From the NCBI RefSeq assembly GCF_002954765.1, contig NZ_MTPW01000001.1:2493501-2557500 (forward strand): a stretch of DNA of 64,000 nucleotides, given 5' to 3'. The position numbers and the translations under genes were made by a program. How positions within the stretch are numbered: position 1 is the stretch's first letter; every line of letters starts with the position of its first letter. Under the pieces are notes generated by a model. It saw only the letters and a list, made by a program, of their open reading frames with translations, did no database searches and was not told where the DNA came from. The DNA is from Nonlabens arenilitoris. Its GTDB lineage: Bacteria > Bacteroidota > Bacteroidia > Flavobacteriales > Flavobacteriaceae. Positions 1-64,000 of this stretch are shown here, in pieces.

Positions 1-751
1 TTAAATGACGAGCTAGTGCTTCATCATCTCTAAAAGCTCCAGTATTATCTATAATTAATGCATCATTAATACCATAAGAGGTATAGTCAATATCTTCAGG
101 AGCATTTGCACTAATCATTTTAACGGTAGTACCATTTATAATGAGAGATTCATTTGCAACATCAAAACTTACAGTTCCAGAAAAATCACCATGTACAGAA
201 TCTTGTGCAAGTAGAGAAGCACGTTTTTCTAAAACGGTCTCATCGATTTTACCACGAGTTACTATAGCTCTTAATCTTAACTGGCTACCTTTTCCGGCCT
301 TAGTCATTAACTCGCGAGCTAATAAGCGACCAATTCTACCAAAACCGTATAATACCACATCCTTAGGCTTGATATCATTTGCTTGTTGTGCATCACCTAA
401 TTTACTAGCAACAAATGCGGTCGCATTTTGATAGTCATTATCTTCTAGATGGTACTCATAAGTTAATTTACCTATGTCTAGTTTTGCAGGAGGCATGTCT
501 AATTGTAGAATAGCCTGAGCTATTTCTACACTATCAAAAACCGATATAGGCTTTTGTACAAACTCACCAGCATACTCATGCAGGTTGATGATCTCACTCA
601 CGTTACGATCAATCAATTGATTTCTAAAAAGCACCAGCTCTATAGACTTATCATACCATAAATCACTTACGGCTTTAATAAATGCAACTGCTGCGCGACG
701 CCTATCAGTTTGAAAGGCGAGCTCTTTTTCATAAGTATCTAAGCTACTCAT
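1..751 (-). CDS. gap: Glyceraldehyde-3-phosphate dehydrogenase, long form (N-terminal part)
   Basis: Glycolytic/gluconeogenic NAD(P)-dependent enzyme that interconverts glyceraldehyde-3-phosphate and 1,3-bisphosphoglycerate. About 250 codons are visible from an ATG at 751; the gene runs off the left edge, so the catalytic cysteine is not in view. A roughly 125-residue N-terminal extension precedes the Rossmann motif VVLYGFGRIGRLLARELM, followed by QLRLRAIVTRG and SVHGDFSGTVSFD, which are GAPDH landmarks. Such an extension is known in the about 480-residue GAPDHs of Bacteroidota. A TACTTTTGCA promoter element lies about 30 bp upstream. The family is certain; which isozyme is less sure. Confidence 0.9.
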   Translation of the reverse strand, partial: MSSLDTYEKELAFQTDRRRAAVAFIKAVSDLWYDKSIELVLFRNQLIDRNVSEIINLHEYAGEFVQKPISVFDSVEIAQAILQLDMPPAKLDIGKLTYEYHLEDNDYQNATAFVASKLGDAQQANDIKPKDVVLYGFGRIGRLLARELMTKAGKGSQLRLRAIVTRGKIDETVLEKRASLLAQDSVHGDFSGTVSFDVANESLIINGTTVKMISANAPEDIDYTSYGINDALIIDNTGAFRDDEALARHL

Positions 752-782
752 TGAATGGGTTTTTGTGGGTTTTATTTGGCTG

Positions 783-790
783 CAAAAGTA
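783..790 (-). promoter_or_regulatory. Candidate -7 promoter element (TACTTTTG) of gap
   Basis: TACTTTTG on the minus strand fits the Bacteroidota -7 consensus TAnnTTTG and is followed by CA, as at the other candidate sites in this window. It lies 32 bp before the gap start codon. I see no clear -33 TTTG partner at the usual spacing. Confidence 0.4.
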
Positions 791-915
791 ATACTTCTAC
801 AACGTTTTCGTAAATCGTTTTAACTAAAAATTTAGAGGCTTGTAATCATAGCTTTTATAAAATTTCATAAACTTCTAGCCTCAATCGTACTTAAGCGGTA
901 ACTATTATTAAAAAA

Positions 916-1377
916 CTATTTATAAGCTTTCTTAATTTGATCCAGTCGTTTTTTATTATCACGATCTTTAATAGTTTCCCTTTTATCGTGTAGTTTCTTT
1001 CCTTTAGCTAGAGCGATATCCATTTTAGCAAGTCCTTTATCATTGATAAATAACTTAAGAGGTATAATTGTATTACCACTAGAGTTGACGTCTTTTTCTA
1101 GCTTTTTAAGCTCCTTACGGTTTAATAGTAGCTTGCGAGCTTGTTTAGGCTTATGATTAAAATAAGTTGCATGAGAGTATTCTTGTACAGTCATGTTAAT
1201 TATAAAAAGTTCGCCATTTGTAAATTCACAAAACGCCTCGGCTATACTAGCTTTACCTAAACGTATAGCTTTAATTTCTGTACCGCCCAAAACGATACCA
1301 GCCATATACTTATCCAGTATCTCGTATTCAAATCGTGCTTTACGATTTTTAATCTCTATGTTGTTCTTAAATTTCAT
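916..1377 (-). CDS. smpB: SsrA-binding protein SmpB
   Basis: Small RNA-binding protein that brings tmRNA to stalled ribosomes for trans-translation. The 153-residue product has the usual SmpB length and marks: an N-terminal KNRKARFEYEI region, GTEIKAIR, the YSHATYFNHKPKQARKLLL segment, and a basic tail (KRETIKDRDNKKR) that enters the decoding centre. The open frame extends upstream to 1509, but family length and the candidate -7 element at 1388-1395 support the ATG at 1377. It is divergent from the lipoprotein gene at 1433. No tmRNA gene was seen in the window. Confidence 0.95.
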   Translation of the reverse strand: MKFKNNIEIKNRKARFEYEILDKYMAGIVLGGTEIKAIRLGKASIAEAFCEFTNGELFIINMTVQEYSHATYFNHKPKQARKLLLNRKELKKLEKDVNSSGNTIIPLKLFINDKGLAKMDIALAKGKKLHDKRETIKDRDNKKRLDQIKKAYK

Positions 1378-1387
1378 ATAACATTGG

Positions 1388-1395
1388 CAAATATA
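1388..1395 (-). promoter_or_regulatory. Candidate -7 promoter element (TATATTTG) of smpB
   Basis: Minus-strand TATATTTG directly upstream of the smpB ATG would give a very short leader. A mirror-image TATATTTG at 1421-1428 faces the divergent lipoprotein gene and ends 4 bp before its ATG. Consensus match only; no -33 box is clear. Confidence 0.3.
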
Positions 1396-1432
1396 ATTTA
1401 ATGGTCCTAAGTCATCGTTATATATTTGTGAA

Positions 1433-2182
1433 ATGAAAAAAATCATCTTTACATTTATTTGTATTTCTGCAGTTTTATTGCAATCCTGTGATAATAAGCC
1501 ATCCCTCAATGCAGACCAGATTATCGATAAAGCACTTCATGCACACGGTAGTGATTTATTAGAAAATTCTGTTATGGAGTTTAATTTTAGAGATATCGCA
1601 TATAAAGCGACACGCAATAGTGGTATCTATGAATTTACTAAAACACGTGCAACTGATTCTACTATCGTTATAGATATATTGAATAATGAAACGAGTAAAC
1701 GTACTATCAATAAAATCCCGCAAAAAATAGCAGATTCAACTATGGCTAATTATGCTAGTAGTGTGAATAGCGTCATTTATTTTGCTCAACTACCTTATAG
1801 TCTCAACGGTACCGCTGTTTATCGCAAATTAATAGGAGAGAAGATTATTAAAAATCAGCCTTACTATAAAATTAAGGTAACATTCGATCCTAATGGTGGT
1901 GGAGAAGATCATGAAGATGAATTTATATATTGGATACATAAAGAAACCTTCCATATAGATTATCTCGCATATTCTTATTGTGAAGAGGATTGTGGATATC
2001 GCTTTCGCGAAAGCGTAAACCGCAGGAGTCTTAAGGGTGTGACCATCCAAGATTATAATAATTATAAAGAATCTGTTCAAGATCCTGATCTCTCACAAAT
2101 GGATCAACTTTTTATCGATGAAAATCTAGAGTTGCTTAGTGAGATAAAATTAGAAGAGGTGCAAATTACATTACTTAAATAA
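1433..2182 (+). CDS. Lipoprotein of unknown function (DUF6503-like)
   Basis: A 249-residue envelope lipoprotein: the signal peptide ends in AVLLQSC, and the mature part begins DNKPSLNADQIIDKALHAHG. That opening, repeated YKATRNSGIYEF-type strands and a late FIYWIHKETFHIDYLAY segment resemble the LolA/LolB-like beta-sheet lipoproteins grouped as DUF6503 in flavobacteria; this is recognition by eye. A copy of the palindromic repeat (2000-2015) lies in frame and encodes RFRES, apparently in a loop before a basic stretch. Function unknown. Confidence 0.7.
   Translation: MKKIIFTFICISAVLLQSCDNKPSLNADQIIDKALHAHGSDLLENSVMEFNFRDIAYKATRNSGIYEFTKTRATDSTIVIDILNNETSKRTINKIPQKIADSTMANYASSVNSVIYFAQLPYSLNGTAVYRKLIGEKIIKNQPYYKIKVTFDPNGGGEDHEDEFIYWIHKETFHIDYLAYSYCEEDCGYRFRESVNRRSLKGVTIQDYNNYKESVQDPDLSQMDQLFIDENLELLSEIKLEEVQITLLK
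2000..2015. repeat. Palindromic repeat, copy 1 (in CDS, frame RFRES)
   Basis: Perfect CGCTTTCGCGAAAGCG inside the lipoprotein gene 1433-2182, read as Arg-Phe-Arg-Glu-Ser. The core is a perfect self-complementary 16-mer. Confidence 0.95.
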
Positions 2183-2335
2183 GTAATTATTTAAATGAAT
2201 GCTTACCATAATAGTTAGCTTTAAAGCTTGTTAAAAGCTGATTTGCTTTAAATGTAGTTTCTATGAGCATAGGTTTTTTAAGTGAGCACCATTTTAGAAT
2301 TGGTAAATAAATTAATGTGTTGATGCTCTAATGGT

Positions 2336-2343
2336 TATATTTG
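2336..2343 (+). promoter_or_regulatory. Candidate -7 promoter element (TATATTTG)
   Basis: TATATTTG 35 bp before the ATG of the fibrinogen-like secreted protein. It matches the Bacteroidota -7 consensus; no convincing -33 element at 19-21 bp. Confidence 0.3.
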
Positions 2344-2378
2344 ACTCTTAAATATTGCTCATATTTTAATTTTTTTAA

Positions 2379-3521
2379 ATGCTCAAGTATTTTAGTAGTG
2401 CGTTATTATTGTTATTCTCTTTTTTTATTAGTTATTCTCAGGTAGGTATAGGAACCATATTACCAGAGCCGTCTTCCATTCTTGATATAGAATCGACTAC
2501 ACAAGGTGTTTTGTTTCCTAGGATGACAACTGTTGAGAGAAATGCAATTTTAACACCAGCGATAGGTCTTTTTATATATAATTTAGACAGTGATTGTTTT
2601 CAATATTACAAAGGTACAGCCTGGTCTGGTTGTTTGAGTGAAGCGCCTATCAATTCTCTAGTTTGTTCATCAACGACAGTAAATGGAGCATACTTAACAG
2701 GTAATCCTTTAAATGCGACTAATACAATAACCATAGATGTTATAGTTAATGTTATAGAAGCATACACTATAAGTACTAATACATTGAATGGGTATAGCTT
2801 TACAGGCTCTGGTGTTTTTAGTAATATAGGTTTAAATACAATCACTCTTACTGGTTCAGGTACACCAGTGGCTCAACAATCTGATGATTTTACTATAACC
2901 TTTACAGGTAGAGGAGATACTTGTCTAGCTAGCGTTAATGTAACATCAGTTTTATCAAATTGTCTAGCTTATTATAATGCAGGTTACACTACTGATGGAG
3001 TTTATAATATTGATCCAGATGGTGCTGGAGGAAATCCAGCTTATAACTGTTATTGTGATATGACTAATGATGGTGGTGGATGGACTCTAGTATTTAATCA
3101 TAATACAGCTGGAGGTTACTGGGCAAATAACACTGAAGCAATTGAGTTTAATGTAGCTTCACCTAGTTTAACGACCAATAAGTATTCAATTTTAAGTAAA
3201 CTAGATGAGCTTATAAGTGGAACGGCTTATGAGTTTAGACTTCATTACCCGACTTTAAGTTTGACTAATCACTGGTCACAAACTTTTGACCCTAGAAGTG
3301 CAGCATCAGGAATAAGGCCTGTAGCTGGGTATAACCCGATTAATATTAGTATGTCTAATAATAATTGGGGTGGATTAGAACTGTCTGGTAGTAATACTTT
3401 CTTAGATGGCTCAGTTAATTCAGGAAACTGGTATTATTCGTTAGGAAGTGTTAATCAATGGAATGGTGGCGTGCCATCTAACGCTAGTGCTGTAAGTGCG
3501 GTTCAATTGTTTGTTAGATAA
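2379..3521 (+). CDS. Secreted protein with fibrinogen-like C-terminal domain
   Basis: A 380-residue exported protein. The signal peptide is followed by QVGIGTILPEPSSILDIEST and GVLFPRMTTVERNAI, a leader module common on Bacteroidota surface proteins. The middle (about 95-190) is a beta-rich repeat of adhesin type (NGAYLTGNPLN, SFTGSGVFSNIGLNTITLTGSG). From about 195 comes DGVYNIDPDGAGGNPAYNCYCDM then DGGGWTLVFNH, the fibrinogen-like signature with its paired cysteines. The end has the tryptophan-rich SGNWYYSLGSVNQWNGG. No T9SS sorting domain is visible. Probable role: binding glycans or surfaces outside the cell (inference). The adhesin at 36215 shares the leader module. Confidence 0.75.
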   Translation: MLKYFSSALLLLFSFFISYSQVGIGTILPEPSSILDIESTTQGVLFPRMTTVERNAILTPAIGLFIYNLDSDCFQYYKGTAWSGCLSEAPINSLVCSSTTVNGAYLTGNPLNATNTITIDVIVNVIEAYTISTNTLNGYSFTGSGVFSNIGLNTITLTGSGTPVAQQSDDFTITFTGRGDTCLASVNVTSVLSNCLAYYNAGYTTDGVYNIDPDGAGGNPAYNCYCDMTNDGGGWTLVFNHNTAGGYWANNTEAIEFNVASPSLTTNKYSILSKLDELISGTAYEFRLHYPTLSLTNHWSQTFDPRSAASGIRPVAGYNPINISMSNNNWGGLELSGSNTFLDGSVNSGNWYYSLGSVNQWNGGVPSNASAVSAVQLFVR

Positions 3522-3623
3522 TACTAAAAAAGATTCTTAACTACTTTATTTTAAGCCTGATATATATCATATAAGTTGAGGTTACTGTTATTTAATTTTG
3601 AATAAATAACAAAAACTCACAAC

Positions 3624-4040
3624 ATGAATAACGTAGAAATCAATCAAGGAGAAATTAAAGTTAAACTTAAAGGGTTAGAGTCTGGCAAGATATCATTTAC
3701 AGCAATGGGTTTTGAAAATGATTCAGTTAATTTAGATAGTGGTTTACTACGTCTTGTGTTTGATTTAAAAGATATAGGTGAGCATAGCTATTATCAGGTA
3801 CCTACTATTGAAATAGTTTATCAAGAAAATATGTCTGAGACTCACTGGATATGTGAGTTTAATGGCAAAACTATTTTAGATAAAATGGATCACCACGGTA
3901 ATTCTACGATCTTGTTATTAAATAGAAAAGTGTTAAGTGAACTTGAACAACATCATGAAAATAATTTGATTGTACATGCTGAGTTTACTCAACCAGCAAA
4001 CATTAATCTAGAGAGATCATTTATACACTTTTTCAAATAA
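3624..4040 (+). CDS. Hypothetical protein
   Basis: A 138-residue soluble protein with no signal peptide or membrane segment. I do not recognise the family. It has alternating beta-like segments (GEIKVKLKGLESGKISFTAM), two central histidines (DKMDHHGN) and C-terminal LERSFIHFFK. It is followed by a strong bidirectional terminator and stands alone on its strand. Confidence 0.6.
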   Translation: MNNVEINQGEIKVKLKGLESGKISFTAMGFENDSVNLDSGLLRLVFDLKDIGEHSYYQVPTIEIVYQENMSETHWICEFNGKTILDKMDHHGNSTILLLNRKVLSELEQHHENNLIVHAEFTQPANINLERSFIHFFK

Positions 4041-4061
4041 GATTTAGAAAATAATAAGTTA

Positions 4062-4100
4062 CAAAACCTCTATAACCGCAAAGGTTGCATAGAGGTTTTG
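4062..4100. terminator. Bidirectional terminator hairpin
   Basis: A perfect 12-bp stem (CAAAACCTCTAT / ATAGAGGTTTTG) encloses an inner AACC/GGTT stem with loop GCAAA. It lies between the convergent genes at 3624-4040 and 4116-4442, with A/T runs on either side. Confidence 0.8.
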
Positions 4101-4115
4101 TATTATGATATAAAT

Positions 4116-4442
4116 CTAATTAGATACCGCTTTTAAGCCTACAATAGACATTACTAAAGTGGAAATAAAAAACAATCTCCAGAAGGTGGCAGGTTCTTTA
4201 AAAACAAGAATGCCTAATAGAACAGTTCCTATGGCACCTATACCTGTCCATACAGCATAAGCAGTACCTATAGGTAGTTCCTTAGTCACTTTAACTAGCA
4301 AGATCATACTTATGGATAAGCATACTATAAAACCTATGTACCAATAGGTGGTGTGTATACCTGTGCTTTCTTTAGCCTTGCCTAAACAGGTCGCAAAAGC
4401 CACTTCAAATAAACCTGCAATGATTAATAATATCCAGTTCAT
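4116..4442 (-). CDS. Small multidrug resistance (SMR) family exporter
   Basis: A 108-residue protein with four hydrophobic helices, the size of SMR transporters, which work as antiparallel dimers exchanging protons for cationic substrates. The essential glutamate is E13 in AGLFEVAF, and the second half carries PIGTAYAVWTGIGAIGTVLLG, nearly identical to the SMR signature. The wording is closer to the Gdx/SugE guanidinium exporters than to EmrE, but the tryptophan usual after E13 is phenylalanine here, so the substrate is left open. No riboswitch-like leader is obvious upstream. Confidence 0.9.
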   Translation of the reverse strand: MNWILLIIAGLFEVAFATCLGKAKESTGIHTTYWYIGFIVCLSISMILLVKVTKELPIGTAYAVWTGIGAIGTVLLGILVFKEPATFWRLFFISTLVMSIVGLKAVSN

Positions 4443-4511
4443 AAAATGGGTGTATTAGCTTTTGTCTAATATAAATTTATATTATCGTTTAAAATAGGTA
4501 ATTAGAACCAG

Positions 4512-4955
4512 TTAAACCTGTGTGCCATTTACTTGTTGATGGGTAAGATGTGTATGTAAATAATCTGCAATTTCAGGTAATTGATTGATAAGTTCATTTG
4601 AAAGGTTGGGATTTTCAAATCCATGTAATATTCCAGGTATCATACTTATTGAAGGGTCATTAAAATCTGCACAACCCATTGACCAATTAGAAAATAGTCG
4701 ATTCTTTACGATGCTGTCATTTAATATTTTAAAATCTGTATGACGACTATCTTTTACTAAACGTTCTAATAATTCAGTCATCTTATTTAATTCGCCTTCT
4801 ATGATTTGTAGAAAATAACCATCTTTATGAACTAAAACACCACTGATATTATCTAAAGTATTATATGCTCTTGAGTCATGTAATAAATCAAGTAAATCTC
4901 TTTTATTAAAATCTTTACAGGCCTTACTTGTATAAACAATGCGACGTAGTTTCAT
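4512..4955 (-). CDS. BLUF-domain blue-light photosensor
   Basis: A 147-residue short BLUF protein that should bind FAD and sense blue light. Residues align with AppA at a constant offset of 13: Y8 (RIVYTS) for Y21, N32 (YNTLDN) for N45, Q50 (YFLQIIEGE) for Q63, W91 and M93 (WSMG) for W104 and M106. The full photocycle set is therefore present. RIVYTSKA, ISGVLVH and FLQIIEGE are family hallmarks. About 50 C-terminal residues follow with no effector domain, so it must signal through a partner. It is monocistronic between the SMR gene and the DUF3037 pair, and no partner is obvious. Confidence 0.93.
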   Translation of the reverse strand: MKLRRIVYTSKACKDFNKRDLLDLLHDSRAYNTLDNISGVLVHKDGYFLQIIEGELNKMTELLERLVKDSRHTDFKILNDSIVKNRLFSNWSMGCADFNDPSISMIPGILHGFENPNLSNELINQLPEIADYLHTHLTHQQVNGTQV

Positions 4956-5126
4956 GATTCAGATTTATAGATAACTTAAAATGTTACAGTGTTAAATTTA
5001 ATTTTAAAGCTGTTTAAGTATTTATCTTTTTAAGCCTTACAAAGTTAATAATTTGCGATGGTCTAGGCTTTTAATTTTATAAAAATGAATCACTTTTTAT
5101 AGTGTTACTACTGCTAAACAACATCT

Positions 5127-5510
5127 TTAAAGAACATAGTGTGTGTATAATTCTTCTAGTGTTTTTTCTGGATCATCAGTTAAACCTGGATGAGTCTTAG
5201 AACTTTGAATAATCGTACTTCTACAAGCAGATAACCACCGGAAACGATCAGACAATTCCATAGCACCTATTTTACCGCTAGTAGGTGAGCCATCGCAAAT
5301 GATTTTCCACGCATTAAGATAATCTTCAAAAACTGTAATATCAGCATCTGGATTAAATGCCATTAACTTTTCTGGGTTAATGAAATATTTAATACCTATA
5401 AATTTTTTGCGCTTGCAAAATAGAATCACACCTACATTAAAGAATTCTTCTCTTTCAACTTTAGGGACTATTCTTATTACCGCATACTCAAATGTAAATC
5501 TATCTTGCAT
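5127..5510 (-). CDS. DUF3037 protein, partner of HipA-like kinase
   Basis: A 127-residue soluble protein starting MQDRFTFEYAVIRIVPKVEREEFFNVG, the opening of DUF3037 proteins (FEYAVIRxVPxVExxEFxNVGVIL). Its start codon overlaps the end of the HipA-like gene by 11 bp, so the two are probably translationally coupled. DUF3037 genes are commonly found next to HipA-type kinases; I know of no settled biochemical role. It could modulate or be a substrate of the kinase (inference). Confidence 0.8.
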   Translation of the reverse strand: MQDRFTFEYAVIRIVPKVEREEFFNVGVILFCKRKKFIGIKYFINPEKLMAFNPDADITVFEDYLNAWKIICDGSPTSGKIGAMELSDRFRWLSACRSTIIQSSKTHPGLTDDPEKTLEELYTHYVL

Positions 5511-6279
5511 CTATAACTTCTTTAATGAGTAAATCAATTTTAGACAACCGCGATTTTAAAAATAATATATAAGCATTTTTAATCTTGATACTAGACATGT
5601 GATCTGTCTCATTAGTTAACCAGTCCTCTGGTATGTTAGAGACTATTTCTGTAATTTTTTCCAGACTTAAAGATTCTCTAATAACTATTGCAGCTTCTTC
5701 TAGTTTAGTAGCTTTTTGAAGCAGTACATGATCTTTAATTAAAGGAAAAGTTCTGGTAAGGTGATTCTCCCAGGAGCTCCAGTCGTGATGGAAGTAAAAG
5801 CTAGCACCATTATCTATTACCCATAGTTCTTTATTCCAGTGTAGTAAATTTGTGTTTTTTGCAGTGCGGTCTATATTACTAATGATACTATCCAGTAGTA
5901 CAACTTTTGATGCGGTAAGAGCATCTGTTTCACTTACTAGTGGATCGTAAGTGATGGAGCCTGTTAAAAAATGTAATCCTAGATTTAAACCGACGCTAAA
6001 TTTAAGTAGGTCCTGTATCTCTTCATCAGGTTCTGTTTTACTGAAAGAGTCGTCCAGATTCATAAAGACTATTTCCGGGACATTTAAACCTATAGAACGA
6101 GCTATTTCACCTCCTAAAAGCTCAGAGATAAGAGCTTTTTTACCTTGTCCAGCACCTCTGAATTTTATGACATAGAGAAAATCATCGTCTGCTTTAACGA
6201 TGGCAGGTAGTGAACCACCTTCTCGTAAGGGTTGTACATAACGTACAACATCTACAGTACGAATATCAATTTTATTCAT
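5500..6279 (-). CDS. HipA-like Ser/Thr kinase
   Basis: A 259-residue single-domain protein of the short HipA-like kinase class. Kinase landmarks are visible: VIKF with K39 as likely ATP-anchoring lysine, a glycine-rich RGAGQGKKAL, E58 in LLGGEIARSIG, the catalytic loop SNIDRTAKNTN (D137, N142), and the metal-binding VIDNGASFYF (D156). It is much shorter than E. coli HipA (about 440 residues) and has no HipB-type HTH neighbour, so a classical HipBA toxin-antitoxin is unlikely. It is cotranscribed with DUF3037 (11-bp overlap). Target unknown. Confidence 0.82.
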   Translation of the reverse strand: MNKIDIRTVDVVRYVQPLREGGSLPAIVKADDDFLYVIKFRGAGQGKKALISELLGGEIARSIGLNVPEIVFMNLDDSFSKTEPDEEIQDLLKFSVGLNLGLHFLTGSITYDPLVSETDALTASKVVLLDSIISNIDRTAKNTNLLHWNKELWVIDNGASFYFHHDWSSWENHLTRTFPLIKDHVLLQKATKLEEAAIVIRESLSLEKITEIVSNIPEDWLTNETDHMSSIKIKNAYILFLKSRLSKIDLLIKEVIDAR

Positions 6280-6328
6280 AATTCTAAATTGCTAAATATG
6301 AGTCTGAAAAGGTTTTAAACCGTACAAT

Positions 6329-6973
6329 TTATTTCTTCTGTTTGCGAGAGATGCGTCTACCACGTCGGGTACTTTTACGTTTATAAACGATATCAATAAA
6401 CTTAAGTAAAGGCAACAATAGGATAGGTGTAAATCTAGAGAGGATTACAAACTTTAAAGAAACGATTATCGCTAGTAACCATATGAAACTCGCTGCTAGA
6501 TCTCTAGACTTAATCCATTGTAGGGTGATCTTTTCTTTAGGATTATTTAATAAGCCATCTTTCTGAATCCTATATACCATTAAATATTTGAACAAGCTGA
6601 GTGCTATTATATTTCCAGAATACACCATAAATGGTTCGTTTATATAAAATGTTTTGCAATAGAAAGCTGTTGTAAACGGCATTAATACTACCATAAACAA
6701 TAGCATGATATTGATCCACAGTACCGATGTGGTATAATGTTTAATATGCTTAGAAATATTCATGTGACTCACCCAATAAACGGCTATCACAATAAAACTA
6801 ACTGTATATCCTATAAAATTAGGAATCAGTTGGGAAATATTAAAAGCAAAGGTGTTGGTCTGTATTGCTCGATAATTAGGTACTGTTAGATCCAGTACCA
6901 ACAAGGTCATTGCAATGGCAAATACCGCGTCCGTAAAGTTGTTAACTCTGGTTTTGTCGTAGGTAAGATTCAT
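6329..6973 (-). CDS. TMEM175-like (DUF1211) membrane channel protein
   Basis: A 214-residue membrane protein with about six hydrophobic segments. The first helix carries RVNNFTDAVFAIAMTLLVLD, matching the RxxxFSDAVFAIAxTLLxL signature of bacterial TMEM175 potassium-channel homologues (here FTD replaces FSD), followed by YWVSHMN. The C-terminus is very basic (KRKSTRRGRRISRKQKK), so it is probably cytoplasmic. Bacterial members conduct K+ weakly selectively; physiological role unknown. A palindromic repeat lies just upstream. Confidence 0.85.
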   Translation of the reverse strand: MNLTYDKTRVNNFTDAVFAIAMTLLVLDLTVPNYRAIQTNTFAFNISQLIPNFIGYTVSFIVIAVYWVSHMNISKHIKHYTTSVLWINIMLLFMVVLMPFTTAFYCKTFYINEPFMVYSGNIIALSLFKYLMVYRIQKDGLLNNPKEKITLQWIKSRDLAASFIWLLAIIVSLKFVILSRFTPILLLPLLKFIDIVYKRKSTRRGRRISRKQKK

Positions 6974-7000
6974 TTAGTAAATATATAAGATTTTAATAAT

Positions 7001-7020
7001 TACGCTTTCGCGAAAGCGTA
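7001..7020. repeat. Palindromic repeat, copy 2 (intergenic, full 20 bp)
   Basis: TACGCTTTCGCGAAAGCGTA, a perfect 20-bp palindrome and the fullest consensus form. It lies between the S1/P1 nuclease stop and the TMEM175-like start, on the same transcript direction. Confidence 0.97.
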
Positions 7021-7030
7021 ATCAATAAAC

Positions 7031-7801
7031 CTAACCTAGCACCTCATTGAGTAGTGCCGCTAGTCGCACTCCACCTTTTTGTAACTGTCCTTTAAGTACA
7101 GCAAAATAGTCGTACATATAGCGATAACCTAATTTTTCTCCTACGGTCGTGTTTGCATAGATATCTCTTACTACAATCCGACTATCTTCTAACCAGTCTC
7201 TATGTGTACCACTAGCCATGGCTTTAAGTTCTTTTCTAGTAAGTTGTGGCATGTTAATAGCTAGTTCACTATATGACATTCCATAACTTTCTATCATTTG
7301 AGAATCCCAAACGCGATGTAAATTAGAACCATCACGATACCAGCGCACTTGAAAATCATTTCCACCTTTATCTTCACTAATACCAGTATGCAATGGTTGA
7401 TGTAGGTCACCTATGAAATGAACTAATAGACGCAGTTGAAAAGCTTTTTCTTCTTTTGAAGCCATATCAGACTTTAAGGTGGCTATACAGTGATCAATGG
7501 CCTGTATGATGTCGCCTTTCTCACTTTGTGGATGCGTGTCATAAGTCTTATCAAAAGGAATGTTCACATAATGTTGTGGACCATAAGCTCTATATAAGGT
7601 GTCACTTTTTATGTCGTCTGCATAGGTTGATACTAGAGCGAGTGATTCTCCATCTAGCAACTGGGCAATTGCTTTACGAGCTTTTTTATTTAGATATTGG
7701 TCTGCTATAGCACCAGTAGTGCGGTGACCGGTTTTTCCCCAATCGTCTGCTTGTACAGTATAGGTAACTAAAAATAGAAATAAAGCAATGATGTAACGCA
7801 T
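7031..7801 (-). CDS. Zinc-dependent S1/P1-type nuclease
   Basis: A 256-residue exported nuclease degrading single-stranded nucleic acids. The signal peptide ends near TYTVQA and the mature protein begins DDWGKTGHR; the N-terminal tryptophan and this histidine are trinuclear-zinc ligands. More ligands appear in YADDIK, HYVNIPF, HFIGDLHQPLHTG and GNDFQVRWY, followed by NLHRVWDSQMIE, all family hallmarks. Length is normal. Likely periplasmic or secreted, for nucleic-acid scavenging. Confidence 0.93.
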   Translation of the reverse strand: MRYIIALFLFLVTYTVQADDWGKTGHRTTGAIADQYLNKKARKAIAQLLDGESLALVSTYADDIKSDTLYRAYGPQHYVNIPFDKTYDTHPQSEKGDIIQAIDHCIATLKSDMASKEEKAFQLRLLVHFIGDLHQPLHTGISEDKGGNDFQVRWYRDGSNLHRVWDSQMIESYGMSYSELAINMPQLTRKELKAMASGTHRDWLEDSRIVVRDIYANTTVGEKLGYRYMYDYFAVLKGQLQKGGVRLAALLNEVLG

Positions 7802-7861
7802 GATTTAATTTTTGTGGCAAGTTACTACTGCCGTAATTTAATAATGTTAGGTATTTATTAA

Positions 7862-8590
7862 TTATTCTTGGTCTGGTGTAAAACACTTTGAGAGCATTTG
7901 ATAAATGTCTGGATGTTTGCGTTTCATTAATTTGGGTCTCGAGAAAAAATACTCTGCTGCAACAGCAAAAAATTCTATCTGGCTGCTACCACCATAATGA
8001 CGTAAGTCTGATTTGTCTCTATTAATGCGCTCCATTTCTTCATGCATTAGATTGATCCATGGAATCACGTATGATTGTTCTAATAAAGCATCAGGTATAC
8101 CATCAATAGTACCATCCATTTTATCAATAAGGTGTACAAACTCGTGTATGGCGGTATTTAATTTATCGGTATCGTTTTTAAAACCATGGTAGAGTGCTTC
8201 TTTAGACAATATCATTTTATGATTCCACTTACCGGTTCCTACCATTCCAAATATGCGTCTACCATTTCCATGGCCTTCAAATTCTAGATTCTCATTAAAA
8301 TGTTCGGGCAGTATAATAACGGTTTTTAAGTTGCTATAATGCCAGTCAGGAAATTGAAATACAGGTATTATTGCGCTAGCGGCTATTAATAAAGCATCAG
8401 TTTCTGTAGGTTCTGTTTCTATAGTTTCAATCTCAATCTCATCAAGAAACGCTTGCATGCGCAGTTTAAAAAACAATCGTTCTCTAGGTTCTAACTTTTT
8501 AAAAAAGCTGACATGTTCTAGTAAGATTTCATCCCAGTGATCTGTAGATGGTGCTGGTGTTTTTTTACGGAAAAGATTAAAAATGGGCAT
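7862..8590 (-). CDS. MtfA-like (M90) zinc peptidase
   Basis: A 242-residue cytosolic metallopeptidase of the MtfA/M90 family. HEFVHLID provides HExxH (H149, E150, H153), and a glutamate in FFAVAAEYFF is the likely third ligand. FPDWHYSNLKTVIILPEHF, GRRIFGMVGTGKWN and MILSKEALYHG are typical MtfA segments. In enterobacteria MtfA controls the Mlc repressor; no Mlc partner is expected here, so the substrate is unknown. Divergent from the histidine kinase operon. Confidence 0.88.
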   Translation of the reverse strand: MPIFNLFRKKTPAPSTDHWDEILLEHVSFFKKLEPRERLFFKLRMQAFLDEIEIETIETEPTETDALLIAASAIIPVFQFPDWHYSNLKTVIILPEHFNENLEFEGHGNGRRIFGMVGTGKWNHKMILSKEALYHGFKNDTDKLNTAIHEFVHLIDKMDGTIDGIPDALLEQSYVIPWINLMHEEMERINRDKSDLRHYGGSSQIEFFAVAAEYFFSRPKLMKRKHPDIYQMLSKCFTPDQE

Positions 8591-8759
8591 GCAAGAAATG
8601 TATTATAAAAGCTAAATATAATAGCCGAAGGGTGATTTTTTACAATTGAGTTGTGTTTTTCTACAATTGGGTTATTATGACTTTATATAAAGAGAAGACT
8701 GTTTCATATTTGTGCTGTTCTAAACGAATAAAGTATTTTTAGAATTACAAACAGAAAGT

Positions 8760-10094
8760 ATGTCATTTAAGAAATTTATAAAATTTATAATCGCAGGTAT
8801 AGTTATCTCTATTGTCATTAATTTAATTAATGCATACATGAGAGGTGGCTTTTTAACCATTGTAAAAGAAATAGAAGGTTTTGGTATCAACTTTATGTTT
8901 TCTATCGTGTTAACAGTGGGAAATCAATGGTGGTTTGATTTAATGACCAAAAAGTATTCTTGGAAAGAACATACTTTAAAACGTATTATACTAGGTGCAG
9001 TAGGATCAGTAATCATTACTATGGTTTTATTAACCATACTTAATTTTTTTACTTATGTGGTCATCTACGGTGGTAGCTGGGATAGCTTTGTGAGTAAACA
9101 GTCTATAGATTGGTATTTGTTTGGGTTATTTATCACCCTAGTGATGACACTTATCTATCATGCTATTTACTTCTATAGATTGTCTCAAACTCAAAAAGTA
9201 AATGAACAAAAAGTTATTGCAAGGTCTGCAACCGCACAATTTGATGCTTTAAAGAACCAGCTGGATCCACACTTTTTATTCAATAGTTTAAATGTATTGG
9301 TTTCTTTAATTGAAGAAAATCCTAAAGCCGCTACTAAGTTTACCACATCACTTTCTAAAGTGTATCGCTATGTACTAGAACAGCGCAATAAAGAACTGGT
9401 AACGGTAGATGATGAATTGAGTTTTGCAAGAGCTTATGTAGGACTTCTTAAAACGCGATTTGAAGATAGCATAGAAATAGATATCCCAGAAAAAAGCTCT
9501 GATCCAGACATGAAAGTAGTGCCGTTATCCTTGCAATTATTACTTGAGAACGCCGTAAAACACAATGTTGTAAGCGATAGCAAGCCTTTAAAACTGCGTA
9601 TCTATGAAGAGAACAATCAGTTAATCATCGAAAACAATTTGCAAAAAAAACAAGTGCCTAATACCAGCAGTGGTGTAGGACTTCAAAATATTGCATCAAG
9701 ATATCAATTACTTACTAAGCGTAAAATGAGTATCGCACAAGATGATCAGTTTTTCAGAGTACAAATTCCTATTCTAATTAAATCACAAGATGTATTAACC
9801 TCAAAAATAGAAGACATGACACCAGTAGAGGACATAAAATTAATCAAAGCAAAAGAACGAGTAGCCAGCATTAAAGAGTTTTATGATGATGTTGTTAAGA
9901 CAGTTGGTATTTTACTTTTCCTAGCCGCTATTAATTACTTTACATCAGACTTTCCATGGGTGATATTCCCTGCGATAGGTATGAGTATAGGGTTAGTATT
10001 TCAATACCTGCGCACTTATGAAAATGATGTGTTTTTAGGTAAAGGCTGGGAAGACCGTAAGATTGAAGAATTAATGAACGATAAAAACTTTTAA
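8760..10094 (+). CDS. LytS-like histidine kinase with C-terminal 2TM domain
   Basis: A 444-residue membrane sensor kinase. Residues 1-140 hold four hydrophobic helices; the His_kinase region follows with KNQLDPHFLFNSLN (phosphoacceptor H171) and a short HATPase with LLLENAVKHN and GVGLQNI. Unusually, residues about 350-440 form a 2TM domain (KAKERVASIKEFYDDVVK ... GWEDRKIEELM), so the kinase has membrane parts at both ends. It starts a five-gene operon (gaps of 1-2 bp) ending in a LytTR regulator. Confidence 0.93.
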   Translation: MSFKKFIKFIIAGIVISIVINLINAYMRGGFLTIVKEIEGFGINFMFSIVLTVGNQWWFDLMTKKYSWKEHTLKRIILGAVGSVIITMVLLTILNFFTYVVIYGGSWDSFVSKQSIDWYLFGLFITLVMTLIYHAIYFYRLSQTQKVNEQKVIARSATAQFDALKNQLDPHFLFNSLNVLVSLIEENPKAATKFTTSLSKVYRYVLEQRNKELVTVDDELSFARAYVGLLKTRFEDSIEIDIPEKSSDPDMKVVPLSLQLLLENAVKHNVVSDSKPLKLRIYEENNQLIIENNLQKKQVPNTSSGVGLQNIASRYQLLTKRKMSIAQDDQFFRVQIPILIKSQDVLTSKIEDMTPVEDIKLIKAKERVASIKEFYDDVVKTVGILLFLAAINYFTSDFPWVIFPAIGMSIGLVFQYLRTYENDVFLGKGWEDRKIEELMNDKNF

Positions 10095-10095
10095 G

Positions 10096-10392
10096 ATGAA
10101 AAAAGAAGAAACATATCAAGAACGTTACACAAGAGCAAAGGCTCGAGTTGAAGAGATTAGATCATTTTATAACCACCTATTTATTTATATCATTGTTAAT
10201 ATAGGTATTGCATCACTTAACTATTATCAAAATGAGTGGCAATTTGCATGGTTTTTATTCCCTTTAGGTGGATGGGGAATAGGTCTACTAGGTCACGCAC
10301 TAGGTACATTCAGTGCAAATCCATTTACGGGTAAGAATTGGGAACAACGCAAGATTCAAGAATTAATGGAAAAAGAACGTTTAAACAACTAA
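10096..10392 (+). CDS. 2TM domain protein (first of three)
   Basis: A 98-residue protein with an amphipathic start (ARVEEIRSFYNHLFIYI), two membrane helices, and the closing GWGIGLLGHALG ... PFTGKNWEQRKIQELM characteristic of the 2TM family. It begins 1 bp after the kinase stop codon. It is clearly homologous to the C-terminal domain of that kinase, so probably arose by duplication and may assemble with it in the membrane (inference). Confidence 0.92.
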   Translation: MKKEETYQERYTRAKARVEEIRSFYNHLFIYIIVNIGIASLNYYQNEWQFAWFLFPLGGWGIGLLGHALGTFSANPFTGKNWEQRKIQELMEKERLNN

Positions 10393-10394
10393 CT

Positions 10395-10688
10395 ATGGAA
10401 TCTAAATTTAACGAGCAAGAAGCACGTGAAAAAGCCCAGAAACGTGTTAAAGATATAAAAGGCTTTTATGATCACTTAATAGTATTTATCATCATCCATT
10501 TATTAATTCTAGCGGCAGTGCTTTATTTTAATGGTGATTTAAGGTTTTTTATAACCTTTACATTACTAGGTTGGGGAATTGGACTATTTATTCATGCATT
10601 AGTCGTTTTTAAATGGAATCCATTTACTACTGAAGATTGGGAAAAACGTAAACTTAAACAGTTTATAGAAGAACAAGAAAATCAATAA
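10395..10688 (+). CDS. 2TM domain protein (second of three)
   Basis: 97 residues from ATG 10395, 2 bp after the previous stop; an open frame reaches further upstream but overlaps the preceding gene. It has the family pattern KRVKDIKGFYDHLIVFII, two helices, LGWGIGLFIHAL and WNPFTTEDWEKRKLKQF. Paralogue of its two neighbours. Confidence 0.92.
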   Translation: MESKFNEQEAREKAQKRVKDIKGFYDHLIVFIIIHLLILAAVLYFNGDLRFFITFTLLGWGIGLFIHALVVFKWNPFTTEDWEKRKLKQFIEEQENQ

Positions 10689-10690
10689 CA

Positions 10691-10960
10691 ATGAGTAAAG
10701 AGCTAGAAAAAGCCAAGACAAAAGTTAGAAATATAAAAGGTCTCTATAACCACTTAATCATATTTGTGGTGATGAATCTAATTTTTCTAGCGGTGGTTCT
10801 CTACATTGATTTTAGTGTAAACTATTTTATTAACTTCTTTGTTTTACCATGGGGAATGGGCATTTTTATCCAGTGGATGATCGTCATTAAATGGAATCCT
10901 TTCACAAGTAAAAAGTGGGAAGAACGCCAAATTAAAAAATACCTAGATAAAGAAAATTAA
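10691..10960 (+). CDS. 2TM domain protein (third of three)
   Basis: 89 residues with TKVRNIKGLYNHLIIFVV, two membrane helices and PWGMGIFIQWMIVIKWNPF followed by KKWEERQIKKYL. It begins 2 bp after the second copy, and the response regulator begins 1 bp after it. The histidine of the GLxxH motif, kept in copies one and two, is replaced by glutamine, so this copy has diverged. Confidence 0.92.
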   Translation: MSKELEKAKTKVRNIKGLYNHLIIFVVMNLIFLAVVLYIDFSVNYFINFFVLPWGMGIFIQWMIVIKWNPFTSKKWEERQIKKYLDKEN

Positions 10961-10961
10961 T

Positions 10962-11723
10962 ATGAAAGCTATAATCATAGAAGATGAAAAACCATCTGCA
11001 AGAAGATTAAGTCGCATGCTAGATGATATAGGTGTAAAGCCAGAGATCATGCTACATTCTGTGCACGAGTCTGTAGAGTACTTACTTAATCATTCAGCGC
11101 CAGACCTGATTTTCCTAGACATACAATTAAGTGATGGATTATCATTTGAGATTTTTGACCAGGTAGACATCAACAGTGCTATTATATTTACCACAGCATA
11201 TGATGAATATGCACTGCAGGCCTTTAAACTTAATAGTATAGATTACCTGTTAAAACCCATTGACGAGGATGAGTTAAAAGCAGCAGTAGAGCGTTTTGAA
11301 TTACGCTTCCGCGAAAGCGAGAAAAAACAGCTCATTGATTTTAATGAAATTGCAAAGATGTTAGGTAATCCAGTAGATCGTGTTTATAAAAAAAGATATA
11401 CGGCCAAGGTAGGTGAGCATCTCAAGTTATTTAATACAGATGAGGTACAGCTTTTTTATTCTGAAAATAAAGGAAGTTATCTTAACCTAGAGAACGGTCG
11501 CAATTATCTTATTGATGATAAACTAGAATCAATTGAGAAAGAACTCGATCCTTCACAATTTTTTCGCATATCGAGACAGGCCATAATAAATGTAAACGCC
11601 ATAGATGATATGATTTCTTATACAAACTCACGTCTTAAAATAAAAATCAACTCTTTTAAAGAAATGGAATTAATAGTCAGTAGGGAACGAGTAAAGGATT
11701 TTAAAAACTGGTTGGAAAAATAA
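10962..11723 (+). CDS. LytTR response regulator
   Basis: 253 residues: receiver domain with acidic pocket E7-D8-E9, phosphoacceptor D53 (LIFLDIQLSDG), and K98 (DYLLKPI); then a LytTR DNA-binding domain (FYSENKGSYLNL, FFRISRQAIINVNAI). It is the output partner of the kinase at 8760 and last gene of the operon. The linker between domains contains a single-mismatch copy of the palindromic repeat (11304-11319) read as RFRES. Terminator 23 bp after the stop. LytTR proteins bind direct repeats; no target is evident here. Confidence 0.95.
   Translation: MKAIIIEDEKPSARRLSRMLDDIGVKPEIMLHSVHESVEYLLNHSAPDLIFLDIQLSDGLSFEIFDQVDINSAIIFTTAYDEYALQAFKLNSIDYLLKPIDEDELKAAVERFELRFRESEKKQLIDFNEIAKMLGNPVDRVYKKRYTAKVGEHLKLFNTDEVQLFYSENKGSYLNLENGRNYLIDDKLESIEKELDPSQFFRISRQAIINVNAIDDMISYTNSRLKIKINSFKEMELIVSRERVKDFKNWLEK
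11304..11319. repeat. Palindromic repeat, copy 3 (in CDS, one mismatch)
   Basis: CGCTTCCGCGAAAGCG: one T-to-C transition from consensus. It lies in the receiver-LytTR linker of the response regulator, read as RFRES. Confidence 0.9.
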
Positions 11724-11745
11724 AAGAATAATTAAACGCTCTGAT

Positions 11746-11780
11746 AAAAAGCGACTTACTGAAAAGTGAGTCGCTTTTTT
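11746..11780 (+). terminator. Rho-independent terminator of the 2TM/LytTR operon
   Basis: A 15-bp stem AAAAAGCGACTTACT / AGTGAGTCGCTTTTT with one G-T pair, loop GAAA, and a T run. Confidence 0.85.
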
Positions 11781-11894
11781 CATTATATCAAAGTTAACTC
11801 AAAGGCATTAAGAGAGTTTTAACAATAGAAGTAAAACTGCATCTAGCATTCTTGCGTAGGTAAGGTATATAACAATTAATAAAACCCAATTAAC

Positions 11895-12578
11895 ATGAAA
11901 AAAATTGCCCTTTGGTCTAGCCTTGCACTCGCAGTATGTGTAGGAGCGTTTATCGCAGCAGATCACTTAGATGCGCCAGCTGTGGCTAATACGACAGCAG
12001 ACATCGCAGATTTTTACGCCTTTGAAGGTGCAGACTCTAATTCAACAACATTTGTTGTGACCTTACCTGCCGCAAGCGCATCAACTCAATTTGATGAAAA
12101 CGTTCTTATTGAAATCAATATTGATAATACTGGTGTTGATGCAGGAACAACTGGTGTGACAGAAGACCTAGTCATACAAGCATTACGTCAAGGTGATAAG
12201 ATGTACTTCTTTGGTCCATATGCACCATCAACAACTGGTCTTAACAGTACAATAGATACTAATGAGCTTGCTGCTAGTGTAGATATAGGTTCTATGACGA
12301 CTGTAGGTGGCGTTAATTATTTTGCTGGATTAAGGCAAGATGCATTCTTCTTTGATTTTGAAGCCTTTAATAATGTGATCAGTATGGCACCGGCTACAGG
12401 TTTTGGTACTACTGGTAACAACACGTTTGCACCATTAAATGTTAACGCGATAGTTATTGAAGTGCCTAATAGTATGTTAGGAACAGCTCCTACTCACATA
12501 GTAGATCAATTACTGGCACCTAATGGACCAGGCCTACCAGTTGCTTACAACGTATGGGTAGAAACTAAAAGAAGATAA
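11895..12578 (+). CDS. DUF4331-related exported protein
   Basis: A 227-residue secreted protein: signal peptide to about AAD, then HLDAPAVANTTADIADFYAFEG, the opening of DUF4331 proteins (S/DHLDAP ... DIxDxYAF). It also has IEINIDNTG, FAGLRQDAFFFDFEAF and NAIVIEVPNSML, matching the first two thirds of the family. The final DUF4331 third is absent here and appears to be supplied by the next gene 26 bp downstream. Function unknown. A weak ECF-like pattern (AAC at 11835, CGTA at 11855, 17-bp spacer) lies upstream. Confidence 0.8.
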   Translation: MKKIALWSSLALAVCVGAFIAADHLDAPAVANTTADIADFYAFEGADSNSTTFVVTLPAASASTQFDENVLIEINIDNTGVDAGTTGVTEDLVIQALRQGDKMYFFGPYAPSTTGLNSTIDTNELAASVDIGSMTTVGGVNYFAGLRQDAFFFDFEAFNNVISMAPATGFGTTGNNTFAPLNVNAIVIEVPNSMLGTAPTHIVDQLLAPNGPGLPVAYNVWVETKRR

Positions 12579-12604
12579 AAACTAACAATTTAAAATTTAC
12601 AAAA

Positions 12605-13189
12605 ATGAAAATATTCAAATATTTAATAGCTCTTACTGCTGTTGCTGCAATTACAGTTTCATGTGGTGATGATGATGATATCGTAGGAGGCAATCCAGCA
12701 ACTACAGATTTTTCAGGAACATTTATACAACAAGATCAAATGGGTCGTCCAGGTATAAATACCGTTTTTACACCTACAGAGGCTGATGAGAATATGTTTA
12801 ACGTTACCATTCCTGCTAATGGAATTGCTATGTTTCAACCTACTTTTCAATCCCGTATAGAAGCATATTATAATGCATATGGAGCAACCTATGAGAACAA
12901 CATACTAGGATTAGACTTGCCTACTTTAACTACGGCACTAGCTTTAGATGTACTTCAAGTTTCTCCAGATGCACCTACATCATATTTCAGTGCAGCTGGT
13001 GTACCGTTAACAGGTCGTGCCATAGAAGATGACGTGATAGACGTGTCGTTAATTTTACTTTTTGGTGGTAACACAGGAGCAAGATTTGATGGTAATAACG
13101 GTACTCCTAATCTTGTTTCAGATAACGTAGCGCAAGAAGCTGGAACCTCTTCAACAACTTTCCCATACTTAACTGCCGCGCAGTTCTAG
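12605..13189 (+). CDS. Lipoprotein resembling the C-terminal part of DUF4331
   Basis: 194 residues with lipobox (AAITVSCGDDDD). DQMGRPGINTVF near the start and GRAIEDDVIDVSLILLFGGN near the end correspond to the C-terminal motifs of DUF4331 proteins (RxGxPLVNEV; GRRxxDDVVDxxLxxxxGG). It is cotranscribed with the preceding DUF4331 protein and followed by a strong terminator. The two probably act together in the envelope (inference). Confidence 0.72.
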   Translation: MKIFKYLIALTAVAAITVSCGDDDDIVGGNPATTDFSGTFIQQDQMGRPGINTVFTPTEADENMFNVTIPANGIAMFQPTFQSRIEAYYNAYGATYENNILGLDLPTLTTALALDVLQVSPDAPTSYFSAAGVPLTGRAIEDDVIDVSLILLFGGNTGARFDGNNGTPNLVSDNVAQEAGTSSTTFPYLTAAQF

Positions 13190-13202
13190 ATCAGTTATAA
13201 TT

Positions 13203-13240
13203 TATAACTAGGCTTCTCTAAAGCCTAGTTATATTTTTTT
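13203..13240 (+). terminator. Rho-independent terminator after DUF4331 pair
   Basis: A perfect 13-bp stem TATAACTAGGCTT / AAGCCTAGTTATA, 5-nt loop, then a run of T. Confidence 0.88.
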
Positions 13241-13261
13241 AAGCCACCATAACCCCAAATA

Positions 13262-14551
13262 ATGAAAAATCTCATCACCTTTTTAATTTTATTGTTTCTA
13301 GTTTCTTGTGCCACGGCACCTGAACAAAACCAAACAGTAATTACAGACATTAACGACATAGAGTCCTATCTTAATATAGATAGAAACACACTAGTAAAAG
13401 ACTTAAAGTCGCAAACAGAACCATTACAGCTAGACATAGAAAAAGACTCAACACGTATTATTCAAATGTCACGATTAGCTGGATTAAATAATCAATTATA
13501 TGATATTACAGGAGATATAGATTATTTAGAACAAGCAGTACGCTTGCGCGAAAAAGTGCTACAAAGAACAGCTATAAAGCCAGAAAGTGCCCGTAGATCA
13601 CTAGCTCAAATGTATATTAAACAACACCGTTTTAAAGAAGCTGATAGTTTAATGAATACCATAGAGGCTAATGAAAAGCAAGATCAACTTGTGAAATTTG
13701 ATATAGCCATGGAACTAGGAGATTATACAAAGGCAGAAAGCCTATTGAGCTCTATTAAAAATTTAAATGATTACAATTATTTGATAAGAGCTGCAAAATG
13801 GAATGATTATAAAGGCAATCTAGATGATACCATAAGACTGATGGAAAAGGCCATGGAACTAGCAGAAGAAAGTGGTTCAGAAAATTTAATGTTATGGAGT
13901 TATTCTAACATCGCAGACTATTATGGACACCATGGAGATCTCACACTATCTTATAAATATTATTTAAAAACGCTACAGTTAGATCCACAAAATGATTATG
14001 CTTTAAAAGGAATATCCTGGATAGCATATTCCAATGATAATGACATTAAACTGGCATCACAAATAATTAATACGTTACAATCTAGACATGATATACCAGA
14101 CTATAAACTCATTTTAGCAGAATTTGCAGAATATCAAAATAATGAGAGTCAGGCACAGAGATTACGAGATGAATTTTTAAAAGAAACAAATCAGCCTGCT
14201 TACAGAGCAATGTATAATACTTATCGCATTGAAAACTTACTTGCAGGTAATGAAAATCAACAAAAAGCTGGTCTAGAACTAGCTATTGAAGAGGTTGGAA
14301 ACCGGGCTACACCAGAGACTTATGATCTATTAGGTTATGCATATCTAGTCAATAAAATGCCGGTAATTGCTTTGGAAAATCATAAGCGTTTTGTTCAAAA
14401 TAAAACATTTGAACCGGTAGCTCAACTACATCTGGCTCAAATTTTGAAAGAAAATAAATTGGGTGAAGTTGCCCAACCTATTAAGAATGAATTACTAGAG
14501 ACTAGGTATGAATTAGGTCCAGTCACTTATAAAGAAGTGCAACAGATTTAA
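13262..14551 (+). CDS. TPR-repeat lipoprotein
   Basis: 429 residues with lipobox (FLVSCATAP). The body is helical with TPR-like units, for example AEESGSENLMLWSYSNIADYY followed by GDLTLSYKYYLKTLQLDPQN, and YDLLGYAYLVNKMPVIALENH. It follows the DUF4331 pair after a terminator, so it may be partly separately transcribed. Likely an envelope scaffold; partner unknown. Codons at 13539-13558 (RLREK) may be a decayed copy of the palindromic repeat. Confidence 0.75.
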   Translation: MKNLITFLILLFLVSCATAPEQNQTVITDINDIESYLNIDRNTLVKDLKSQTEPLQLDIEKDSTRIIQMSRLAGLNNQLYDITGDIDYLEQAVRLREKVLQRTAIKPESARRSLAQMYIKQHRFKEADSLMNTIEANEKQDQLVKFDIAMELGDYTKAESLLSSIKNLNDYNYLIRAAKWNDYKGNLDDTIRLMEKAMELAEESGSENLMLWSYSNIADYYGHHGDLTLSYKYYLKTLQLDPQNDYALKGISWIAYSNDNDIKLASQIINTLQSRHDIPDYKLILAEFAEYQNNESQAQRLRDEFLKETNQPAYRAMYNTYRIENLLAGNENQQKAGLELAIEEVGNRATPETYDLLGYAYLVNKMPVIALENHKRFVQNKTFEPVAQLHLAQILKENKLGEVAQPIKNELLETRYELGPVTYKEVQQI

Positions 14552-14586
14552 TAAAGAATTGATGTTACCAAGTAGATAATATTTGT

Positions 14587-14622
<36 letters not shown>

Positions 14623-14719
14623 ATGAATCACTTTCCTTTCAAATTGTAAACTCTAGAAAGATGCATGAGTATTTCTAGACGGCTTTGGGGAAAGTCTTTT
14701 TGGTTGGTTAGTTGGGATT

Positions 14720-14743
14720 CCCGATTTGCATTTGCAGGTCGGG
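14720..14743. terminator. Hairpin, possible terminator
   Basis: An 11-bp stem CCCGATTTGCA / TGCAGGTCGGG with two G-T pairs and a 2-nt loop, followed by TTCTGTTTT. A terminator for the upstream gene is possible, though 170 bp away. Confidence 0.45.
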
Positions 14744-14932
14744 TTTCTGTTTTATAAAGATTTATATGAAAATATGTCTTCCATATTTAGGTGTTATTAT
14801 CATAACCTCTTTTGTATTTCTATTTTGCAGATTAATGTTAATGTTGGATTTATAGAATATTTCGTTTTCTTTTTTATAATTGATTTGTTCTTGATTTTCA
14901 CATTTTTCAAATTCTTTAGTAGTAATTAGTTT

Positions 14933-15403
14933 TCAAGTAGATAGGTTATAATCTACGGTTAACCAATATTCACAAAGTTTAAAATAGTTGCTAGTATACC
15001 CTATAAGTTCAAATTGATTGTTTTGAAATCTATACCTGTCAGTGTACGACCATTTCCAGCTACTACCACCAGAAAAGTATATCAATAATGTGTCATGATC
15101 TATTTTAATTCCGTCAAATGGGTCACTCATCATAATATCTTTCTGATATTTTAAAATTGCTTTATCTGATGAATGCCACACGGTCCACTTTCCATCCATA
15201 TATCTATAAATTTGGATTAGTCTTATATTTCCTGATTCTGATTTTTCAATAGTTTCTAGTACCGAAACCTTTTCTTCGATTCCATCAGCATTCAAATCTC
15301 CGTATGCTTCAGCAATAATTTTATATTTATTTGAGATAGTGTCCTGTTGACTAGTAAGATGAACGCTTAAATAGATAATTATAAGAACGATAAAGCTTTT
15401 CAT
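14933..15403 (-). CDS. Hypothetical exported protein with FG-GAP-like motif
   Basis: About 156 residues from ATG 15403 (a TTG two codons upstream is an alternative). A hydrophobic signal segment (KSFIVLIIIYLSVHLTSQ) is followed by AEAYGDLNADGIEEKVSVLE, resembling the calcium-binding strand of FG-GAP/VCBS repeats, and IRLIQIYRYMDGKWTVWHSS. Bacteroidota have many such small secreted proteins; family not named. It is monocistronic. Confidence 0.6.
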   Translation of the reverse strand: MKSFIVLIIIYLSVHLTSQQDTISNKYKIIAEAYGDLNADGIEEKVSVLETIEKSESGNIRLIQIYRYMDGKWTVWHSSDKAILKYQKDIMMSDPFDGIKIDHDTLLIYFSGGSSWKWSYTDRYRFQNNQFELIGYTSNYFKLCEYWLTVDYNLST

Positions 15404-15463
15404 TATCAAAGGGTTGATATAAGTTACTACATTGGTTTATTGAATTATATTATAAAAATAGGA

Positions 15464-15498
15464 CAAAAAAAATCCAGCTCTTTAATAAGAACTGGATT
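15464..15498 (-). terminator. Terminator of the sigma/anti-sigma operon
   Basis: On the minus strand AATCCAG ... CTGGATT is followed by a run of T, 23 bp after the anti-sigma stop codon. Confidence 0.75.
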
Positions 15499-15520
15499 CT
15501 AAATATATCTAATAATAGGA

Positions 15521-16309
15521 TTATCCTTTATCAATAACACCTAGTGTGTAGAGCCTTTCTAGAGTAGGTGCAATGGCACCACCAGCTTCTTCAAGTGTAA
15601 TTCCAAATGCTTGCGTGTCATAATCGTTATCTATTCTTAGTAGCTCATTGTAAGCGTCTTTTTCTGTAGGTAGAGTACCTAGACTAGTAGGTGTTAATGG
15701 ATCTAGAGTTAAAGACCATAATTGATACACCATATTTTCTGGTACCTCTGGTAAACCTTTAGTGTCTATATAAGTAACGTTCTTTTCATTATTATAAAAT
15801 GCTACTGCATTACTGGATTCAAAACCAGCTTGACCTGCTAGATTTACTTTAACCGTTTTTGGATCTGATAAAACTTGTAAGGTGGAAACATATTGAGAAT
15901 TGATACTTTCCATTTCTATATTCTCAGTTTCTAGAAATTCCTTTTGTTGCTCAATTTGCACTATTTCTTCATTTGCCTCATTATTTGCATTATAGAAATA
16001 ACCAGAAGCAATTAGTAATAAACCAGCTGCAGCCCATCCTATATAAGGACTCCATGAGCTAGGTGATTTTAGTACCTTGTTTTTAGCACCTATAATAGCC
16101 TCTAGCTTAGCATAGGTCTCATCGTTATGATCTGGTGCAAGTCCTGCAGCCAGTCGTTGATATGCATTTTCTATACTTATAATTTCTTCTAGCACCTCAG
16201 GATGCTGTTTTGAAATTTGTGCAATTTCTTGAGCTCTATTTGCCGGTAAAGCACCGCACACATATAGTTCAAGATCACCACTTTCTATTAATTCTTTTGT
16301 GTCTATCAT
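15521..16309 (-). CDS. Anti-sigma factor, RskA type
   Basis: 262-residue membrane regulator. The N-terminal cytoplasmic part (ESGDLELYVCGALPANRAQEI) resembles the sigma-binding domain of RskA; one helix (WAAAGLLLIASGYFY, about 90-107) crosses the membrane; a coiled segment and the periplasmic RskA fold follow (VKVNLAGQAGF, NMVYQLWSL, QAFGITLEEAGG). It overlaps the sigma gene by 4 bp, standard for such pairs. It should hold the sigma factor inactive until an envelope signal. Confidence 0.9.
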   Translation of the reverse strand: MIDTKELIESGDLELYVCGALPANRAQEIAQISKQHPEVLEEIISIENAYQRLAAGLAPDHNDETYAKLEAIIGAKNKVLKSPSSWSPYIGWAAAGLLLIASGYFYNANNEANEEIVQIEQQKEFLETENIEMESINSQYVSTLQVLSDPKTVKVNLAGQAGFESSNAVAFYNNEKNVTYIDTKGLPEVPENMVYQLWSLTLDPLTPTSLGTLPTEKDAYNELLRIDNDYDTQAFGITLEEAGGAIAPTLERLYTLGVIDKG

Positions 16310-16845
16310 TCTCCCATTACATTACGTAATTCATTTACACATTTTCTGTGCCTAGTTTTGAGAGTGCCTTCTGGAATATTTAATTCTGTAGCGCCATCTT
16401 TAAAAGTAAAGCCTTTAAAGAAAATCAAGTCTATAATTTTAATACAAGTAGGTTTTAATTTATTTACCCATTTCATTATACCTAGACTGTCCGTTTGCAC
16501 TTCCATTTCGTCAGTAGCATCCTCTGGAATATGTACGAAATAATCGCGACTTAGGTTTTTAAGATTATTCTTATGTGCTTTAGACCTTAGATGATCTATA
16601 GCAGCATTACGCGATATATTCAAAGCCCAAGTAAAAAAACGTCCTTGCTTAACATCATATGAAGATGAATTGTTCCATATTTTCATAAAAACGTCTTGCA
16701 AGACTTCTTCAGCGACGGCATCATCTTTAACTACCGCAAATATAATTCCACGCAATGCCTCATTATATCGTTCATAAACGCGAGAAAAAGCCATTTCGCT
16801 TCCTTCTTGCATTTTTAGTATTAGTAAATCGGGTTGATTACTCAT
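16306..16845 (-). CDS. ECF-family RNA polymerase sigma factor
   Basis: 179 residues. Region 2: AFSRVYERYNEALRGIIFAV, AEEVLQDVFMKIWNN, FFTWALNISRNAAIDHLRS. Region 4: LKPTCIKIIDLIFFKGFTFKD and IPEGTLKTRHRKCVNEL. The RskA partner suggests a SigK-like member. Its C-terminus overlaps the anti-sigma gene (ATGA). I find no clear autoregulatory ECF promoter upstream, unlike the second sigma operon at 26 kb. Confidence 0.93.
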   Translation of the reverse strand: MSNQPDLLILKMQEGSEMAFSRVYERYNEALRGIIFAVVKDDAVAEEVLQDVFMKIWNNSSSYDVKQGRFFTWALNISRNAAIDHLRSKAHKNNLKNLSRDYFVHIPEDATDEMEVQTDSLGIMKWVNKLKPTCIKIIDLIFFKGFTFKDGATELNIPEGTLKTRHRKCVNELRNVMGE

Positions 16846-16872
16846 AGGGAAGATTTGTAAAGTTCAAGATGC

Positions 16873-16904
16873 AAAAAATCCGCGAGTTTCCACGCGGATT
16901 TTTT
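16873..16904. terminator. Terminator after sodC
   Basis: A 12-bp perfect stem AAAAAATCCGCG / CGCGGATTTTTT with an 8-nt loop lies between sodC and the sigma gene; symmetric A/T flanks. Confidence 0.88.
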
Positions 16905-16924
16905 GTTAATTATTTTGAACCGGT

Positions 16925-17554
16925 TTATTCTATCACACCACACGCCACTCTTGCACCAGCAGCTCCACTAGGTTGTGATTCAAAATCGTCTGCAGCAGCA
17001 TGAACAATGAATGCTTTACCTAATACGTTACGAGTATCATCATCACAGCCTATACACCACTTATCAGTATTAAATGTTAATGTAGCACCACCTTCTTCAT
17101 TTGCTACTAGATTTCCTATATCACCCATGTGGTGATCGTGATCGCCCCATTTACCATGGTCTTCTGTTGTAGGATTCCAGTGTCCACCAGCGCTTTTTCC
17201 ATCATCACTAGTACAATCTCCATTTTCATGTATGTGAATAGCGTGTTCACCAGCAGTCAGACCTGTTAATGAAACGACCATATTTACCTCTTTTTCGCCT
17301 TGAGTTAAAATAATTTTACCGGATACATCGCTACCGCTTTTTGATCCCATAGAGATGATCAATTCTTTACCTACCATTAAAGTATCTCCATGGTCATCAC
17401 CGTCATGTGCATGACCACCGTCATCATCACCGCCATCATCATCATAGGACATGTCATCAGTGATATCGTTAATTTGTTCTTTAGTAGATTCTTTACAAGA
17501 GTTCAATCCTGTTATTAATCCTAGTGCCATTATGGCTAGTGTTATTTTTTTCAT
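16925..17554 (-). CDS. sodC: Cu/Zn superoxide dismutase, lipoprotein
   Basis: 209 residues; lipobox GLNSC anchors it in the envelope. Superoxide to peroxide plus oxygen. The metal site is complete: HAIHIHENGDC, SAGGHWNPTTEDHGKWGDHDHH, MGDIGNLVANEEG, FIVHAAADDF and GARVACGVIE, with two cysteines for the intrasubunit disulfide. A short Asp/Gly/His-rich stretch (DDDGGDDDGGHAHDGDDHGD) between the anchor and the enzyme is unusual and could collect metal (inference). Confidence 0.97.
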   Translation of the reverse strand: MKKITLAIMALGLITGLNSCKESTKEQINDITDDMSYDDDGGDDDGGHAHDGDDHGDTLMVGKELIISMGSKSGSDVSGKIILTQGEKEVNMVVSLTGLTAGEHAIHIHENGDCTSDDGKSAGGHWNPTTEDHGKWGDHDHHMGDIGNLVANEEGGATLTFNTDKWCIGCDDDTRNVLGKAFIVHAAADDFESQPSGAAGARVACGVIE

Positions 17555-17601
17555 GGTTGTATAATTTTGATTTAAAAATAAGCATCTCTACCTGATTTAC
17601 A

Positions 17602-18090
17602 TCATAAGAGTTTCTCAAATTTTATAGGCTCATGGTTACCTATCTTTAAGTTTTCCATTATGTTTAAGGCTATGTCAACACGTTTTTGAGAATCATTTAC
17701 ACGATATACCATAAAAATAATATTACGTTGTTTACCTGGTAATAGTGATTCAAAAATTTCAAAAGCTTCATAATCACTTAAAAGAACTGCTTCCAGTTCT
17801 TCTGTCATGGGAGCTTGATATTTACTAGTGTCTTCATGCATTTCAATACTTAACGAGTCTCCAGCCGTTACACCTAAAGTTTTTTGATTAGCTTTTGAAA
17901 ACATCATGTAGATGACACCATGCTTTTTAGCAATACCTGCATATAGTGTAATCTCTTTATCATGAGCTTTTACAGTGGCAACCACTCGTTTGATTTTGTT
18001 TACAGCTAATTGTGTCGCAATATCTTCTGGTATTAAAATAGCGCCTGTGTAACCATTATTACCTATGGAGGTCTTAAAAGTATAGCTCAT
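17602..18090 (-). CDS. YdeI/OmdA-family protein with DUF1905-like N-terminus
   Basis: 162 residues. The N-terminal half (GYTGAILIPEDIATQL, KRVVATV, YAGIAKKHGVIYMMFSK) is the DUF1905 fold; the C-terminal half (MTEELEAVLLSDYEAFEIFESL, KRVDIALNIMENL) is the YdeI/OmdA 'bacteriocin-protection' helical domain. Its ATG overlaps the stop of the hydrolase-OsmC gene (TAATG), so the two are coupled. Function in this phylum unknown. Confidence 0.82.
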   Translation of the reverse strand: MSYTFKTSIGNNGYTGAILIPEDIATQLAVNKIKRVVATVKAHDKEITLYAGIAKKHGVIYMMFSKANQKTLGVTAGDSLSIEMHEDTSKYQAPMTEELEAVLLSDYEAFEIFESLLPGKQRNIIFMVYRVNDSQKRVDIALNIMENLKIGNHEPIKFEKLL

Positions 18091-19304
18091 TAACGTACTA
18101 ATTTAGTCACTACCTGTGTCTCGCTATGTAAAGTTTTGTGAACCGGACATTTATCTGCTATTTGAAGAACTCGTTGTAGTTGTTTCTCATCCAGGTCTCC
18201 TGTAATTTTGATCTCTCTGGTAAAGGTGTCTATTTTTGCGCTTGATTCTTCACAATTCTCACAATCTATGGCATGTTGTTTATCATAATCCACATGACAT
18301 TCTACATTATCTATTATCCATTTTTTGCGTCTAGCGTACATTTGAATAGTCATAACCGTGCAGGCTGCTAATCCACTGGAAAGTAGTTCATATGGTGTAG
18401 GCCCAAAGTCATTACCACCTATACTGGTAGGTTCATCTGCTGTAAAATAATGTCTGCCAGCACGCATTTGAGTAGTGAACAAGCTATCATTATCTAGACT
18501 AGCGACCACATTATGCTTTGATGCTAAAGCAATATCTTCTTCCACATCAATATATCTTGAAGACCATCCTGCAATGACCTCACCTACATATTTAGAATCT
18601 TTTTTATCCATCAATAAATGGTCTGCACCATTTAAACTAACAAAGCTTTTGGGATGAAGAGCAGCGTGGTATAATTTTTCTGCATGTTGAATGCCAACAG
18701 TATCGTCCTGCGGTGAATGCATAATCAAAATAGGCTTGCGCAGGTCTTTCAGTGTTTGTGTTACCTTTTGTTCATTGAGATCTTTAAGCAATTGTTCTTT
18801 GATCTTAAAAGGTCTACCGCTTAATTGTACTGTTGCTTCTCCATTTTCTATAATGGCCTCTAATTGATCACCAAATAAATGTCGTACATGTTTTGTGTCA
18901 CTAGGTGCTCCAATTGTAGCAACGGCTTCAATAGAGTCTGCTTGTGCAGATGCGTAGATGACCGCAGCACCACCTAAACTGTGTCCTACCAATAGAGTAG
19001 GTGCCTGATAGTGTTCTTTTAAATAATTTATAGCAGCTAGCAAGTCGCCTACATTACCAGAGAAATTAGTGTCTGCAAAATCACCATCACTATCACCTAA
19101 TCCAGTAAAATCAAATCGTAATACTCCAAAACCTGCCGTAGTTAAAGCTCGAGAAATATTCTTAGTTGCACTAAAGTTTTTGCTGCATGTAAAACAATGC
19201 GCAAAAACAGCATAGTTATGTGGATGTTGGTCTGCTGGTAGCTCTAGGCGACCACTAAGTTCATAACCAGCCGTGTTTTTAAAGTTGATTTTCTCAAAGT
19301 TCAT
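18090..19304 (-). CDS. Bifunctional alpha/beta hydrolase-OsmC fusion
   Basis: 404 residues in two domains. Residues 1-250: alpha/beta hydrolase with nucleophile S109 (LLVGHSLGGAA), an acid in MHSPQDDTVG and a histidine in NGADHLLMD. Residues about 260-404: OsmC-type peroxiredoxin with ELLSSGLAACTVMTIQMYA and DKCPVHKTL carrying the two reactive cysteines. The order of domains is a known architecture. Likely detoxifies organic hydroperoxides, perhaps after ester cleavage (inference). It lies in a run with sodC and the YdeI-like gene. Confidence 0.93.
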   Translation of the reverse strand: MNFEKINFKNTAGYELSGRLELPADQHPHNYAVFAHCFTCSKNFSATKNISRALTTAGFGVLRFDFTGLGDSDGDFADTNFSGNVGDLLAAINYLKEHYQAPTLLVGHSLGGAAVIYASAQADSIEAVATIGAPSDTKHVRHLFGDQLEAIIENGEATVQLSGRPFKIKEQLLKDLNEQKVTQTLKDLRKPILIMHSPQDDTVGIQHAEKLYHAALHPKSFVSLNGADHLLMDKKDSKYVGEVIAGWSSRYIDVEEDIALASKHNVVASLDNDSLFTTQMRAGRHYFTADEPTSIGGNDFGPTPYELLSSGLAACTVMTIQMYARRKKWIIDNVECHVDYDKQHAIDCENCEESSAKIDTFTREIKITGDLDEKQLQRVLQIADKCPVHKTLHSETQVVTKLVR

Positions 19305-19314
19305 AACGTTTTAT

Positions 19315-22300
19315 TTAATCCCATAAATCAATTGTAATATCCTTCATTTCTATCACAAAAGGATCCCAGTTTTCAGTCAGCCATTTTTGTGACTCAATAA
19401 TTCTTTCATTTGCTAATTCTCTAGCTTGATTAAATAATTGTGTTTCTGTAGCAGTTTGTGGACCTTGACGGCTGCTTATGTATTGATTTGCTAATCCTAT
19501 ACGATTCATTACAGTGACTTCAGGATTACGAGTAATTCCCTGACGTTTATCAGGTGTACCAAAATACTTATTCTGCTCAAGTTCAATACCTTTTATAATA
19601 GAATCGGTTCTTTTGATTTGATCTTTGTATGCTTTTTTATCCTTATCCTTCATCAACTTAAGGAAGGTTTGGGCTTTCTTTTTATTTACGGCCAGTTGCT
19701 CAGTGATTCCAGATACGGTAATCGATAGAGCTTCTAATCTTTTTTGTGCATCATATTTAGACTTCATGTCTGCCATGCTCAGTTCATCAATCCTAGGATC
19801 TTCTTTAATAGTAATACTGGTTTCACTTTTAGTATTTCCATATTCTAATACGGCTCTATACGTGCCTGGTAATACACGGACACCACTAGGTTCCCTTTTT
19901 GAAGTATTAACTTTTCTTGATGGTCGATCAGCACCTTTTTCTCTCATTCTCCAGCTCCAGGTATGTATACCTTTTTCTTTAGGAACTTTACTAGATAGGG
20001 TGCGTATTAATCTTTCATCATCATAGATTTTTAAATAGATAGAGTCGGATTTTATGGTGTCGTTTTTTGTTTTTAAGTCTTTATTAAAATAGTATTTAAA
20101 TTTTGCTCCACTACCGCGGTTTTCTCCATGGAACATCGCGTCTGCGCCAAATCTACTTCCAGTAGGTTGTTGATATCTAGCAAAGTATGCAGTAGGTGGC
20201 TGGTATAGAGCAATAGGTTGTTGAGGTTGCGCTTTCGCGAAAGCAACAAAAGGAGCAAGGTCGTCTAAAACCCAAGCCGCACGACCAAATGTTCCTATCA
20301 CCAGATCATTCTCGCGCTCTTGAATAGCAAGGTCCTTAACAGAAACGGTAGGGAAACCATTAGTGTATTTTACCCAATCATCGCCAGCGTTAATACTTAC
20401 GTATAGACCATCATCAGTACCTAAAAACATCAAATTGTTCTCTTCTGGATGTTCAATGATACATAAGGCGTAGCTTTCTACATCATCACTATCTACAATT
20501 CTAGTCCAACTTTTACCATAGTTAGTGGTACGATATGCATAGGCCTCAAAGTTGAATCTACGATAATCGTTTGCAACTAGTAGTGCATGACCTTTTTTAG
20601 TTTTTGAGGCTTTTATTTGGGTAATCCAGCTGCCTTGTGGTAGACCTTTTAACCCTTTTGAAATATCTTCCCAACTATCACCACCATTTTTTGTGATGTG
20701 TACTCGGCCATCGTCTGATCCTGTGTACAGAACATCACGTTCTACAGCACTAGGTTCTATGACTAGTATAGTTGTATGATTCTCTGCTCCAGTAGCATCC
20801 ATGGTTAATCCACCAGATTCTGATTGTTTTTGCTTCTCAGGATCATTAGTTGTTAAGTCTGGAGAAATCACTTTCCACGTCAGTCCTTTATCTGTAGATT
20901 TATGAACAAACTGACTACCGAAGTATAAGGTAGCGCTATCAAACGGATCCATGTTGATGGCAGCATTCCAGTTAAAACGTAATTGTACATCTGGATCTGG
21001 ATGTGTAGGTCTAACACTATAGTTATTACCGGTTTGCCAGTCATAACGGCTTACATATCCTTGCTGACTCATAGAATAACCGAATCTACTATTATCTGGA
21101 TCTGGTACAACGTCAAAACCGTCACCAAAGCTGATTTCTTGCCAGTAACTATTTCTGATACCTTGCGCACGCCATGAGTATGCTGGTCCACGCCAGCTAC
21201 CATTATCTTGCATACCACCATAAACATTATATGGTACTTCATCATCTACATTAATATGATAGAATTGTGCCACAGGTAGATTCCCTATAAATCGCCATGT
21301 CTTTCCACGATCACGTGTGATGTTTAAACCTCCATCATTTCCATCGATCATAAATTTACCGTTAGTAGGATGGATGTACCAGGCATGGTGATCGGGATGT
21401 ACACCATTATCTGCATTATAAGCAGGCATCAGTTGTTTAAAGCTTTTACCACCATCGTTTGAGACATTTATGTATGTGAAAACAGAGTACACACGATTCT
21501 CGTTTTGTGAATCCACATATATTTCAGAATAATAGAAAGGTCTATTACCTATATCACTTTTATCATTGATCTTTTTCCACTTAAAACCACCATCTGTAGA
21601 TTTGTACAATGCATTTTTCTTTGCCTCTACTAGTGCATAAACAACATTAGGCTCGCTAGGAGCAATGGCAACACCTATACGGCCTAGCTCGCCTTTGGGT
21701 AATCCATCTTCAGCGGTAATTTTTTTCCAGTTTTCTCCACCATCATGTGTCATATACAATCCCGATCCTTCACCACCAGATTTAAAAAACCATGGATCGC
21801 GTTTATGTTCCCACATGGCAGCGATGAGTTTATTAGGATTAGTAGGGTCCATAACAAGATCTGCTGCACCGGACTTGTCGTTTGTGTAAAGAATTTTTTT
21901 CCATGTTTTTCCACCATCTGTGGTTTTAAAAACACCACGTTCTGGATGAATTCCCCATGGAGAACCTATGGCTGCGGCATAAACGACATCTGGATTAGTA
22001 GGATCAATAATAACTCTATGAATGTTACGGGTTTTTTCAAGTCCCATAGATTTCCATGATTTCCCACCATCGAGTGACTTGTATATACCGTATCCACCGT
22101 TCAAAGAGTTACGTGGATTTCCCTCACCAGTTCCTACCCATATTACACTAGGATTAGATTGTTGAATTGCCACGGCACCTATAGACGCAGTAACTTCATC
22201 TTCAAAAATAGGTTCCCAGGTCACGCCACCGTTTTGTGAGCTCCACAATCCACCACTAGCCGTACCAGCATAAATAATATCTGGATTATCGTGTACCACA

Positions 22301-22440
22301 TCTATAGACGTCACACGACCAGACATACCGCCGGGACCAATGTTGCGAGGTTCTAGATTTTTAACTAATTCTAAATCAAGTTTTTGAGAAAATGCGAGGC
22401 TAGAAATCAAGCAAACGCATAGTATTAGAGTTCTTTTCAT
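19315..22440 (-). CDS. Large exported VPS10/sortilin-like beta-propeller protein
   Basis: 1041 residues with signal peptide (LISSLAFSQ). Residues about 30-720 carry many Asp-box repeats (SLDGGKSW, TTDGGKTW, THDGGENW, STDGGFKW, SNDGGKSF, TKNGGDSW, TTNYGKSW), giving a sialidase/VPS10-type propeller. A C-terminal region (about 740-1041) has Ig-like and helical parts. Often labelled glycosyl hydrolase, but I see no proven catalytic site. A palindromic repeat at 20231-20244 encodes AFAKA exactly in the linker between propeller and C-terminal region. Confidence 0.85.
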   Translation of the reverse strand: MKRTLILCVCLISSLAFSQKLDLELVKNLEPRNIGPGGMSGRVTSIDVVHDNPDIIYAGTASGGLWSSQNGGVTWEPIFEDEVTASIGAVAIQQSNPSVIWVGTGEGNPRNSLNGGYGIYKSLDGGKSWKSMGLEKTRNIHRVIIDPTNPDVVYAAAIGSPWGIHPERGVFKTTDGGKTWKKILYTNDKSGAADLVMDPTNPNKLIAAMWEHKRDPWFFKSGGEGSGLYMTHDGGENWKKITAEDGLPKGELGRIGVAIAPSEPNVVYALVEAKKNALYKSTDGGFKWKKINDKSDIGNRPFYYSEIYVDSQNENRVYSVFTYINVSNDGGKSFKQLMPAYNADNGVHPDHHAWYIHPTNGKFMIDGNDGGLNITRDRGKTWRFIGNLPVAQFYHINVDDEVPYNVYGGMQDNGSWRGPAYSWRAQGIRNSYWQEISFGDGFDVVPDPDNSRFGYSMSQQGYVSRYDWQTGNNYSVRPTHPDPDVQLRFNWNAAINMDPFDSATLYFGSQFVHKSTDKGLTWKVISPDLTTNDPEKQKQSESGGLTMDATGAENHTTILVIEPSAVERDVLYTGSDDGRVHITKNGGDSWEDISKGLKGLPQGSWITQIKASKTKKGHALLVANDYRRFNFEAYAYRTTNYGKSWTRIVDSDDVESYALCIIEHPEENNLMFLGTDDGLYVSINAGDDWVKYTNGFPTVSVKDLAIQERENDLVIGTFGRAAWVLDDLAPFVAFAKAQPQQPIALYQPPTAYFARYQQPTGSRFGADAMFHGENRGSGAKFKYYFNKDLKTKNDTIKSDSIYLKIYDDERLIRTLSSKVPKEKGIHTWSWRMREKGADRPSRKVNTSKREPSGVRVLPGTYRAVLEYGNTKSETSITIKEDPRIDELSMADMKSKYDAQKRLEALSITVSGITEQLAVNKKKAQTFLKLMKDKDKKAYKDQIKRTDSIIKGIELEQNKYFGTPDKRQGITRNPEVTVMNRIGLANQYISSRQGPQTATETQLFNQARELANERIIESQKWLTENWDPFVIEMKDITIDLWD
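20231..20244. repeat. Palindromic repeat, copy 4 (in CDS, frame AFAKA)
   Basis: Perfect GCTTTCGCGAAAGC in the propeller protein gene, read as AFAKA in a proline/glutamine-rich linker. Confidence 0.95.
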
Positions 22441-22478
22441 GGTAAAAATTATAGAACTCTAAAGATAAGTCATGAAAC

Positions 22479-22494
22479 CGCTTTCGCGAAAGCG
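22479..22494. repeat. Palindromic repeat, copy 5 (intergenic)
   Basis: Perfect CGCTTTCGCGAAAGCG, 39 bp upstream of the propeller protein start codon. Confidence 0.95.
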
Positions 22495-22542
22495 TGTTAA
22501 CAAAGCATTTTGAATATTGAGAAAAGAAGTCAGATAAAACTT

Positions 22543-23112
22543 TTACTCAGCACTAAAAATATTAAATACACCAATCATAATTCCCCAAGTTAAACCGTTG
22601 ATTCCTAAAACAAGTGCCAATACGGAAAATAATCGTTGCCAAGATGGAACGGCTTGTTTAATACGTACTTTTAAGTAACTATTATCTGTCTGATGATCTA
22701 ATAATGCATTTAAAGGAAGTACAAATTGACTTGTCTTTAGCCCTTCATGATTCTTAAGGTCTAAAGTATAACAGCCCGTTTTTTTGATATTAAATTTAAA
22801 ATATTCTACTCCGTAGACACCTTTTTCTTTAAAAGTCCAATTTGGAAAAGTTGGCTTTAGGGTGATGCTTGCAAAATCACTACTATAAATCATAGCCTTA
22901 AAACTCCCATCACTAGAAATATTTTTAGTACCTATAAAGCAAAGAGAAAATAAGCCTGAAGTTTTAAATTCTAGGTTATGCGTATTTGAATCAACGGGAA
23001 ATTCTACAATTGTTTTACAATTACGAGCTTTAATAAAAAAATGAATTGAACAGTACAGTAAAATAATACTTATAATTCCAATAGCTACGAAAAGAAATTC
23101 TAATGGCGCCAA
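22543..23112 (-). CDS. Hypothetical two-helix membrane protein
   Basis: 189 residues: an N-terminal membrane helix (FLFVAIGIISIILLYCSIHFF), a beta-rich middle of about 110 residues, and a C-terminal helix (LFSVLALVLGINGLTWGIMIG). I do not recognise the family. The middle domain has GVYGVEYFKFNIKKTGCYTLDL, reminiscent of an Ig-like or lectin-like strand pattern. Confidence 0.6.
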   Translation of the reverse strand: MAPLEFLFVAIGIISIILLYCSIHFFIKARNCKTIVEFPVDSNTHNLEFKTSGLFSLCFIGTKNISSDGSFKAMIYSSDFASITLKPTFPNWTFKEKGVYGVEYFKFNIKKTGCYTLDLKNHEGLKTSQFVLPLNALLDHQTDNSYLKVRIKQAVPSWQRLFSVLALVLGINGLTWGIMIGVFNIFSAE

Positions 23113-23172
23113 ATCAAATTTTAAGAGGTTATTTATGATTTAAAGAATTGGTAGTGGAATAATTGTTGTTAA

Positions 23173-23829
23173 TTAGTAATCATATGTTTCTTTAAGATAC
23201 TCTCTAGAAATGAGGTCAGCATGATTAATACCTAACTCGTTAGATTCTATTCTCTTCCATATAACAGGAGCATCCTCAAGCAGTCTCATCATATTTCTTC
23301 TACCATTCACTAGATTAGTAGAGGCAAGTAATTCTGTTTTATCAGAATCTCTTTTTTTGATGTAATGATCTACAGACGGGAAATCTCCAGGTGCAGCGAC
23401 GTAAGATAAAATAATGTGTTCACCTTTTTTCTTTACTTTATAAGTTTGAGAAGCTTTATAAATTGTTGCATAGTTGTTAGCACCATAAACCATGTAAAGA
23501 CCAGCATATTTAGCTTTTTTCTGTCTTTTACTTAAATATACTTTAGTATAATGAAAAGAGTATTCGTTATTTTCTTTAGGGCTATAAACGGTAAGTATTT
23601 TGATATCGTTAGCTGTTAATTTTTCTGTTTTACAGCTTTTACATTTCTTAATTTTGACTTTATTGATACCTACCTTATGTGGTACTTGAATTTCGCCACT
23701 TAATTTTGTGCCATCTGTCATTATTATTTCTCCTTCCCAATAGGGATTACTATTTATAAATCGTCCTAATTGGGCATGAGATATTGAAAAGGAAAATAAT
23801 ACTATAGATAATAGAAGAAGGTTTTTCAT
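23173..23829 (-). CDS. Exported protein of unknown function
   Basis: 218 residues with signal peptide ending SISHAQ. The start YWEGEIIMTDGTKLSGEIQVP, the middle YAGLYMVYGANNYATIY and the end NMMRLLEDAPVIWKRIE parallel the gene at 25331 (YQEGTIIFKNNTSKEGFIKTR, MLYGLYMQGG, LKMLKDCPELVSKLED), so the two look like distant paralogues. A KKCKSCKTEK motif could bind metal. It starts 3 bp after the S41 peptidase stop, so probably cotranscribed. Confidence 0.65.
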   Translation of the reverse strand: MKNLLLLSIVLFSFSISHAQLGRFINSNPYWEGEIIMTDGTKLSGEIQVPHKVGINKVKIKKCKSCKTEKLTANDIKILTVYSPKENNEYSFHYTKVYLSKRQKKAKYAGLYMVYGANNYATIYKASQTYKVKKKGEHIILSYVAAPGDFPSVDHYIKKRDSDKTELLASTNLVNGRRNMMRLLEDAPVIWKRIESNELGINHADLISREYLKETYDY

Positions 23830-23832
23830 AAT

Positions 23833-25284
23833 TTACTTAGTTAACAAGTATTCATTTAATTCTGCTTCCTTCCACATCTCTTGACTAAAAGGTTTCAGCT
23901 CCATACTACCGCTTAACTCGTCATATTGGATGCTAGATTTATTAAAACTAGGCCTACCATTTGCCATAATATCTTGAAGGCATGCTGCTAGTAAAGGTTC
24001 ATTCACATCTCCTAAAACTCCTAGATTTTCAAAGTCTTCGCGTAATGCTATATCCGGAACCAGTCCATTAAAATAATCTGTAAATCCAGCACTGTTGATA
24101 CTTTTTAAAACTAATGGTTGTAATGCATATCTATGAGCAGGATTTGCACCAGATCTACCAAAATCGCTACTGTCATATAAGGTAATGCTTGCTTGAAATT
24201 TACCTGCGGTATCATCACCTACTTGTACCACATCTACATAAGGTTCTAAAGCAGCAATGACTAACTCACTAGCACTAGCGCTGCTACCTGTAGTAATGAC
24301 ATGAACTTTAGAAAGTCCTAGAGTATTTAAAGGTGTGCCAGCATTAGTGGTTGTTTTAAAGAAATTAGTTAATCGATCTGGTTGATTGTTTTCAAAAAAT
24401 TCTTGCACATCAGGATTCCATTCCTCTGTGGAAAAAATGTCTGTCGTAGGTTGTCCTGCTATAAGGCTTCCTAAAATGATGGAAGTATTTACAGATCCAC
24501 CACCATTATATCTTAAATCTAATACTAGATGAGTTACTCCTGCAGATTGTAAAGTTCCAAAAGCATCATTTAATTGTTCATCAAAATTTGACGTAAAACT
24601 ATTATACATTAAGTATCCTATTTTTTGCGAACCTTGATCAATAATAGCGGTTCTGAAAACTGGATTTTCAGTTATGGATGTCTTATCTAAAGTGATTGTC
24701 ATTCCATTACTAATAGCAACACCAGCATTTAGATCTGCTAGTCCTATGGTATAAGAATTTTGTCCCAGCAATACACTAAAGTTATCACGTGTTAATTGAA
24801 TTCCATCTATTTGATTAAATATCATTCCACGTGCAACACCTTGTGCACTGGCACTAGAGTTGGGTAACACATAACGCACATAACCCCATACATTAGACGC
24901 GCTACCTGTTTCACCTACCAGGCCGAACTCCATACCATTGTTTAATGTCGTCCCAGCAAACAACTGTTCTAGTGCTATATAATCACTTACAATAACGCTA
25001 AATCTGTCTGTGAGCGATCTATCAAAAACTAATGATTCAAAAAAGTCCTCTGGTGTTTCATAAATACTGTGAAACTCTTCTAATTCTGGAACTGTCGCAA
25101 AACGATCGTCTGCTAGTTCTGGAACATCTGGTTTATATAAATAAAAGGCATTCATACCTCTATAAACAAAGTTTTTTATAGAAGTAGAAGAAGCAAAATT
25201 ATCATCATTATCTTTAAAGCAACTTACCGTTAATAAAACAGTAAGGCCTAAAAGGATTAAATTTTTATAAGATTTCATCATCAT
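23833..25284 (-). CDS. S41-family C-terminal processing peptidase, lipoprotein
   Basis: 483 residues, lipobox LLTVSCFKD (start could also be the third Met). N-terminal helical region (NFVYRGMNAFYLYKPDVPEL), a PDZ-like segment (RYVLPNSSASAQGVARGMIFNQIDG) and the S41 catalytic domain: LRYNGGGSVNTS, TTGSSASASELVIAAL with the nucleophilic serine, and VGDDTAGKFQAS with the lysine. Likely degrades peptides in the periplasm. The flanking paralogous secreted proteins may be partners (inference). Confidence 0.9.
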   Translation of the reverse strand: MMMKSYKNLILLGLTVLLTVSCFKDNDDNFASSTSIKNFVYRGMNAFYLYKPDVPELADDRFATVPELEEFHSIYETPEDFFESLVFDRSLTDRFSVIVSDYIALEQLFAGTTLNNGMEFGLVGETGSASNVWGYVRYVLPNSSASAQGVARGMIFNQIDGIQLTRDNFSVLLGQNSYTIGLADLNAGVAISNGMTITLDKTSITENPVFRTAIIDQGSQKIGYLMYNSFTSNFDEQLNDAFGTLQSAGVTHLVLDLRYNGGGSVNTSIILGSLIAGQPTTDIFSTEEWNPDVQEFFENNQPDRLTNFFKTTTNAGTPLNTLGLSKVHVITTGSSASASELVIAALEPYVDVVQVGDDTAGKFQASITLYDSSDFGRSGANPAHRYALQPLVLKSINSAGFTDYFNGLVPDIALREDFENLGVLGDVNEPLLAACLQDIMANGRPSFNKSSIQYDELSGSMELKPFSQEMWKEAELNEYLLTK

Positions 25285-25330
25285 AATCGCTTATTTAAGG
25301 TTTAAAGGTAATTGTATTCTAGATAATTCT

Positions 25331-25894
25331 CTAGTCGCCACAATTATCATTGTAGAATTCTATTGCCTCGGGAATTCTTTTCTTTTTCATTTTTCCATCT
25401 TCGAGTTTAGAAACGAGCTCTGGACAGTCTTTCAACATTTTAAGATGTCTCTTTTTAAATTTAGTTCCTATTCTCACAAAACGATCGTCTATGACCATAA
25501 AATATATAGTGTACGGCTCTTGATCCACATAAACAGGTGGTAAGTTAGTACCAGGTCCAAAACCTATACTAGAAGTACCGCCTTGCATGTATAATCCATA
25601 TAACATGATTTTTCCACTTTCAATCTCTAAATAAAGTGATGGTGGATCAGTACGGTTCGTCCTTACATACCTGTATTTTAACCCATCGATATCAAAACCT
25701 ATGATATGCTTATGGTCATAGACTACGGTTTGATCTTCTTCGTTTTCTTTAAATTTCACACTATCATTTGCTCGTGTCTTTATGAAACCTTCTTTACTAG
25801 TGTTGTTTTTAAAGATAATAGTGCCTTCTTGATACTGCGCTTTTAAAGAAATACTACACAGTAAAAAAAATGTAAAAAGAATAATATTTTTCAT
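25331..25894 (-). CDS. Exported protein of unknown function, distant paralogue of 23173-23829
   Basis: 187 residues from ATG 25894, which begins a proper signal peptide (LFTFFLLCSISLKAQ); the open frame to 25963 would add an unlikely cysteine-rich lead. See the 23173 gene for the shared pattern. It is 46 bp upstream of the S41 peptidase on the same strand. Confidence 0.62.
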   Translation of the reverse strand: MKNIILFTFFLLCSISLKAQYQEGTIIFKNNTSKEGFIKTRANDSVKFKENEEDQTVVYDHKHIIGFDIDGLKYRYVRTNRTDPPSLYLEIESGKIMLYGLYMQGGTSSIGFGPGTNLPPVYVDQEPYTIYFMVIDDRFVRIGTKFKKRHLKMLKDCPELVSKLEDGKMKKKRIPEAIEFYNDNCGD

Positions 25895-25988
25895 CAAGAT
25901 ATTTTCGGTTATAGAACTCAAAGATAACGAGCAGTTATCACACTTACATAACGTATTATTCATTTATTTAGTTTGATTTTTATGTATT

Positions 25989-26004
25989 CGCTTTCGCGAA
26001 AGCG
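25989..26004. repeat. Palindromic repeat, copy 6 (divergent intergenic)
   Basis: Perfect CGCTTTCGCGAAAGCG between the divergent 25331-25894 gene and the second sigma operon, about 60 bp upstream of its ECF-like -35. Confidence 0.95.
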
Positions 26005-26065
26005 TACTCATAATCCCCATTGTTTCTATATGAAAGGATAATATTTGAAAAAAAATAAAGCATCT

Positions 26066-26091
26066 TGTAACAATAAAATAACATGCTCGTC
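26066..26091 (+). promoter_or_regulatory. Candidate ECF-sigma-type promoter (autoregulation)
   Basis: TGTAACA (26066-26072) and CGTC (26088-26091) separated by 15 bp match the general ECF pattern of an AAC-type -35 and CGT-type -10. It lies 20 bp before the sigma gene, suggesting the factor transcribes its own operon. It does not resemble TTTG/TAnnTTTG housekeeping promoters. Confidence 0.6.
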
Positions 26092-26111
26092 ATGGTAGTA
26101 TAACCAACACA

Positions 26112-26621
26112 ATGAACCAACAAAAATTCATAGCTGTTTTTAAAGAAGTGCAACACAAAATGTACTTTTTATCAAAACGCTTGCTTACCTCGCATGAAGA
26201 GGCAGCAGACGCTGTGCAAGAAGTAATGGCTAAGTTATGGGAGAAAAGAGACACTCTAGAAAAAGTGAAAAATAAAGAAGCATATGCCATGCAAATGGTA
26301 AAAAACTTCTCTCTAGACCGCTTAAAAAGCAAACAGGCTGGGCATTTAAGAATTGTGCATAGTAATTATGAAGATGACCATCGCAATGCACAAGAAGAGA
26401 TGGAACGCAAGGCAAAAGTCACAATGGTACAGAATGTGATTAATACCTTACCAGAGCAGTATAAAGTGGTACTGCAACTGCGAGATATACAGCAATATGA
26501 CTTTGAGGCCATAGAACGTATACTAGATATGAAAGCCACCGCAGTTAGAGTAACTTTAAGTCGAGCCCGTAAAATGCTCAAAGAAAAAATTGAAGAACAG
26601 TATCAAATAGACATCGCATGA
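26112..26621 (+). CDS. ECF-family RNA polymerase sigma factor
   Basis: 169 residues. Region 2: KMYFLSKRLLTSHEEAADAVQEVMAKLW and EAYAMQMVKNFSLDRLKSK; region 4: INTLPEQYKVVLQLRDIQQYDFEAI, AVRVTLSRARKMLKEKIEE. It starts a four-gene set: sigma, anti-sigma (ATGA overlap), DUF4252, DUF4252. Confidence 0.94.
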   Translation: MNQQKFIAVFKEVQHKMYFLSKRLLTSHEEAADAVQEVMAKLWEKRDTLEKVKNKEAYAMQMVKNFSLDRLKSKQAGHLRIVHSNYEDDHRNAQEEMERKAKVTMVQNVINTLPEQYKVVLQLRDIQQYDFEAIERILDMKATAVRVTLSRARKMLKEKIEEQYQIDIA

Positions 26622-27082
26622 ACGAACTATTACATAAATATTGGGAAGGACAATCCAGTCTGGAAGAAGAGCAAAAGCTCATAGCTTACTTTAAAAGTGA
26701 AGCCGTTGCTCCAGAACATGAAGTCTACCGCAGCATCTTTAATGCTTTTGAAGAAGAGAGCGAGATGAAAGAGGACTTAGATTTTGATGCGTTTGCAAAA
26801 CTGATACCAGAAGAAAAACCTAAGGATCAATCAAAAATAAAAGTCCTTAAAGGTTTGGGTATTGCCGCAGGATTTGCTGTGTTGATAGCTGTAGGTTCTA
26901 ATTATATAGGAGCAACAAAGACTAACACAGATTTAGGAACCTATGAAGACCCTAAAGAAGCCTATGATGCTACTGTAGAAGCACTGCAATTAGTCTCTTC
27001 TAAATTTAATAATGGTCGCAAAAACTTAAAACCTTTAACTGAAATTAATAATAAGACAGAGAAAGTCTTTAAAACTAAATAA
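26618..27082 (+). CDS. Putative anti-sigma factor
   Basis: 154 residues, overlapping the sigma gene by 4 bp. The N-terminal part (LLHKYWEGQSSLEEEQKLIAYF) resembles the sigma-binding start of Bacteroidota anti-sigma proteins; a single helix (GLGIAAGFAVLIAVGSNYI) crosses the membrane; a short outer tail (YDATVEALQLVSSKFNNGRKNL) follows. Assignment rests on context plus this layout. Confidence 0.8.
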   Translation: MNELLHKYWEGQSSLEEEQKLIAYFKSEAVAPEHEVYRSIFNAFEEESEMKEDLDFDAFAKLIPEEKPKDQSKIKVLKGLGIAAGFAVLIAVGSNYIGATKTNTDLGTYEDPKEAYDATVEALQLVSSKFNNGRKNLKPLTEINNKTEKVFKTK

Positions 27083-27113
27083 TAAAAATCAAGAATCTCT
27101 TAAAATAAAAAAC

Positions 27114-27638
27114 ATGAAAAATTTAATTTACATAACAGCTTTCTTGCTTACCAGTGGTATAGCAATGGCACAAAACTTTAATGCACTAGATAATCTTAAA
27201 AACACATCAGAGACAGTTGTGACCGATGAGATGTTTGCACTAATAGCAGGAGTAGATATCGATAGTGATGATAAAGAATTCAACGAGATTAAAAAAATTA
27301 TTGATAATCTTAAGGAATTACGCATTTATGCTACAGATAACCCTACTAGTGCCGCGACTTTAAATTCATTTGCTCAAAAGTATATCGCAAATAATAACCT
27401 TGTGAAATTGATGCACGTTAAAGAAGATGGACAGATGTTCTCTTTCCACATGCGCAAAGGTAGTAATGATAAAAAAGTACGCGATCTAGTGATGTTGATT
27501 AATGGATCTGGTGATAATGATGATAAGGACACCGTTTTTCTGATCATATCAGGAGACATAGACTTAAACCAGATATCAAAACTTACTAAAATGATGAATG
27601 TACCAGGTCAGAAGCAAATAGAAGACGCTACAAATTAA
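27114..27638 (+). CDS. DUF4252 exported protein
   Basis: 174 residues; signal peptide ends GIAMAQ. A DUF4252-like body: TDEMFALIAGV, IKKIIDNLKELRIYATDN, KLMHVKEDGQMFSFHMRKG, DLVMLINGSGDNDDKDTVFLIISGDIDLNQISKL. It is in the sigma operon; probably an envelope stress-response output. Biochemical function unknown. Confidence 0.85.
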   Translation: MKNLIYITAFLLTSGIAMAQNFNALDNLKNTSETVVTDEMFALIAGVDIDSDDKEFNEIKKIIDNLKELRIYATDNPTSAATLNSFAQKYIANNNLVKLMHVKEDGQMFSFHMRKGSNDKKVRDLVMLINGSGDNDDKDTVFLIISGDIDLNQISKLTKMMNVPGQKQIEDATN

Positions 27639-27714
27639 TCATTTATCTAAATCTGATAAGCCAGATAGTTGACCAGTATCTGGCCTTATTTACAAACCAT
27701 TAAAACTTACCATT

Positions 27715-28368
27715 ATGAATAATCTTATAATAAGAATCTTAGCATTAGGAATCACATTTATCTTGTTTCTAACCTCATGTAGTTCAGATCCTAGTTTGCA
27801 ACAATACTTTGTGGATAGTCAAGAAAAGCAAGGCTTTATCACAACAACCATCCCTAAAAGTATACTAGGATTAGACGTTTCTCAGATGAGTGATAAATCA
27901 CAAGAGGCTTATAATTCCATCAATAAAGTGAATTTACTTTATTATCCAATTGATAAGCAAAACACTGCCGCATTTGAAAAAGAAAATGCGCAACTTAATG
28001 CAATTTTAAAAAGCGATGATTTTAAAACCTTAATGACTCACAAGTCTGATGGTGTGAATATGCGATTTTTATATGATGGTTCTAGCGAGAGTATTGATGA
28101 GATGATTATATATGGTTCTTCTCCAGAAATGGGATTAGGTGTCGCTAGAGTGTTAGGTGATGATATGAAACTAGGTTCTATTATGAAAATGATGGAAGAA
28201 ATGAAAAACGTAAATCTAGATCAAACAGGTATTAACAACATCCTTAAAGATATAGGAGTAGATCTAAACGAGGAAGGTGAAATCGATGAAGAAGCTGTTA
28301 AAAAAATAATGGCTTCAAAAGGGATGGATACCACAAATTTAGATATTGATATGAATAGTAAAGAGTAA
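27715..28368 (+). CDS. DUF4252 lipoprotein
   Basis: 217 residues with lipobox (FLTSCSSD). It shares the DUF4252 layout with its neighbour (INKVNLLYYP, LMTHKSDGVNMRFLYDG, DEMIIYGSS) but is more diverged, and has an acidic C-terminal extension (LKDIGVDLNEEGEIDEEAV) absent from the first copy. A terminator follows. Confidence 0.82.
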   Translation: MNNLIIRILALGITFILFLTSCSSDPSLQQYFVDSQEKQGFITTTIPKSILGLDVSQMSDKSQEAYNSINKVNLLYYPIDKQNTAAFEKENAQLNAILKSDDFKTLMTHKSDGVNMRFLYDGSSESIDEMIIYGSSPEMGLGVARVLGDDMKLGSIMKMMEEMKNVNLDQTGINNILKDIGVDLNEEGEIDEEAVKKIMASKGMDTTNLDIDMNSKE

Positions 28369-28386
28369 GAGAAAGTAAATTTGTTT

Positions 28387-28419
28387 AAAAACCGCTGTAG
28401 TTTCTATGGCGGTTTTTTT
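28387..28419 (+). terminator. Rho-independent terminator of the second sigma operon
   Basis: AAAAACCGC / GCGGTTTTTTT stem and T run, 18 bp past the DUF4252 lipoprotein stop. Confidence 0.8.
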
Positions 28420-28468
28420 GTATTTAAAAGGGACCATTTTTAAATATAACAAATTGCAAGAATCGGTT

Positions 28469-28476
28469 TATATTTG
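28469..28476 (+). promoter_or_regulatory. Candidate -7 element (TATATTTG) of ychF
   Basis: TATATTTGCA, the same extended motif as at gap, the adhesin and the GlmU-like gene. It would place palindromic repeat copy 7 in the ychF 5' leader. Confidence 0.42.
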
Positions 28477-28509
28477 CACGCCTTTTAAGATAGTGATGAT
28501 GTTTTATCT

Positions 28510-28525
28510 CGCTTTCGCAAAAGCG
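28510..28525. repeat. Palindromic repeat, copy 7 (one mismatch, ychF leader)
   Basis: CGCTTTCGCAAAAGCG, one G-to-A transition; between the candidate -7 element and the ychF start codon. Confidence 0.9.
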
Positions 28526-28549
28526 CAATAACAACAAACATTACAACAC

Positions 28550-29644
28550 ATGAAAGCAGGAATAGTAGGATTACCTAACGTGGGAAAATCTACCCTTTTT
28601 AACTGTCTGTCTAACGCCAAAGCGCAAAGTGCAAACTTTCCGTTTTGTACCATAGAGCCTAATGTAGGTGTGGTAAATGTACCAGATCCTAGATTAAAAA
28701 AGCTTGAAGAATTAGTGAATCCAGAGCGTGTCATTCCAGCAACCGTTGAAATAGTAGACATCGCAGGACTAGTTAAAGGAGCTAGTAAAGGAGAAGGATT
28801 AGGGAATCAGTTTTTAGGAAACATACGTGAAACAGATGCCATTATTCACGTATTACGTTGCTTTGATAATGATAATATAGTTCACGTAGACGGGAAAATA
28901 GATCCTATAAGTGATAAAGAAACTATAGATATTGAGTTGCAATTAAAAGACCTTGAAACAGTTGATAAAAAACTAGAAAAGGTAAAACGCGCCGCTCGTA
29001 CAGGTAATAAAGAAGCCCAGAAAGAGGAAGAGGCTTTAATGAAAGTTAAAGAAGCACTTGAGGCAGGTAAATCTGTAAGAACTATCGACTTTGATGAAGC
29101 TATACACAATGAATTCATCAAACCATTACAATTTATAACAGATAAGCCTGTATTGTATTTATGTAATGTTGATGACGCATCTGCAGTGACAGGTAATGCA
29201 TATGTTGATCAGGTACGTGAAATGGTAAAAGATGAAAATGCTGAGGTTCTTGTACTAGCAGTAGGAACAGAAGCTGATATCGCAGAACTAGAAGATTATG
29301 AAGAGCGCGAGATGTTCCTAGCAGACATAGGTCTCGAGGAAGCTGGTAGTGCAAAATTGATACGTAGTGCTTATAAATTATTAAACCAGCAAACTTATTT
29401 TACAGCTGGTGTAAAAGAAGTAAGAGCATGGACTGTAAAAATAGGAGCAACAGGACCACAGGCTGCTGGTGTCATCCACACAGACTTTGAAAAAGGATTT
29501 ATACGTGCAGAGGTTATCAAGTATGACACCTTTGTGGAATATGGATCTGAAGCAAAAGTAAAAGAAGCAGGTAAGCTTAAAATTGAAGGTAAAGAATATA
29601 TTGTACAAGATGGTGATGTGATGCACTTCTTGTTTAATGTATAA
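28550..29644 (+). CDS. ychF: Ribosome-binding ATPase YchF
   Basis: 364 residues, normal length. P-loop GLPNVGKSTLFN; G2/G3 region NFPFCTIEPNVG and EIVDIAGLVKGASKGEGLGNQFL; the G4 motif is NVDD in place of NKxD, consistent with the ATP preference of the OLA1/YchF family; coiled-coil insert (KKLEKVKRAARTGNKEAQKEEE); C-terminal TGS domain ending DGDVMHFLFNV. It binds ribosomes and influences translation and stress responses. A terminator follows. Confidence 0.97.
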   Translation: MKAGIVGLPNVGKSTLFNCLSNAKAQSANFPFCTIEPNVGVVNVPDPRLKKLEELVNPERVIPATVEIVDIAGLVKGASKGEGLGNQFLGNIRETDAIIHVLRCFDNDNIVHVDGKIDPISDKETIDIELQLKDLETVDKKLEKVKRAARTGNKEAQKEEEALMKVKEALEAGKSVRTIDFDEAIHNEFIKPLQFITDKPVLYLCNVDDASAVTGNAYVDQVREMVKDENAEVLVLAVGTEADIAELEDYEEREMFLADIGLEEAGSAKLIRSAYKLLNQQTYFTAGVKEVRAWTVKIGATGPQAAGVIHTDFEKGFIRAEVIKYDTFVEYGSEAKVKEAGKLKIEGKEYIVQDGDVMHFLFNV

Positions 29645-29682
29645 AAGCTATATATCGATCTTTTGTCGAATTAGAATTCATT

Positions 29683-29720
29683 AAAAACCGAATCTTCTTT
29701 TAAAAAGATTCGGTTTTTTT
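29683..29720 (+). terminator. Rho-independent terminator of ychF
   Basis: Stem AAAAACCGAATCTT / AAGATTCGGTTTTT and T run. Confidence 0.9.
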
Positions 29721-29794
29721 ATAAAGATCATTCTATCAATTCTCTAACTTGTGTTAGACTTCATTATAGAAATTGATACTTTTAAAAAACTGTT

Positions 29795-30025
29795 TTAATC
29801 ATCCACTTTGGTATAACACGTTTCTACCCAAAGTGCTTCTACTTTATCACGAGCCCATTGGGTACGTCTTAAGAATTTTAAACTTGACTTTATAGTAGGA
29901 TTAGTATTGAACGAGTTGATTCTTATACGATCGCCCAGTTCATCCCAGCCAAATTTCTCTACGAGATCTTCAACGATTTGAGCCAGTTTAATACCGTGCA
30001 ATGGGTTGTTAGGTTGTGTGCTCAT
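29795..30025 (-). CDS. VF530-family DNA-binding protein
   Basis: 76-residue protein beginning [21 protein letters not shown], then [20 protein letters not shown] and [12 protein letters not shown]: the full signature of the VF530 (DUF2132) family, a small double-stranded-DNA-binding fold. It lies 2 bp after the phosphatase gene; likely cotranscribed. Confidence 0.93.
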
Positions 30026-30027
30026 AG

Positions 30028-30558
30028 TTAATTTTCCATAAAATCCATAGATTCCTTAACGCCACTGGACTTACCAGATCCACTAACGCGCACATAAAAA
30101 TAAGAGTCGTAATCATTATCATCTAGTGCGTTATAAATGCTATCATTTTGTAGTTGGTTAGTGTACTCATTAATGGTATTACTATGGCCAAAAAGTGCGA
30201 CCGTTTTACCTCGATATTTTTCAAGTAAATCTAACGCTTTAGTCGTTCTAACATCATACAATTCTATCTCCATGTCATGCGCCGCGGCAAGTGGTGCAGC
30301 GGTTGCTTTGGTACGCTTATAGTCAGAACTTATAATGTGATCTACATTCTTCAAGAAAAAATAATTCACCCAAGCATCGGCTCGTTTTTTTCCTTCTTCT
30401 GTCAGCTCTGGATCGCTTCCTTGGTCGGTGCGTTTTTCTGCATGTCTAATAAAATAAAACGTAGTGATACCTTCATTGTCCACAGGATCACCTTGTTTAG
30501 GTCCTGTGTTGCAGGATAATAGACTGAATATTGTAAATAGTAATAATAACTTTTTCAT
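30028..30558 (-). CDS. Histidine phosphatase family lipoprotein
   Basis: 176 residues, lipobox (FSLLSCNTG). Phosphoglycerate-mutase-like fold: FYFIRHAEK with the nucleophilic histidine, [29 protein letters not shown], and [13 protein letters not shown] with the second histidine. Substrate unknown; envelope location suggests an external phosphate ester. Divergent from parE. Confidence 0.88.
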
Positions 30559-30658
30559 GATTTTTTAATAAAGCTTAAAGCTACTGCTTTTTAGACTTTT
30601 ATAACGTCTAGATAGTTGTTGATATTTATCCACAATTGAGTTAGAAATGATGTTAATT

Positions 30659-30684
30659 AATTTCGCTTTCGCGAAAGCGAAATT
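30659..30684. repeat. Palindromic repeat, copy 8 (26-bp perfect palindrome upstream of parE)
   Basis: The core CGCTTTCGCGAAAGCG is extended by complementary AATTT/AAATT arms to 26 bp with no mismatch. It lies between the divergent phosphatase gene and parE, 45 bp before the parE start. Confidence 0.95.
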
Positions 30685-30729
30685 CAAACAGATATACTTA
30701 TATTTCGGGAAAGACTGCAGAATTAATTT

Positions 30730-32592
30730 ATGGCTGAAAACACGCAATATACAGAGGATAACATCCGCTCACTGGACTGGAAAGAACACATTAGAATGCG
30801 TCCTGGAATGTATATCGGTAAGCTGGGCGATGGATCCAGTGCAGATGATGGTATTTATATTTTAGTTAAAGAGGTTATCGATAACTCAATTGATGAGTTT
30901 GTAATGGGATCTGGTAAAACCATTGAAGTCTCTGTACAAGGTGAACGTGTAACTGTACGTGATTATGGTCGTGGTATACCGCTAGGTAAAGTAGTAGATG
31001 TAGTGTCTAAAATGAATACTGGTGGAAAGTATGATAGTCGTGCCTTTAAAAAATCAGTAGGTTTGAATGGAGTAGGTACTAAGGCTGTAAATGCGTTGTC
31101 CAGTTATTTCCGTGTAGAATCTACTAGGGATGGGAAAAGTGCCAGTGCCGAGTTTTCTCGTGGTGAACTGAATGATCAGGAGATGCTTGAGGAGACATCG
31201 CGTCGCAAAGGAACTAAAATGACCTTTGTGCCAGATGGTGAGATTTTTAAAAATTTTAAATTCCGTCCAGAATATATAGCACGTATGTTGAAAAACTATG
31301 TGTACCTCAATCCTGGATTAACCATTATGTTTAATGGCGAGAAATTCTTCTCTGAAAATGGCTTAAAAGATTTATTGAGTGAAAATATTGTAGATACAGA
31401 TCGATTATACCCTATAATTCACTTGAGAAGTGAAGACATCGAGGTAGCGATCACTCATAGTAGAACGCAGTATAGTGAAGAGTATCACTCATTTGTAAAT
31501 GGCCAGAACACTACCCAAGGAGGAACACATCTAGCAGCTTTTAGAGAAGCACTTGTAAGAACGGTAAGAGAATTTTATGGTAAAAACTATGAAGCTAGCG
31601 ATATACGCAAGTCTATAGTAAGTGCTATAGCCATTAAGGTAATGGAGCCAGTCTTTGAATCACAAACTAAGACAAAACTAGGATCTACAGATATGGGTGG
31701 TGACTTACCAACTGTACGTACCTTTATAAACGATTTTTTAAAGACTAAACTAGATAATTATTTACATAAACATCCTGACGTCGCTGAGGCGATGCAACGC
31801 AAGATTATACAAGCAGAGCGAGAGCGTAAAGATCTTTCAGGAATTAGAAAATTGGCACGTGATCGTGCTAAAAAAGCTAGTCTACACAATAAAAAGTTAC
31901 GAGATTGCCGTGTTCATTTAACTGACAGTAAAAAAGAAAATAATCTAGAAAGCACCTTATTTATTACCGAAGGTGATTCGGCTAGTGGATCTATTACAAA
32001 ATCTCGTAACGTTAATACACAAGCGGTTTTTTCGCTACGTGGTAAACCGTTGAATTCTTATAACATGTCTAAAAAGATCGTGTATGAGAATGAGGAATTT
32101 AATTTGTTGCAAGCAGCTCTCAATATTGAAGACAGTATGGAAGATTTGCGATATAATAAGATAGTTATCGCAACTGATGCAGATGTGGACGGTATGCACA
32201 TTAGATTATTGCTTATCACCTTCTTTTTACAGTTTTTTCCAGAATTGATAAAAAAAGGACATATTTATATCTTACAAACTCCACTCTTTAGAGTACGTAA
32301 TAAAAAGGAAACAAGGTATTGCTACACGCCAGAAGAACGTGCAGCAGCATTAGCAGAATTAGGTAAAAATCCTGAGATTACTCGATTTAAAGGTTTAGGT
32401 GAAATAAGCCCAGATGAGTTCAAGCATTTTATAGGTGAGGACATGCGTCTAGATCCTTTAATGTTAGATGATAACATGAGTATTGAAGATTTACTGAGAT
32501 TCTACATGGGTAAAAATACACCTGATCGTCAAGAATTTATCATCGATAATTTGAAAGTAGAACTAGATATAATTGAAGAAGATACTGTGTAG
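30730..32592 (+). CDS. parE: DNA topoisomerase IV subunit B
   Basis: 620 residues. GHKL ATPase: [34 protein letters not shown]; transducer [13 protein letters not shown]; Toprim: [24 protein letters not shown]; and C-terminal [13 protein letters not shown]. With ParC it decatenates chromosomes. The length and the adjacent parC favour ParE over GyrB. A palindromic repeat starts 2 bp after the stop. Confidence 0.94.
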
Positions 32593-32594
32593 TA

Positions 32595-32610
32595 CGCTTT
32601 TGCGAAAGCG
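32595..32610. repeat. Palindromic repeat, copy 9 (one mismatch)
   Basis: CGCTTTTGCGAAAGCG, one C-to-T transition, between parE and the GldL-like gene. It is the spacer of a probable operon, so it would be transcribed. Confidence 0.9.
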
Positions 32611-32618
32611 TGATAAAT

Positions 32619-32843
32619 ATGAAAATAAAATTTAAACACATAGCAATTACAGCAGCGTTTGGAATCATTGCTAACACTGTAGGCGCTTTACTTAAGATTT
32701 TACATTGGGAATTTCCTGTTTTAGGAATAAAAATAAATGGTAGCACCTTATTAATTTTAGGAACTATCTTATGGATTTTAGCGGCTATTCTATTAATGAT
32801 AAAGGCTATAACTGCTAAGAATCAAGATGTTTTAAATAAATAA
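32619..32843 (+). CDS. Small GldL-like two-helix membrane protein
   Basis: 74 residues from ATG 32619 (an upstream GTG at 32610 overlaps the repeat). Two helices with GIIANTVGALLKILHWEF and GSTLLILGTILWILAAILLM; the GALxKILHW motif is also found in the membrane part of GldL, the T9SS motor protein, but the long cytoplasmic tail is missing. Sandwiched between parE and parC in one direction. Confidence 0.72.
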   Translation: MKIKFKHIAITAAFGIIANTVGALLKILHWEFPVLGIKINGSTLLILGTILWILAAILLMIKAITAKNQDVLNK

Positions 32844-32871
32844 CCGTTAACCGATAACAGTTAACTAAATA

Positions 32872-35556
32872 ATGAGTGAAGAAAACGAAGAATTAGAGTC
32901 TATAAATGATGGTGGAATACTAGAACCTACAGAAAGTATAACTCGTATTACGGGAATGTACAAAGAGTGGTTCCTGGATTATGCTAGCTATGTTATTCTA
33001 GAGCGTGCGGTACCAGCTATTGAAGACGGTTTTAAACCAGTTCAAAGACGTATCATGCAGTCTATGAAAGATCTAGATGATGGACGTTATAATAAGGTAG
33101 CAAATATTGTAGGTCATGCCATGCAGTATCATCCACATGGAGATGCGAGTATAAGCGATGCTATGGTGCAAATAGGGCAAAAAGACATGCTCATCGACAT
33201 GCAAGGAAACTGGGGAAATATCTTTACCGGTGATCCAGCGGCTGCATCTCGTTATATAGAGGCTAGACTGTCTAAGTTTGCATTAGAAATTCTTTTTAAT
33301 CCTAAAATTACCGAGTGGCAAGCTAGTTATGATGGCCGCCGTAAAGAACCAGTTAACCTACCGGTAAAGTTTCCACTATTGCTCGCACAAGGAGCAGAAG
33401 GTATTGCTGTGGGACTAAGTACTAAAGTCTTACCACACAATTTTATCGAGTTAATAGATGCATCTATAAAGCATTTACAAGGTAAACGATTTACCATATA
33501 TCCAGATTTTCCAACTGGTGGAGAAATCGATATATCAAACTACAACGACGGTTTACGAGGTGGTAAAGTGCGTGTGCGTGCAAAAATGCATGCACCAGAT
33601 AAAAATACTATTGTCATCACTGAAATACCGTATTCAACAAATACCAGCTCCTTGATTGACTCGATTTTGAAAGCTAATGATAAAGGTAAAATCAAAATCA
33701 AAAAAATTGAGGATAACACCGCCGCAGATGTTGAAATTATGATTCATCTTCATGCCGGTATTTCTCCAGATAAAACCATGGACGCTTTATTTGCGTTTAC
33801 AAATTGTGAATCTAGTATATCTCCACTAGGCTGTGTTATTGAAGATAATAAACCACTATTTGTAGGTGTAACAGAGATGTTACGTCGCAGTGCAGATCAT
33901 ACTGTAGATTTATTAAAGCAAGAGTTAGAAATACAACTTGGTGAGGTAGAAGAGCAATGGCACTTTGCATCATTAGAACGTATTTTTATTGAGAACAGAA
34001 TTTATCGCGATATAGAGGAAGAGGAAACCTGGGAAGGAGTTATCGCTGCTATAGATAAAGGTTTAAAACCTCATATAGGTCATTTAAAAAGAGCAATTAC
34101 AGAAGATGATATTACGAGATTAACAGAAATACGTATTAAACGAATTTCAAAATTTGATATCGATAAGGCACAACAAAAAATTGATGCATTAGAAGAACGA
34201 ATTGCTCAACTTAAACATCACCTAGCTCATCTAGTAGAATATGCTATTGATTATTTTACATCTCTTAAAAAGAATTACGGTGCAGGTAGAGAGCGCAAGA
34301 CAGAAATTAAAACCTTTGATGATATTGTTGCTACTAAGGTAGTAATGAGAAATACAAAGTTATATGTAAATCGTGAAGAAGGTTTTGTAGGTACAGCTCT
34401 TAAAAAAGATGAGTACGTTACAGATTGTGCAGATATTGATGATATCATCGTATTTACAAGAGATGGTCAGATGATGGTTACTAAAGTAGATGCTAAAACT
34501 TTTATCGGAAAAGATATTATCCATGTCGCTGTTTTTAAAAAGAAAGACAAACGCACTATTTATAATGTCATTTATCGTGATGGTAAATCAGGACCTAGCT
34601 ATGTAAAAAGATTTGCAGTCACTAGTGTAACCAGAGATAAAGCTTACCCGATGGGTAAAGCAGATAAAGGTTCACAAGTCCATTACTTTAGTGCAAATCC
34701 TAATGGAGAGGCAGAGGTTGTAAGTATTAATTTAAGACAGCAGGGAAGTATTAAGAAGATTAAATGGGATCTTGATTTTTCTGATATTCTTATTAAAGGT
34801 AGAGCCTCAAAGGGTAATCAAGTTACTAAGTATAACATTAAAAAAGTAGAGCTTAAAGAAGAAGGTGTTAGTACTTTAAAACCTCGTAAAATATGGTTTG
34901 ATGATACTGTTCAACGACTTAATGTTGATGGAAGAGGAGAATTACTGGGAGAATTTAGAGGAGAAGATCGATTGTTGATTATCAATCAAAAAGGAATAGT
35001 AAAAACTATAATTCCAGAAGTGACGGCTCGTTTTGATGATGACATGATTGTTTTAGAAAAATGGTCACCTAAAAAACCTATTAGTGCTATTTATTTTCAT
35101 GGCGAAAAGCAGCTGTTTTATGTGAAGAGATTTCTGGTTGAAAATGAAGAAAAAGAAGAATCATTCCTGCCAGAAGTAGAAGGATCTTATCTTGAAGTTG
35201 TTTCTACAGATTATAAGCCAGTGGCAGAATTAGTTTTTAATAAACCTAGAGGTAAAGAACAACCACCTAATGAACCTGTAGATGTTGATGAATTTATTGC
35301 GGTTAAAGGAATAGGTGCACAAGGCAATCAACTTACAAAAAGTAAAGTAAAGCAAATCAATTGGCTCGATCCTTTACCTTTTGAAGAGCCACAAACTAAG
35401 CCAGCAAATGAGGTAGAGGTTAATGATGAAACTGTTGTGTCTACTACAGATACTTCAAAAAATAATACAACAGCTACATCATCTAATCCTGAAATTAAAG
35501 ATGATAATGCACCTGATCCAGATATAGATGACAGTGGCCAGGCAAGTCTATTTTAA
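32872..35556 (+). CDS. parC: DNA topoisomerase IV subunit A
   Basis: 894 residues. Breakage-reunion domain: MYKEWFLDYASYVILERAVP, GHAMQYHPHGDASI, and AASRYIEARLS with catalytic Y128. Long coiled coil around 400-450; a beta-pinwheel C-terminal domain without a GyrA box, supporting ParC. The last 70 residues are acidic/Ser-Thr-rich and probably disordered. The palindromic repeat copy at 35575 forms its terminator. Confidence 0.95.
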   Translation: MSEENEELESINDGGILEPTESITRITGMYKEWFLDYASYVILERAVPAIEDGFKPVQRRIMQSMKDLDDGRYNKVANIVGHAMQYHPHGDASISDAMVQIGQKDMLIDMQGNWGNIFTGDPAAASRYIEARLSKFALEILFNPKITEWQASYDGRRKEPVNLPVKFPLLLAQGAEGIAVGLSTKVLPHNFIELIDASIKHLQGKRFTIYPDFPTGGEIDISNYNDGLRGGKVRVRAKMHAPDKNTIVITEIPYSTNTSSLIDSILKANDKGKIKIKKIEDNTAADVEIMIHLHAGISPDKTMDALFAFTNCESSISPLGCVIEDNKPLFVGVTEMLRRSADHTVDLLKQELEIQLGEVEEQWHFASLERIFIENRIYRDIEEEETWEGVIAAIDKGLKPHIGHLKRAITEDDITRLTEIRIKRISKFDIDKAQQKIDALEERIAQLKHHLAHLVEYAIDYFTSLKKNYGAGRERKTEIKTFDDIVATKVVMRNTKLYVNREEGFVGTALKKDEYVTDCADIDDIIVFTRDGQMMVTKVDAKTFIGKDIIHVAVFKKKDKRTIYNVIYRDGKSGPSYVKRFAVTSVTRDKAYPMGKADKGSQVHYFSANPNGEAEVVSINLRQQGSIKKIKWDLDFSDILIKGRASKGNQVTKYNIKKVELKEEGVSTLKPRKIWFDDTVQRLNVDGRGELLGEFRGEDRLLIINQKGIVKTIIPEVTARFDDDMIVLEKWSPKKPISAIYFHGEKQLFYVKRFLVENEEKEESFLPEVEGSYLEVVSTDYKPVAELVFNKPRGKEQPPNEPVDVDEFIAVKGIGAQGNQLTKSKVKQINWLDPLPFEEPQTKPANEVEVNDETVVSTTDTSKNNTTATSSNPEIKDDNAPDPDIDDSGQASLF

Positions 35557-35574
35557 AAAGTTAAATATTTATAT

Positions 35575-35605
35575 AATCCTGCTTTTGCGAAAGCAGGATT
35601 TTTAT
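35575..35605 (+). terminator. parC terminator built on palindromic repeat copy 10
   Basis: An 11-bp stem AATCCTGCTTT / AAAGCAGGATT, tetraloop TGCG, followed by TTTATTTTT. The centre GCTTTTGCGAAAGC (35581-35594) is the repeat core with one C-to-T transition; the outer arms (AATCCT/AGGATT) differ from the usual TACGC/GCGTA but remain paired. 19 bp past the parC stop. Confidence 0.85.
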
Positions 35606-35628
35606 TTTTATATCACAATTCAATAACT

Positions 35629-36069
35629 ATGGGAATACTAACTGAATTTAAGGAATTTGCTGTAAAAGGTAATATGATTGATATGGCAATAGGTATCATC
35701 ATAGGTACCGCATTTAATAATGTAGTACAGACCTTAGTGAAAAAAGTATTATTGCCACCACTGTCATATCTAACTGACGGTATCAATTATGAAGATAAAA
35801 AATGGGTTTTAAGAGATGCAAATCCAGATTTAACGGGTGACGCTGCCAAAGCAATCGAAATAGGGTATGGAGAGTTTTTTCAAGTAAGTCTAGACTTTTT
35901 AGTCATAGGATTTACCGTCTTTTTAGTTGTTAAAGGAATGAATAAACTACGTAATAGGTCCCATGATTCAAAAGATAAAACAGTGGTAACACCAAAGGAT
36001 ATAGAATTGCTTTCTGACCTTAAAGAATTGATGAAAGAGCAAAATGAATTACTATCTAAAAAGTCTTAA
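35629..36069 (+). CDS. mscL: Large-conductance mechanosensitive channel
   Basis: 146 residues, usual length. KEFAVKGNMIDMAIGIIIGTAFNNVV is the N-terminal helix and first membrane helix; LVIGFTVFLVVKGMNKLRN is the second; a charged C-terminal helix (SDLKELMKEQNELL) follows. Opens on membrane tension to release solutes in osmotic downshock. Confidence 0.96.
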   Translation: MGILTEFKEFAVKGNMIDMAIGIIIGTAFNNVVQTLVKKVLLPPLSYLTDGINYEDKKWVLRDANPDLTGDAAKAIEIGYGEFFQVSLDFLVIGFTVFLVVKGMNKLRNRSHDSKDKTVVTPKDIELLSDLKELMKEQNELLSKKS

Positions 36070-36186
36070 CATCGGTTAACGGTTAATTGGAACGTCTTAA
36101 ATCGTGTATTTTATCCTGTATTTAAGTTTTTTGTCCTTTTGTTACATTTTTAATTTGGCGCTATTAAAAAAAGAATAGGTAGATAA

Positions 36187-36194
36187 TACATTTG
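36187..36194 (+). promoter_or_regulatory. Candidate -7 element (TACATTTG) of the adhesin gene
   Basis: TACATTTGCA, 20 bp before the start codon; a TTTG at 36154 is too far upstream for a standard -33. Confidence 0.4.
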
Positions 36195-36214
36195 CAATCC
36201 CTATTAATAGTGTT

Positions 36215-39064
36215 ATGAGAATTTATATTACCCTACTTTTTTTTAGTCTATCTACCGTTCTTACGGCTCAAGTCGGAATTAATACTGATAATCCATTTGC
36301 AACATTAGATATAAGTACAGATACACCAGTATTACCTAGTACAGGAATACTTATTCCACGAGTGGATGATTTTGCGGCTACTAATCCAGACATAAACCAG
36401 CAATCTTTACTTGTATATCTTACTACGGCAGTAAGTCGTAACATTACTGGTACAGGATTAGAAAATTATGAACCTGGTTTTTATTACTGGGATAATGCAT
36501 CAACAAATTGGATATCTTTTACAGCAGGTGGATCAGGTTGGAATATAGAAGGTAATGATAACATTGACGATACCCAGCATTTTATGGGAACCACCACAGC
36601 ACAAGATGTAGTATTTAAAGTTAATGATATTCAAAGATTTAGAATGACTGAATCTGGTCAATTAGAAGTATTTGCTGATGCAAGATCCATTTTCATAGGT
36701 GAGGATGCTGGTGATAGTTATGTGCCTACTGATGGTAGTGGAAGGAAAGGCGAACAAAATGTTTTTATAGGATATCAATCTGGAACGCTCAATACTATAG
36801 GTCGTGATAATATGGCGGTAGGTACCTTGAGTTTATCTAAAAATGTAGACGGTAATTTTAATACAGCGATAGGTGATGAGGCACTCCAAAACTCAGTATC
36901 GTCCTCAAATAATACAGCTATAGGTAATGACGCTATGCGTTATGCAACTAATAGTGCTGATAATACTGCTATAGGAGTTGGATCTCTTGCAAATGCACGC
37001 AGTTCAAATCATGTAGCCGTTGGATATCAGGCTGGTCTATCAGTAAGCAATGGCGGCGGTAATACGATAATTGGTGCAAATGCAGATGTAACTGCTGGGA
37101 ATTTATCTAATTCTGTTGCTTTAGGTAATCAATCCCAGATAGGTAATAATACAGCCACTGCTATAGGATATAGATCTACGGCTGCTGGACAAAATTCCAT
37201 TGCATTAGGACAGTCTAGTTCTGTTACGGCTCAAAATGCTATAGTTATAGGTAGCCTGAGTACTTCAAATGGTTCTAACTCTATCGCCATAGGAGAATCT
37301 GCTAGTGCTAGTAATAATGATGCCATTGCTATGGGAAGTGATGCTACCGTTAATGGTATTAACACCATCGCTATAGGTCATAACGCTAGTGCTGCAAACT
37401 CTAGTTCAATAGCAATTGGTTCATCAACAGCTGCACAACAACAATATGCTATATCTATAGGAACAAATGCTACTACAGCATCTACTCGTGCTATTGCGGT
37501 CGGATTCAACTCTGATGCTACAGGTGATAATGCAGCATCATTAGGTTATCTTGCTACATCTACAGGTACGAATGCACTAGCATTAGGTACCATTTCAAAA
37601 GCAACAGGATCTGATGTTATAGCAATAGGTAATAATGCCACTAATACTTCAAGTAATTCTGTAGCCATAGGAAGTAGCGTTAATAATACTGGTGGTAATA
37701 GTGTTACGATAGGTGATACAGCCATCAACACAGCCGCAAACTCTGTTGTAATCGGATCTAATACAAATGCGACAGGACAAAACTCTGTAAATGTAGGTAG
37801 AAATGCAGATACAGCTGGATCTAACGCCATTGCTGTAGGAGCAAATACAGATGCGATACTTACTGCTATAGCTATAGGTAGTGACGCACAAGCTTTAGGA
37901 GAAAGTTCAACCGTTATAGGTGATGATGCAAAATCCAATAATCTTAATGCTGTTTCAATAGGAAATGAGTCAGATGCAAATGGTAATCAATCCATATCAT
38001 TAGGTCATAGATCAAGTACTACTGCTACTAACAGTATTGCAATAGGTAACTCGTCATCTGGAGAAAATATATCTGCAGTAGCTATAGGTACTATGGCACG
38101 GGCTTCAAAACAAAATTCTATAGCGATAGGAGAAGATACAGATGCCTTAGGTGAAAACGCACTTGCTATAGGTACAGATGCAAATGCAAATGGTGCTCGA
38201 TCTATCGCAATAGGTCAGGATGCCCTAGGCTCACAAGATAGTGCAACATCTTTAGGATTTAATTCTGGCGCAAGCGGTGCGTTAAGTACAGCAATAGGAG
38301 CAGAGGCAAAAGCAAGCGCTAATAATTCATCTAGTTTAGGTAATAAAGCAAATGCATCTGGAACAGAGTCATTAGCACTTGGTTTTGAAGCAAAAGCATC
38401 ACAAAGTACGGCAATAGCTATAGGTAAAAAGTCAACCTCAAGTGGTGAAGACGCAATTACCATAGGGAACTCTGCATCAGTCGTAGGTACTCGCAATATT
38501 GCCATAGGATCTCAATCTAGAGCTAGCAATAGTACGGCTTCTAACTCAGTTGCAATAGGTACTGGAGCTGTAGTAAAACATAACAGATCTATTGCATTAG
38601 GTGATGGAGCAACTACTACTAAAGATAATCAACTGATATTAGGTAATATTTCTGAAATAGATGCAGGACCAGCAAACTTTAGAACTACCGGTGCAGTTAC
38701 TGCAAATAACTTTGTCTCATCCACTGGTCCTACTGGTTATGCAGATTATGTATTTGATGTGTATTATGAGGGAAGATCAGATTTAAGTAAAACTTATCAA
38801 TTCCCTACTTTAGAAGAGGCAGAGGCATTCGTTAAAACCAATGGTCATTTAATAGGTGTGAAATCTATTGAAGATATACAGGCCCAAGGCATGACGGTAA
38901 ATGTTACTGAAACGGCGCTTAAAAACTTAGAAAAACTAGAAGAACAATTTCTTTATATCACTGAACTTCATTCAAAATTAAAGGCACAAGAATTAAGGAT
39001 TCAAAAACTAGAACAATCTTTAAAACGTCTTGATGCGATTGAAGCAAAATTGAATAGACTATAG
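36215..39064 (+). CDS. YadA-head-repeat surface adhesin
   Basis: 949 residues: signal peptide (STVLTAQ), leader module QVGINTDNPFATLDIS, then loosely spaced repeats (FNTAIGDEALQ, NNTAIGNDAMRY), about 36 tight 14-residue YadA-type head repeats (see 37154-38646), and a C-terminal part GYADYVFDVYYEG ... TLEEAEAFVKTNGHLIGVKSIEDI followed by an ELHSKLKAQELRIQKLEQSL coiled coil. That C-terminus resembles the S74-chaperone-derived stalk ends seen on Bacteroidota fibre proteins. No YadA membrane anchor is present. Probably a trimeric fibre (inference). Confidence 0.85.
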   Translation: MRIYITLLFFSLSTVLTAQVGINTDNPFATLDISTDTPVLPSTGILIPRVDDFAATNPDINQQSLLVYLTTAVSRNITGTGLENYEPGFYYWDNASTNWISFTAGGSGWNIEGNDNIDDTQHFMGTTTAQDVVFKVNDIQRFRMTESGQLEVFADARSIFIGEDAGDSYVPTDGSGRKGEQNVFIGYQSGTLNTIGRDNMAVGTLSLSKNVDGNFNTAIGDEALQNSVSSSNNTAIGNDAMRYATNSADNTAIGVGSLANARSSNHVAVGYQAGLSVSNGGGNTIIGANADVTAGNLSNSVALGNQSQIGNNTATAIGYRSTAAGQNSIALGQSSSVTAQNAIVIGSLSTSNGSNSIAIGESASASNNDAIAMGSDATVNGINTIAIGHNASAANSSSIAIGSSTAAQQQYAISIGTNATTASTRAIAVGFNSDATGDNAASLGYLATSTGTNALALGTISKATGSDVIAIGNNATNTSSNSVAIGSSVNNTGGNSVTIGDTAINTAANSVVIGSNTNATGQNSVNVGRNADTAGSNAIAVGANTDAILTAIAIGSDAQALGESSTVIGDDAKSNNLNAVSIGNESDANGNQSISLGHRSSTTATNSIAIGNSSSGENISAVAIGTMARASKQNSIAIGEDTDALGENALAIGTDANANGARSIAIGQDALGSQDSATSLGFNSGASGALSTAIGAEAKASANNSSSLGNKANASGTESLALGFEAKASQSTAIAIGKKSTSSGEDAITIGNSASVVGTRNIAIGSQSRASNSTASNSVAIGTGAVVKHNRSIALGDGATTTKDNQLILGNISEIDAGPANFRTTGAVTANNFVSSTGPTGYADYVFDVYYEGRSDLSKTYQFPTLEEAEAFVKTNGHLIGVKSIEDIQAQGMTVNVTETALKNLEKLEEQFLYITELHSKLKAQELRIQKLEQSLKRLDAIEAKLNRL
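37154..38646 (+). repeat. About 36 in-frame YadA-head coding repeats (42-bp period)
   Basis: Each unit encodes a 14-residue pattern xIAIGxxAxAxGxN (SIALG, AIAVG, SVVIG, ALALG variants). Nearly all units are exactly 14 residues; one is 13 (AIAVGANTDAILT) and one late unit is 17 (NIAIG ... STASN). DNA copies are diverged, so the array is old or under codon-level drift rather than recently expanded. Confidence 0.85.
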
Positions 39065-39085
39065 AATCAAGTAATAATTGATAAT

Positions 39086-39103
39086 ACGCTTTCGCGAAAG
39101 CGT
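39086..39103. repeat. Palindromic repeat, copy 11 (intergenic)
   Basis: ACGCTTTCGCGAAAGCGT, perfect over 18 bp, 21 bp past the adhesin stop, directly ahead of a separate terminator hairpin. Confidence 0.95.
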
Positions 39104-39110
39104 TATTTAA

Positions 39111-39142
39111 AAAAGCTCATCAACAACGATGGGCTTTTTTTT
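39111..39142 (+). terminator. Rho-independent terminator of the adhesin gene
   Basis: AAAAGCTCATC / GATGGGCTTTT stem with one wobble pair, then T8. Confidence 0.85.
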
Positions 39143-39195
39143 ATGTGTTTACTTAACTATTGAACGATACTTAAGTTTAATAAAAAACAAATTAT

Positions 39196-39512
39196 ATGAA
39201 TGCACTTAAATCAATAGCTATATCAATAGGGATCATGACATTAGTTAGTTGTGCTCTACAAGTACGGTAGATAAAGCAACCTCTAGGAATGGTGAAAGAC
39301 CTGACCCAGCGACTATTATCCAACAAATGGATACTAATGAAGACGGAAAATTGTCTAAAGATGAGGTTCAAGGACCACTTAAAAATGACTTTGATAAGTT
39401 AGATACTGATAGTGATGGATTTCTATCATTAGAAGAGCTTAAAAACGCTCCTGTGCCAGAGAGACCGGCAAGAGGATCTGGTCAAGGAGGAAGACTTAAT
39501 GGTGGACGCTAA
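39196..39512 (+). pseudogene. EF-hand lipoprotein interrupted by a 2-bp frameshift
   Basis: ATG 39196 opens a lipoprotein signal (KSIAISIGIMTLVSC) but meets a stop at 39268-39270. A second frame from about 39249 continues as CSTSTVDKATSRNGERPDPA with two EF-hand loops (DTNEDGKLSKDE, DTDSDGFLSLEE) and a Gly/Arg-rich tail to 39512. Removing two bases at AGTTGTGCTCT (a TG duplication near 39249-39252) restores a single frame reading LVSCSTSTVD. So this is one small calcium-binding lipoprotein, frameshifted by mutation, assembly error or slippage. The frame after the shift is otherwise intact. Confidence 0.8.
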
Positions 39513-39524
39513 TCATAAGCCGTT

Positions 39525-39572
39525 AAAATAGAATAACGCCTTAAATTAAATTTTAAGGCGTTATTCTATTTT
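39525..39572. terminator. Bidirectional terminator
   Basis: A 21-bp perfect stem (arms 39525-39545 and 39552-39572, 6-nt loop), between the EF-hand gene and terC, which converge. Confidence 0.92.
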
Positions 39573-39615
39573 AAAATAAGAGTAGTCTATGTCTAATTAA
39601 TCTTTTCATCTTCTT

Positions 39616-40428
39616 CTAATAGATCTGTTGTCTTCTTAGTTTTAATTTTTTACTACGCAGTTTAAAGTTTAAGAATTCTATAAACATAGAAAAGAAAATG
39701 GCAAAGTATAAATATCCTTTAGGGATTGTACCGGTACTTTGATTAAAGATGACTAGGTCTGCCATGTGCGCACCTTCTGCAATGAGCATAAATCCTATTA
39801 ATAATAAAAATGCAAGACCTAATACTTGTACAGATGGATGCTTATTGACAAATTTTCCTACTGGATGCACAAATAATAGCATAATGATTACAGAGATTAC
39901 TATCGCGATAATCATTAATAATAAAGCACCATCTGGATCATCACTTAATCCATTAGTCATTCCTATAGCCGTTAATATACTATCAAAAGAGAACACTATA
40001 TTAATCATGGTGATTTCCATTATCACTTTAGATAATGCCGATGTACGCTTACGTTTCACCTCACGTTGATCATGACCTATATCTTCTACCTTTTCATAAA
40101 TCTCTTGAGTCGATTTATACAATAGAAAAATTCCACCGGCGATAAGAATTAAAGATTGTCCAGATATAGATCCATGTGCCCAACCCCAATTAAAAATAAA
40201 CCATGGAGCCTGTAAAGATATCAAGACACTAATACCGAAGAGTAGTGCGATACGTAATATCATGGCTAGTGCAAGACCTATGTTAGTAGCTTTCTTTCTT
40301 TGATCAGCAGGTAATTTATCTGCTGCTAGTGATATAAATAAGATATTATCTATTCCTAAAACAATTTCTAAAAATATAAGAGTGACTAATGCAATCCAAG
40401 CATCTGCACTTGAGAAAATTTCAAACGT
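39616..40428 (-). CDS. TerC-family membrane protein with a non-standard start
   Basis: About 270 residues, 7 or so helices. The first ATG in frame (40263) lies in the middle of the conserved fold: upstream the frame stays open and encodes FEIFSSADAWIALVTLIFLEI and VLGIDNILFISLAADKLP, the canonical TerC N-terminus. A stop (TAA, 40432-40434) precedes it, and no ATG, GTG or TTG lies between. Family proteins begin MFEIF; here that methionine codon is ACG (40428-40426), with ATT just before (40431). TerC proteins are linked to metal ion homeostasis and tellurite resistance. It begins 10 bp after the upstream lipoprotein stop, so coupling may help initiation. Confidence 0.85.
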   Translation of the reverse strand, partial: TFEIFSSADAWIALVTLIFLEIVLGIDNILFISLAADKLPADQRKKATNIGLALAMILRIALLFGISVLISLQAPWFIFNWGWAHGSISGQSLILIAGGIFLLYKSTQEIYEKVEDIGHDQREVKRKRTSALSKVIMEITMINIVFSFDSILTAIGMTNGLSDDPDGALLLMIIAIVISVIIMLLFVHPVGKFVNKHPSVQVLGLAFLLLIGFMLIAEGAHMADLVIFNQSTGTIPKGYLYFAIFFSMFIEFLNFKLRSKKLKLRRQQIY

Positions 40429-40438
40429 AATTTATAAT

Positions 40439-40807
40439 TTATTGTTTTATGGCTGTACCTTGATAAGTTTGCTCTCGACCTGATTGTTTAAATTCAAAGC
40501 TATAAGAATCTTCAGTTGTATTTAATATTCTAAAAAGATAAGCTCTACTATCTGCATTTGTTTTTGGATTGATAGGAATAATTCTCCACTCGCAATCATT
40601 GATCCATTCAACTCGAGAACTATCTACAACACCTTCATAGGTTTCTATTTGATATTCTTCAGTTCTAGTAAAAGTTGTTTTTAACAATTTCCCTCCACTT
40701 TCTTGCTCCCATATAAAGGTACCTGTTTTAAAATTTGAACAGTTTCTTTCTACTTGATAGCATGAACTAGTAATTAAAACTAGCACCAGAATTCCTATTA
40801 TACGCAT
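40439..40807 (-). CDS. Small lipoprotein of unknown function
   Basis: 122 residues; lipobox ITSSCYQVERNC. Body FKTGTFIWEQESGGKLLKTTFTRTEEYQIE, then RVEWINDCEWRIIP. I recognise it as a widespread flavobacterial lipoprotein sometimes mislabelled topoisomerase; nothing in it supports that. Directly upstream of terC, same strand. Confidence 0.7.
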   Translation of the reverse strand: MRIIGILVLVLITSSCYQVERNCSNFKTGTFIWEQESGGKLLKTTFTRTEEYQIETYEGVVDSSRVEWINDCEWRIIPINPKTNADSRAYLFRILNTTEDSYSFEFKQSGREQTYQGTAIKQ

Positions 40808-40842
40808 GACTTATTTTTAAACAAATTTAAACAATAGCCGTT

Positions 40843-41301
40843 CTATTCTGGGAAGTAATCCTTAAAACTTCCATCTGAATATAGGATGATTATTTTTGAT
40901 ATATTTTTCCCTTTTTCAGTTTTTACTATTTGTTCTTGGACTTCAGGTTTTGGAGTTGAAAATAAATCGGGTAATGGTGTAATAGGTGAATTAACTTCGG
41001 CTGTTGTATCTATTTTTTCTTCTTTTTTATAAGTAGGAGCCACTGGCGTAGGTGCTATGATTTCAGTAGTTTCCTTTTTAGGGTAAGAGCCTTTTCCATT
41101 TAATAACCAGTATAAATCGACCTCAGGAAACTGGTCTACAATATTCATGACTAGATCTAAACTAGGTTTGTTACGACCAGATAAAATATGAGAAATAGAA
41201 CTGCGGCCTACGTTGATAGCTTCAGCAAACGATGACGCATTTAAATCATTTTTTTCCATGATTTTATGGATTCTCTTAGTAAAATCAGCTGAATTAATCA
41301 T
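40843..41301 (-). CDS. XRE-family transcriptional regulator
   Basis: 152 residues. N-terminal HTH (about 5-60): SFAEAINVGRSSISHILSGRNKPSLDLVMNI with a clear helix-turn-helix; residues 65-115 are a Pro/Thr/Glu-rich linker; the C-terminus KIIILYSDGSFKDYFPE is a short conserved tail in flavobacterial XRE proteins. A GTTTACA-type operator lies 2 bp before its start codon, indicating autoregulation. Confidence 0.9.
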   Translation of the reverse strand: MINSADFTKRIHKIMEKNDLNASSFAEAINVGRSSISHILSGRNKPSLDLVMNIVDQFPEVDLYWLLNGKGSYPKKETTEIIAPTPVAPTYKKEEKIDTTAEVNSPITPLPDLFSTPKPEVQEQIVKTEKGKNISKIIILYSDGSFKDYFPE

Positions 41302-41302
41302 G

Positions 41303-41318
41303 TGTTACATTTGTAAAC
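41303..41318. promoter_or_regulatory. Operator site 1
   Basis: TGTTACA-TT-TGTAAAC; right half perfect, left half two mismatches. Adjacent to the XRE start codon. Confidence 0.6.
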
Positions 41319-41338
41319 AAAAACTTTTGTGTTTTAGT

Positions 41339-41354
41339 GTTTACAAAACTAAAC
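41339..41354. promoter_or_regulatory. Operator site 2
   Basis: GTTTACA-AA-ACTAAAC; left half perfect, same 16-bp frame. Confidence 0.55.
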
Positions 41355-41528
41355 AAAATGATAATGATATACAATATTAGTATATAAATATAATAAAATA
41401 CATCAACTATTAGATTACATAACATATAATAAAATACTGAATTTCAACATTTTATATATTACGAAAGGTGTCGTCCTACTCACGGTCCCTATTTATATAG
41501 TAATGATATATAGAATCAATACTAGTTT

Positions 41529-41544
41529 GATTACACTTGTAAAC
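41529..41544. promoter_or_regulatory. Operator site 3
   Basis: GATTACA-CT-TGTAAAC; right half perfect, one mismatch in the left half. Confidence 0.6.
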
Positions 41545-41562
41545 ATCGTGTAAAGATTTTTT

Positions 41563-41578
41563 GTTTACAATTGTAAAT
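41563..41578. promoter_or_regulatory. Operator site 4
   Basis: GTTTACA-AT-TGTAAAT; one mismatch from the perfect palindrome. Confidence 0.68.
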
Positions 41579-41586
41579 AACTAAGT

Positions 41587-41602
41587 GTTTACATATGTAA
41601 AC
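41587..41602. promoter_or_regulatory. Operator site 5 (perfect)
   Basis: GTTTACATATGTAAAC, a perfect 16-bp palindrome, 69 bp upstream of the M14 peptidase. A further half-like site (AGTTACA) begins 24 bp on at 41611, the same 24-bp step as from site 4 to site 5. Confidence 0.72.
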
Positions 41603-41670
41603 TATGGATAAGTTACATTTGTGTCTCTGTTCAAAACTGTTTTTTAAACTACTTATTTAACTTATCTATT

Positions 41671-42765
41671 ATGGCTCCTATCCTTGAGAATCGTTACTTT
41701 ATATATGAAGATTATATTAGTGCTTTAAAGTCTGTTTTAAACAGTCATAAAGGCACAAGCTCTAGTATGGATGAGCTGGGTTATTCTGTTTTAGGAAATC
41801 CAATTTATAAGTTACAATTAGGAAATGGATCTACTAAAATTTTAATGTGGTCACAAATGCATGGTAATGAGTCTACCACTACACGATCTCTATTTATGTT
41901 TATTGAATGGTTTCTTGACTCTAAATATGTAAATGAATTTAAATTATATATTATTCCTATATTAAATCCTGATGGATTAAAGAAGTGGACGCGTGAAAAC
42001 GCAAATTCTGTGGATCTAAATAGGGATGCGCAAGATCTTTCACAACCAGAAAGTGTCCTGCTAAAAACAGCATTCAATTCATTTCAACCCGACTTATGTT
42101 TTAACCTTCATGATCAAAGAACTATTTATGGAACTCCAGACGGACAACAAGGAATTCATTGTTCCTTTTTATCACCAGCTGCAAATGAAGATCGCGATAT
42201 AACTCCAGCACGTTTAAGAGCCATGCATATAATTAATCACATGACTCATGCGATTGGTAATGATTCTTTAGGTGTAATAGGTCGTTATGGTGATGCATTT
42301 AATGCAAACTGTGTGGGCGATACTTTTCAGTCGCTAGGTATACCTACTATATTATTTGAAGCAGGTCAGGCAGATGGTGATTATTATCGTTCAGAAACCG
42401 TAAGGTCTATTTTAAAATCATTACAATGTGCAATTGAGGTAATAGCATTAAATACTGATTTTGATTCCAAGGATGTTGTAGAAGAATATCATCAGATTAC
42501 TTCTATTGAAACTAATTTTTGTGATATTCTTATTAAAAATGTTCCTTCGGCCGGTCGCACGGTAGATTTATCAATTATGTATCGTGAGATTTTAGAAAAT
42601 GATACGCTCTATTTTGTCCCTTTTTTAACTGGTATTAATGATCATAGCGTTATGAATGCCCATCGTGTTATAGATATGAGTCTAGTAGACTCAAATGTTG
42701 ATTTTGAGATATCTCAAGGGCAAAAAATTGTTAGTAATAGTTTAGATATTCAAATTTTCTATTAA
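41671..42765 (+). CDS. M14-family zinc carboxypeptidase-like protein
   Basis: 364 residues, no signal peptide. Zinc site H64 and E67 (SQMHGNEST) with a later histidine (LCFNLHDQRTIYG); substrate-binding region IIPILNPDGLKKW and ENANSVDLNRDAQDL; catalytic glutamate in ILFEAGQADGDYYRSE. It resembles cytosolic M14 members. It probably trims peptides or modified amino acids. Divergent from the XRE gene and preceded by operator sites 3-5, so probably under its control. Confidence 0.9.
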   Translation: MAPILENRYFIYEDYISALKSVLNSHKGTSSSMDELGYSVLGNPIYKLQLGNGSTKILMWSQMHGNESTTTRSLFMFIEWFLDSKYVNEFKLYIIPILNPDGLKKWTRENANSVDLNRDAQDLSQPESVLLKTAFNSFQPDLCFNLHDQRTIYGTPDGQQGIHCSFLSPAANEDRDITPARLRAMHIINHMTHAIGNDSLGVIGRYGDAFNANCVGDTFQSLGIPTILFEAGQADGDYYRSETVRSILKSLQCAIEVIALNTDFDSKDVVEEYHQITSIETNFCDILIKNVPSAGRTVDLSIMYREILENDTLYFVPFLTGINDHSVMNAHRVIDMSLVDSNVDFEISQGQKIVSNSLDIQIFY

Positions 42766-42845
42766 TAATATTATAAAACTCAACTTTTCTTCGGGTTTAT
42801 CTTAGTTTTTTGTGTTTTTTTGTAAATAATTGATAAAATATAGAA

Positions 42846-43319
42846 ATGGCAAGGATTGACGATATAGATAAGCAAATACTTGATGTGTTAATTGAGAACA
42901 CTAGAACACCTTTTACTGACATTGCAAAACGACTTAACATATCTGCAGGTACAGTTCACGTGCGCGTGAAAAAAATGGAAGAAAGCGGCATCATCAAAGG
43001 ATCTTCATTAACTGTTGATTATGAACAGTTAGGTTATACTTTTATAGCTTATATAGGCGTTTTTTTAGAAAAAACGTCACAAACACAATTCGTGATAAGT
43101 CGTATTAAAGAGATTCCATTTGTTACTGTAGCACATATCACTACAGGTAAATTCAATATTTTTTGCAAAATTAGAGCTCAAGATACTACTCATGCAAAGA
43201 AAATCATTTTTATGCTAGATGATATAGATGGTGTAAGTCGCACAGAAACTATGATTTCTCTAGAAGAAAGTATAAATGATAAGAAACGTTTATTACATAA
43301 GGTATTTCAAGATTTATAA
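42846..43319 (+). CDS. Lrp/AsnC-family transcriptional regulator
   Basis: 157 residues. N-terminal HTH: IDDIDKQILDVLIENTRTPF and ISAGTVHVRVKKMEESGIIKG; C-terminal RAM effector domain from VDYEQLGYTFIAYIGV. It probably responds to an amino acid. 3 bp before the DinB-family gene, so cotranscribed. Confidence 0.94.
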   Translation: MARIDDIDKQILDVLIENTRTPFTDIAKRLNISAGTVHVRVKKMEESGIIKGSSLTVDYEQLGYTFIAYIGVFLEKTSQTQFVISRIKEIPFVTVAHITTGKFNIFCKIRAQDTTHAKKIIFMLDDIDGVSRTETMISLEESINDKKRLLHKVFQDL

Positions 43320-43322
43320 ATA

Positions 43323-43841
43323 ATGACTCGTAAAGAACTTCAATCAGGCGAGTATAACAGTTATTATGATCACTATTTAAATTTAGTACCTGAGTCTGCA
43401 TCGATCGATACCATATTGCAATCTAGTTTAGAGGATACGATACGTTTTATCAACAAAATTGATAAACCATTTGATACTACTTATGCGACTGGTAAATGGA
43501 GTATAGGTGAGGTCTTAATGCATAATATCGATACTGAGCGTGTTTTTGCTTATCGAGCACTGCGATTTATGAGAGGTGATCAAACGCCTTTACCTGGATT
43601 TGATCAAGATGTGTTTGCTCAAGACTATAGTAATTACGCTTTCGCGAAAGCGGACTTAATAAATTCCTTTAAGGCCACTAGAAATGCGACTATCGATCTA
43701 TTTAAATCGATTACTGCAAAACAGTTAATATCAAGAGGTGTAGCGAGCGAAAGCCCTATGAGTGTAAGAGTTATACCATTTTTAATCGCTGGTCATAACA
43801 AACACCACGAAAATGTTATTAGAGAGCGTTATTTAAGTTAA
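43323..43841 (+). CDS. DinB-family metal-binding protein
   Basis: 172 residues, four-helix DinB/YfiT fold. Likely ligands: the histidine of GKWSIGEVLMHNIDTERVFAYR, and the pair in IAGHNKHHENVI. Such proteins are often thiol-dependent transferases; substrate unknown. In-frame palindromic repeat at 43637 encodes AFAKA in NYAFAKADLIN, within an inter-helix region. Confidence 0.9.
   Translation: MTRKELQSGEYNSYYDHYLNLVPESASIDTILQSSLEDTIRFINKIDKPFDTTYATGKWSIGEVLMHNIDTERVFAYRALRFMRGDQTPLPGFDQDVFAQDYSNYAFAKADLINSFKATRNATIDLFKSITAKQLISRGVASESPMSVRVIPFLIAGHNKHHENVIRERYLS
43637..43652. repeat. Palindromic repeat, copy 12 (in CDS, frame AFAKA)
   Basis: Perfect CGCTTTCGCGAAAGCG inside the DinB-family gene. 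Confidence 0.95.
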
Positions 43842-43863
43842 ATTTAGATAATACTGCTAATTT

Positions 43864-43898
43864 TAAGAGCCTGCTAAGTAAATCTTAGCAGGCTCTTA
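43864..43898. terminator. Hairpin after the Lrp-DinB operon
   Basis: A perfect 15-bp stem TAAGAGCCTGCTAAG / CTTAGCAGGCTCTTA with 5-nt loop, 22 bp past the stop. No long T run, so terminator strength is uncertain. Confidence 0.7.
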
Positions 43899-43956
43899 TC
43901 ATATATACTATCTATACTATTGCACATTTGTATCAAATCAATAAATAATTTATACC

Positions 43957-44505
43957 ATGAAAAAGAAAGTAGCAATATTAGCCACAAACGGATTTGAAGA
44001 AATTGAATTAACTAGCCCTAAGAAAGCTTTAGAGGATGCAGGAGCGACTGTGCATATTATAAGCCCATCAGGTGAATCTATAAGAGCATGGAACGACGGT
44101 AACTGGTCTGACACCTATAAGGTGGATTATGCGGTGTCTGAAGTGTCTGCTACTGATTATAATTCATTAATGTTACCTGGTGGTGTTTTAAATCCAGATC
44201 AGTTGAGACAAGATGAAAAATCCATCGAATTCATTAGAGAGTTTTTTAAGCAACAAAAACCAGTAAGTGCAATTTGCCACGGTATTCAACCGCTTATTGA
44301 TGCAGGTGTATTGAATGGACGTAAGCTGACATCATATCCATCATTACAAAAAGATGTAGAAAATGCAGGAGGAAACTGGGTAGATCAAGAAGTAGTAGTA
44401 GATGAAGGTTTTACAACTAGTAGGACTCCAGATGATTTAGAAGCTTTTAATGATAAACTAGTTGAAGAAGTAAAAGAAGGTAAGCATGAAGAACAGCATG
44501 CTTAA
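43957..44505 (+). CDS. DJ-1/PfpI-family protein
   Basis: 182 residues. KKVAILATNGFEEIEL with acidic pocket glutamates E14-E15, MLPGGVLNPDQLRQD, and the reactive cysteine C107 in VSAICHGIQPLIDAG. It resembles the PfpI/YhbO group, implicated in stress protection and glyoxal detoxification. Monocistronic. Confidence 0.93.
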   Translation: MKKKVAILATNGFEEIELTSPKKALEDAGATVHIISPSGESIRAWNDGNWSDTYKVDYAVSEVSATDYNSLMLPGGVLNPDQLRQDEKSIEFIREFFKQQKPVSAICHGIQPLIDAGVLNGRKLTSYPSLQKDVENAGGNWVDQEVVVDEGFTTSRTPDDLEAFNDKLVEEVKEGKHEEQHA

Positions 44506-44522
44506 TATGAGTATTATGTAAA

Positions 44523-44553
44523 AAAAAAGGCTCGCATTATGCGAGCCTTTTTT
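44523..44553. terminator. Bidirectional terminator
   Basis: AAAAAAGGCTCGCA / TGCGAGCCTTTTTT stem with a 3-nt loop between the convergent DJ-1 and dnaN genes. Confidence 0.9.
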
Positions 44554-44568
44554 AATATAATTAGGAGC

Positions 44569-45684
44569 TTATTGATTAAGCATTACTGGCATTACTAGCA
44601 TTGTGACATGTTCGCCTTCATCTAATCCGTCAACTGGAGTAAGAATACCAGCTCTATTAGGCATAGACATTTCAAGAGATACGTCATCACAATTAAGATT
44701 ATTCAACATTTCAATTAAGAAACGGCTGTTAAAACCTATTTGCATATCATCTCCTTGATAATCACAGGTTAGCCTTTCATCTGCTTTGTTACTGTAATCT
44801 AGATCTTCTGCAGATATATTTAATTCAGCACCAGCCATTTTAAGCCTTATTTGATGTGTCGTTTTGTTAGAGAATATACTCACACGTCTAACTGAGTTAA
44901 GGAATTGATTTCTAGCAATAACTAATTTGTTAGGATTTTCCTTTGGGATTACAGCTTCGTAATTTGGATATTTACCGTCAATTAATCTACATATAATACT
45001 GGTAGAGTCAAAAGTAAATTGTGCATTACTCTCATTATATTCAATTAAAACCTCAGTCTCACTACCTTGTAACATTGATTTTAAGAGATTCAATGGTTTT
45101 TTAGGCATAATGAACTCAGCAGTTTCACTTGCGGCTAGATCTTCTCTACGGTATCTTACTAGTTTGTGAGCATCTGTAGCTACAAAGGTTAAAGAGTCTG
45201 TTGAAAATTGAAAGAATACACCTGACATAACTGGTCTAAGGTCATCATTTCCGGCAGCAAAAATAGTTTTATTAATTGCGGTTGCTAGAGTGTCTCCTAA
45301 TATTGAAGTGCTACTAGGGTCTGTTAAACTTACTGCTTTAGGGAATTCTTCTCCATTTGCACAAGCTATTTCAGAACTACCTTTATCATGGCTTACCGTC
45401 ATGATATTTTTATCTGCACTAAACGTAAGCGGCTGTTCAGGAAACGTTTTTAAAGTGTCTAGTAATAGTTTTGCTGGTATAGCGATGCTACCATCATCTT
45501 CACTCTCTACTTCAAGTGCGGTAAGCATGGTGGTTTCCATGTCAGATGCAGATACTTTAAGCTCTTTACCATTTAACTCTAATAAAAAGTTGTCTAGAAT
45601 AGGTAAGGTATTATTACTATTTATAACGCCACCTAACATTTGAAGGTGTTTCTGTAAATAAGAACTTGAGACAATAAATTTCAT
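44569..45684 (-). CDS. dnaN: DNA polymerase III beta subunit (sliding clamp)
   Basis: 371 residues, normal length. MKFIVSSSYLQKHLQMLGGVI, NTLPILDNFLLEL, FVATDAHKLVRYRR, LIDGKYPNYEAVIPKENPN and the terminal EGEHVTMLVMPVMLNQ are classic. Ring-shaped processivity factor for replication. It is not beside dnaA or recF here. Confidence 0.97.
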   Translation of the reverse strand: MKFIVSSSYLQKHLQMLGGVINSNNTLPILDNFLLELNGKELKVSASDMETTMLTALEVESEDDGSIAIPAKLLLDTLKTFPEQPLTFSADKNIMTVSHDKGSSEIACANGEEFPKAVSLTDPSSTSILGDTLATAINKTIFAAGNDDLRPVMSGVFFQFSTDSLTFVATDAHKLVRYRREDLAASETAEFIMPKKPLNLLKSMLQGSETEVLIEYNESNAQFTFDSTSIICRLIDGKYPNYEAVIPKENPNKLVIARNQFLNSVRRVSIFSNKTTHQIRLKMAGAELNISAEDLDYSNKADERLTCDYQGDDMQIGFNSRFLIEMLNNLNCDDVSLEMSMPNRAGILTPVDGLDEGEHVTMLVMPVMLNQ

Positions 45685-45870
45685 ATTGTGTTATGCTTTT
45701 GTGATACTATTATAGCTTATTTGTGTCATTAGAATTAGTTAAATGCAAACCAATTGTAATTTTTTTACGTATTTTTCGACTCTAATACAGTAATTCCTGC
45801 AAAGATATTTTAATATCGATAAAGCTGAAAGATACTTATTAACAAAAGAACCCTACTTATAAATAAAAAC

Positions 45871-47790
45871 ATGAAAAAGACTACACTTATCCTTGGATTA
45901 GCTTTGCTTAGTTCAGGTCTTTCTTTTGGGCAAACGGCTGAAGAGCGTGCACAAATTACTAAAGATTATGATCAAGTAAAATTAGAAGAGCTAAGACAAG
46001 AGTTCCAACAGGAATATCAAATAAGAATGGAACGCGCCACTCGTCTTGCAAAAGAGAACGGATGGGAGCTTCGCAAGCAACTTGAAGATGGTTCTTCAGG
46101 TCATTTATATGACGTTGTAAATGGTGAGCCTGTATATATGACAACCTTTAATAGAATTGCTGGTATCATGCAAGGTGCAAATGAGCTTTGGAATGGTGGA
46201 TCTTTGGGAATTAATATAGAAGGTCAGAACATGGAAGTTGGTGTTTGGGATGGTGCAAGAGTGTTACAAACACATGAGGCTTTGATAGGCAGAGTTACGG
46301 CTGGAGAACCACCTGTATCTTCAGGTGATCCTGACGATGATGATCATGCAACTCATGTTACCGGAACTATTATTGCTAATGGTCCAGATAATAATGCCAT
46401 TGGTATTGCTCCACAAGCAACTGCCAAGTATTATAATTTTGCTAATGATAATTCAGAGATGACCTCTGAAGCTAGTAATGGTATGCTAATTTCTAATCAT
46501 AGTTATGGAATACCATCTAATAATGTTGCTGTAGCTCAATTAGGTCGTTATGAAACTGCTGCAGGTGCGGTAGATAATATCACTTTTAATGCTCCTTATT
46601 ATTTACCTGTGATGTCTGCCGGAAACTCTAGAAATACTGGTGTTAATATTGCAGATGGTGGTTATGATCTTCTAACTGGAGATAAATTATCTAAAAATGC
46701 GATGATTGTTGGAGCAGCTGTCGGTAATCCTAATTATTCAGGTCCTTCTTCAGTTCCTATGTCTACTTTTAGCTCTTGGGGACCTGCAGATGATGGTCGT
46801 GTAAAACCAGACATCACAACTAAAGGTGTTAACATGTATTCATCTTACTATAATTTAGGAAATTCTGGATATGCTACTATAAGTGGTACTAGTATGTCAG
46901 CTCCTGCTGTTTCTGGAGGATTAATTTTATTGCAACAATATTATAATTCATTGAATTCACAATATATGAAGTCAGCTACCGTAAAAGGTTTAGCACTTCA
47001 TACTGTTAAGGAAGCAGGTGCTTTTGATGGTCCTGATTATCAATTTGGTTGGGGACTTTTAGATACAGAAGCAGCTGCGTTAGCTATTCAAAATAATGGA
47101 AGTAGTACTTCTATAGAAGAACTATCTTTAGCAAATTCGGCAACATATACAAAATCAACATTCTCAGTTTCAGGAGGAAATAAATTAGTCATATCAATCT
47201 CATGGACTGATTTTAGAGGTCTTCAACCATTTAGTTCTAGTGATCAAGATGTTGATCCAACGCGTAAAGCGATTACTAATGATTTAGATTTAGTGGTAAC
47301 TGATGCTTCTGGTAATACATATTATCCGTGGAGTTTAAATCCTGCTTCCCCATCTGCTGCTGCTACCAATATAGCGCCTAATGATGTTGATAACTATGAA
47401 AAGGTAGAAATAGATAATGCATCCGGATCATATACTATAACGGTTACCCATAAAGGTAATTTAATTTTTGCTCCTCAAGCTTTTTCTTTAATTATCACAG
47501 GTGCAGACCCAGCAACATTCTCTAACAAAGAAGACCAGCTAGATAGTTTTAGTTTGTTCCCGAATCCTGCTACTGATCACTTTACAATAGCATTTAATAA
47601 TCAGTTATCTGGTGATAAGATTAATGTGAATGTATATGATGTTTTAGGACAAGAAGTAATGTCTCGATCATTTGATAATAATGGACTGTTTGAACAACGT
47701 ATTTCAACAGCAAATCTGAATTCTGGAATATACTTAGTACGTGTAGGGAATGGTATCACTGCAAGCACTAGAAAATTAATTGTTAGATAA
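45871..47790 (+). CDS. Secreted S8 subtilisin-like protease with T9SS sorting domain
   Basis: 639 residues. Signal peptide (GLSFGQ), pro-region to about 110, then the catalytic triad: Asp in MEVGVWDGARV, His in DDHATHVTGTII, Ser in SGTSMSAPAVSGG. A P/jelly-roll-like domain follows (LVISISWTDFRG, NDLDLVVTD). The last 85 residues (SLFPNPATDHFTI, VYDVLGQEVMSRSF, LNSGIYLVRVGNG) form a type A T9SS C-terminal signal, so it is exported through the outer membrane. Confidence 0.95.
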   Translation: MKKTTLILGLALLSSGLSFGQTAEERAQITKDYDQVKLEELRQEFQQEYQIRMERATRLAKENGWELRKQLEDGSSGHLYDVVNGEPVYMTTFNRIAGIMQGANELWNGGSLGINIEGQNMEVGVWDGARVLQTHEALIGRVTAGEPPVSSGDPDDDDHATHVTGTIIANGPDNNAIGIAPQATAKYYNFANDNSEMTSEASNGMLISNHSYGIPSNNVAVAQLGRYETAAGAVDNITFNAPYYLPVMSAGNSRNTGVNIADGGYDLLTGDKLSKNAMIVGAAVGNPNYSGPSSVPMSTFSSWGPADDGRVKPDITTKGVNMYSSYYNLGNSGYATISGTSMSAPAVSGGLILLQQYYNSLNSQYMKSATVKGLALHTVKEAGAFDGPDYQFGWGLLDTEAAALAIQNNGSSTSIEELSLANSATYTKSTFSVSGGNKLVISISWTDFRGLQPFSSSDQDVDPTRKAITNDLDLVVTDASGNTYYPWSLNPASPSAAATNIAPNDVDNYEKVEIDNASGSYTITVTHKGNLIFAPQAFSLIITGADPATFSNKEDQLDSFSLFPNPATDHFTIAFNNQLSGDKINVNVYDVLGQEVMSRSFDNNGLFEQRISTANLNSGIYLVRVGNGITASTRKLIVR

Positions 47791-47812
47791 TAACTTATTT
47801 CTAACTAATATT

Positions 47813-47847
47813 AAAAACCGCTTCAGATTATTTGAAGCGGTTTTTTT
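47813..47847 (+). terminator. Rho-independent terminator of the subtilase
   Basis: AAAAACCGCTTCA / TGAAGCGGTTTTT stem and T run, 22 bp past the stop. Confidence 0.9.
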
Positions 47848-47860
47848 ATATCTTCAATTT

Positions 47861-48526
47861 ATGATACATAATGAACTACTTACTTTTCTTACTGAATTAG
47901 AAAGAAACAATAATAGGCCATGGTTTGAGAATCATAAATCACAATTCCTTGAATTAGATAGTGCTTTTAAAACCAGTGTGAATAAAATAACAGACTTGCT
48001 TAATGAGCACGATATAATTGAAAAATCTAAAACATATAGAATTTATCGTGACATTAGATTTTCAAAAGATAAAACTCCTTTTAAAGTACACAGAAGTGCT
48101 AATTGGATGCGAGCTGGTGTAGAGCGTCGTGGTAGCTATTATATGCGTATAAAACCAAATCATCATTTGATAGGTGTAGGTTTTTTTGGACCTGAAAAAG
48201 AAGATTTATTACGAATACGTAAAGAGTTAGAAATTGATGCTCAAGAATTGAGGGATATCATTGATAAGCCTCAGTTCATCAATACATGGGCAACTTTTCA
48301 AGGAGAACAGTTAAAAACCGCACCACGAAATTTTGATAAAACTCATCCAGACATGGATTTAATAAGATTTAAAAGCTTCTATTTTTTAAAAAGCTTTACC
48401 GATCAAGAAGTGCAAAAACCAGATTTCTTTAATGAAGTGAATAAGGCATTTCAAATCGCTAGACCTTTTCTAGATTATATGACTGATGTTTTGACTACAA
48501 ATTTAAATGGTGAATCTTTAATTTAA
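47861..48526 (+). CDS. DUF2461 family protein
   Basis: 221 residues from ATG 47861; a longer frame from 47780 would run through the terminator and is rejected. FLTELERNNNRPWFENHKSQF, YRIYRDIRFSKDKTPFKVH and FFGPEKEDLLRIRKELE are the DUF2461 (TIGR02453) signature. Function unknown. Its end overlaps the convergent gene by 4 bp. Confidence 0.92.
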   Translation: MIHNELLTFLTELERNNNRPWFENHKSQFLELDSAFKTSVNKITDLLNEHDIIEKSKTYRIYRDIRFSKDKTPFKVHRSANWMRAGVERRGSYYMRIKPNHHLIGVGFFGPEKEDLLRIRKELEIDAQELRDIIDKPQFINTWATFQGEQLKTAPRNFDKTHPDMDLIRFKSFYFLKSFTDQEVQKPDFFNEVNKAFQIARPFLDYMTDVLTTNLNGESLI

Positions 48527-48969
48527 TTTATTTTCAAAATCTTACGTGTCAATCCATTAAAAGTAAAGGAATCACCTGCAATTAAATCTCTCATAGCTTC
48601 ATAGATTGGTGCTTTAGAAGAAATAGCATAAAACTTTTCTCCTTCATCAGTAATCAGTTCACCTAAAGATACACTTATTAAAAACATATTTGAGTCAGTA
48701 GTGACTAGAGCACCTTCTGTCACGACTGTTTTACCACTACCGTAAGAGATATTTTCAAAAACTCTCTTTAACTTCTCGTGTTCATCTTTAAGATTGTTGT
48801 ATCGCTCAAAATCGGCCATTAGCTCGCCTGATCCGTCATCATCCTCGGCATCATTACTGGCGTCATTATCTGCTAGTGAATCGCTTAATTCTTGAACACG
48901 TTCTTTATAGCGATTAATACTAACTTGAATAACTTCTTTACACTTATTTACAGCGTTGATTTTAAGCAT
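48523..48969 (-). CDS. GreA/GreB-like C-terminal domain protein with coiled coil
   Basis: 148 residues. The N-terminal 75 are helical (NRYKERVQELSDSLADNDAS, then an acidic DAEDDDGSGE). The second half (TEGALVTTDSNMFLISVSLG, FYAISSKAPIYEAMRDLIAG, DSFTFNGLTRKILKI) matches the FKBP-like C-terminal domain of Gre factors. A transcription-cleavage role is possible, but the N-terminus does not clearly carry the acidic tip of GreA. Similar flavobacterial genes are mislabelled 3-oxoacyl-ACP synthase. Confidence 0.72.
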   Translation of the reverse strand: MLKINAVNKCKEVIQVSINRYKERVQELSDSLADNDASNDAEDDDGSGELMADFERYNNLKDEHEKLKRVFENISYGSGKTVVTEGALVTTDSNMFLISVSLGELITDEGEKFYAISSKAPIYEAMRDLIAGDSFTFNGLTRKILKIN

Positions 48970-49034
48970 TATATATAAAGTTTTAAGTACGGGATCACCT
49001 ATTTAAAATCCTAGGTAAATGTATACTTAAACTT

Positions 49035-49445
49035 TTATAATTCCACTGATGGACGTTCAAAAAGTTGAATACTATTTATCAATCGCTCTCTAACTAGATT
49101 CATCATACGTTTGTTGAGTGCACTAGAATTTTTAATGTACATAAGGTATTCATTAACAGTAAATTGACCTATGATGATTCCTTTTAAAGAATTACGGAAC
49201 TTCTGATCTCTGTTCACCGCATTTTCTATATAATCAATACGCTTATTTGAAGTAAGACCAAAAAATACATTTTTATGTTTTTTAATGTAATTATGAAAGA
49301 CAGCGATTAATAAATCGTGTTGCAATTTTGCGATCGGTCTTAAGGTCCTATTTTGAAATTGTTCTTCCATAGACATTTCATCACTTACACGTGCATTAGG
49401 GATTTCGGGTCTTAACGCTACTAGATACTCATCTCGATTATTCAT
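49035..49445 (-). CDS. Hypothetical helical protein
   Basis: 136 residues, soluble and largely helical (EQFQNRTLRPIAKLQHDLLI, LKGIIIGQFTVNEYLMYI, MMNLVRERLINSIQLF). Homologues in flavobacteria are often tagged glyoxalase, which the sequence does not support. Unknown function. Confidence 0.65.
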   Translation of the reverse strand: MNNRDEYLVALRPEIPNARVSDEMSMEEQFQNRTLRPIAKLQHDLLIAVFHNYIKKHKNVFFGLTSNKRIDYIENAVNRDQKFRNSLKGIIIGQFTVNEYLMYIKNSSALNKRMMNLVRERLINSIQLFERPSVEL

Positions 49446-49484
49446 GGCAGAAGGTTTTTTAAAGTTACTAAGGCTAGTGGTTCA

Positions 49485-49504
49485 TACGCTTTCGCGGAAG
49501 CGTA
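49485..49504. repeat. Palindromic repeat, copy 13 (one mismatch)
   Basis: TACGCTTTCGCGGAAGCGTA, one A-to-G transition, in the divergent spacer between 49035-49445 and the aldehyde dehydrogenase. Confidence 0.92.
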
Positions 49505-49603
49505 GTTTCTCAACAACCTTATCAACACTAATTTTATAGTCGTTAAACTAGTGTAAATCTTGCCTGTTGAAGGATTAATAATCAGTACCTTTAAAATAAA
49601 AAA

Positions 49604-50959
49604 GTGATACAAACTATCAATCCATATAACGGTCAAGAGCTTGAACAATATCAAGAAGATAACTCAAAAGTAATAAAGGAAAAGCTTAATGCTGCACAAG
49701 AACAATTTGAGCAATGGCGTTTAACAAGCTATGACCACAGATCTAATCTTATTTTAAAAGTAGCAGGTTTATTGCGTAAGAATACGGATGAATATGCTAT
49801 TAAAATGACTCGAGAAATGGGGAAACCTATAGCACAATCACGCAGTGAACTAGAGAAATGTGCCTGGTTATGTGAGTATTATGCGCAAAATGCAGAGAGT
49901 CATCTTAAAAATGAACAAGTTGATACAGATCATTATAAATCTTATGTCTCTTATGAACCTTTAGGTGTTATTCTAGCTGTTATGCCTTGGAACTATCCAT
50001 TCTGGCAGGTGATGCGTTTTATAGTTCCCGCTTTAATGGCTGGTAATGTAGGTGTACTTAAACATGCTAGTAGTGTTATGGGTAGCGCTGTAATGATGGA
50101 AAAGATATTTATAGAAGCCGGATTTCCTTTAGGTTGTTTTACGAACCTAGTAATAGGTAGTAAAGAGGTAGAAGATATTATCAAAAACCCAATAATTAAA
50201 GCAGTAACCTTAACAGGCTCAAAACCTGCTGGTAGTGCTGTAGCTGGAACAGCAGGAAGTGAGATTAAAAAAACTGTGCTAGAATTAGGTGGCAATAACG
50301 CATTAGTGGTGTTTAAAGATGCTGATATTGATAAATCTGTCGAGACCTGTGTGGCTGCACGCTATCAAAATACGGGACAAAGTTGTATTGCAGGAAAGAG
50401 ACTCTTATTACATGAAGATATTGCAGATGTGTTTATGGAAAAATTCAAAACTGCTGTTAGAGATTTAAAAGTAGGCAATCCAGAAGATGATGATACCTAT
50501 ATAGGTGTGATGTCTAGAGAAGACCTGGCAGAAGAGTTAGAAGATCTTATGAATAAGTCTATAGAAATGGGTGCGATGCTTGAACTAGGAGGAAAGCGTG
50601 ATAAAGCATTTTTTGAACCAACTATTTTAACTGGTGTGACTAAAGATATGCCTGTTTTTAAGGAAGAAACATTTGGTCCTTTAATGGCGGTAACTACATT
50701 TAAAAATGACGATGAGGCTGTTGAATTGGTAAATGACTCTGAATTTGGTCTAGGAGTATCTCTATTTACACAAGATCTTGAAAATGCCCAGAAACTTGTT
50801 TCTAGATTTGATGATGGTGCCGTTTTTGTAAATGCTAAAGTAGCTAGTCATCCAGCTTTACCATTTGGTGGAACAGGAATCTCAGGTTATGGTAGAGAAT
50901 TATCGCATTTTGGTATTAGAGAGTTTTGTAATATTAAAACTGTAGTGATGGATAAGTAA
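49604..50959 (+). CDS. NAD(P)-dependent aldehyde dehydrogenase, succinate-semialdehyde type
   Basis: 451 residues from GTG 49604 (IQTINPYNGQELEQYQ). Catalytic cysteine in NTGQSCIAGKRLL, general base in KTVLELGGNNALVVF, Rossmann TLTGSKPAGSAVAG and closing PFGGTGISGYGREL. The short form and motifs resemble the Sad/YneI succinate-semialdehyde dehydrogenase group; substrate is inferred. Monocistronic. Confidence 0.9.
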   Translation: MIQTINPYNGQELEQYQEDNSKVIKEKLNAAQEQFEQWRLTSYDHRSNLILKVAGLLRKNTDEYAIKMTREMGKPIAQSRSELEKCAWLCEYYAQNAESHLKNEQVDTDHYKSYVSYEPLGVILAVMPWNYPFWQVMRFIVPALMAGNVGVLKHASSVMGSAVMMEKIFIEAGFPLGCFTNLVIGSKEVEDIIKNPIIKAVTLTGSKPAGSAVAGTAGSEIKKTVLELGGNNALVVFKDADIDKSVETCVAARYQNTGQSCIAGKRLLLHEDIADVFMEKFKTAVRDLKVGNPEDDDTYIGVMSREDLAEELEDLMNKSIEMGAMLELGGKRDKAFFEPTILTGVTKDMPVFKEETFGPLMAVTTFKNDDEAVELVNDSEFGLGVSLFTQDLENAQKLVSRFDDGAVFVNAKVASHPALPFGGTGISGYGRELSHFGIREFCNIKTVVMDK

Positions 50960-50986
50960 ATCTTTGATATCTTAATATGATGCTAC

Positions 50987-51244
50987 ATGAAAGATAGACA
51001 ATTAATACAAAATAATTCTGAAAATATTGATGCAAATCCTATCACAAATAAGATAGAATTATCTGATATCAATAGTGATATCAATGCTAAAAAATCTGAA
51101 GATAAACGATCATTTATTGAAAAATGGGAGCAAAGCCCTTATTGGTTAGTTAGCGGTTCTTATAAAGTGCTGCATTCTATCTGGATGGTATTTATGGCAG
51201 TAGGTATGTTTCTAGCATGGCTTATTGCATTACTTGCGACATGA
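50987..51244 (+). CDS. Small single-helix membrane protein
   Basis: 85 residues; a polar, Asn/Asp-rich N-terminus, then KWEQSPYWLVSGSYKVLHSIWMVF and one C-terminal helix. Unrecognised. The ATGA overlap with the next gene points to coupled expression. Confidence 0.6.
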   Translation: MKDRQLIQNNSENIDANPITNKIELSDINSDINAKKSEDKRSFIEKWEQSPYWLVSGSYKVLHSIWMVFMAVGMFLAWLIALLAT

Positions 51245-51606
51245 TACAGCGATTACCTTTAAAAACACTCCATTTTATTTTTGTCATTTGCTTGTTGATT
51301 TACTGTATCGTTCAGGTGATGAAATCAGAAAATTACGTGACATATCCATTTGTTTATAATCATTTGAATGATTTAGTAGTTATTCCTATTGTAGCTACAA
51401 TTGGTCTTCATGCGATATGGATGGTTAAAAAGAATCGGCAATTACGTGTCGGGATTATAGGTTTACTAAGTTTAGTGATGCTGTATTCTCTTTATTTTGA
51501 ATATTACTTACCTTTAAGTAATGCTAGATATACCAGTGATTTTTGGGATATAGTTTGCTATGCGGCTGGAGCAATCATATTTTACATCGCTCAAAAATTG
51601 CCGTAA
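51241..51606 (+). CDS. Small polytopic membrane protein
   Basis: 121 residues from ATG 51241, which overlaps the preceding stop by 4 bp (an upstream ATG at 51217 is within the previous gene). About four helices (LHFIFVICLLIYCIVQVM, VVIPIVATIGLHAIWMV, GIIGLLSLVMLYSLYF, IVCYAAGAIIFYIAQ). Family not certain; similar proteins are labelled magnesium-citrate transporters without basis here. Confidence 0.62.
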   Translation: MIQRLPLKTLHFIFVICLLIYCIVQVMKSENYVTYPFVYNHLNDLVVIPIVATIGLHAIWMVKKNRQLRVGIIGLLSLVMLYSLYFEYYLPLSNARYTSDFWDIVCYAAGAIIFYIAQKLP

Positions 51607-51609
51607 ATG

Positions 51610-52188
51610 TTATTTGATATCTACTCTATTTAATAAATACCACTGTATACCAATTAATGATATTGAATTATTAAAGGTACCTTCTTTAAGGTGCTTTTTA
51701 AGATCTGCTTTTTTGATTTTTACAAGCTCGATATCTTCTTTTTCAGATATTGCGCCACCACCTTGCAATCTTTTTTGAGAGCTGTTGACTTCTGTGTAAT
51801 ACAAATGGATTTGTTCAGAACAGCCACCAGGTGATGGGAAATATGTGGTAATTAATTCCAGTTCATTAGTTTCATAACCTATTTCTTCTTCAATTTCTCG
51901 TTGTGCACAATCCATAGGATTCTCTCCTTCTTCTACGGATCCTGCGACTAGTTCTAGCATCCATGGATGATTGCGTTTTGCACTAGGATATCTGAATTGT
52001 ATTGTGAATAGAAAACTATCCGTATCCTTTTCATAAATCAATACAGCAACACTATCGCCACGTTCAAGACAAATGCGAGTTGCTTCTATAGTGCCACTTT
52101 CATTGATTTTATCATAAGTCACTTGAGCTTCTAGGACTTTGAAAAAGCCGTTGTAAACTGTTTTTTCGTTGTTGATGGAGTATTTCAT
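51610..52188 (-). CDS. Nudix hydrolase, NDP-sugar pyrophosphatase type
   Basis: 192 residues. Nudix box from GSVEEGENPMDCAQREIEEE, with a glutamine-rich FTIQFRYPSA upstream and YFPSPGGCSEQIHLYYTEV downstream, the layout of ADP-ribose or GDP-mannose pyrophosphatases (NudF/NudK). Substrate not fixed. Convergent with the previous gene with a 3-bp gap. Confidence 0.9.
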   Translation of the reverse strand: MKYSINNEKTVYNGFFKVLEAQVTYDKINESGTIEATRICLERGDSVAVLIYEKDTDSFLFTIQFRYPSAKRNHPWMLELVAGSVEEGENPMDCAQREIEEEIGYETNELELITTYFPSPGGCSEQIHLYYTEVNSSQKRLQGGGAISEKEDIELVKIKKADLKKHLKEGTFNNSISLIGIQWYLLNRVDIK

Positions 52189-52200
52189 TTTATGGTATTA

Positions 52201-52229
52201 AAAAGCCAGTCACAAAGGACTGGCTTTAA
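52201..52229 (-). terminator. Terminator of the amidohydrolase operon
   Basis: AAAAGCCAGTC / GACTGGCTTT stem; on the minus strand it ends in a T run, 18 bp past the amidohydrolase stop. Confidence 0.8.
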
Positions 52230-52246
52230 TTTATTAAAAATCTTTA

Positions 52247-53533
52247 TTACTGCTTACTATACTTCTCCATATAGCGATCGTTCAAATCCTTCTGTCTGGT
52301 ATTTAAAGAGATATCACGTCCATCAATAAATGCACGAGTCAATTGATTACCTCTCATATCTAGGGCATCACCTTTTGAGATAAATAGGGTAGCGCTTTTA
52401 CCTTGTTCTAGCGATCCGTAATCTTTATCTATTCCTAAAACAGTTGCGGCATTTAAAGTCACTAATTGTAAGGCTTTTTCTGGATCCATTCCAAAACCTA
52501 CGGTATGACCAGCATAGAAAGGGAAGTTACGGGCTTGGTGACGTTCCATATCGCCTGAGTTCTCTAGTGCGACTAATACACCAGCGTCACTTAATAACTT
52601 TGGGAACTTATAAGGCATGTCATAGTCAGCATCATCTCGTGCTGGTAAATCGTGTACACGACCTGCAAGAACTTGAATGTTCATCGCTACCAATTCTTTA
52701 GTCACATTTTCAGCACCTTGAGCACCTACAAGAACTACCTTTTTTAAATCTTGATCTTTTATAAAACCTAGTACATCACGTATGGCTTTTTCTCCATTTA
52801 CGTGAATATAAGCCGTTGCATTTCCTGCAAGTACTGGTTTTAAAGACGCATACTTTAAATCTTTTTTTCCAGTTCCTGTATAAGCTCGAGCAGCCGCGAT
52901 AAACTGAGTCAATTCATCTACTTGTTTATCGTAATTTTTACTAGGTATGGTTGGTCCTGGTTCATACCAGCTTCCGGATCTACTAAATGTTCTAGGCCAG
53001 TTAATATGGACACCATCATCTACTCGCACAGCAGCATCTTCCCAGTTCCATGCATCCATTTGCATCACACTACTTTGACCAGAAATACGACCACCACGTG
53101 GTACTACTTGAGCAATAAGAACACCATTAGGTCTCATGGTTTCAACCACACGACTCTCTGCATTATAAGCAATTAAACTACGTATATGCGGATTATAAGT
53201 TCCTATTTCTCTATCATCATCACTGGCCTTTACCGCATCTATCTCTACCAGACCTAGTGTGGTATTACAGGCGATAATTCCTGGATAAACATGCATACCG
53301 GTGGCGTTAATGACTTCTCCTTTTGGTTGCATTTTTACAGTTGTAGCATCAGCAACTGTGGTAATTTTACCGTTTTCTATAACAATGACACTATTTTCTA
53401 TAAGTTCTCCATTACCTATGTGTGCTGTAGCATTCATAATAGTATATGATTTATTTGCTGCAGGTGCTGGAGTTTGTTGTGCTGCTGCGGTAAATCCTAC
53501 GACAGCGCATAATATATATATGATTCTTTTCAT
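52247..53533 (-). CDS. Exported amidohydrolase-like protein lacking HxH
   Basis: 428 residues from ATG 53533, 2 bp after the upstream gene. Signal peptide (VGFTAAAQ), beta-sandwich IENGKITTVAD, a degenerate core (VYPGIIACNTTLGLVEIDA where active enzymes have HxH), and the late family signature YAGHTVGFGMDPEKALQLVTLNAATVLGI then GSLEQGKSATLFI. The missing metal ligands argue it is non-catalytic or unusual. Likely a partner of the larger neighbour. Confidence 0.85.
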   Translation of the reverse strand: MKRIIYILCAVVGFTAAAQQTPAPAANKSYTIMNATAHIGNGELIENSVIVIENGKITTVADATTVKMQPKGEVINATGMHVYPGIIACNTTLGLVEIDAVKASDDDREIGTYNPHIRSLIAYNAESRVVETMRPNGVLIAQVVPRGGRISGQSSVMQMDAWNWEDAAVRVDDGVHINWPRTFSRSGSWYEPGPTIPSKNYDKQVDELTQFIAAARAYTGTGKKDLKYASLKPVLAGNATAYIHVNGEKAIRDVLGFIKDQDLKKVVLVGAQGAENVTKELVAMNIQVLAGRVHDLPARDDADYDMPYKFPKLLSDAGVLVALENSGDMERHQARNFPFYAGHTVGFGMDPEKALQLVTLNAATVLGIDKDYGSLEQGKSATLFISKGDALDMRGNQLTRAFIDGRDISLNTRQKDLNDRYMEKYSKQ

Positions 53534-53535
53534 GA

Positions 53536-56484
53536 TTACCATTCTAGCGTGTTACACTCATAAAGAGTTTTAGTAGATTGTTTAGGCTCTTGTGTTTTAA
53601 GTCCTTTATTCTTTGCAGCGATCATTTCATTGATGAGCTGCTGGCGTTCTTCTTTTATGCTTTCGCGAAAGCGTAAATCACGTTCCTTATCAAAAAACAC
53701 AATCCCATCGATCATAGTGACCTCGGCAGTTGCGGTTACTGATAAAGGATTATCTGACCAAAGAACTAGATCTGCATCTTTTCCAGTTTTAATACTTCCT
53801 GTACGATCATCGATATGTAAAAGTTTTGCAGGATTTAAGGTTACAAATTTCCAAGCATCTTCTTCGCTCACGTTACCATACTTAACAGCTTTTGCAGCTT
53901 CTTGATTTAAACGTCTAGACATTTCAGCATCATCAGAGTTGATTGCGGTTACAACACCTTGAGAATGCATAATGGCTGCGTTATAAGGTATCGCGTCGTT
54001 AACTTCATATTTATAAGCCCACCAATCAGAGAATGTAGATCCACCTACACCATGTTCTCTCATCTTATCGGCCATTTTATAACCTTCGAGAATATGCGTA
54101 AAGGTGTTGATACGGAAACCGTGCTTCTCAGCCACTTTCATTAACATATTGATTTCGGTCTGTACATAAGAGTGACAAGAAACAAATCGCTCGCTTTCTA
54201 GAATTTCTAGAATAACTTCCATTTCTTCATCATAGCGGAAATTCTTTTTGCCTTTAGAGTCTGCATATTCTCTTGCACGCGTAAAGTAATCTTCAAATAC
54301 TTGTTCTACACCCATACGAGTCTGTGGGAAACGCACGCCGTTTTGGTAACGAGATTGTTTTACATTTTCACCTAATGCAAATTTTATAAACTTAGGACTG
54401 TCAGAATAAATCATTTCTTCTGGAGAATAGCCCCATTTCAATTTGATAATTGCACTACGTCCACCTATAGGGTTTGCTGATCCATGTAAGAGTTGTGAGG
54501 TTGTCACTCCACCAGCAAGGTCTCTGTAAATATTTACATCTTCGTGATCTACGACGTCTTCAATAGTAACCTCGGCAGTAGAATTGTGTCCTGCTTCATT
54601 GACACCATTATCTATAGCGATGTGACTATGTTCATCTATAATACCGCTAGTTAAGTGTTTTCCTGTAGCATCGATTACTCTAGCGTTACCAGCACTAAGG
54701 TTTTTACCTATCTTATATATTTTACCATTTTTAACCAGTACATCTGTGTTTTCTAAAATTCCATCTTTCTCATTAGTCCATACGGTCGCGTTGCGATACA
54801 GTATAGTCTCTTCTTGAGGTTTTGTAGCGCTTCCATAGCTTACATTTGGAAAGGTGAGTGGACCTAAAGTTTTAGTTTCCTTTTTCTTTTCATCCTTCTC
54901 TTTTTCATCCTTTTCTTTCTCAACATTTTTAGTTGCGGTAAAAGAAACTTCATTACCATTTGCTAGGTATGCAGTACCTGTCAAACGATCTTCTTTAGAA
55001 ACTTTACTAATCATTCTAGTAAAGGTCTTATCATCTGCATTTTTTTGAGAAGCCGTAATAGTAATCCAATTACCATCATAAGCGATTTTTCCACCTAATT
55101 TAGTACTGTCTATTTTGATACTTACTTTTTTAGCATCTCCAGAAATATCCATTTTATAGGTATCTCCTGCGATAAGAGCCGTGTAAGATCCATCGATATC
55201 CTTAAGGTGACGATCTTTAATGACATGCTTAGAGCCTTGAACCCAATTTTCATAGATTTTACTATCTTCCTCAAATAATGGCCCAGAAGTCATAATAAAG
55301 TTAGCGACTTTACCTTTTTCAAGAGTTCCTACCATATCGCTTACGCCCAAAATCTGTGCAGGCTTAGTCGTTAATGCTGCAAGAGCTTGGTCTTCAGTAA
55401 GTCCATATTCCATCGCCATCTTTAATTTCTCCATCAATTTATCTGGTGATTTTAAGCCTTGACTAGTGATGGCATAATTAATTCCGGCTTTAGAAAGTAA
55501 AAATGGATTTGCAGGTGCTTGTTTCCATTCACGCATATCTGCTAGATTCACATACCATTCTTGATATGGGTTAGTCACATCATAGGCATCTGGGAAATTT
55601 ATAGGTAGAATTAATGACGCATTAGTTGCTTTTATATCGTCTATCATTTCATAAGCGTCTTCACCACCTACAATAACAAATTGTTTACCGACACGATCAC
55701 CCATTTTATCTACTCTCAATACATTTTTTTTATCGCCAGCTTCAATAATTTGAACTAAGTTTTTATTAGCGACTAGGGCTTCAAGAGATAGATCGCGTGT
55801 AGTACTATTTCCTTTTGAATACCAGTCTGCATCAAAATGAGTCTGGCGCAATAATGCCAGTGTACCCATTAATGAAGTAGGATAAGATTGTCTAGTTTGA
55901 ACACTACGTTTCAAAGAAAAGAAGTTACCGCTTTCTTTTTTAAGAATGCGCATCCCATCATCTCCATTATTGTTTAGTGCCACCAGCATACCAGTTCCTC
56001 GAGCAATACCGTCATTCATGTGTGTTTGAACCGCACCATAACCAGCATCAATCATATTTTTAGCTTCTTTCTCATCATATTTATAGAAGTCTAGTGCATC
56101 CTGCTCTGCGCGGATGTGGTCGTTCCAGTAAAAACCTTGACGGCTTTCATCATATTGCTGACCGCTGCCCGAAGCACGTTTAGCCTTTTCCATTCCAAAA
56201 TCTGCATAAGGCTCGATAAAAGATGGGTAGATGTAACTTCCATTTGCATCCTGAATAACTGCTCCGGTAGGAACGGTTATACCGCTTCCTATATTAGAGA
56301 TTTTACCATCCTTAAGGATAATTGTTCCATTAGTAATAACGGTGCCTGGTTGAGTAACAATAGTCGCATTGGTAATGGCAACTATAACCTCACCACGTGC
56401 AGATATGTCGTCGTTATTAGGGAAGTAGTCCTGCGCACTGGCTATACCACATGCTAGGAAAATGAGTAGTAGAACTCGTTTCAT
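53536..56484 (-). CDS. Large exported two-module amidohydrolase
   Basis: 982 residues. Signal peptide (LACGIASAQ). The N-terminal module (about 20-430) has the fold but not HxH (IYPSFIEPYADFG) yet keeps ALAALTTKPAQILGV. A Lys/Glu-rich linker (about 520-538) leads to a C-terminal module with HSH (LTSGIIDEHSHIAIDNG, about residue 618), FVSCHSYVQTE, and the aspartate in AINSDDAEMSRRL. Probably a secreted hydrolase of cyclic amides or peptides. A repeat copy near the C-terminus encodes RFRES. Confidence 0.88.
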   Translation of the reverse strand: MKRVLLLIFLACGIASAQDYFPNNDDISARGEVIVAITNATIVTQPGTVITNGTIILKDGKISNIGSGITVPTGAVIQDANGSYIYPSFIEPYADFGMEKAKRASGSGQQYDESRQGFYWNDHIRAEQDALDFYKYDEKEAKNMIDAGYGAVQTHMNDGIARGTGMLVALNNNGDDGMRILKKESGNFFSLKRSVQTRQSYPTSLMGTLALLRQTHFDADWYSKGNSTTRDLSLEALVANKNLVQIIEAGDKKNVLRVDKMGDRVGKQFVIVGGEDAYEMIDDIKATNASLILPINFPDAYDVTNPYQEWYVNLADMREWKQAPANPFLLSKAGINYAITSQGLKSPDKLMEKLKMAMEYGLTEDQALAALTTKPAQILGVSDMVGTLEKGKVANFIMTSGPLFEEDSKIYENWVQGSKHVIKDRHLKDIDGSYTALIAGDTYKMDISGDAKKVSIKIDSTKLGGKIAYDGNWITITASQKNADDKTFTRMISKVSKEDRLTGTAYLANGNEVSFTATKNVEKEKDEKEKDEKKKETKTLGPLTFPNVSYGSATKPQEETILYRNATVWTNEKDGILENTDVLVKNGKIYKIGKNLSAGNARVIDATGKHLTSGIIDEHSHIAIDNGVNEAGHNSTAEVTIEDVVDHEDVNIYRDLAGGVTTSQLLHGSANPIGGRSAIIKLKWGYSPEEMIYSDSPKFIKFALGENVKQSRYQNGVRFPQTRMGVEQVFEDYFTRAREYADSKGKKNFRYDEEMEVILEILESERFVSCHSYVQTEINMLMKVAEKHGFRINTFTHILEGYKMADKMREHGVGGSTFSDWWAYKYEVNDAIPYNAAIMHSQGVVTAINSDDAEMSRRLNQEAAKAVKYGNVSEEDAWKFVTLNPAKLLHIDDRTGSIKTGKDADLVLWSDNPLSVTATAEVTMIDGIVFFDKERDLRFRESIKEERQQLINEMIAAKNKGLKTQEPKQSTKTLYECNTLEW
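53659..53672. repeat. Palindromic repeat, copy 14 (in CDS, frame RFRES)
   Basis: Perfect GCTTTCGCGAAAGC near the C-terminal end of the large amidohydrolase, after the last recognisable strand. Confidence 0.95.
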
Positions 56485-56570
56485 TAATAAAGTTTTTGAA
56501 TTTAGCTTTTAAAGATAGGTATTCCATAAATCCACAATTCTTAAAAAGTGTTAAGGAAATAAACAACTTA

Positions 56571-57632
56571 TCAGCTATTAACTAATAATGCGACTACATA
56601 ACTATAAGTCTTCATCCCATCTGGTTGATTGTTTGCTTTTAAATACTGATTGTAAGTAGCTTGTGATACTTGCTCAATAACATTATCATCATATGGAGCC
56701 CAGAAGTCTCTCAGTTCTTGATAGTTTTTTAAAATACCTGGCCTTAGATCAGCTTTTATTTCCTCAAAAGCCTCAGGATCTTTAGTGTATAAATCGTTCA
56801 ATAAATACTTCAACCCAAAAATGCTTGCGCTGTATTGGAAATGTACATCTTCGTGATTCAGTCCAGCTTGAATGGCAACATAGTTAGCCTCATTTTCTTT
56901 TGCAAATCCCAGCTGGTGCGACATCTCATGCAATATCAACACAGGTGTTTTATAGCAATTGATCCATGCATTAGTATGAGCTTCGCCGGTTATCGGATTC
57001 AAATAACCACTGTATCCCATTTGAGTTAAAGGCATCGTGAGTAATGACTCCTTGATACTATTCGGTCTCAGACTTTGTTTTAATTGAGGTTGCGGTAAAT
57101 TCTCAAATCCGCTGGGTGCGATTTTAAATAGTTCTTTTTGTGATCGATTAAAGGCTACCGGCAAACTATCGACAGGTTGCAAAGATTCATGTAATCGATT
57201 TGAAATAATCGTATAGTCTTCTACTGTCTTCTTTAGTTGATCAACGGTATATTCTCGTTCAATATTTAGCGTCACATTCAGCGGCTGTCTATAATAATTA
57301 AATCCCCATAAAACTTGAAAAGTGAGTAAGATGATGTTTAATGAAAATAGGAGTTGCGTATAACGCTTTCGCGAAAGCGTAATTAAATCCATCTTACTGA
57401 TCCATAACCATCTTAATATCATTACAATTCCTGCCATGTACATCAGGTCACCAAAGGATATTGGAATCCAACCTAATCCGATGCGCATGGCTTTAGAGAT
57501 ATATGGATATATCCCATTACTGTAATATTTTTCGATAAATGATGGGAAATTTCTAAGATTATAATACGTCAGTATTTGTAGAGCCAGAAGGCCTATCGCT
57601 ATTACTACATGACGTTTTCTAGTTCCGAGCAT
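56571..57632 (-). CDS. DUF3810 membrane protein with HExxH motif
   Basis: 353 residues. Three N-terminal helices (HVVIAIGLLALQILTYY, FGDLMYMAGIVMILRWLW, LLFSLNIILLTFQVLWGF), then a periplasmic domain with LILHEMSHQLGFAKENEANYVA, the HExxH-plus-glutamate zinc pattern of DUF3810. A peptidase role is likely but untested to my knowledge. A palindromic repeat in the loop between helices 2 and 3 encodes LSRKR. Confidence 0.88.
   Translation of the reverse strand: MLGTRKRHVVIAIGLLALQILTYYNLRNFPSFIEKYYSNGIYPYISKAMRIGLGWIPISFGDLMYMAGIVMILRWLWISKMDLITLSRKRYTQLLFSLNIILLTFQVLWGFNYYRQPLNVTLNIEREYTVDQLKKTVEDYTIISNRLHESLQPVDSLPVAFNRSQKELFKIAPSGFENLPQPQLKQSLRPNSIKESLLTMPLTQMGYSGYLNPITGEAHTNAWINCYKTPVLILHEMSHQLGFAKENEANYVAIQAGLNHEDVHFQYSASIFGLKYLLNDLYTKDPEAFEEIKADLRPGILKNYQELRDFWAPYDDNVIEQVSQATYNQYLKANNQPDGMKTYSYVVALLVNS
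57364..57379. repeat. Palindromic repeat, copy 15 (in CDS, frame LSRKR)
   Basis: Perfect CGCTTTCGCGAAAGCG in DUF3810, the only copy read in the third frame, giving a basic loop (LITLSRKRYTQ). Confidence 0.95.
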
Positions 57633-57737
57633 GGTGCTAAGATACTTTTTAAACTTAAAACTAAATTTAAATCAAAACTTAAAATACTTAGTAACCCTAC
57701 AACCTAAAAACCCAGTACCTAAACAAACCAAAATCTC

Positions 57738-57745
57738 TACCTTTG
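57738..57745 (+). promoter_or_regulatory. Candidate -7 element (TACCTTTG)
   Basis: TACCTTTGCA, 22 bp before the GlmU-like start codon. Confidence 0.45.
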
Positions 57746-57767
57746 CACTCGCAAAACTTTTCGTCCC

Positions 57768-58937
57768 ATGAACTACATTCTAGCCGACTTTAATAAACAT
57801 AAAGCTCTTTTACCTTTTACGTATACTAGACCTACAAGTGAAATACGCTGCGGAATTTTAACCTTAAAAGAGAAATGGGAACAAAGGCTAAATGCTAATG
57901 TTAGTAATCTGACAGAAGATTATCTACAGACTAAATATCCACTGACTGATACTAATGATAACGTCGTTATTGCGGGAAATATCTTTGCGACAGATGAATT
58001 ATGTGAAGCAATAAACGCACTGAAATTAGGACAAAAACTAATGTATAACGATACCATTGTAGCTTATCGTGCTACAGCGGTACATACACCAACTATCGAG
58101 TTAACGCAAGTACTTTTTGAAGGTGATTGTGATGGGATTGATCATACCTGGGATATTTTCTCAAAAAATGGAAAAGCACTAGAAGCAGACTTTGAGCTGA
58201 TTACAACAGGAAGAGTTAGTCAACCTATTCCAGATAATGTGCAGACCATCAATCCAGAACGTATTTTTATAGAAGAAGGAGCTGTACTCAATTTTGCGAT
58301 TCTTAATGCGAGTAGCGGTCCTATTTATATAGGTAAAAATGCTGAGGTGATGGAAGGCAGTATTATACGCGGTGGATTTGCCTTACTAGAACACAGTGCA
58401 ACTAAACTGGGAACAAAAATTTATGGACCTACAACCGTTGGACCTCATTCTAAAGTAGGTGGTGAGTTGAGTAACTCAGTGATTTTTGGATATTCAAATA
58501 AAGGGCACGAAGGTTTCTTAGGCAACAGCGTCCTAGGCGAATGGTGCAATATAGGTGCAGACTCTAATACGAGTAACCTTAAAAACAACTATGCCGAGGT
58601 AAAACTATGGGACTATGAAACCGGACGTTTTGCCAAAACTGGTTTGCAATTTTGTGGACTAATGCTAGGCGATCATTCAAAATGTGGAATCAATACCATG
58701 TTCAATACTGGTACAGTAGTAGGCGTGAGCGCTAACATCTATGGTGCAGGATATCCTCGCAATTTTATTCCATCTTTCAATTGGGGTGGACCTCAAGGTA
58801 ACATGACCTATAAGACTAATAAAGCCTATGAAGTTGCAGATGTGGTGATGAAAAGGCGAGGTCTTTCATTACAACAAATAGATATCGATATATTAGATGC
58901 AGTATTTGAGAAAACTGCCGCTTATAGAAAAGACTAG
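57768..58937 (+). CDS. GlmU-like sugar nucleotidyltransferase/acetyltransferase
   Basis: 389 residues. N-terminal nucleotidyltransferase-like part (MNYILADFNKHKALLPFTYTRPTSEIRCGI), a linker, and a left-handed beta-helix (GPIYIGKNAEVMEGSIIRGG, VGPHSKVGGELSNSVIFG, GDHSKCGINTMFNTGTVVG). This is the Bacteroidota GlmU-related family (TIGR03991-like), lacking a classical GxGTRM. Probably cell-wall or polysaccharide precursor synthesis; exact reaction inferred. Confidence 0.85.
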   Translation: MNYILADFNKHKALLPFTYTRPTSEIRCGILTLKEKWEQRLNANVSNLTEDYLQTKYPLTDTNDNVVIAGNIFATDELCEAINALKLGQKLMYNDTIVAYRATAVHTPTIELTQVLFEGDCDGIDHTWDIFSKNGKALEADFELITTGRVSQPIPDNVQTINPERIFIEEGAVLNFAILNASSGPIYIGKNAEVMEGSIIRGGFALLEHSATKLGTKIYGPTTVGPHSKVGGELSNSVIFGYSNKGHEGFLGNSVLGEWCNIGADSNTSNLKNNYAEVKLWDYETGRFAKTGLQFCGLMLGDHSKCGINTMFNTGTVVGVSANIYGAGYPRNFIPSFNWGGPQGNMTYKTNKAYEVADVVMKRRGLSLQQIDIDILDAVFEKTAAYRKD

Positions 58938-59338
58938 TTAATTTTTCTATATCTAGATTCACACGCCTCAATACATATATAGCTTATATCCATGGTAAGA
59001 TTATCTATACTGTATGAGATAGGTAAGTTTATGGAGCCACAGTTTGCGTTGATGGTGTTATCCATGGTGTTATAAGTTCCATTAGTAGCAGTACTAGTGG
59101 TTATGGATATATCGCACACATTTCCATTAGATGTAAAAGTGCCGTCTGAATTAAATGTAATGGTTTTATTACTACTAACAGATCGAAAAGTACCACTACC
59201 ATCACCTGGATCAGACAGACTTGCCGTTAATTGCCAGGTGCCTACTATGTCGTTAGTGAGAATATTACCTGCGTCATCGCTAGAGTCGCAACTGATCAAG
59301 AGAATTATTCCTATTACGGTGAAAAGTATTTGTTTCAT
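58934..59338 (-). CDS. Lipocalin-like lipoprotein
   Basis: 134 residues; lipobox LLISCDSSDD. IVGTWQLTASLSDPGDGSG and KTITFNSDGTFTSNG form the lipocalin-like start common in Bacteroidota. Four C-terminal cysteines (CDIS, CGSIN, CIEAC). Overlaps the GlmU-like stop by 4 bp, convergent. Confidence 0.75.
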   Translation of the reverse strand: MKQILFTVIGIILLISCDSSDDAGNILTNDIVGTWQLTASLSDPGDGSGTFRSVSSNKTITFNSDGTFTSNGNVCDISITTSTATNGTYNTMDNTINANCGSINLPISYSIDNLTMDISYICIEACESRYRKIN

Positions 59339-59436
59339 GGTCTTTTATATTAAGATGCTACTATTCAAAAATAGTTGCTTTTAACTAGCAAAATACTCAA
59401 ATCTCTTTTCTTAACTTACGGCTTTAATTCAAGAAC

Positions 59437-61818
59437 ATGAAAAGAATTCTATTTATAAGTACTTTAGTTTTGTTTTATTCCGCTTTCGCGAAAGCGCAAT
59501 CACAATCATCCAAACAAGAATTTAAAGGCTACTATAACTTTACTTACTCTGAAGATAAAGGTAACATACTTCTAGAAGTCAAAGATTTAGATAAGGAATT
59601 TCTATATGTTTATTCATTAAGTACTGGTTTAGGATCTAATGACATAGGTCTCGATAGAGGTAAGTTGGGTGATGGAGTTGTGGTCAAATGGGTGAAAAGT
59701 GGTCATAAATTACTACTCATGCAGCCCAACCTTAAATACCGTGCGAGTAGTGATAATGAAAAGGAACGCGCTTCTATCAATCAAGCATTTGCACAGTCGG
59801 TTTTATACGGTTTTGAAATAAAATCACAGAAAGATGGTGTTTACACGATTGATATAACGTCGTTTTTAATGCAGGATACTTTTGGTGTAGCGGCAACACT
59901 CAAACGAAACAAAGAAGGTACTTACAAAGTAGATAAATCTCGCAGCGCTTTGTGGATGGAAAACACAAAATCTTTCCCTGAAAATAGTGAGTTTGAAGCC
60001 ATGCTCACTTTTACAGGAACACCGACTGGTCGCAACCTAAGAAGCGTCGCACCAGATGCCAAAGCCATTACGGTTATACAACATCACAGTTTTGTAAAAT
60101 TACCAGATGCTGGATATCAGCCTCGCGTTTTCCATCCACGTAGTGGTTCTTTTTATGTGAGTTATATGGATTATAGCACACCAGTTTATGAACCTATTCA
60201 AAAACGTTTTATAACCAGACATCGATTAGAGAAAAAAAATCCTGACGCTGCTTTAAGTGAACCAGTAGAGCCTATTATTTATTATCTAGATCCTGGTACA
60301 CCAGAGCCTGTGCGTAGTGCCTTATTAGATGGAGCTGGCTGGTGGAATACCGCTTTTGAAACTGCAGGATATAAAAATGCATTTCAAGTAAAAATGTTAC
60401 CCGATGGCGCAGATCCTATGGATTTAAGATATAATGTCATTCAATGGGTACACCGCAGCACACGAGGCTGGAGTTATGGCGCGAGCATTACGGATCCACG
60501 AACAGGCGAAATCATCAAAGGTCATGTAAGTCTAGGAAGTTTGCGTATAAGACAAGATTTTATGATCGCTCAAGGTTTACTTAAAGAACCTTTTAAAGAT
60601 AGCGATGAGAACCACAATGAGATGATGGAACTAGCACTAGCACGTATCAGGCAATTAGGAGCTCATGAGGTAGGACACACGCTAGGCTTTGCCCATAATT
60701 TTGCTGCCAGTACTAATGATAGAGCTAGTGTGATGGATTATCCACATCCTAGATTAGATTTAGTTGATGGAGAAATAAGTCTTGAAGATGCTTATGATGA
60801 AGGAATGGGCGCATGGGATGATTTAACGGTTCAATATTCTTATGGAAACCCAGATAAGACTCAATCTGAAGTGCAATATTTAAAAGGTATTATTGATAAA
60901 GCTACTGCTCAAAATTTAAGATTTATATCAGACAGTGATTCTAGAGCTGCTGGTGGCGCACATGCTCAAGCTCATTTATGGGATAATGGAAGTCAACCTG
61001 GAGCAGAACTAGAGCGTATGCTAGAAATACGTCAAGTAGCGATGAATCAATTTAGTATTGATAACATCAGGACAGATGAGCCGCTAAGTGTGCTGGAAGA
61101 TGTTTTTGTACCTGTTTATTATGGCCATCGTTATCAGGTAGAAGCAACCGCAAAATGGATAGGCGGAATGGAATACAACTATGCTACAAAAGGTGATCCT
61201 GTAGAAATGAGATATCTTTCAAAACAAGAACAAATGAGTGCTTTAAAAGCTCTTTTAAAAACTCTTGAGGTAGAACAATTAATGATACCGACTGATTTAC
61301 TAGAGTTGTTCCCACCACGAGCTTATGGTTACTCTCGCGGTAGAGAAAGTTTTAAGAGTGAAGTAGGCGTGGCATTTGATCCATTGCATGCTGCTGCCAG
61401 TAGTGCAGACATGACATTGAGTTTCTTAATGCATCCACAGCGTGTGAATCGATTGGTTCAAATTAAAGCTATAGAGCCAGATAATCTAGGACTAAAAGAA
61501 TTATTAGAAAACATAACCGAAGTAGTTTTTGAAAATGAAACCAATTCTAACTATCAAAATGCCATTGAGCAGCGCGTTCAAGAACGACTCGTCATGCAAT
61601 TGATAAATGCTCATGCTAACTCACGAACAAATGTAGCGGCTAAAGGTTTGATCAGAAGTCAATTGTTAACCATCGACAAGAAACTTAAAAGACTTAAAAA
61701 TGCCATGGCTCTAGAATTACGTTCTCAAATCGAGCAGTATTTTAAAGATCCAACTAAGTTTAAAGTCATCACATTACCTAGTTTACCGGATGGTAGTCCT
61801 ATAGGTTGTGGTGAGTAG
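59437..61818 (+). CDS. Secreted zinc-dependent metalloprotease (DUF5117/DUF4953-like)
   Basis: 793 residues. The extended zinc motif GAHEVGHTLGFAHNF (H410, E411) is metzincin-like (HExxHxxGxxH) followed by SVMDYPHPR, the Met-turn. The N-terminal region (about 40-220) matches DUF5117. The signal peptide carries a palindromic repeat: LFYSAFAKAQSQ, so the repeat encodes the cleavage-site region itself. Role: extracellular protein degradation (inference). Confidence 0.92.
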   Translation: MKRILFISTLVLFYSAFAKAQSQSSKQEFKGYYNFTYSEDKGNILLEVKDLDKEFLYVYSLSTGLGSNDIGLDRGKLGDGVVVKWVKSGHKLLLMQPNLKYRASSDNEKERASINQAFAQSVLYGFEIKSQKDGVYTIDITSFLMQDTFGVAATLKRNKEGTYKVDKSRSALWMENTKSFPENSEFEAMLTFTGTPTGRNLRSVAPDAKAITVIQHHSFVKLPDAGYQPRVFHPRSGSFYVSYMDYSTPVYEPIQKRFITRHRLEKKNPDAALSEPVEPIIYYLDPGTPEPVRSALLDGAGWWNTAFETAGYKNAFQVKMLPDGADPMDLRYNVIQWVHRSTRGWSYGASITDPRTGEIIKGHVSLGSLRIRQDFMIAQGLLKEPFKDSDENHNEMMELALARIRQLGAHEVGHTLGFAHNFAASTNDRASVMDYPHPRLDLVDGEISLEDAYDEGMGAWDDLTVQYSYGNPDKTQSEVQYLKGIIDKATAQNLRFISDSDSRAAGGAHAQAHLWDNGSQPGAELERMLEIRQVAMNQFSIDNIRTDEPLSVLEDVFVPVYYGHRYQVEATAKWIGGMEYNYATKGDPVEMRYLSKQEQMSALKALLKTLEVEQLMIPTDLLELFPPRAYGYSRGRESFKSEVGVAFDPLHAAASSADMTLSFLMHPQRVNRLVQIKAIEPDNLGLKELLENITEVVFENETNSNYQNAIEQRVQERLVMQLINAHANSRTNVAAKGLIRSQLLTIDKKLKRLKNAMALELRSQIEQYFKDPTKFKVITLPSLPDGSPIGCGE
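59481..59496. repeat. Palindromic repeat, copy 16 (in signal peptide, frame AFAKA)
   Basis: Perfect CGCTTTCGCGAAAGCG encoding SAFAKAQ; AKA fits the small-x-small rule for signal peptidase I. Confidence 0.95.
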
Positions 61819-61820
61819 GT

Positions 61821-63413
61821 TTAATTTGTTTTCCCAACTCTTGTCAAATCCAACATATTCACTGCATTAGTTTCTAAACCGCTGACTTTTTTACTGATAA
61901 AACGTACACTTTCATCATAATAAAGAGGAACGATAGGAGCTTCACTTATAATGATAGAATCCATTTTTATATAGAGTTCTTTACGATCTGTAGCGTTAGG
62001 CAAGGTGAGTGCTTGCTCGTAAAACAGGTCGTATGTATCATTTTTAAAGTGCGTGTAGTTAGGTCCGTTAGGAGAGAAGTTTTTAGAATACCCTAGCGAT
62101 AAATAATTCTCGGCATCGGGATAATCGGCAATCCAGCTCGAGCGGAAGATATCTAGTTTTCCAGCACTACGGGCTTGGCGTAATGTAGATGGTGGCATGA
62201 CTTCTACAATTGTTTTCACACCTATTTTTTCAAGTTCTTTCTGAATGAATTCGCACAGGTCTAGATAATTAGCACCAGTGGTAATCGTAATTTCGGGATT
62301 AGTGTCACCAGTTTCAGTAATATATTGTTGTACTAATCGTTGTGCTTCATGGATATCATATTCATAACCTTTTACCACGCCACCAGCTGGTAGTCCGGCA
62401 GGAATGAGTCCGCTAGTTGCAGGAATACCTATATTGTTGCGCAGGTATTTGATCATCTTCTTTCTGTCAAATCCTTTATTAATCGCCTGTCTAATCAGTT
62501 TGTTTTGTAGTTCTGGAGTGTCGCTGTCTAGGTATAAACCTAGATATTCTGTATTTAAAAATGGAGCTTTTACTAATTTAGTGGTAGATAAGTATTTTGA
62601 TTTTAATTCTCCAGTAGTAGTCAGCAATTCATCTTTATAACTAGGATCAATAGCATTTATAAAATCTAAATTTCCTTGAGCATATTCTAGGAATTCACTT
62701 TGTTTATCATTTTTAAAAGTGATGGCGACCGCTTCTAGGTAAGGTAATGCTTTGCCAGTACTGTCTTTTTCGTGATAGTTGTTATTCTTGCGCAGTACCA
62801 TTTTTACATTTTCTTCCCATCGTTTTAAATAGAAAGGTCCAGTGCCCACAGGATTTGAACGGTATTCATTTCCATATTTTTCTACAGCTTCTGGTAATAC
62901 CACACTACAAAATTTCATGGTAAGTAATCCTAAGAATGCTGGAAATGGCTTTTTTAAAGTGATTCTTAATTGGTGCTCATCAATCGCGTTTATCGCAGCA
63001 ACGTTAGACATTACCCATGCACCAGGAGATGCTACCGCTGGATCTGTCAATCGTTCTAGGGAATATTTAAAGTCTAGTGCGGTTACTGGTCTCGCTTTCG
63101 CGAAAGCGTTTACTTCTTGAAAATAAATATCTTTCTTAAGTTGAAAAGTATAAACCAGTCCATCTTTACTGATGACCCAATCACTAGCAAGATCTGGAAC
63201 TACCTCGAGATTGTTATCCAGTTTTACCAGTCCATTATAAATTAAATTGCATGCCCATATATTGCGCTGATCTTTTGCAAATGCAGGATCTAGAGTGGTG
63301 ATGTTTGCATGTTCATTATATCTGAAAACTGTTGTTTCATCAATGGTAATACTAGTATCACCGCAATTGATGAATAGGAGCGACAGTAATAAAAAACAGC
63401 ATTTTTTAATCAT
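61821..63413 (-). CDS. Oligopeptide ABC transporter substrate-binding lipoprotein
   Basis: 530 residues, lipobox (LFINCGD). SBP family 5: ITTLDPAFAKDQRNIWACNLIYNGLVKLD, DLASDWVISKDGLVYTFQL, VTALDFKYSLERL, NPVGTGPFYLKRWEEN. It delivers peptides or similar to an ABC permease not in the window. A palindromic repeat at 63093 is read as AFAKA in QEVNAFAKARPVTALDF, a surface loop before the conserved VTAxDF. Confidence 0.92.
   Translation of the reverse strand: MIKKCCFLLLSLLFINCGDTSITIDETTVFRYNEHANITTLDPAFAKDQRNIWACNLIYNGLVKLDNNLEVVPDLASDWVISKDGLVYTFQLKKDIYFQEVNAFAKARPVTALDFKYSLERLTDPAVASPGAWVMSNVAAINAIDEHQLRITLKKPFPAFLGLLTMKFCSVVLPEAVEKYGNEYRSNPVGTGPFYLKRWEENVKMVLRKNNNYHEKDSTGKALPYLEAVAITFKNDKQSEFLEYAQGNLDFINAIDPSYKDELLTTTGELKSKYLSTTKLVKAPFLNTEYLGLYLDSDTPELQNKLIRQAINKGFDRKKMIKYLRNNIGIPATSGLIPAGLPAGGVVKGYEYDIHEAQRLVQQYITETGDTNPEITITTGANYLDLCEFIQKELEKIGVKTIVEVMPPSTLRQARSAGKLDIFRSSWIADYPDAENYLSLGYSKNFSPNGPNYTHFKNDTYDLFYEQALTLPNATDRKELYIKMDSIIISEAPIVPLYYDESVRFISKKVSGLETNAVNMLDLTRVGKTN
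63093..63108. repeat. Palindromic repeat, copy 17 (in CDS, frame AFAKA)
   Basis: Perfect CGCTTTCGCGAAAGCG in the substrate-binding protein gene. Confidence 0.95.
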
Positions 63414-63445
63414 GCTGTAAATATACTTTAACTCTTATTTTTTAA

Positions 63446-64000
63446 TCAATTTTGAGTTACTAAATGAATGAGCGATGCGGCGTCTGGGATATGTAGACTT
63501 TCTTCTTCAGAATTTTTGGAATGTTCTTCTGGCTGGCAAGTGATGATATTCCACTGGTTATTGTGATATTCTAACGCGGTTAAATTTTCTACCCAATCAC
63601 CACTATTAAGGTATAACGTGCTTCCTTTTGTATTAGTGATGACTCGTTTTTGTGGTTGATGTATGTGTCCACATATCACAGTGTCATAGCCATTTTCGAT
63701 AGCTAGATCTGTAGCTGTTTCTTCAAAATCAGTGATGAATTTAACAGCTCCTTTTACAGATTTTTTAATCTTTTTAGACAGTGAATACCTGTCTTTGCCC
63801 ATTTTAAGTAAAAACCAATTGATTATTTGATTGATTAAAATCAGTAGGTCATAGCCCAACCACCTAATTTTGCGAGCCATTTACTGTGTTGAATGGATGC
63901 GTCAAAAACATCACCATGAAAAATCCATACTTTTTGATGATTCAATTCTAGTACTAATTTATCTACTAAGGTAATATTCCCTAAAATGGTAGGCGAGAAT
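63446..64000 (-). pseudogene. LpxH-like metallophosphoesterase, frameshifted and partial
   Basis: Two abutting frames form one protein. The upstream one (window edge to stop 63841-63843) encodes VWIFHGDVFDASIQHSKWLA, with the metal-binding GDxFD; the downstream one encodes GYDLLILINQIINWFLLKMG, CGHIHQP and NSGDWVENLTALEY. Adding one G to the GGG run (CCC at 63855-63857 on the plus strand) joins them as LGGWGYDLLIL, the expected family sequence. The family is the UDP-2,3-diacylglucosamine diphosphatase-like phosphoesterase of lipid A synthesis. Real mutation or a homopolymer error cannot be told apart here. Confidence 0.78.

Follow-up and report, generated by a model that had tools for sequence, protein, structure and literature searches.

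A highly iterated, near-evenly spaced palindrome of Nonlabens genomes as a candidate self tag for DNA uptake or recombination

Nonlabens genomes carry a highly iterated, putative recognition sequence that is not a member of a named family. Its core, GCTTTCGCGAAAGC, is a perfect palindrome of 14 letters, and in Nonlabens it is distributed near-evenly, both in and between genes. Among the roles considered, a 'self' tag for DNA uptake or recombination is our first choice, although we hold it tentatively and rate it as somewhat short of probable.

Results

The window analysed here, a stretch of 64,000 nucleotides of Nonlabens arenilitoris (C1:2493501-2557500 of the 3.32-Mb genome G000), contained 17 matches to the core, 12 exact and 5 with one mismatch, and no two-mismatch copy was present in the 64 kb. 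The initial annotation of this DNA had reported the same counts, which proved correct on recount; all 17 of its sites were real, although the positions given for them were off by 0 to 6 bases. The full 20-mer in its title was exact at a single one of the 17 sites, an intergenic exact copy at 7004..7017, whereas the 16-mer CGCTTTCGCGAAAGCG occurred 10 times among the window sites and the 18-mer 3 times. Markov models of orders 1-3 predicted 1.5e-5 to 9e-5 exact 14-mers in the window, compared with the 12 observed. In 764 kb of G000 with the sites masked, orders 1-5 predicted 1.3e-4 to 1e-3 copies against 117 observed, and with the sites left unmasked the order-5 expectation was 0.31. The runner-up palindromic 14-mer in these 764 kb occurred twice (a masked run of N ignored). 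A genome-wide count against a null, as the annotation had proposed, gave 550 exact sites in G000 (677 with up to one mismatch) and 0 matches for the reversed-pattern control. Chance and composition were rejected on the basis of the Markov nulls and of the reversed control, which gave 0 matches in G000 and in the family and genus genome sets; this upheld the description of a much-repeated palindrome that occurs within genes as well as between them and for which composition does not account. Shared ancestry of the flanking DNA, the other explanation that the annotation had raised, was rejected as well, since the printed flanks of the sites that were read by eye, not clustered, were unlike each other apart from the motif.

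The sites were spaced more evenly than random placement predicts, a property that the initial annotation, which had given the spacing as 2-6 kb, had missed. In G000, none of the 128 intervals was shorter than 1 kb and 4 were shorter than 2 kb, compared with 24 and 44 expected, respectively. In a second Nonlabens genome, G242, the 69 intervals (coefficient of variation 0.42) included none shorter than 1 kb, against 15 expected, and 4 shorter than 2 kb, against 27 expected. Under a null that kept the coding/intergenic ratio in 364 kb of G000, the observed minimum was reached in 0 of 5,000 trials. The mean spacing was 4.8 kb in G000, 4.0 kb in G242 and, outside the genus, 3.4 kb in G206 and 6.0 kb in G190. 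One of two G190 stretches was compatible with random spacing (P 0.17); in G206 the number of intervals below 2 kb was not clearly low in one of two pieces (P 0.08), and intervals as short as 411 bp occurred. Seven of the G000 sites sit on two small contigs that resemble assembly artefacts.

Site density was 2-6 per 20 kb in 20 stretches around the chromosome (one partly masked), and no zoning was visible across those stretches at that resolution. A crude gene finder placed 36 of 71 sites in intergenic DNA, which makes up 12% of bases, and all four gene orientations were represented. A general role as an intrinsic terminator was rejected because the other 35 sites were within genes and, of the 36 intergenic sites, 9 had divergent genes on either side; single copies may double as terminators. 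This placement, together with the exclusion of short spacings in Nonlabens, is consistent with a chromosome-organising site, at which a homodimeric nucleoid protein would bind the palindrome and its flanks and would loop or anchor any resident replicon at intervals of a few kilobases. Sites were found in coding sequence, in all four kinds of intergenic region and in every chromosome stretch sampled. The sites of Noc/ParB, MatP and SlmA are likewise palindromes of similar length dispersed on the chromosome, but the Nonlabens site has far more copies and lacks zoning of the MatP, SlmA or Noc type, and a one-by-one build-up of hundreds of sites is hard to picture. We consider this role somewhat unlikely, also in view of the gaps, genome distribution and protein searches given below.

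The repeated unit is a symmetric motif of about 50 bp, not just a 14-mer, and its outward flanks are A/C-rich and G-poor. Counted outward from the core, both arms favoured G at position 1, A at positions 3, 4 and 10 and C at about 12-16; avoidance of G extended over some 19 bp and, less strongly, as far as about 31 bp. On each strand, T and G prevailed 5' of the core and A and C prevailed 3' of it. The flank pattern was repeated in G242, extended to about 19 bp in G206 and was faint in G190, and it was seen in both coding and intergenic copies, more strongly in the latter. The bases next to the core differed, GTAA being favoured in G000 and mostly GGAA or GAAA in G242. The main flank signal was a base preference in each arm. 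Within sites, an excess of mirror matches was confined to outward positions 2 (z 3.1) and 7-8 (z 2.1), so that the earlier remark that the flanks sometimes extend the palindrome was weakly borne out, at these positions alone. Because left and right arms hardly covaried, the pattern represents a two-armed preference, and a longer hairpin was rejected, mirror matching outside the core being near chance elsewhere. Compensation between core and flanks was not found either: flanks were poorer at one-mismatch sites (6.35 vs 4.95, P 0.11, in G000; 7.36 vs 2.32, P 0.003, in G206), and the arms showed no trade-off. A perfect palindrome whose two arms show a flank preference, marked over the first 19 bp or so and weaker out to about 31 bp, would suit the homodimeric protein of the chromosome-organising reading.

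Within the 764 kb of G000, 117 exact matches were present, along with 32 that had one mismatch, 7 that had two and 28 that had three. In G000 and G242 together, two of the seven classes of symmetric positions held the mismatch of 37 of 41 one-mismatch sites, and three other classes were never changed; because of this confinement, the near-misses do not represent random decay. Mismatches were more scattered in G206 and G190, where two-mismatch forms were commoner (15 and 13). These data bear on a further explanation, in which an orphan methylase acting together with methyl-directed mismatch repair would generate the palindrome as a side effect, as proposed for HIP1 of cyanobacteria (GCGATCGC). 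Both are highly iterated palindromes at high density (HIP model of PMC4390886), and TCGCGA outside the sites was somewhat above composition in G206 (44 vs 31) and G190 (53 vs 39). In G000 (51 vs 72) and G242 (18 vs 28), however, this inner hexamer was below composition outside the sites. Furthermore, PMC4390886 describes HIP1 near-misses as biased toward end positions, whereas 37 of 41 were at inner positions here and end-mismatch forms were rare. The Nonlabens core, at 14-16 bp, is also longer than the 8 bp of HIP1, has conserved flanks, excludes short spacings and is fixed in position at coding sites. A HIP1-style ratchet, suggested by the likeness to HIP1 that the initial annotation had noted, is therefore very unlikely for Nonlabens.

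To compare site positions between species, 81 orthologues of G000 and G242 were aligned codon by codon. Each of the nine coding sites of G000 in these genes had a counterpart at identical codons in G242, as did 9 of 12 coding sites of G242 in G000, whereas 15% of control 14-base windows differed by at most one base. The clearest single case was the exact site 43638..43651, which encodes the peptide AFAKA in an ORF (43323-43841) for a 172-residue protein. All 9 Nonlabens that were aligned had it at these codons, with protein identities as low as 51%; 8 of the copies were exact, and that of N. antarcticus differed at one base. In 5 of 5 homologues outside Nonlabens the site was absent and other residues replaced AFAKA; because the homologue of the site-rich G190 was among these five, the site is not common to the genus of G190. 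Such comparisons indicate that the sites are probably held in place by selection at the DNA level.

Several other coding sites of the window were retained at their positions, namely the one-mismatch site 11305..11318 and the exact site 20231..20244 (in the gene for a sortilin-like protein, 19315-22440) in G242, and the exact sites 53659..53672 (amidohydrolase gene, 53536-56484), 57365..57378 and 59482..59495 (near the 5' end of ORF 59437-61818) in both G242 and a further genome of the genus, G010. Exact coding copies were also present at 2001..2014 and 63094..63107 (in 61821-63413). Rougher mapping by flanking genes showed that many intergenic sites were retained and some were not found. The exact site 25990..26003, between divergent genes, was retained in N. 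ulvanivorans and in Flavobacteria bacterium BBFL7; the one-mismatch intergenic site 28511..28524 was retained in N. ulvanivorans and G242 and had two mismatches in BBFL7. Neither the exact intergenic site 22480..22493 nor the one-mismatch site 32596..32609, between the genes for topoisomerase IV subunits B (30730-32592) and A (32872-35556), was found in G242, where gene matches were weak. An exact copy lay upstream of the subunit B gene (30665..30678), and a one-mismatch copy directly after the subunit A gene (35581..35594) was part of a terminator-like hairpin followed by T residues; by the rough mapping the latter was not found in three Nonlabens. The remaining window sites were an exact intergenic copy at 39088..39101 and a one-mismatch copy between divergent genes at 49488..49501.

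The initial annotation had also suggested a minimal mobile element, and a REP-like or MITE-like palindrome would account for the many copies and for single copies in hairpin-capable flanks, such as that after the topoisomerase IV subunit A gene. The coding copies, however, were codon-exact between species, the spacing was even and the flank bias faded past about 31 bp. In addition, REP/RAYT systems differ in that the Y1 transposase was not in every genome with the present repeat: Y1_Tnp had no match in G190, which has 408 exact sites, although this absence was not general, with 1-6 matches in the other four site-rich genomes. This explanation is extremely improbable.

All 23 Nonlabens genomes searched (three of them less than 90% complete) contained 288-857 exact copies. 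In a family survey of 299 genomes from 236 genera, including G000, 61 genomes had any match and only five exceeded 400 exact copies: three Nonlabens, G190 (408) and G206 (857). The next-highest genome had 19. In a phylum survey of 395 genomes, again including G000, 22 had a match. The eight matching genomes outside the family had one match each, which is chance level, that of the reversed control (14 genomes with one match by our own count).

The nearest named relatives by ParC (topoisomerase IV subunit A) were N. ulvanivorans (95%) and BBFL7 (93%). Among 80 named ParC loci, the 7 of the Nonlabens group, in which BBFL7 was counted by its position in the ParC tree, all had exact sites; the other 73 had 0 exact sites, one having a one-mismatch and two a two-mismatch site. 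G206, G190 and G144 were grouped with support of 100/99 in two ParC trees. This group adjoined Nonlabens with support of 93/81 in one tree, and in the second the branch separating the other 42 rows was supported only at 81/31. A grouping of the eleven site-rich rows without G144 was rejected (p-AU 0.001) because G144 falls beside G190. G144 itself had 29 sites spread across many contigs, 9 exact and 20 with one mismatch; twenty of the 29 were read, and in their flanks the motif bias was weaker. Three of the 29 (two exact, one mismatched) showed the spacing of a travelling island and may have been imported. G144 thus appears to have lost the system, and the simplest history, drawn from one gene tree, would be a single gain and a single loss, which left decaying relics in G144. 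A genome that seemingly manages without the system speaks against a chromosome-organising site.

G000 had two long gaps without sites, of 20.6 and 25.2 kb, each of which was examined by five proteins. The 20.6-kb gap held an island at mnmE that encodes an integrase and a Piwi-domain protein, and the 25.2-kb gap held mostly small genes, including those for FRG and WG-repeat proteins; one of the long gaps likely includes a recent island. The tolerance of gaps of 20-25 kb is a further point against a chromosome-organising role. Sites were also found on mobile DNA. In G076, 25 of 26 sites lay in one 78-kb stretch with metal-efflux and recombinase genes; G160 had a site-bearing region with metal-resistance genes and RteC; and a pair of sites 933 bp apart was common to eight genomes (G076, G078, G087, G101, G144, G160, G215 and G287). 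Sixteen viral records, picked for holding sites, had 1-8 sites each, and 7 of the 16 had 5-8 sites in 24-40 kb, which equals host density. Two of these seven carried Mu-like portal and terminase genes, or transposase genes. The viral sites had the flank bias in a weaker form. Searches of plasmid and phage records gave 3 and 7 weak partial matches, none covering at least 80% of the query. Sites on phage contigs and islands would be expected of a chromosome-organising protein acting on any resident replicon.

Sites on foreign replicons are also a feature of Chi, the signal of RecBCD/AddAB. A Chi-like repair or defence signal would let a helicase-nuclease degrade broken or foreign DNA until it met a site and then turn to recombination; being palindromic, the site would work from both directions. 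The mean spacing of 4.0-4.8 kb in Nonlabens is near that of E. coli Chi (4-5 kb), 7 of the 16 viral records and an island carried sites at host density, the strand-wise flank bias would suit single-strand reading, and a nuclease-domain family that we take to be AddAB was present. That family, however, was found in 18 of 18 genomes, including G144 and site-poor relatives, and does not explain the distribution of the site. Known Chi sites are of 5-8 bases and directional, whereas a 14-bp palindrome is non-directional. A Chi-like role is unlikely in our judgement.

Four candidate readers or discriminators, ParB, Y1_Tnp, ComEC and PDDEXK_1, were searched in 18 genomes each, and none tracked the site. 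ComEC was present in all 18, including the five site-rich genomes and G144, and for this reason does not track it. ParB_N had one match each in G000, G010, G242, G190 and G206; with a single ParB match per site-rich genome there is no Noc-like paralogue, which counts against the chromosome-organising reading.

Discussion

The data ask for a reader that is specific for the sequence and acts over kilobases. In our preferred reading, the self tag, a DNA-handling machine with sequence specificity and a range of several kilobases would recognise a symmetric site of about 50 bp centred on the palindrome, and fragments of kin DNA bearing the site would be preferentially taken up or recombined. New sites would then spread only where none lay nearby and mutated sites would be restored, and from these two processes the even 4-5 kb spacing in Nonlabens would follow. 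We infer that a single protein reads the site, that the machine serves uptake or recombination and that biased uptake drives the spread. Such a process would explain accumulation without a benefit from each site, as well as species-specific flanks, newly arrived islands that lack sites, and decay after loss. A chromosome-organising site and a Chi-like signal are its serious rivals: an architectural protein would account for the symmetry but not for the gaps that are tolerated, and a Chi-like signal would account for the density, the strand-wise flank bias and the copies on phages.

Several results argue for a self tag: the strong genome-wide over-representation in 23 of 23 Nonlabens, the DNA-level selection suggested by the retention of all 9 coding sites, compared with 15% of control windows, the confinement of 37 of 41 one-mismatch sites to two of seven position classes, the integrase/Piwi island without sites in the 20.6-kb gap, the few and mostly mismatched copies in G144, and ComEC in all five site-rich genomes. 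Like the USS of Pasteurellaceae and the DUS of Neisseriaceae, the site has hundreds of copies in and between genes, evenly spread, with an abrupt fall from exact to mismatched forms and a species-dependent flank preference. Even spacing has been reported for the uptake sequences of Haemophilus (PMC1939737, PMC7811141). A precedent within the flavobacteria is Riemerella columbina, which prefers its own DNA; the signal is described as not known in PMC7965970, a study that counted words of up to 10 bp.

Other features fit a self tag less well. The Nonlabens site is palindromic, two-armed, about 50 bp long and several times sparser than USS and DUS. Uptake sequences are scarce on the mobile elements of Haemophilus and Neisseria. 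The Nonlabens site was absent from two long gaps, one of them an integrase island, but reached host density on some phage contigs and an island, and these site-dense phage contigs and the metal-resistance island fit an uptake tag badly. A palindromic core in a two-armed site would be new for uptake, since known uptake sequences are not palindromes according to PMC1939737, and the density is lower than that of Haemophilus, where a spacing of about 1 kb is given in PMC7811141. No receptor was found, and ComEC was present in 18 of 18 genomes. A more far-reaching reading is a genome-wide 'licence plate' in a clade of marine Flavobacteriaceae, a two-armed tag of about 50 bp at intervals of a few kilobases, where DNA without a tag in reach would be treated as foreign, resident phages and conjugative islands would have been forced to acquire the tag at host density, and the tag would decay after loss of the machine; we regard this as possible but doubtful.

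No published description of the 14-mer, none of its inner octamer in flavobacteria, and none of uptake sequences in Bacteroidetes or Flavobacteria was found in the open-access literature; TTTCGCGAAA does appear in the literature, including work on human absent words.

Should the palindrome prove to be an uptake tag, we would know of no earlier one in Bacteroidota and of no other with a palindromic shape, and it would bear on the preference of another flavobacterium for its own DNA. If it is instead Chi-like or architectural, it would be among the longest and most regular such signals that we know of. In either case the clade offers a natural experiment, with the site in 23 of 23 Nonlabens genomes, an apparent loss in G144, and phage contigs and islands that carry it.

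Sites on mobile and accessory DNA

The 14-bp palindromic site, counted as exact or with one mismatch, was also present on a metal-resistance region in three other Flavobacteriaceae genomes (G160 C1:306001-340000, loci L140 and L141; G101, locus L142; and G076 C3:32331-110029). Two sites lying 933 bp apart form a pair that recurs in eight genomes belonging to several genera. This site-bearing region looks like the footprint of a transfer out of the site-rich clade. An island adjoining mnmE in the N. arenilitoris genome (C1:2458722-2479299; loci L124 and L125) carried no sites; it encodes an integrase of the tyrosine type together with a protein that has a Piwi domain and is similar to prokaryotic Argonautes.

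Seven of the sites counted in this genome come from its small contigs C2 and C3 (L138 and L139), each of which is a near-perfect inverted duplication, and both contigs are probably assembly artefacts. Within the window, positions 36215-39064 of this marine flavobacterium encode a 949-residue YadA-head repeat protein with eight matched stretches, which resembles trimeric adhesins, and nine perfect tandem copies of TAAG (14587-14622) lie shortly after the ORF at 13262-14551.

Phage contigs (L122, L314, L037, L046 and related IMG/VR records), two of which showed Mu-like character, carried 5-8 sites within 24-40 kb, and therefore their hosts might be assignable from this tag.
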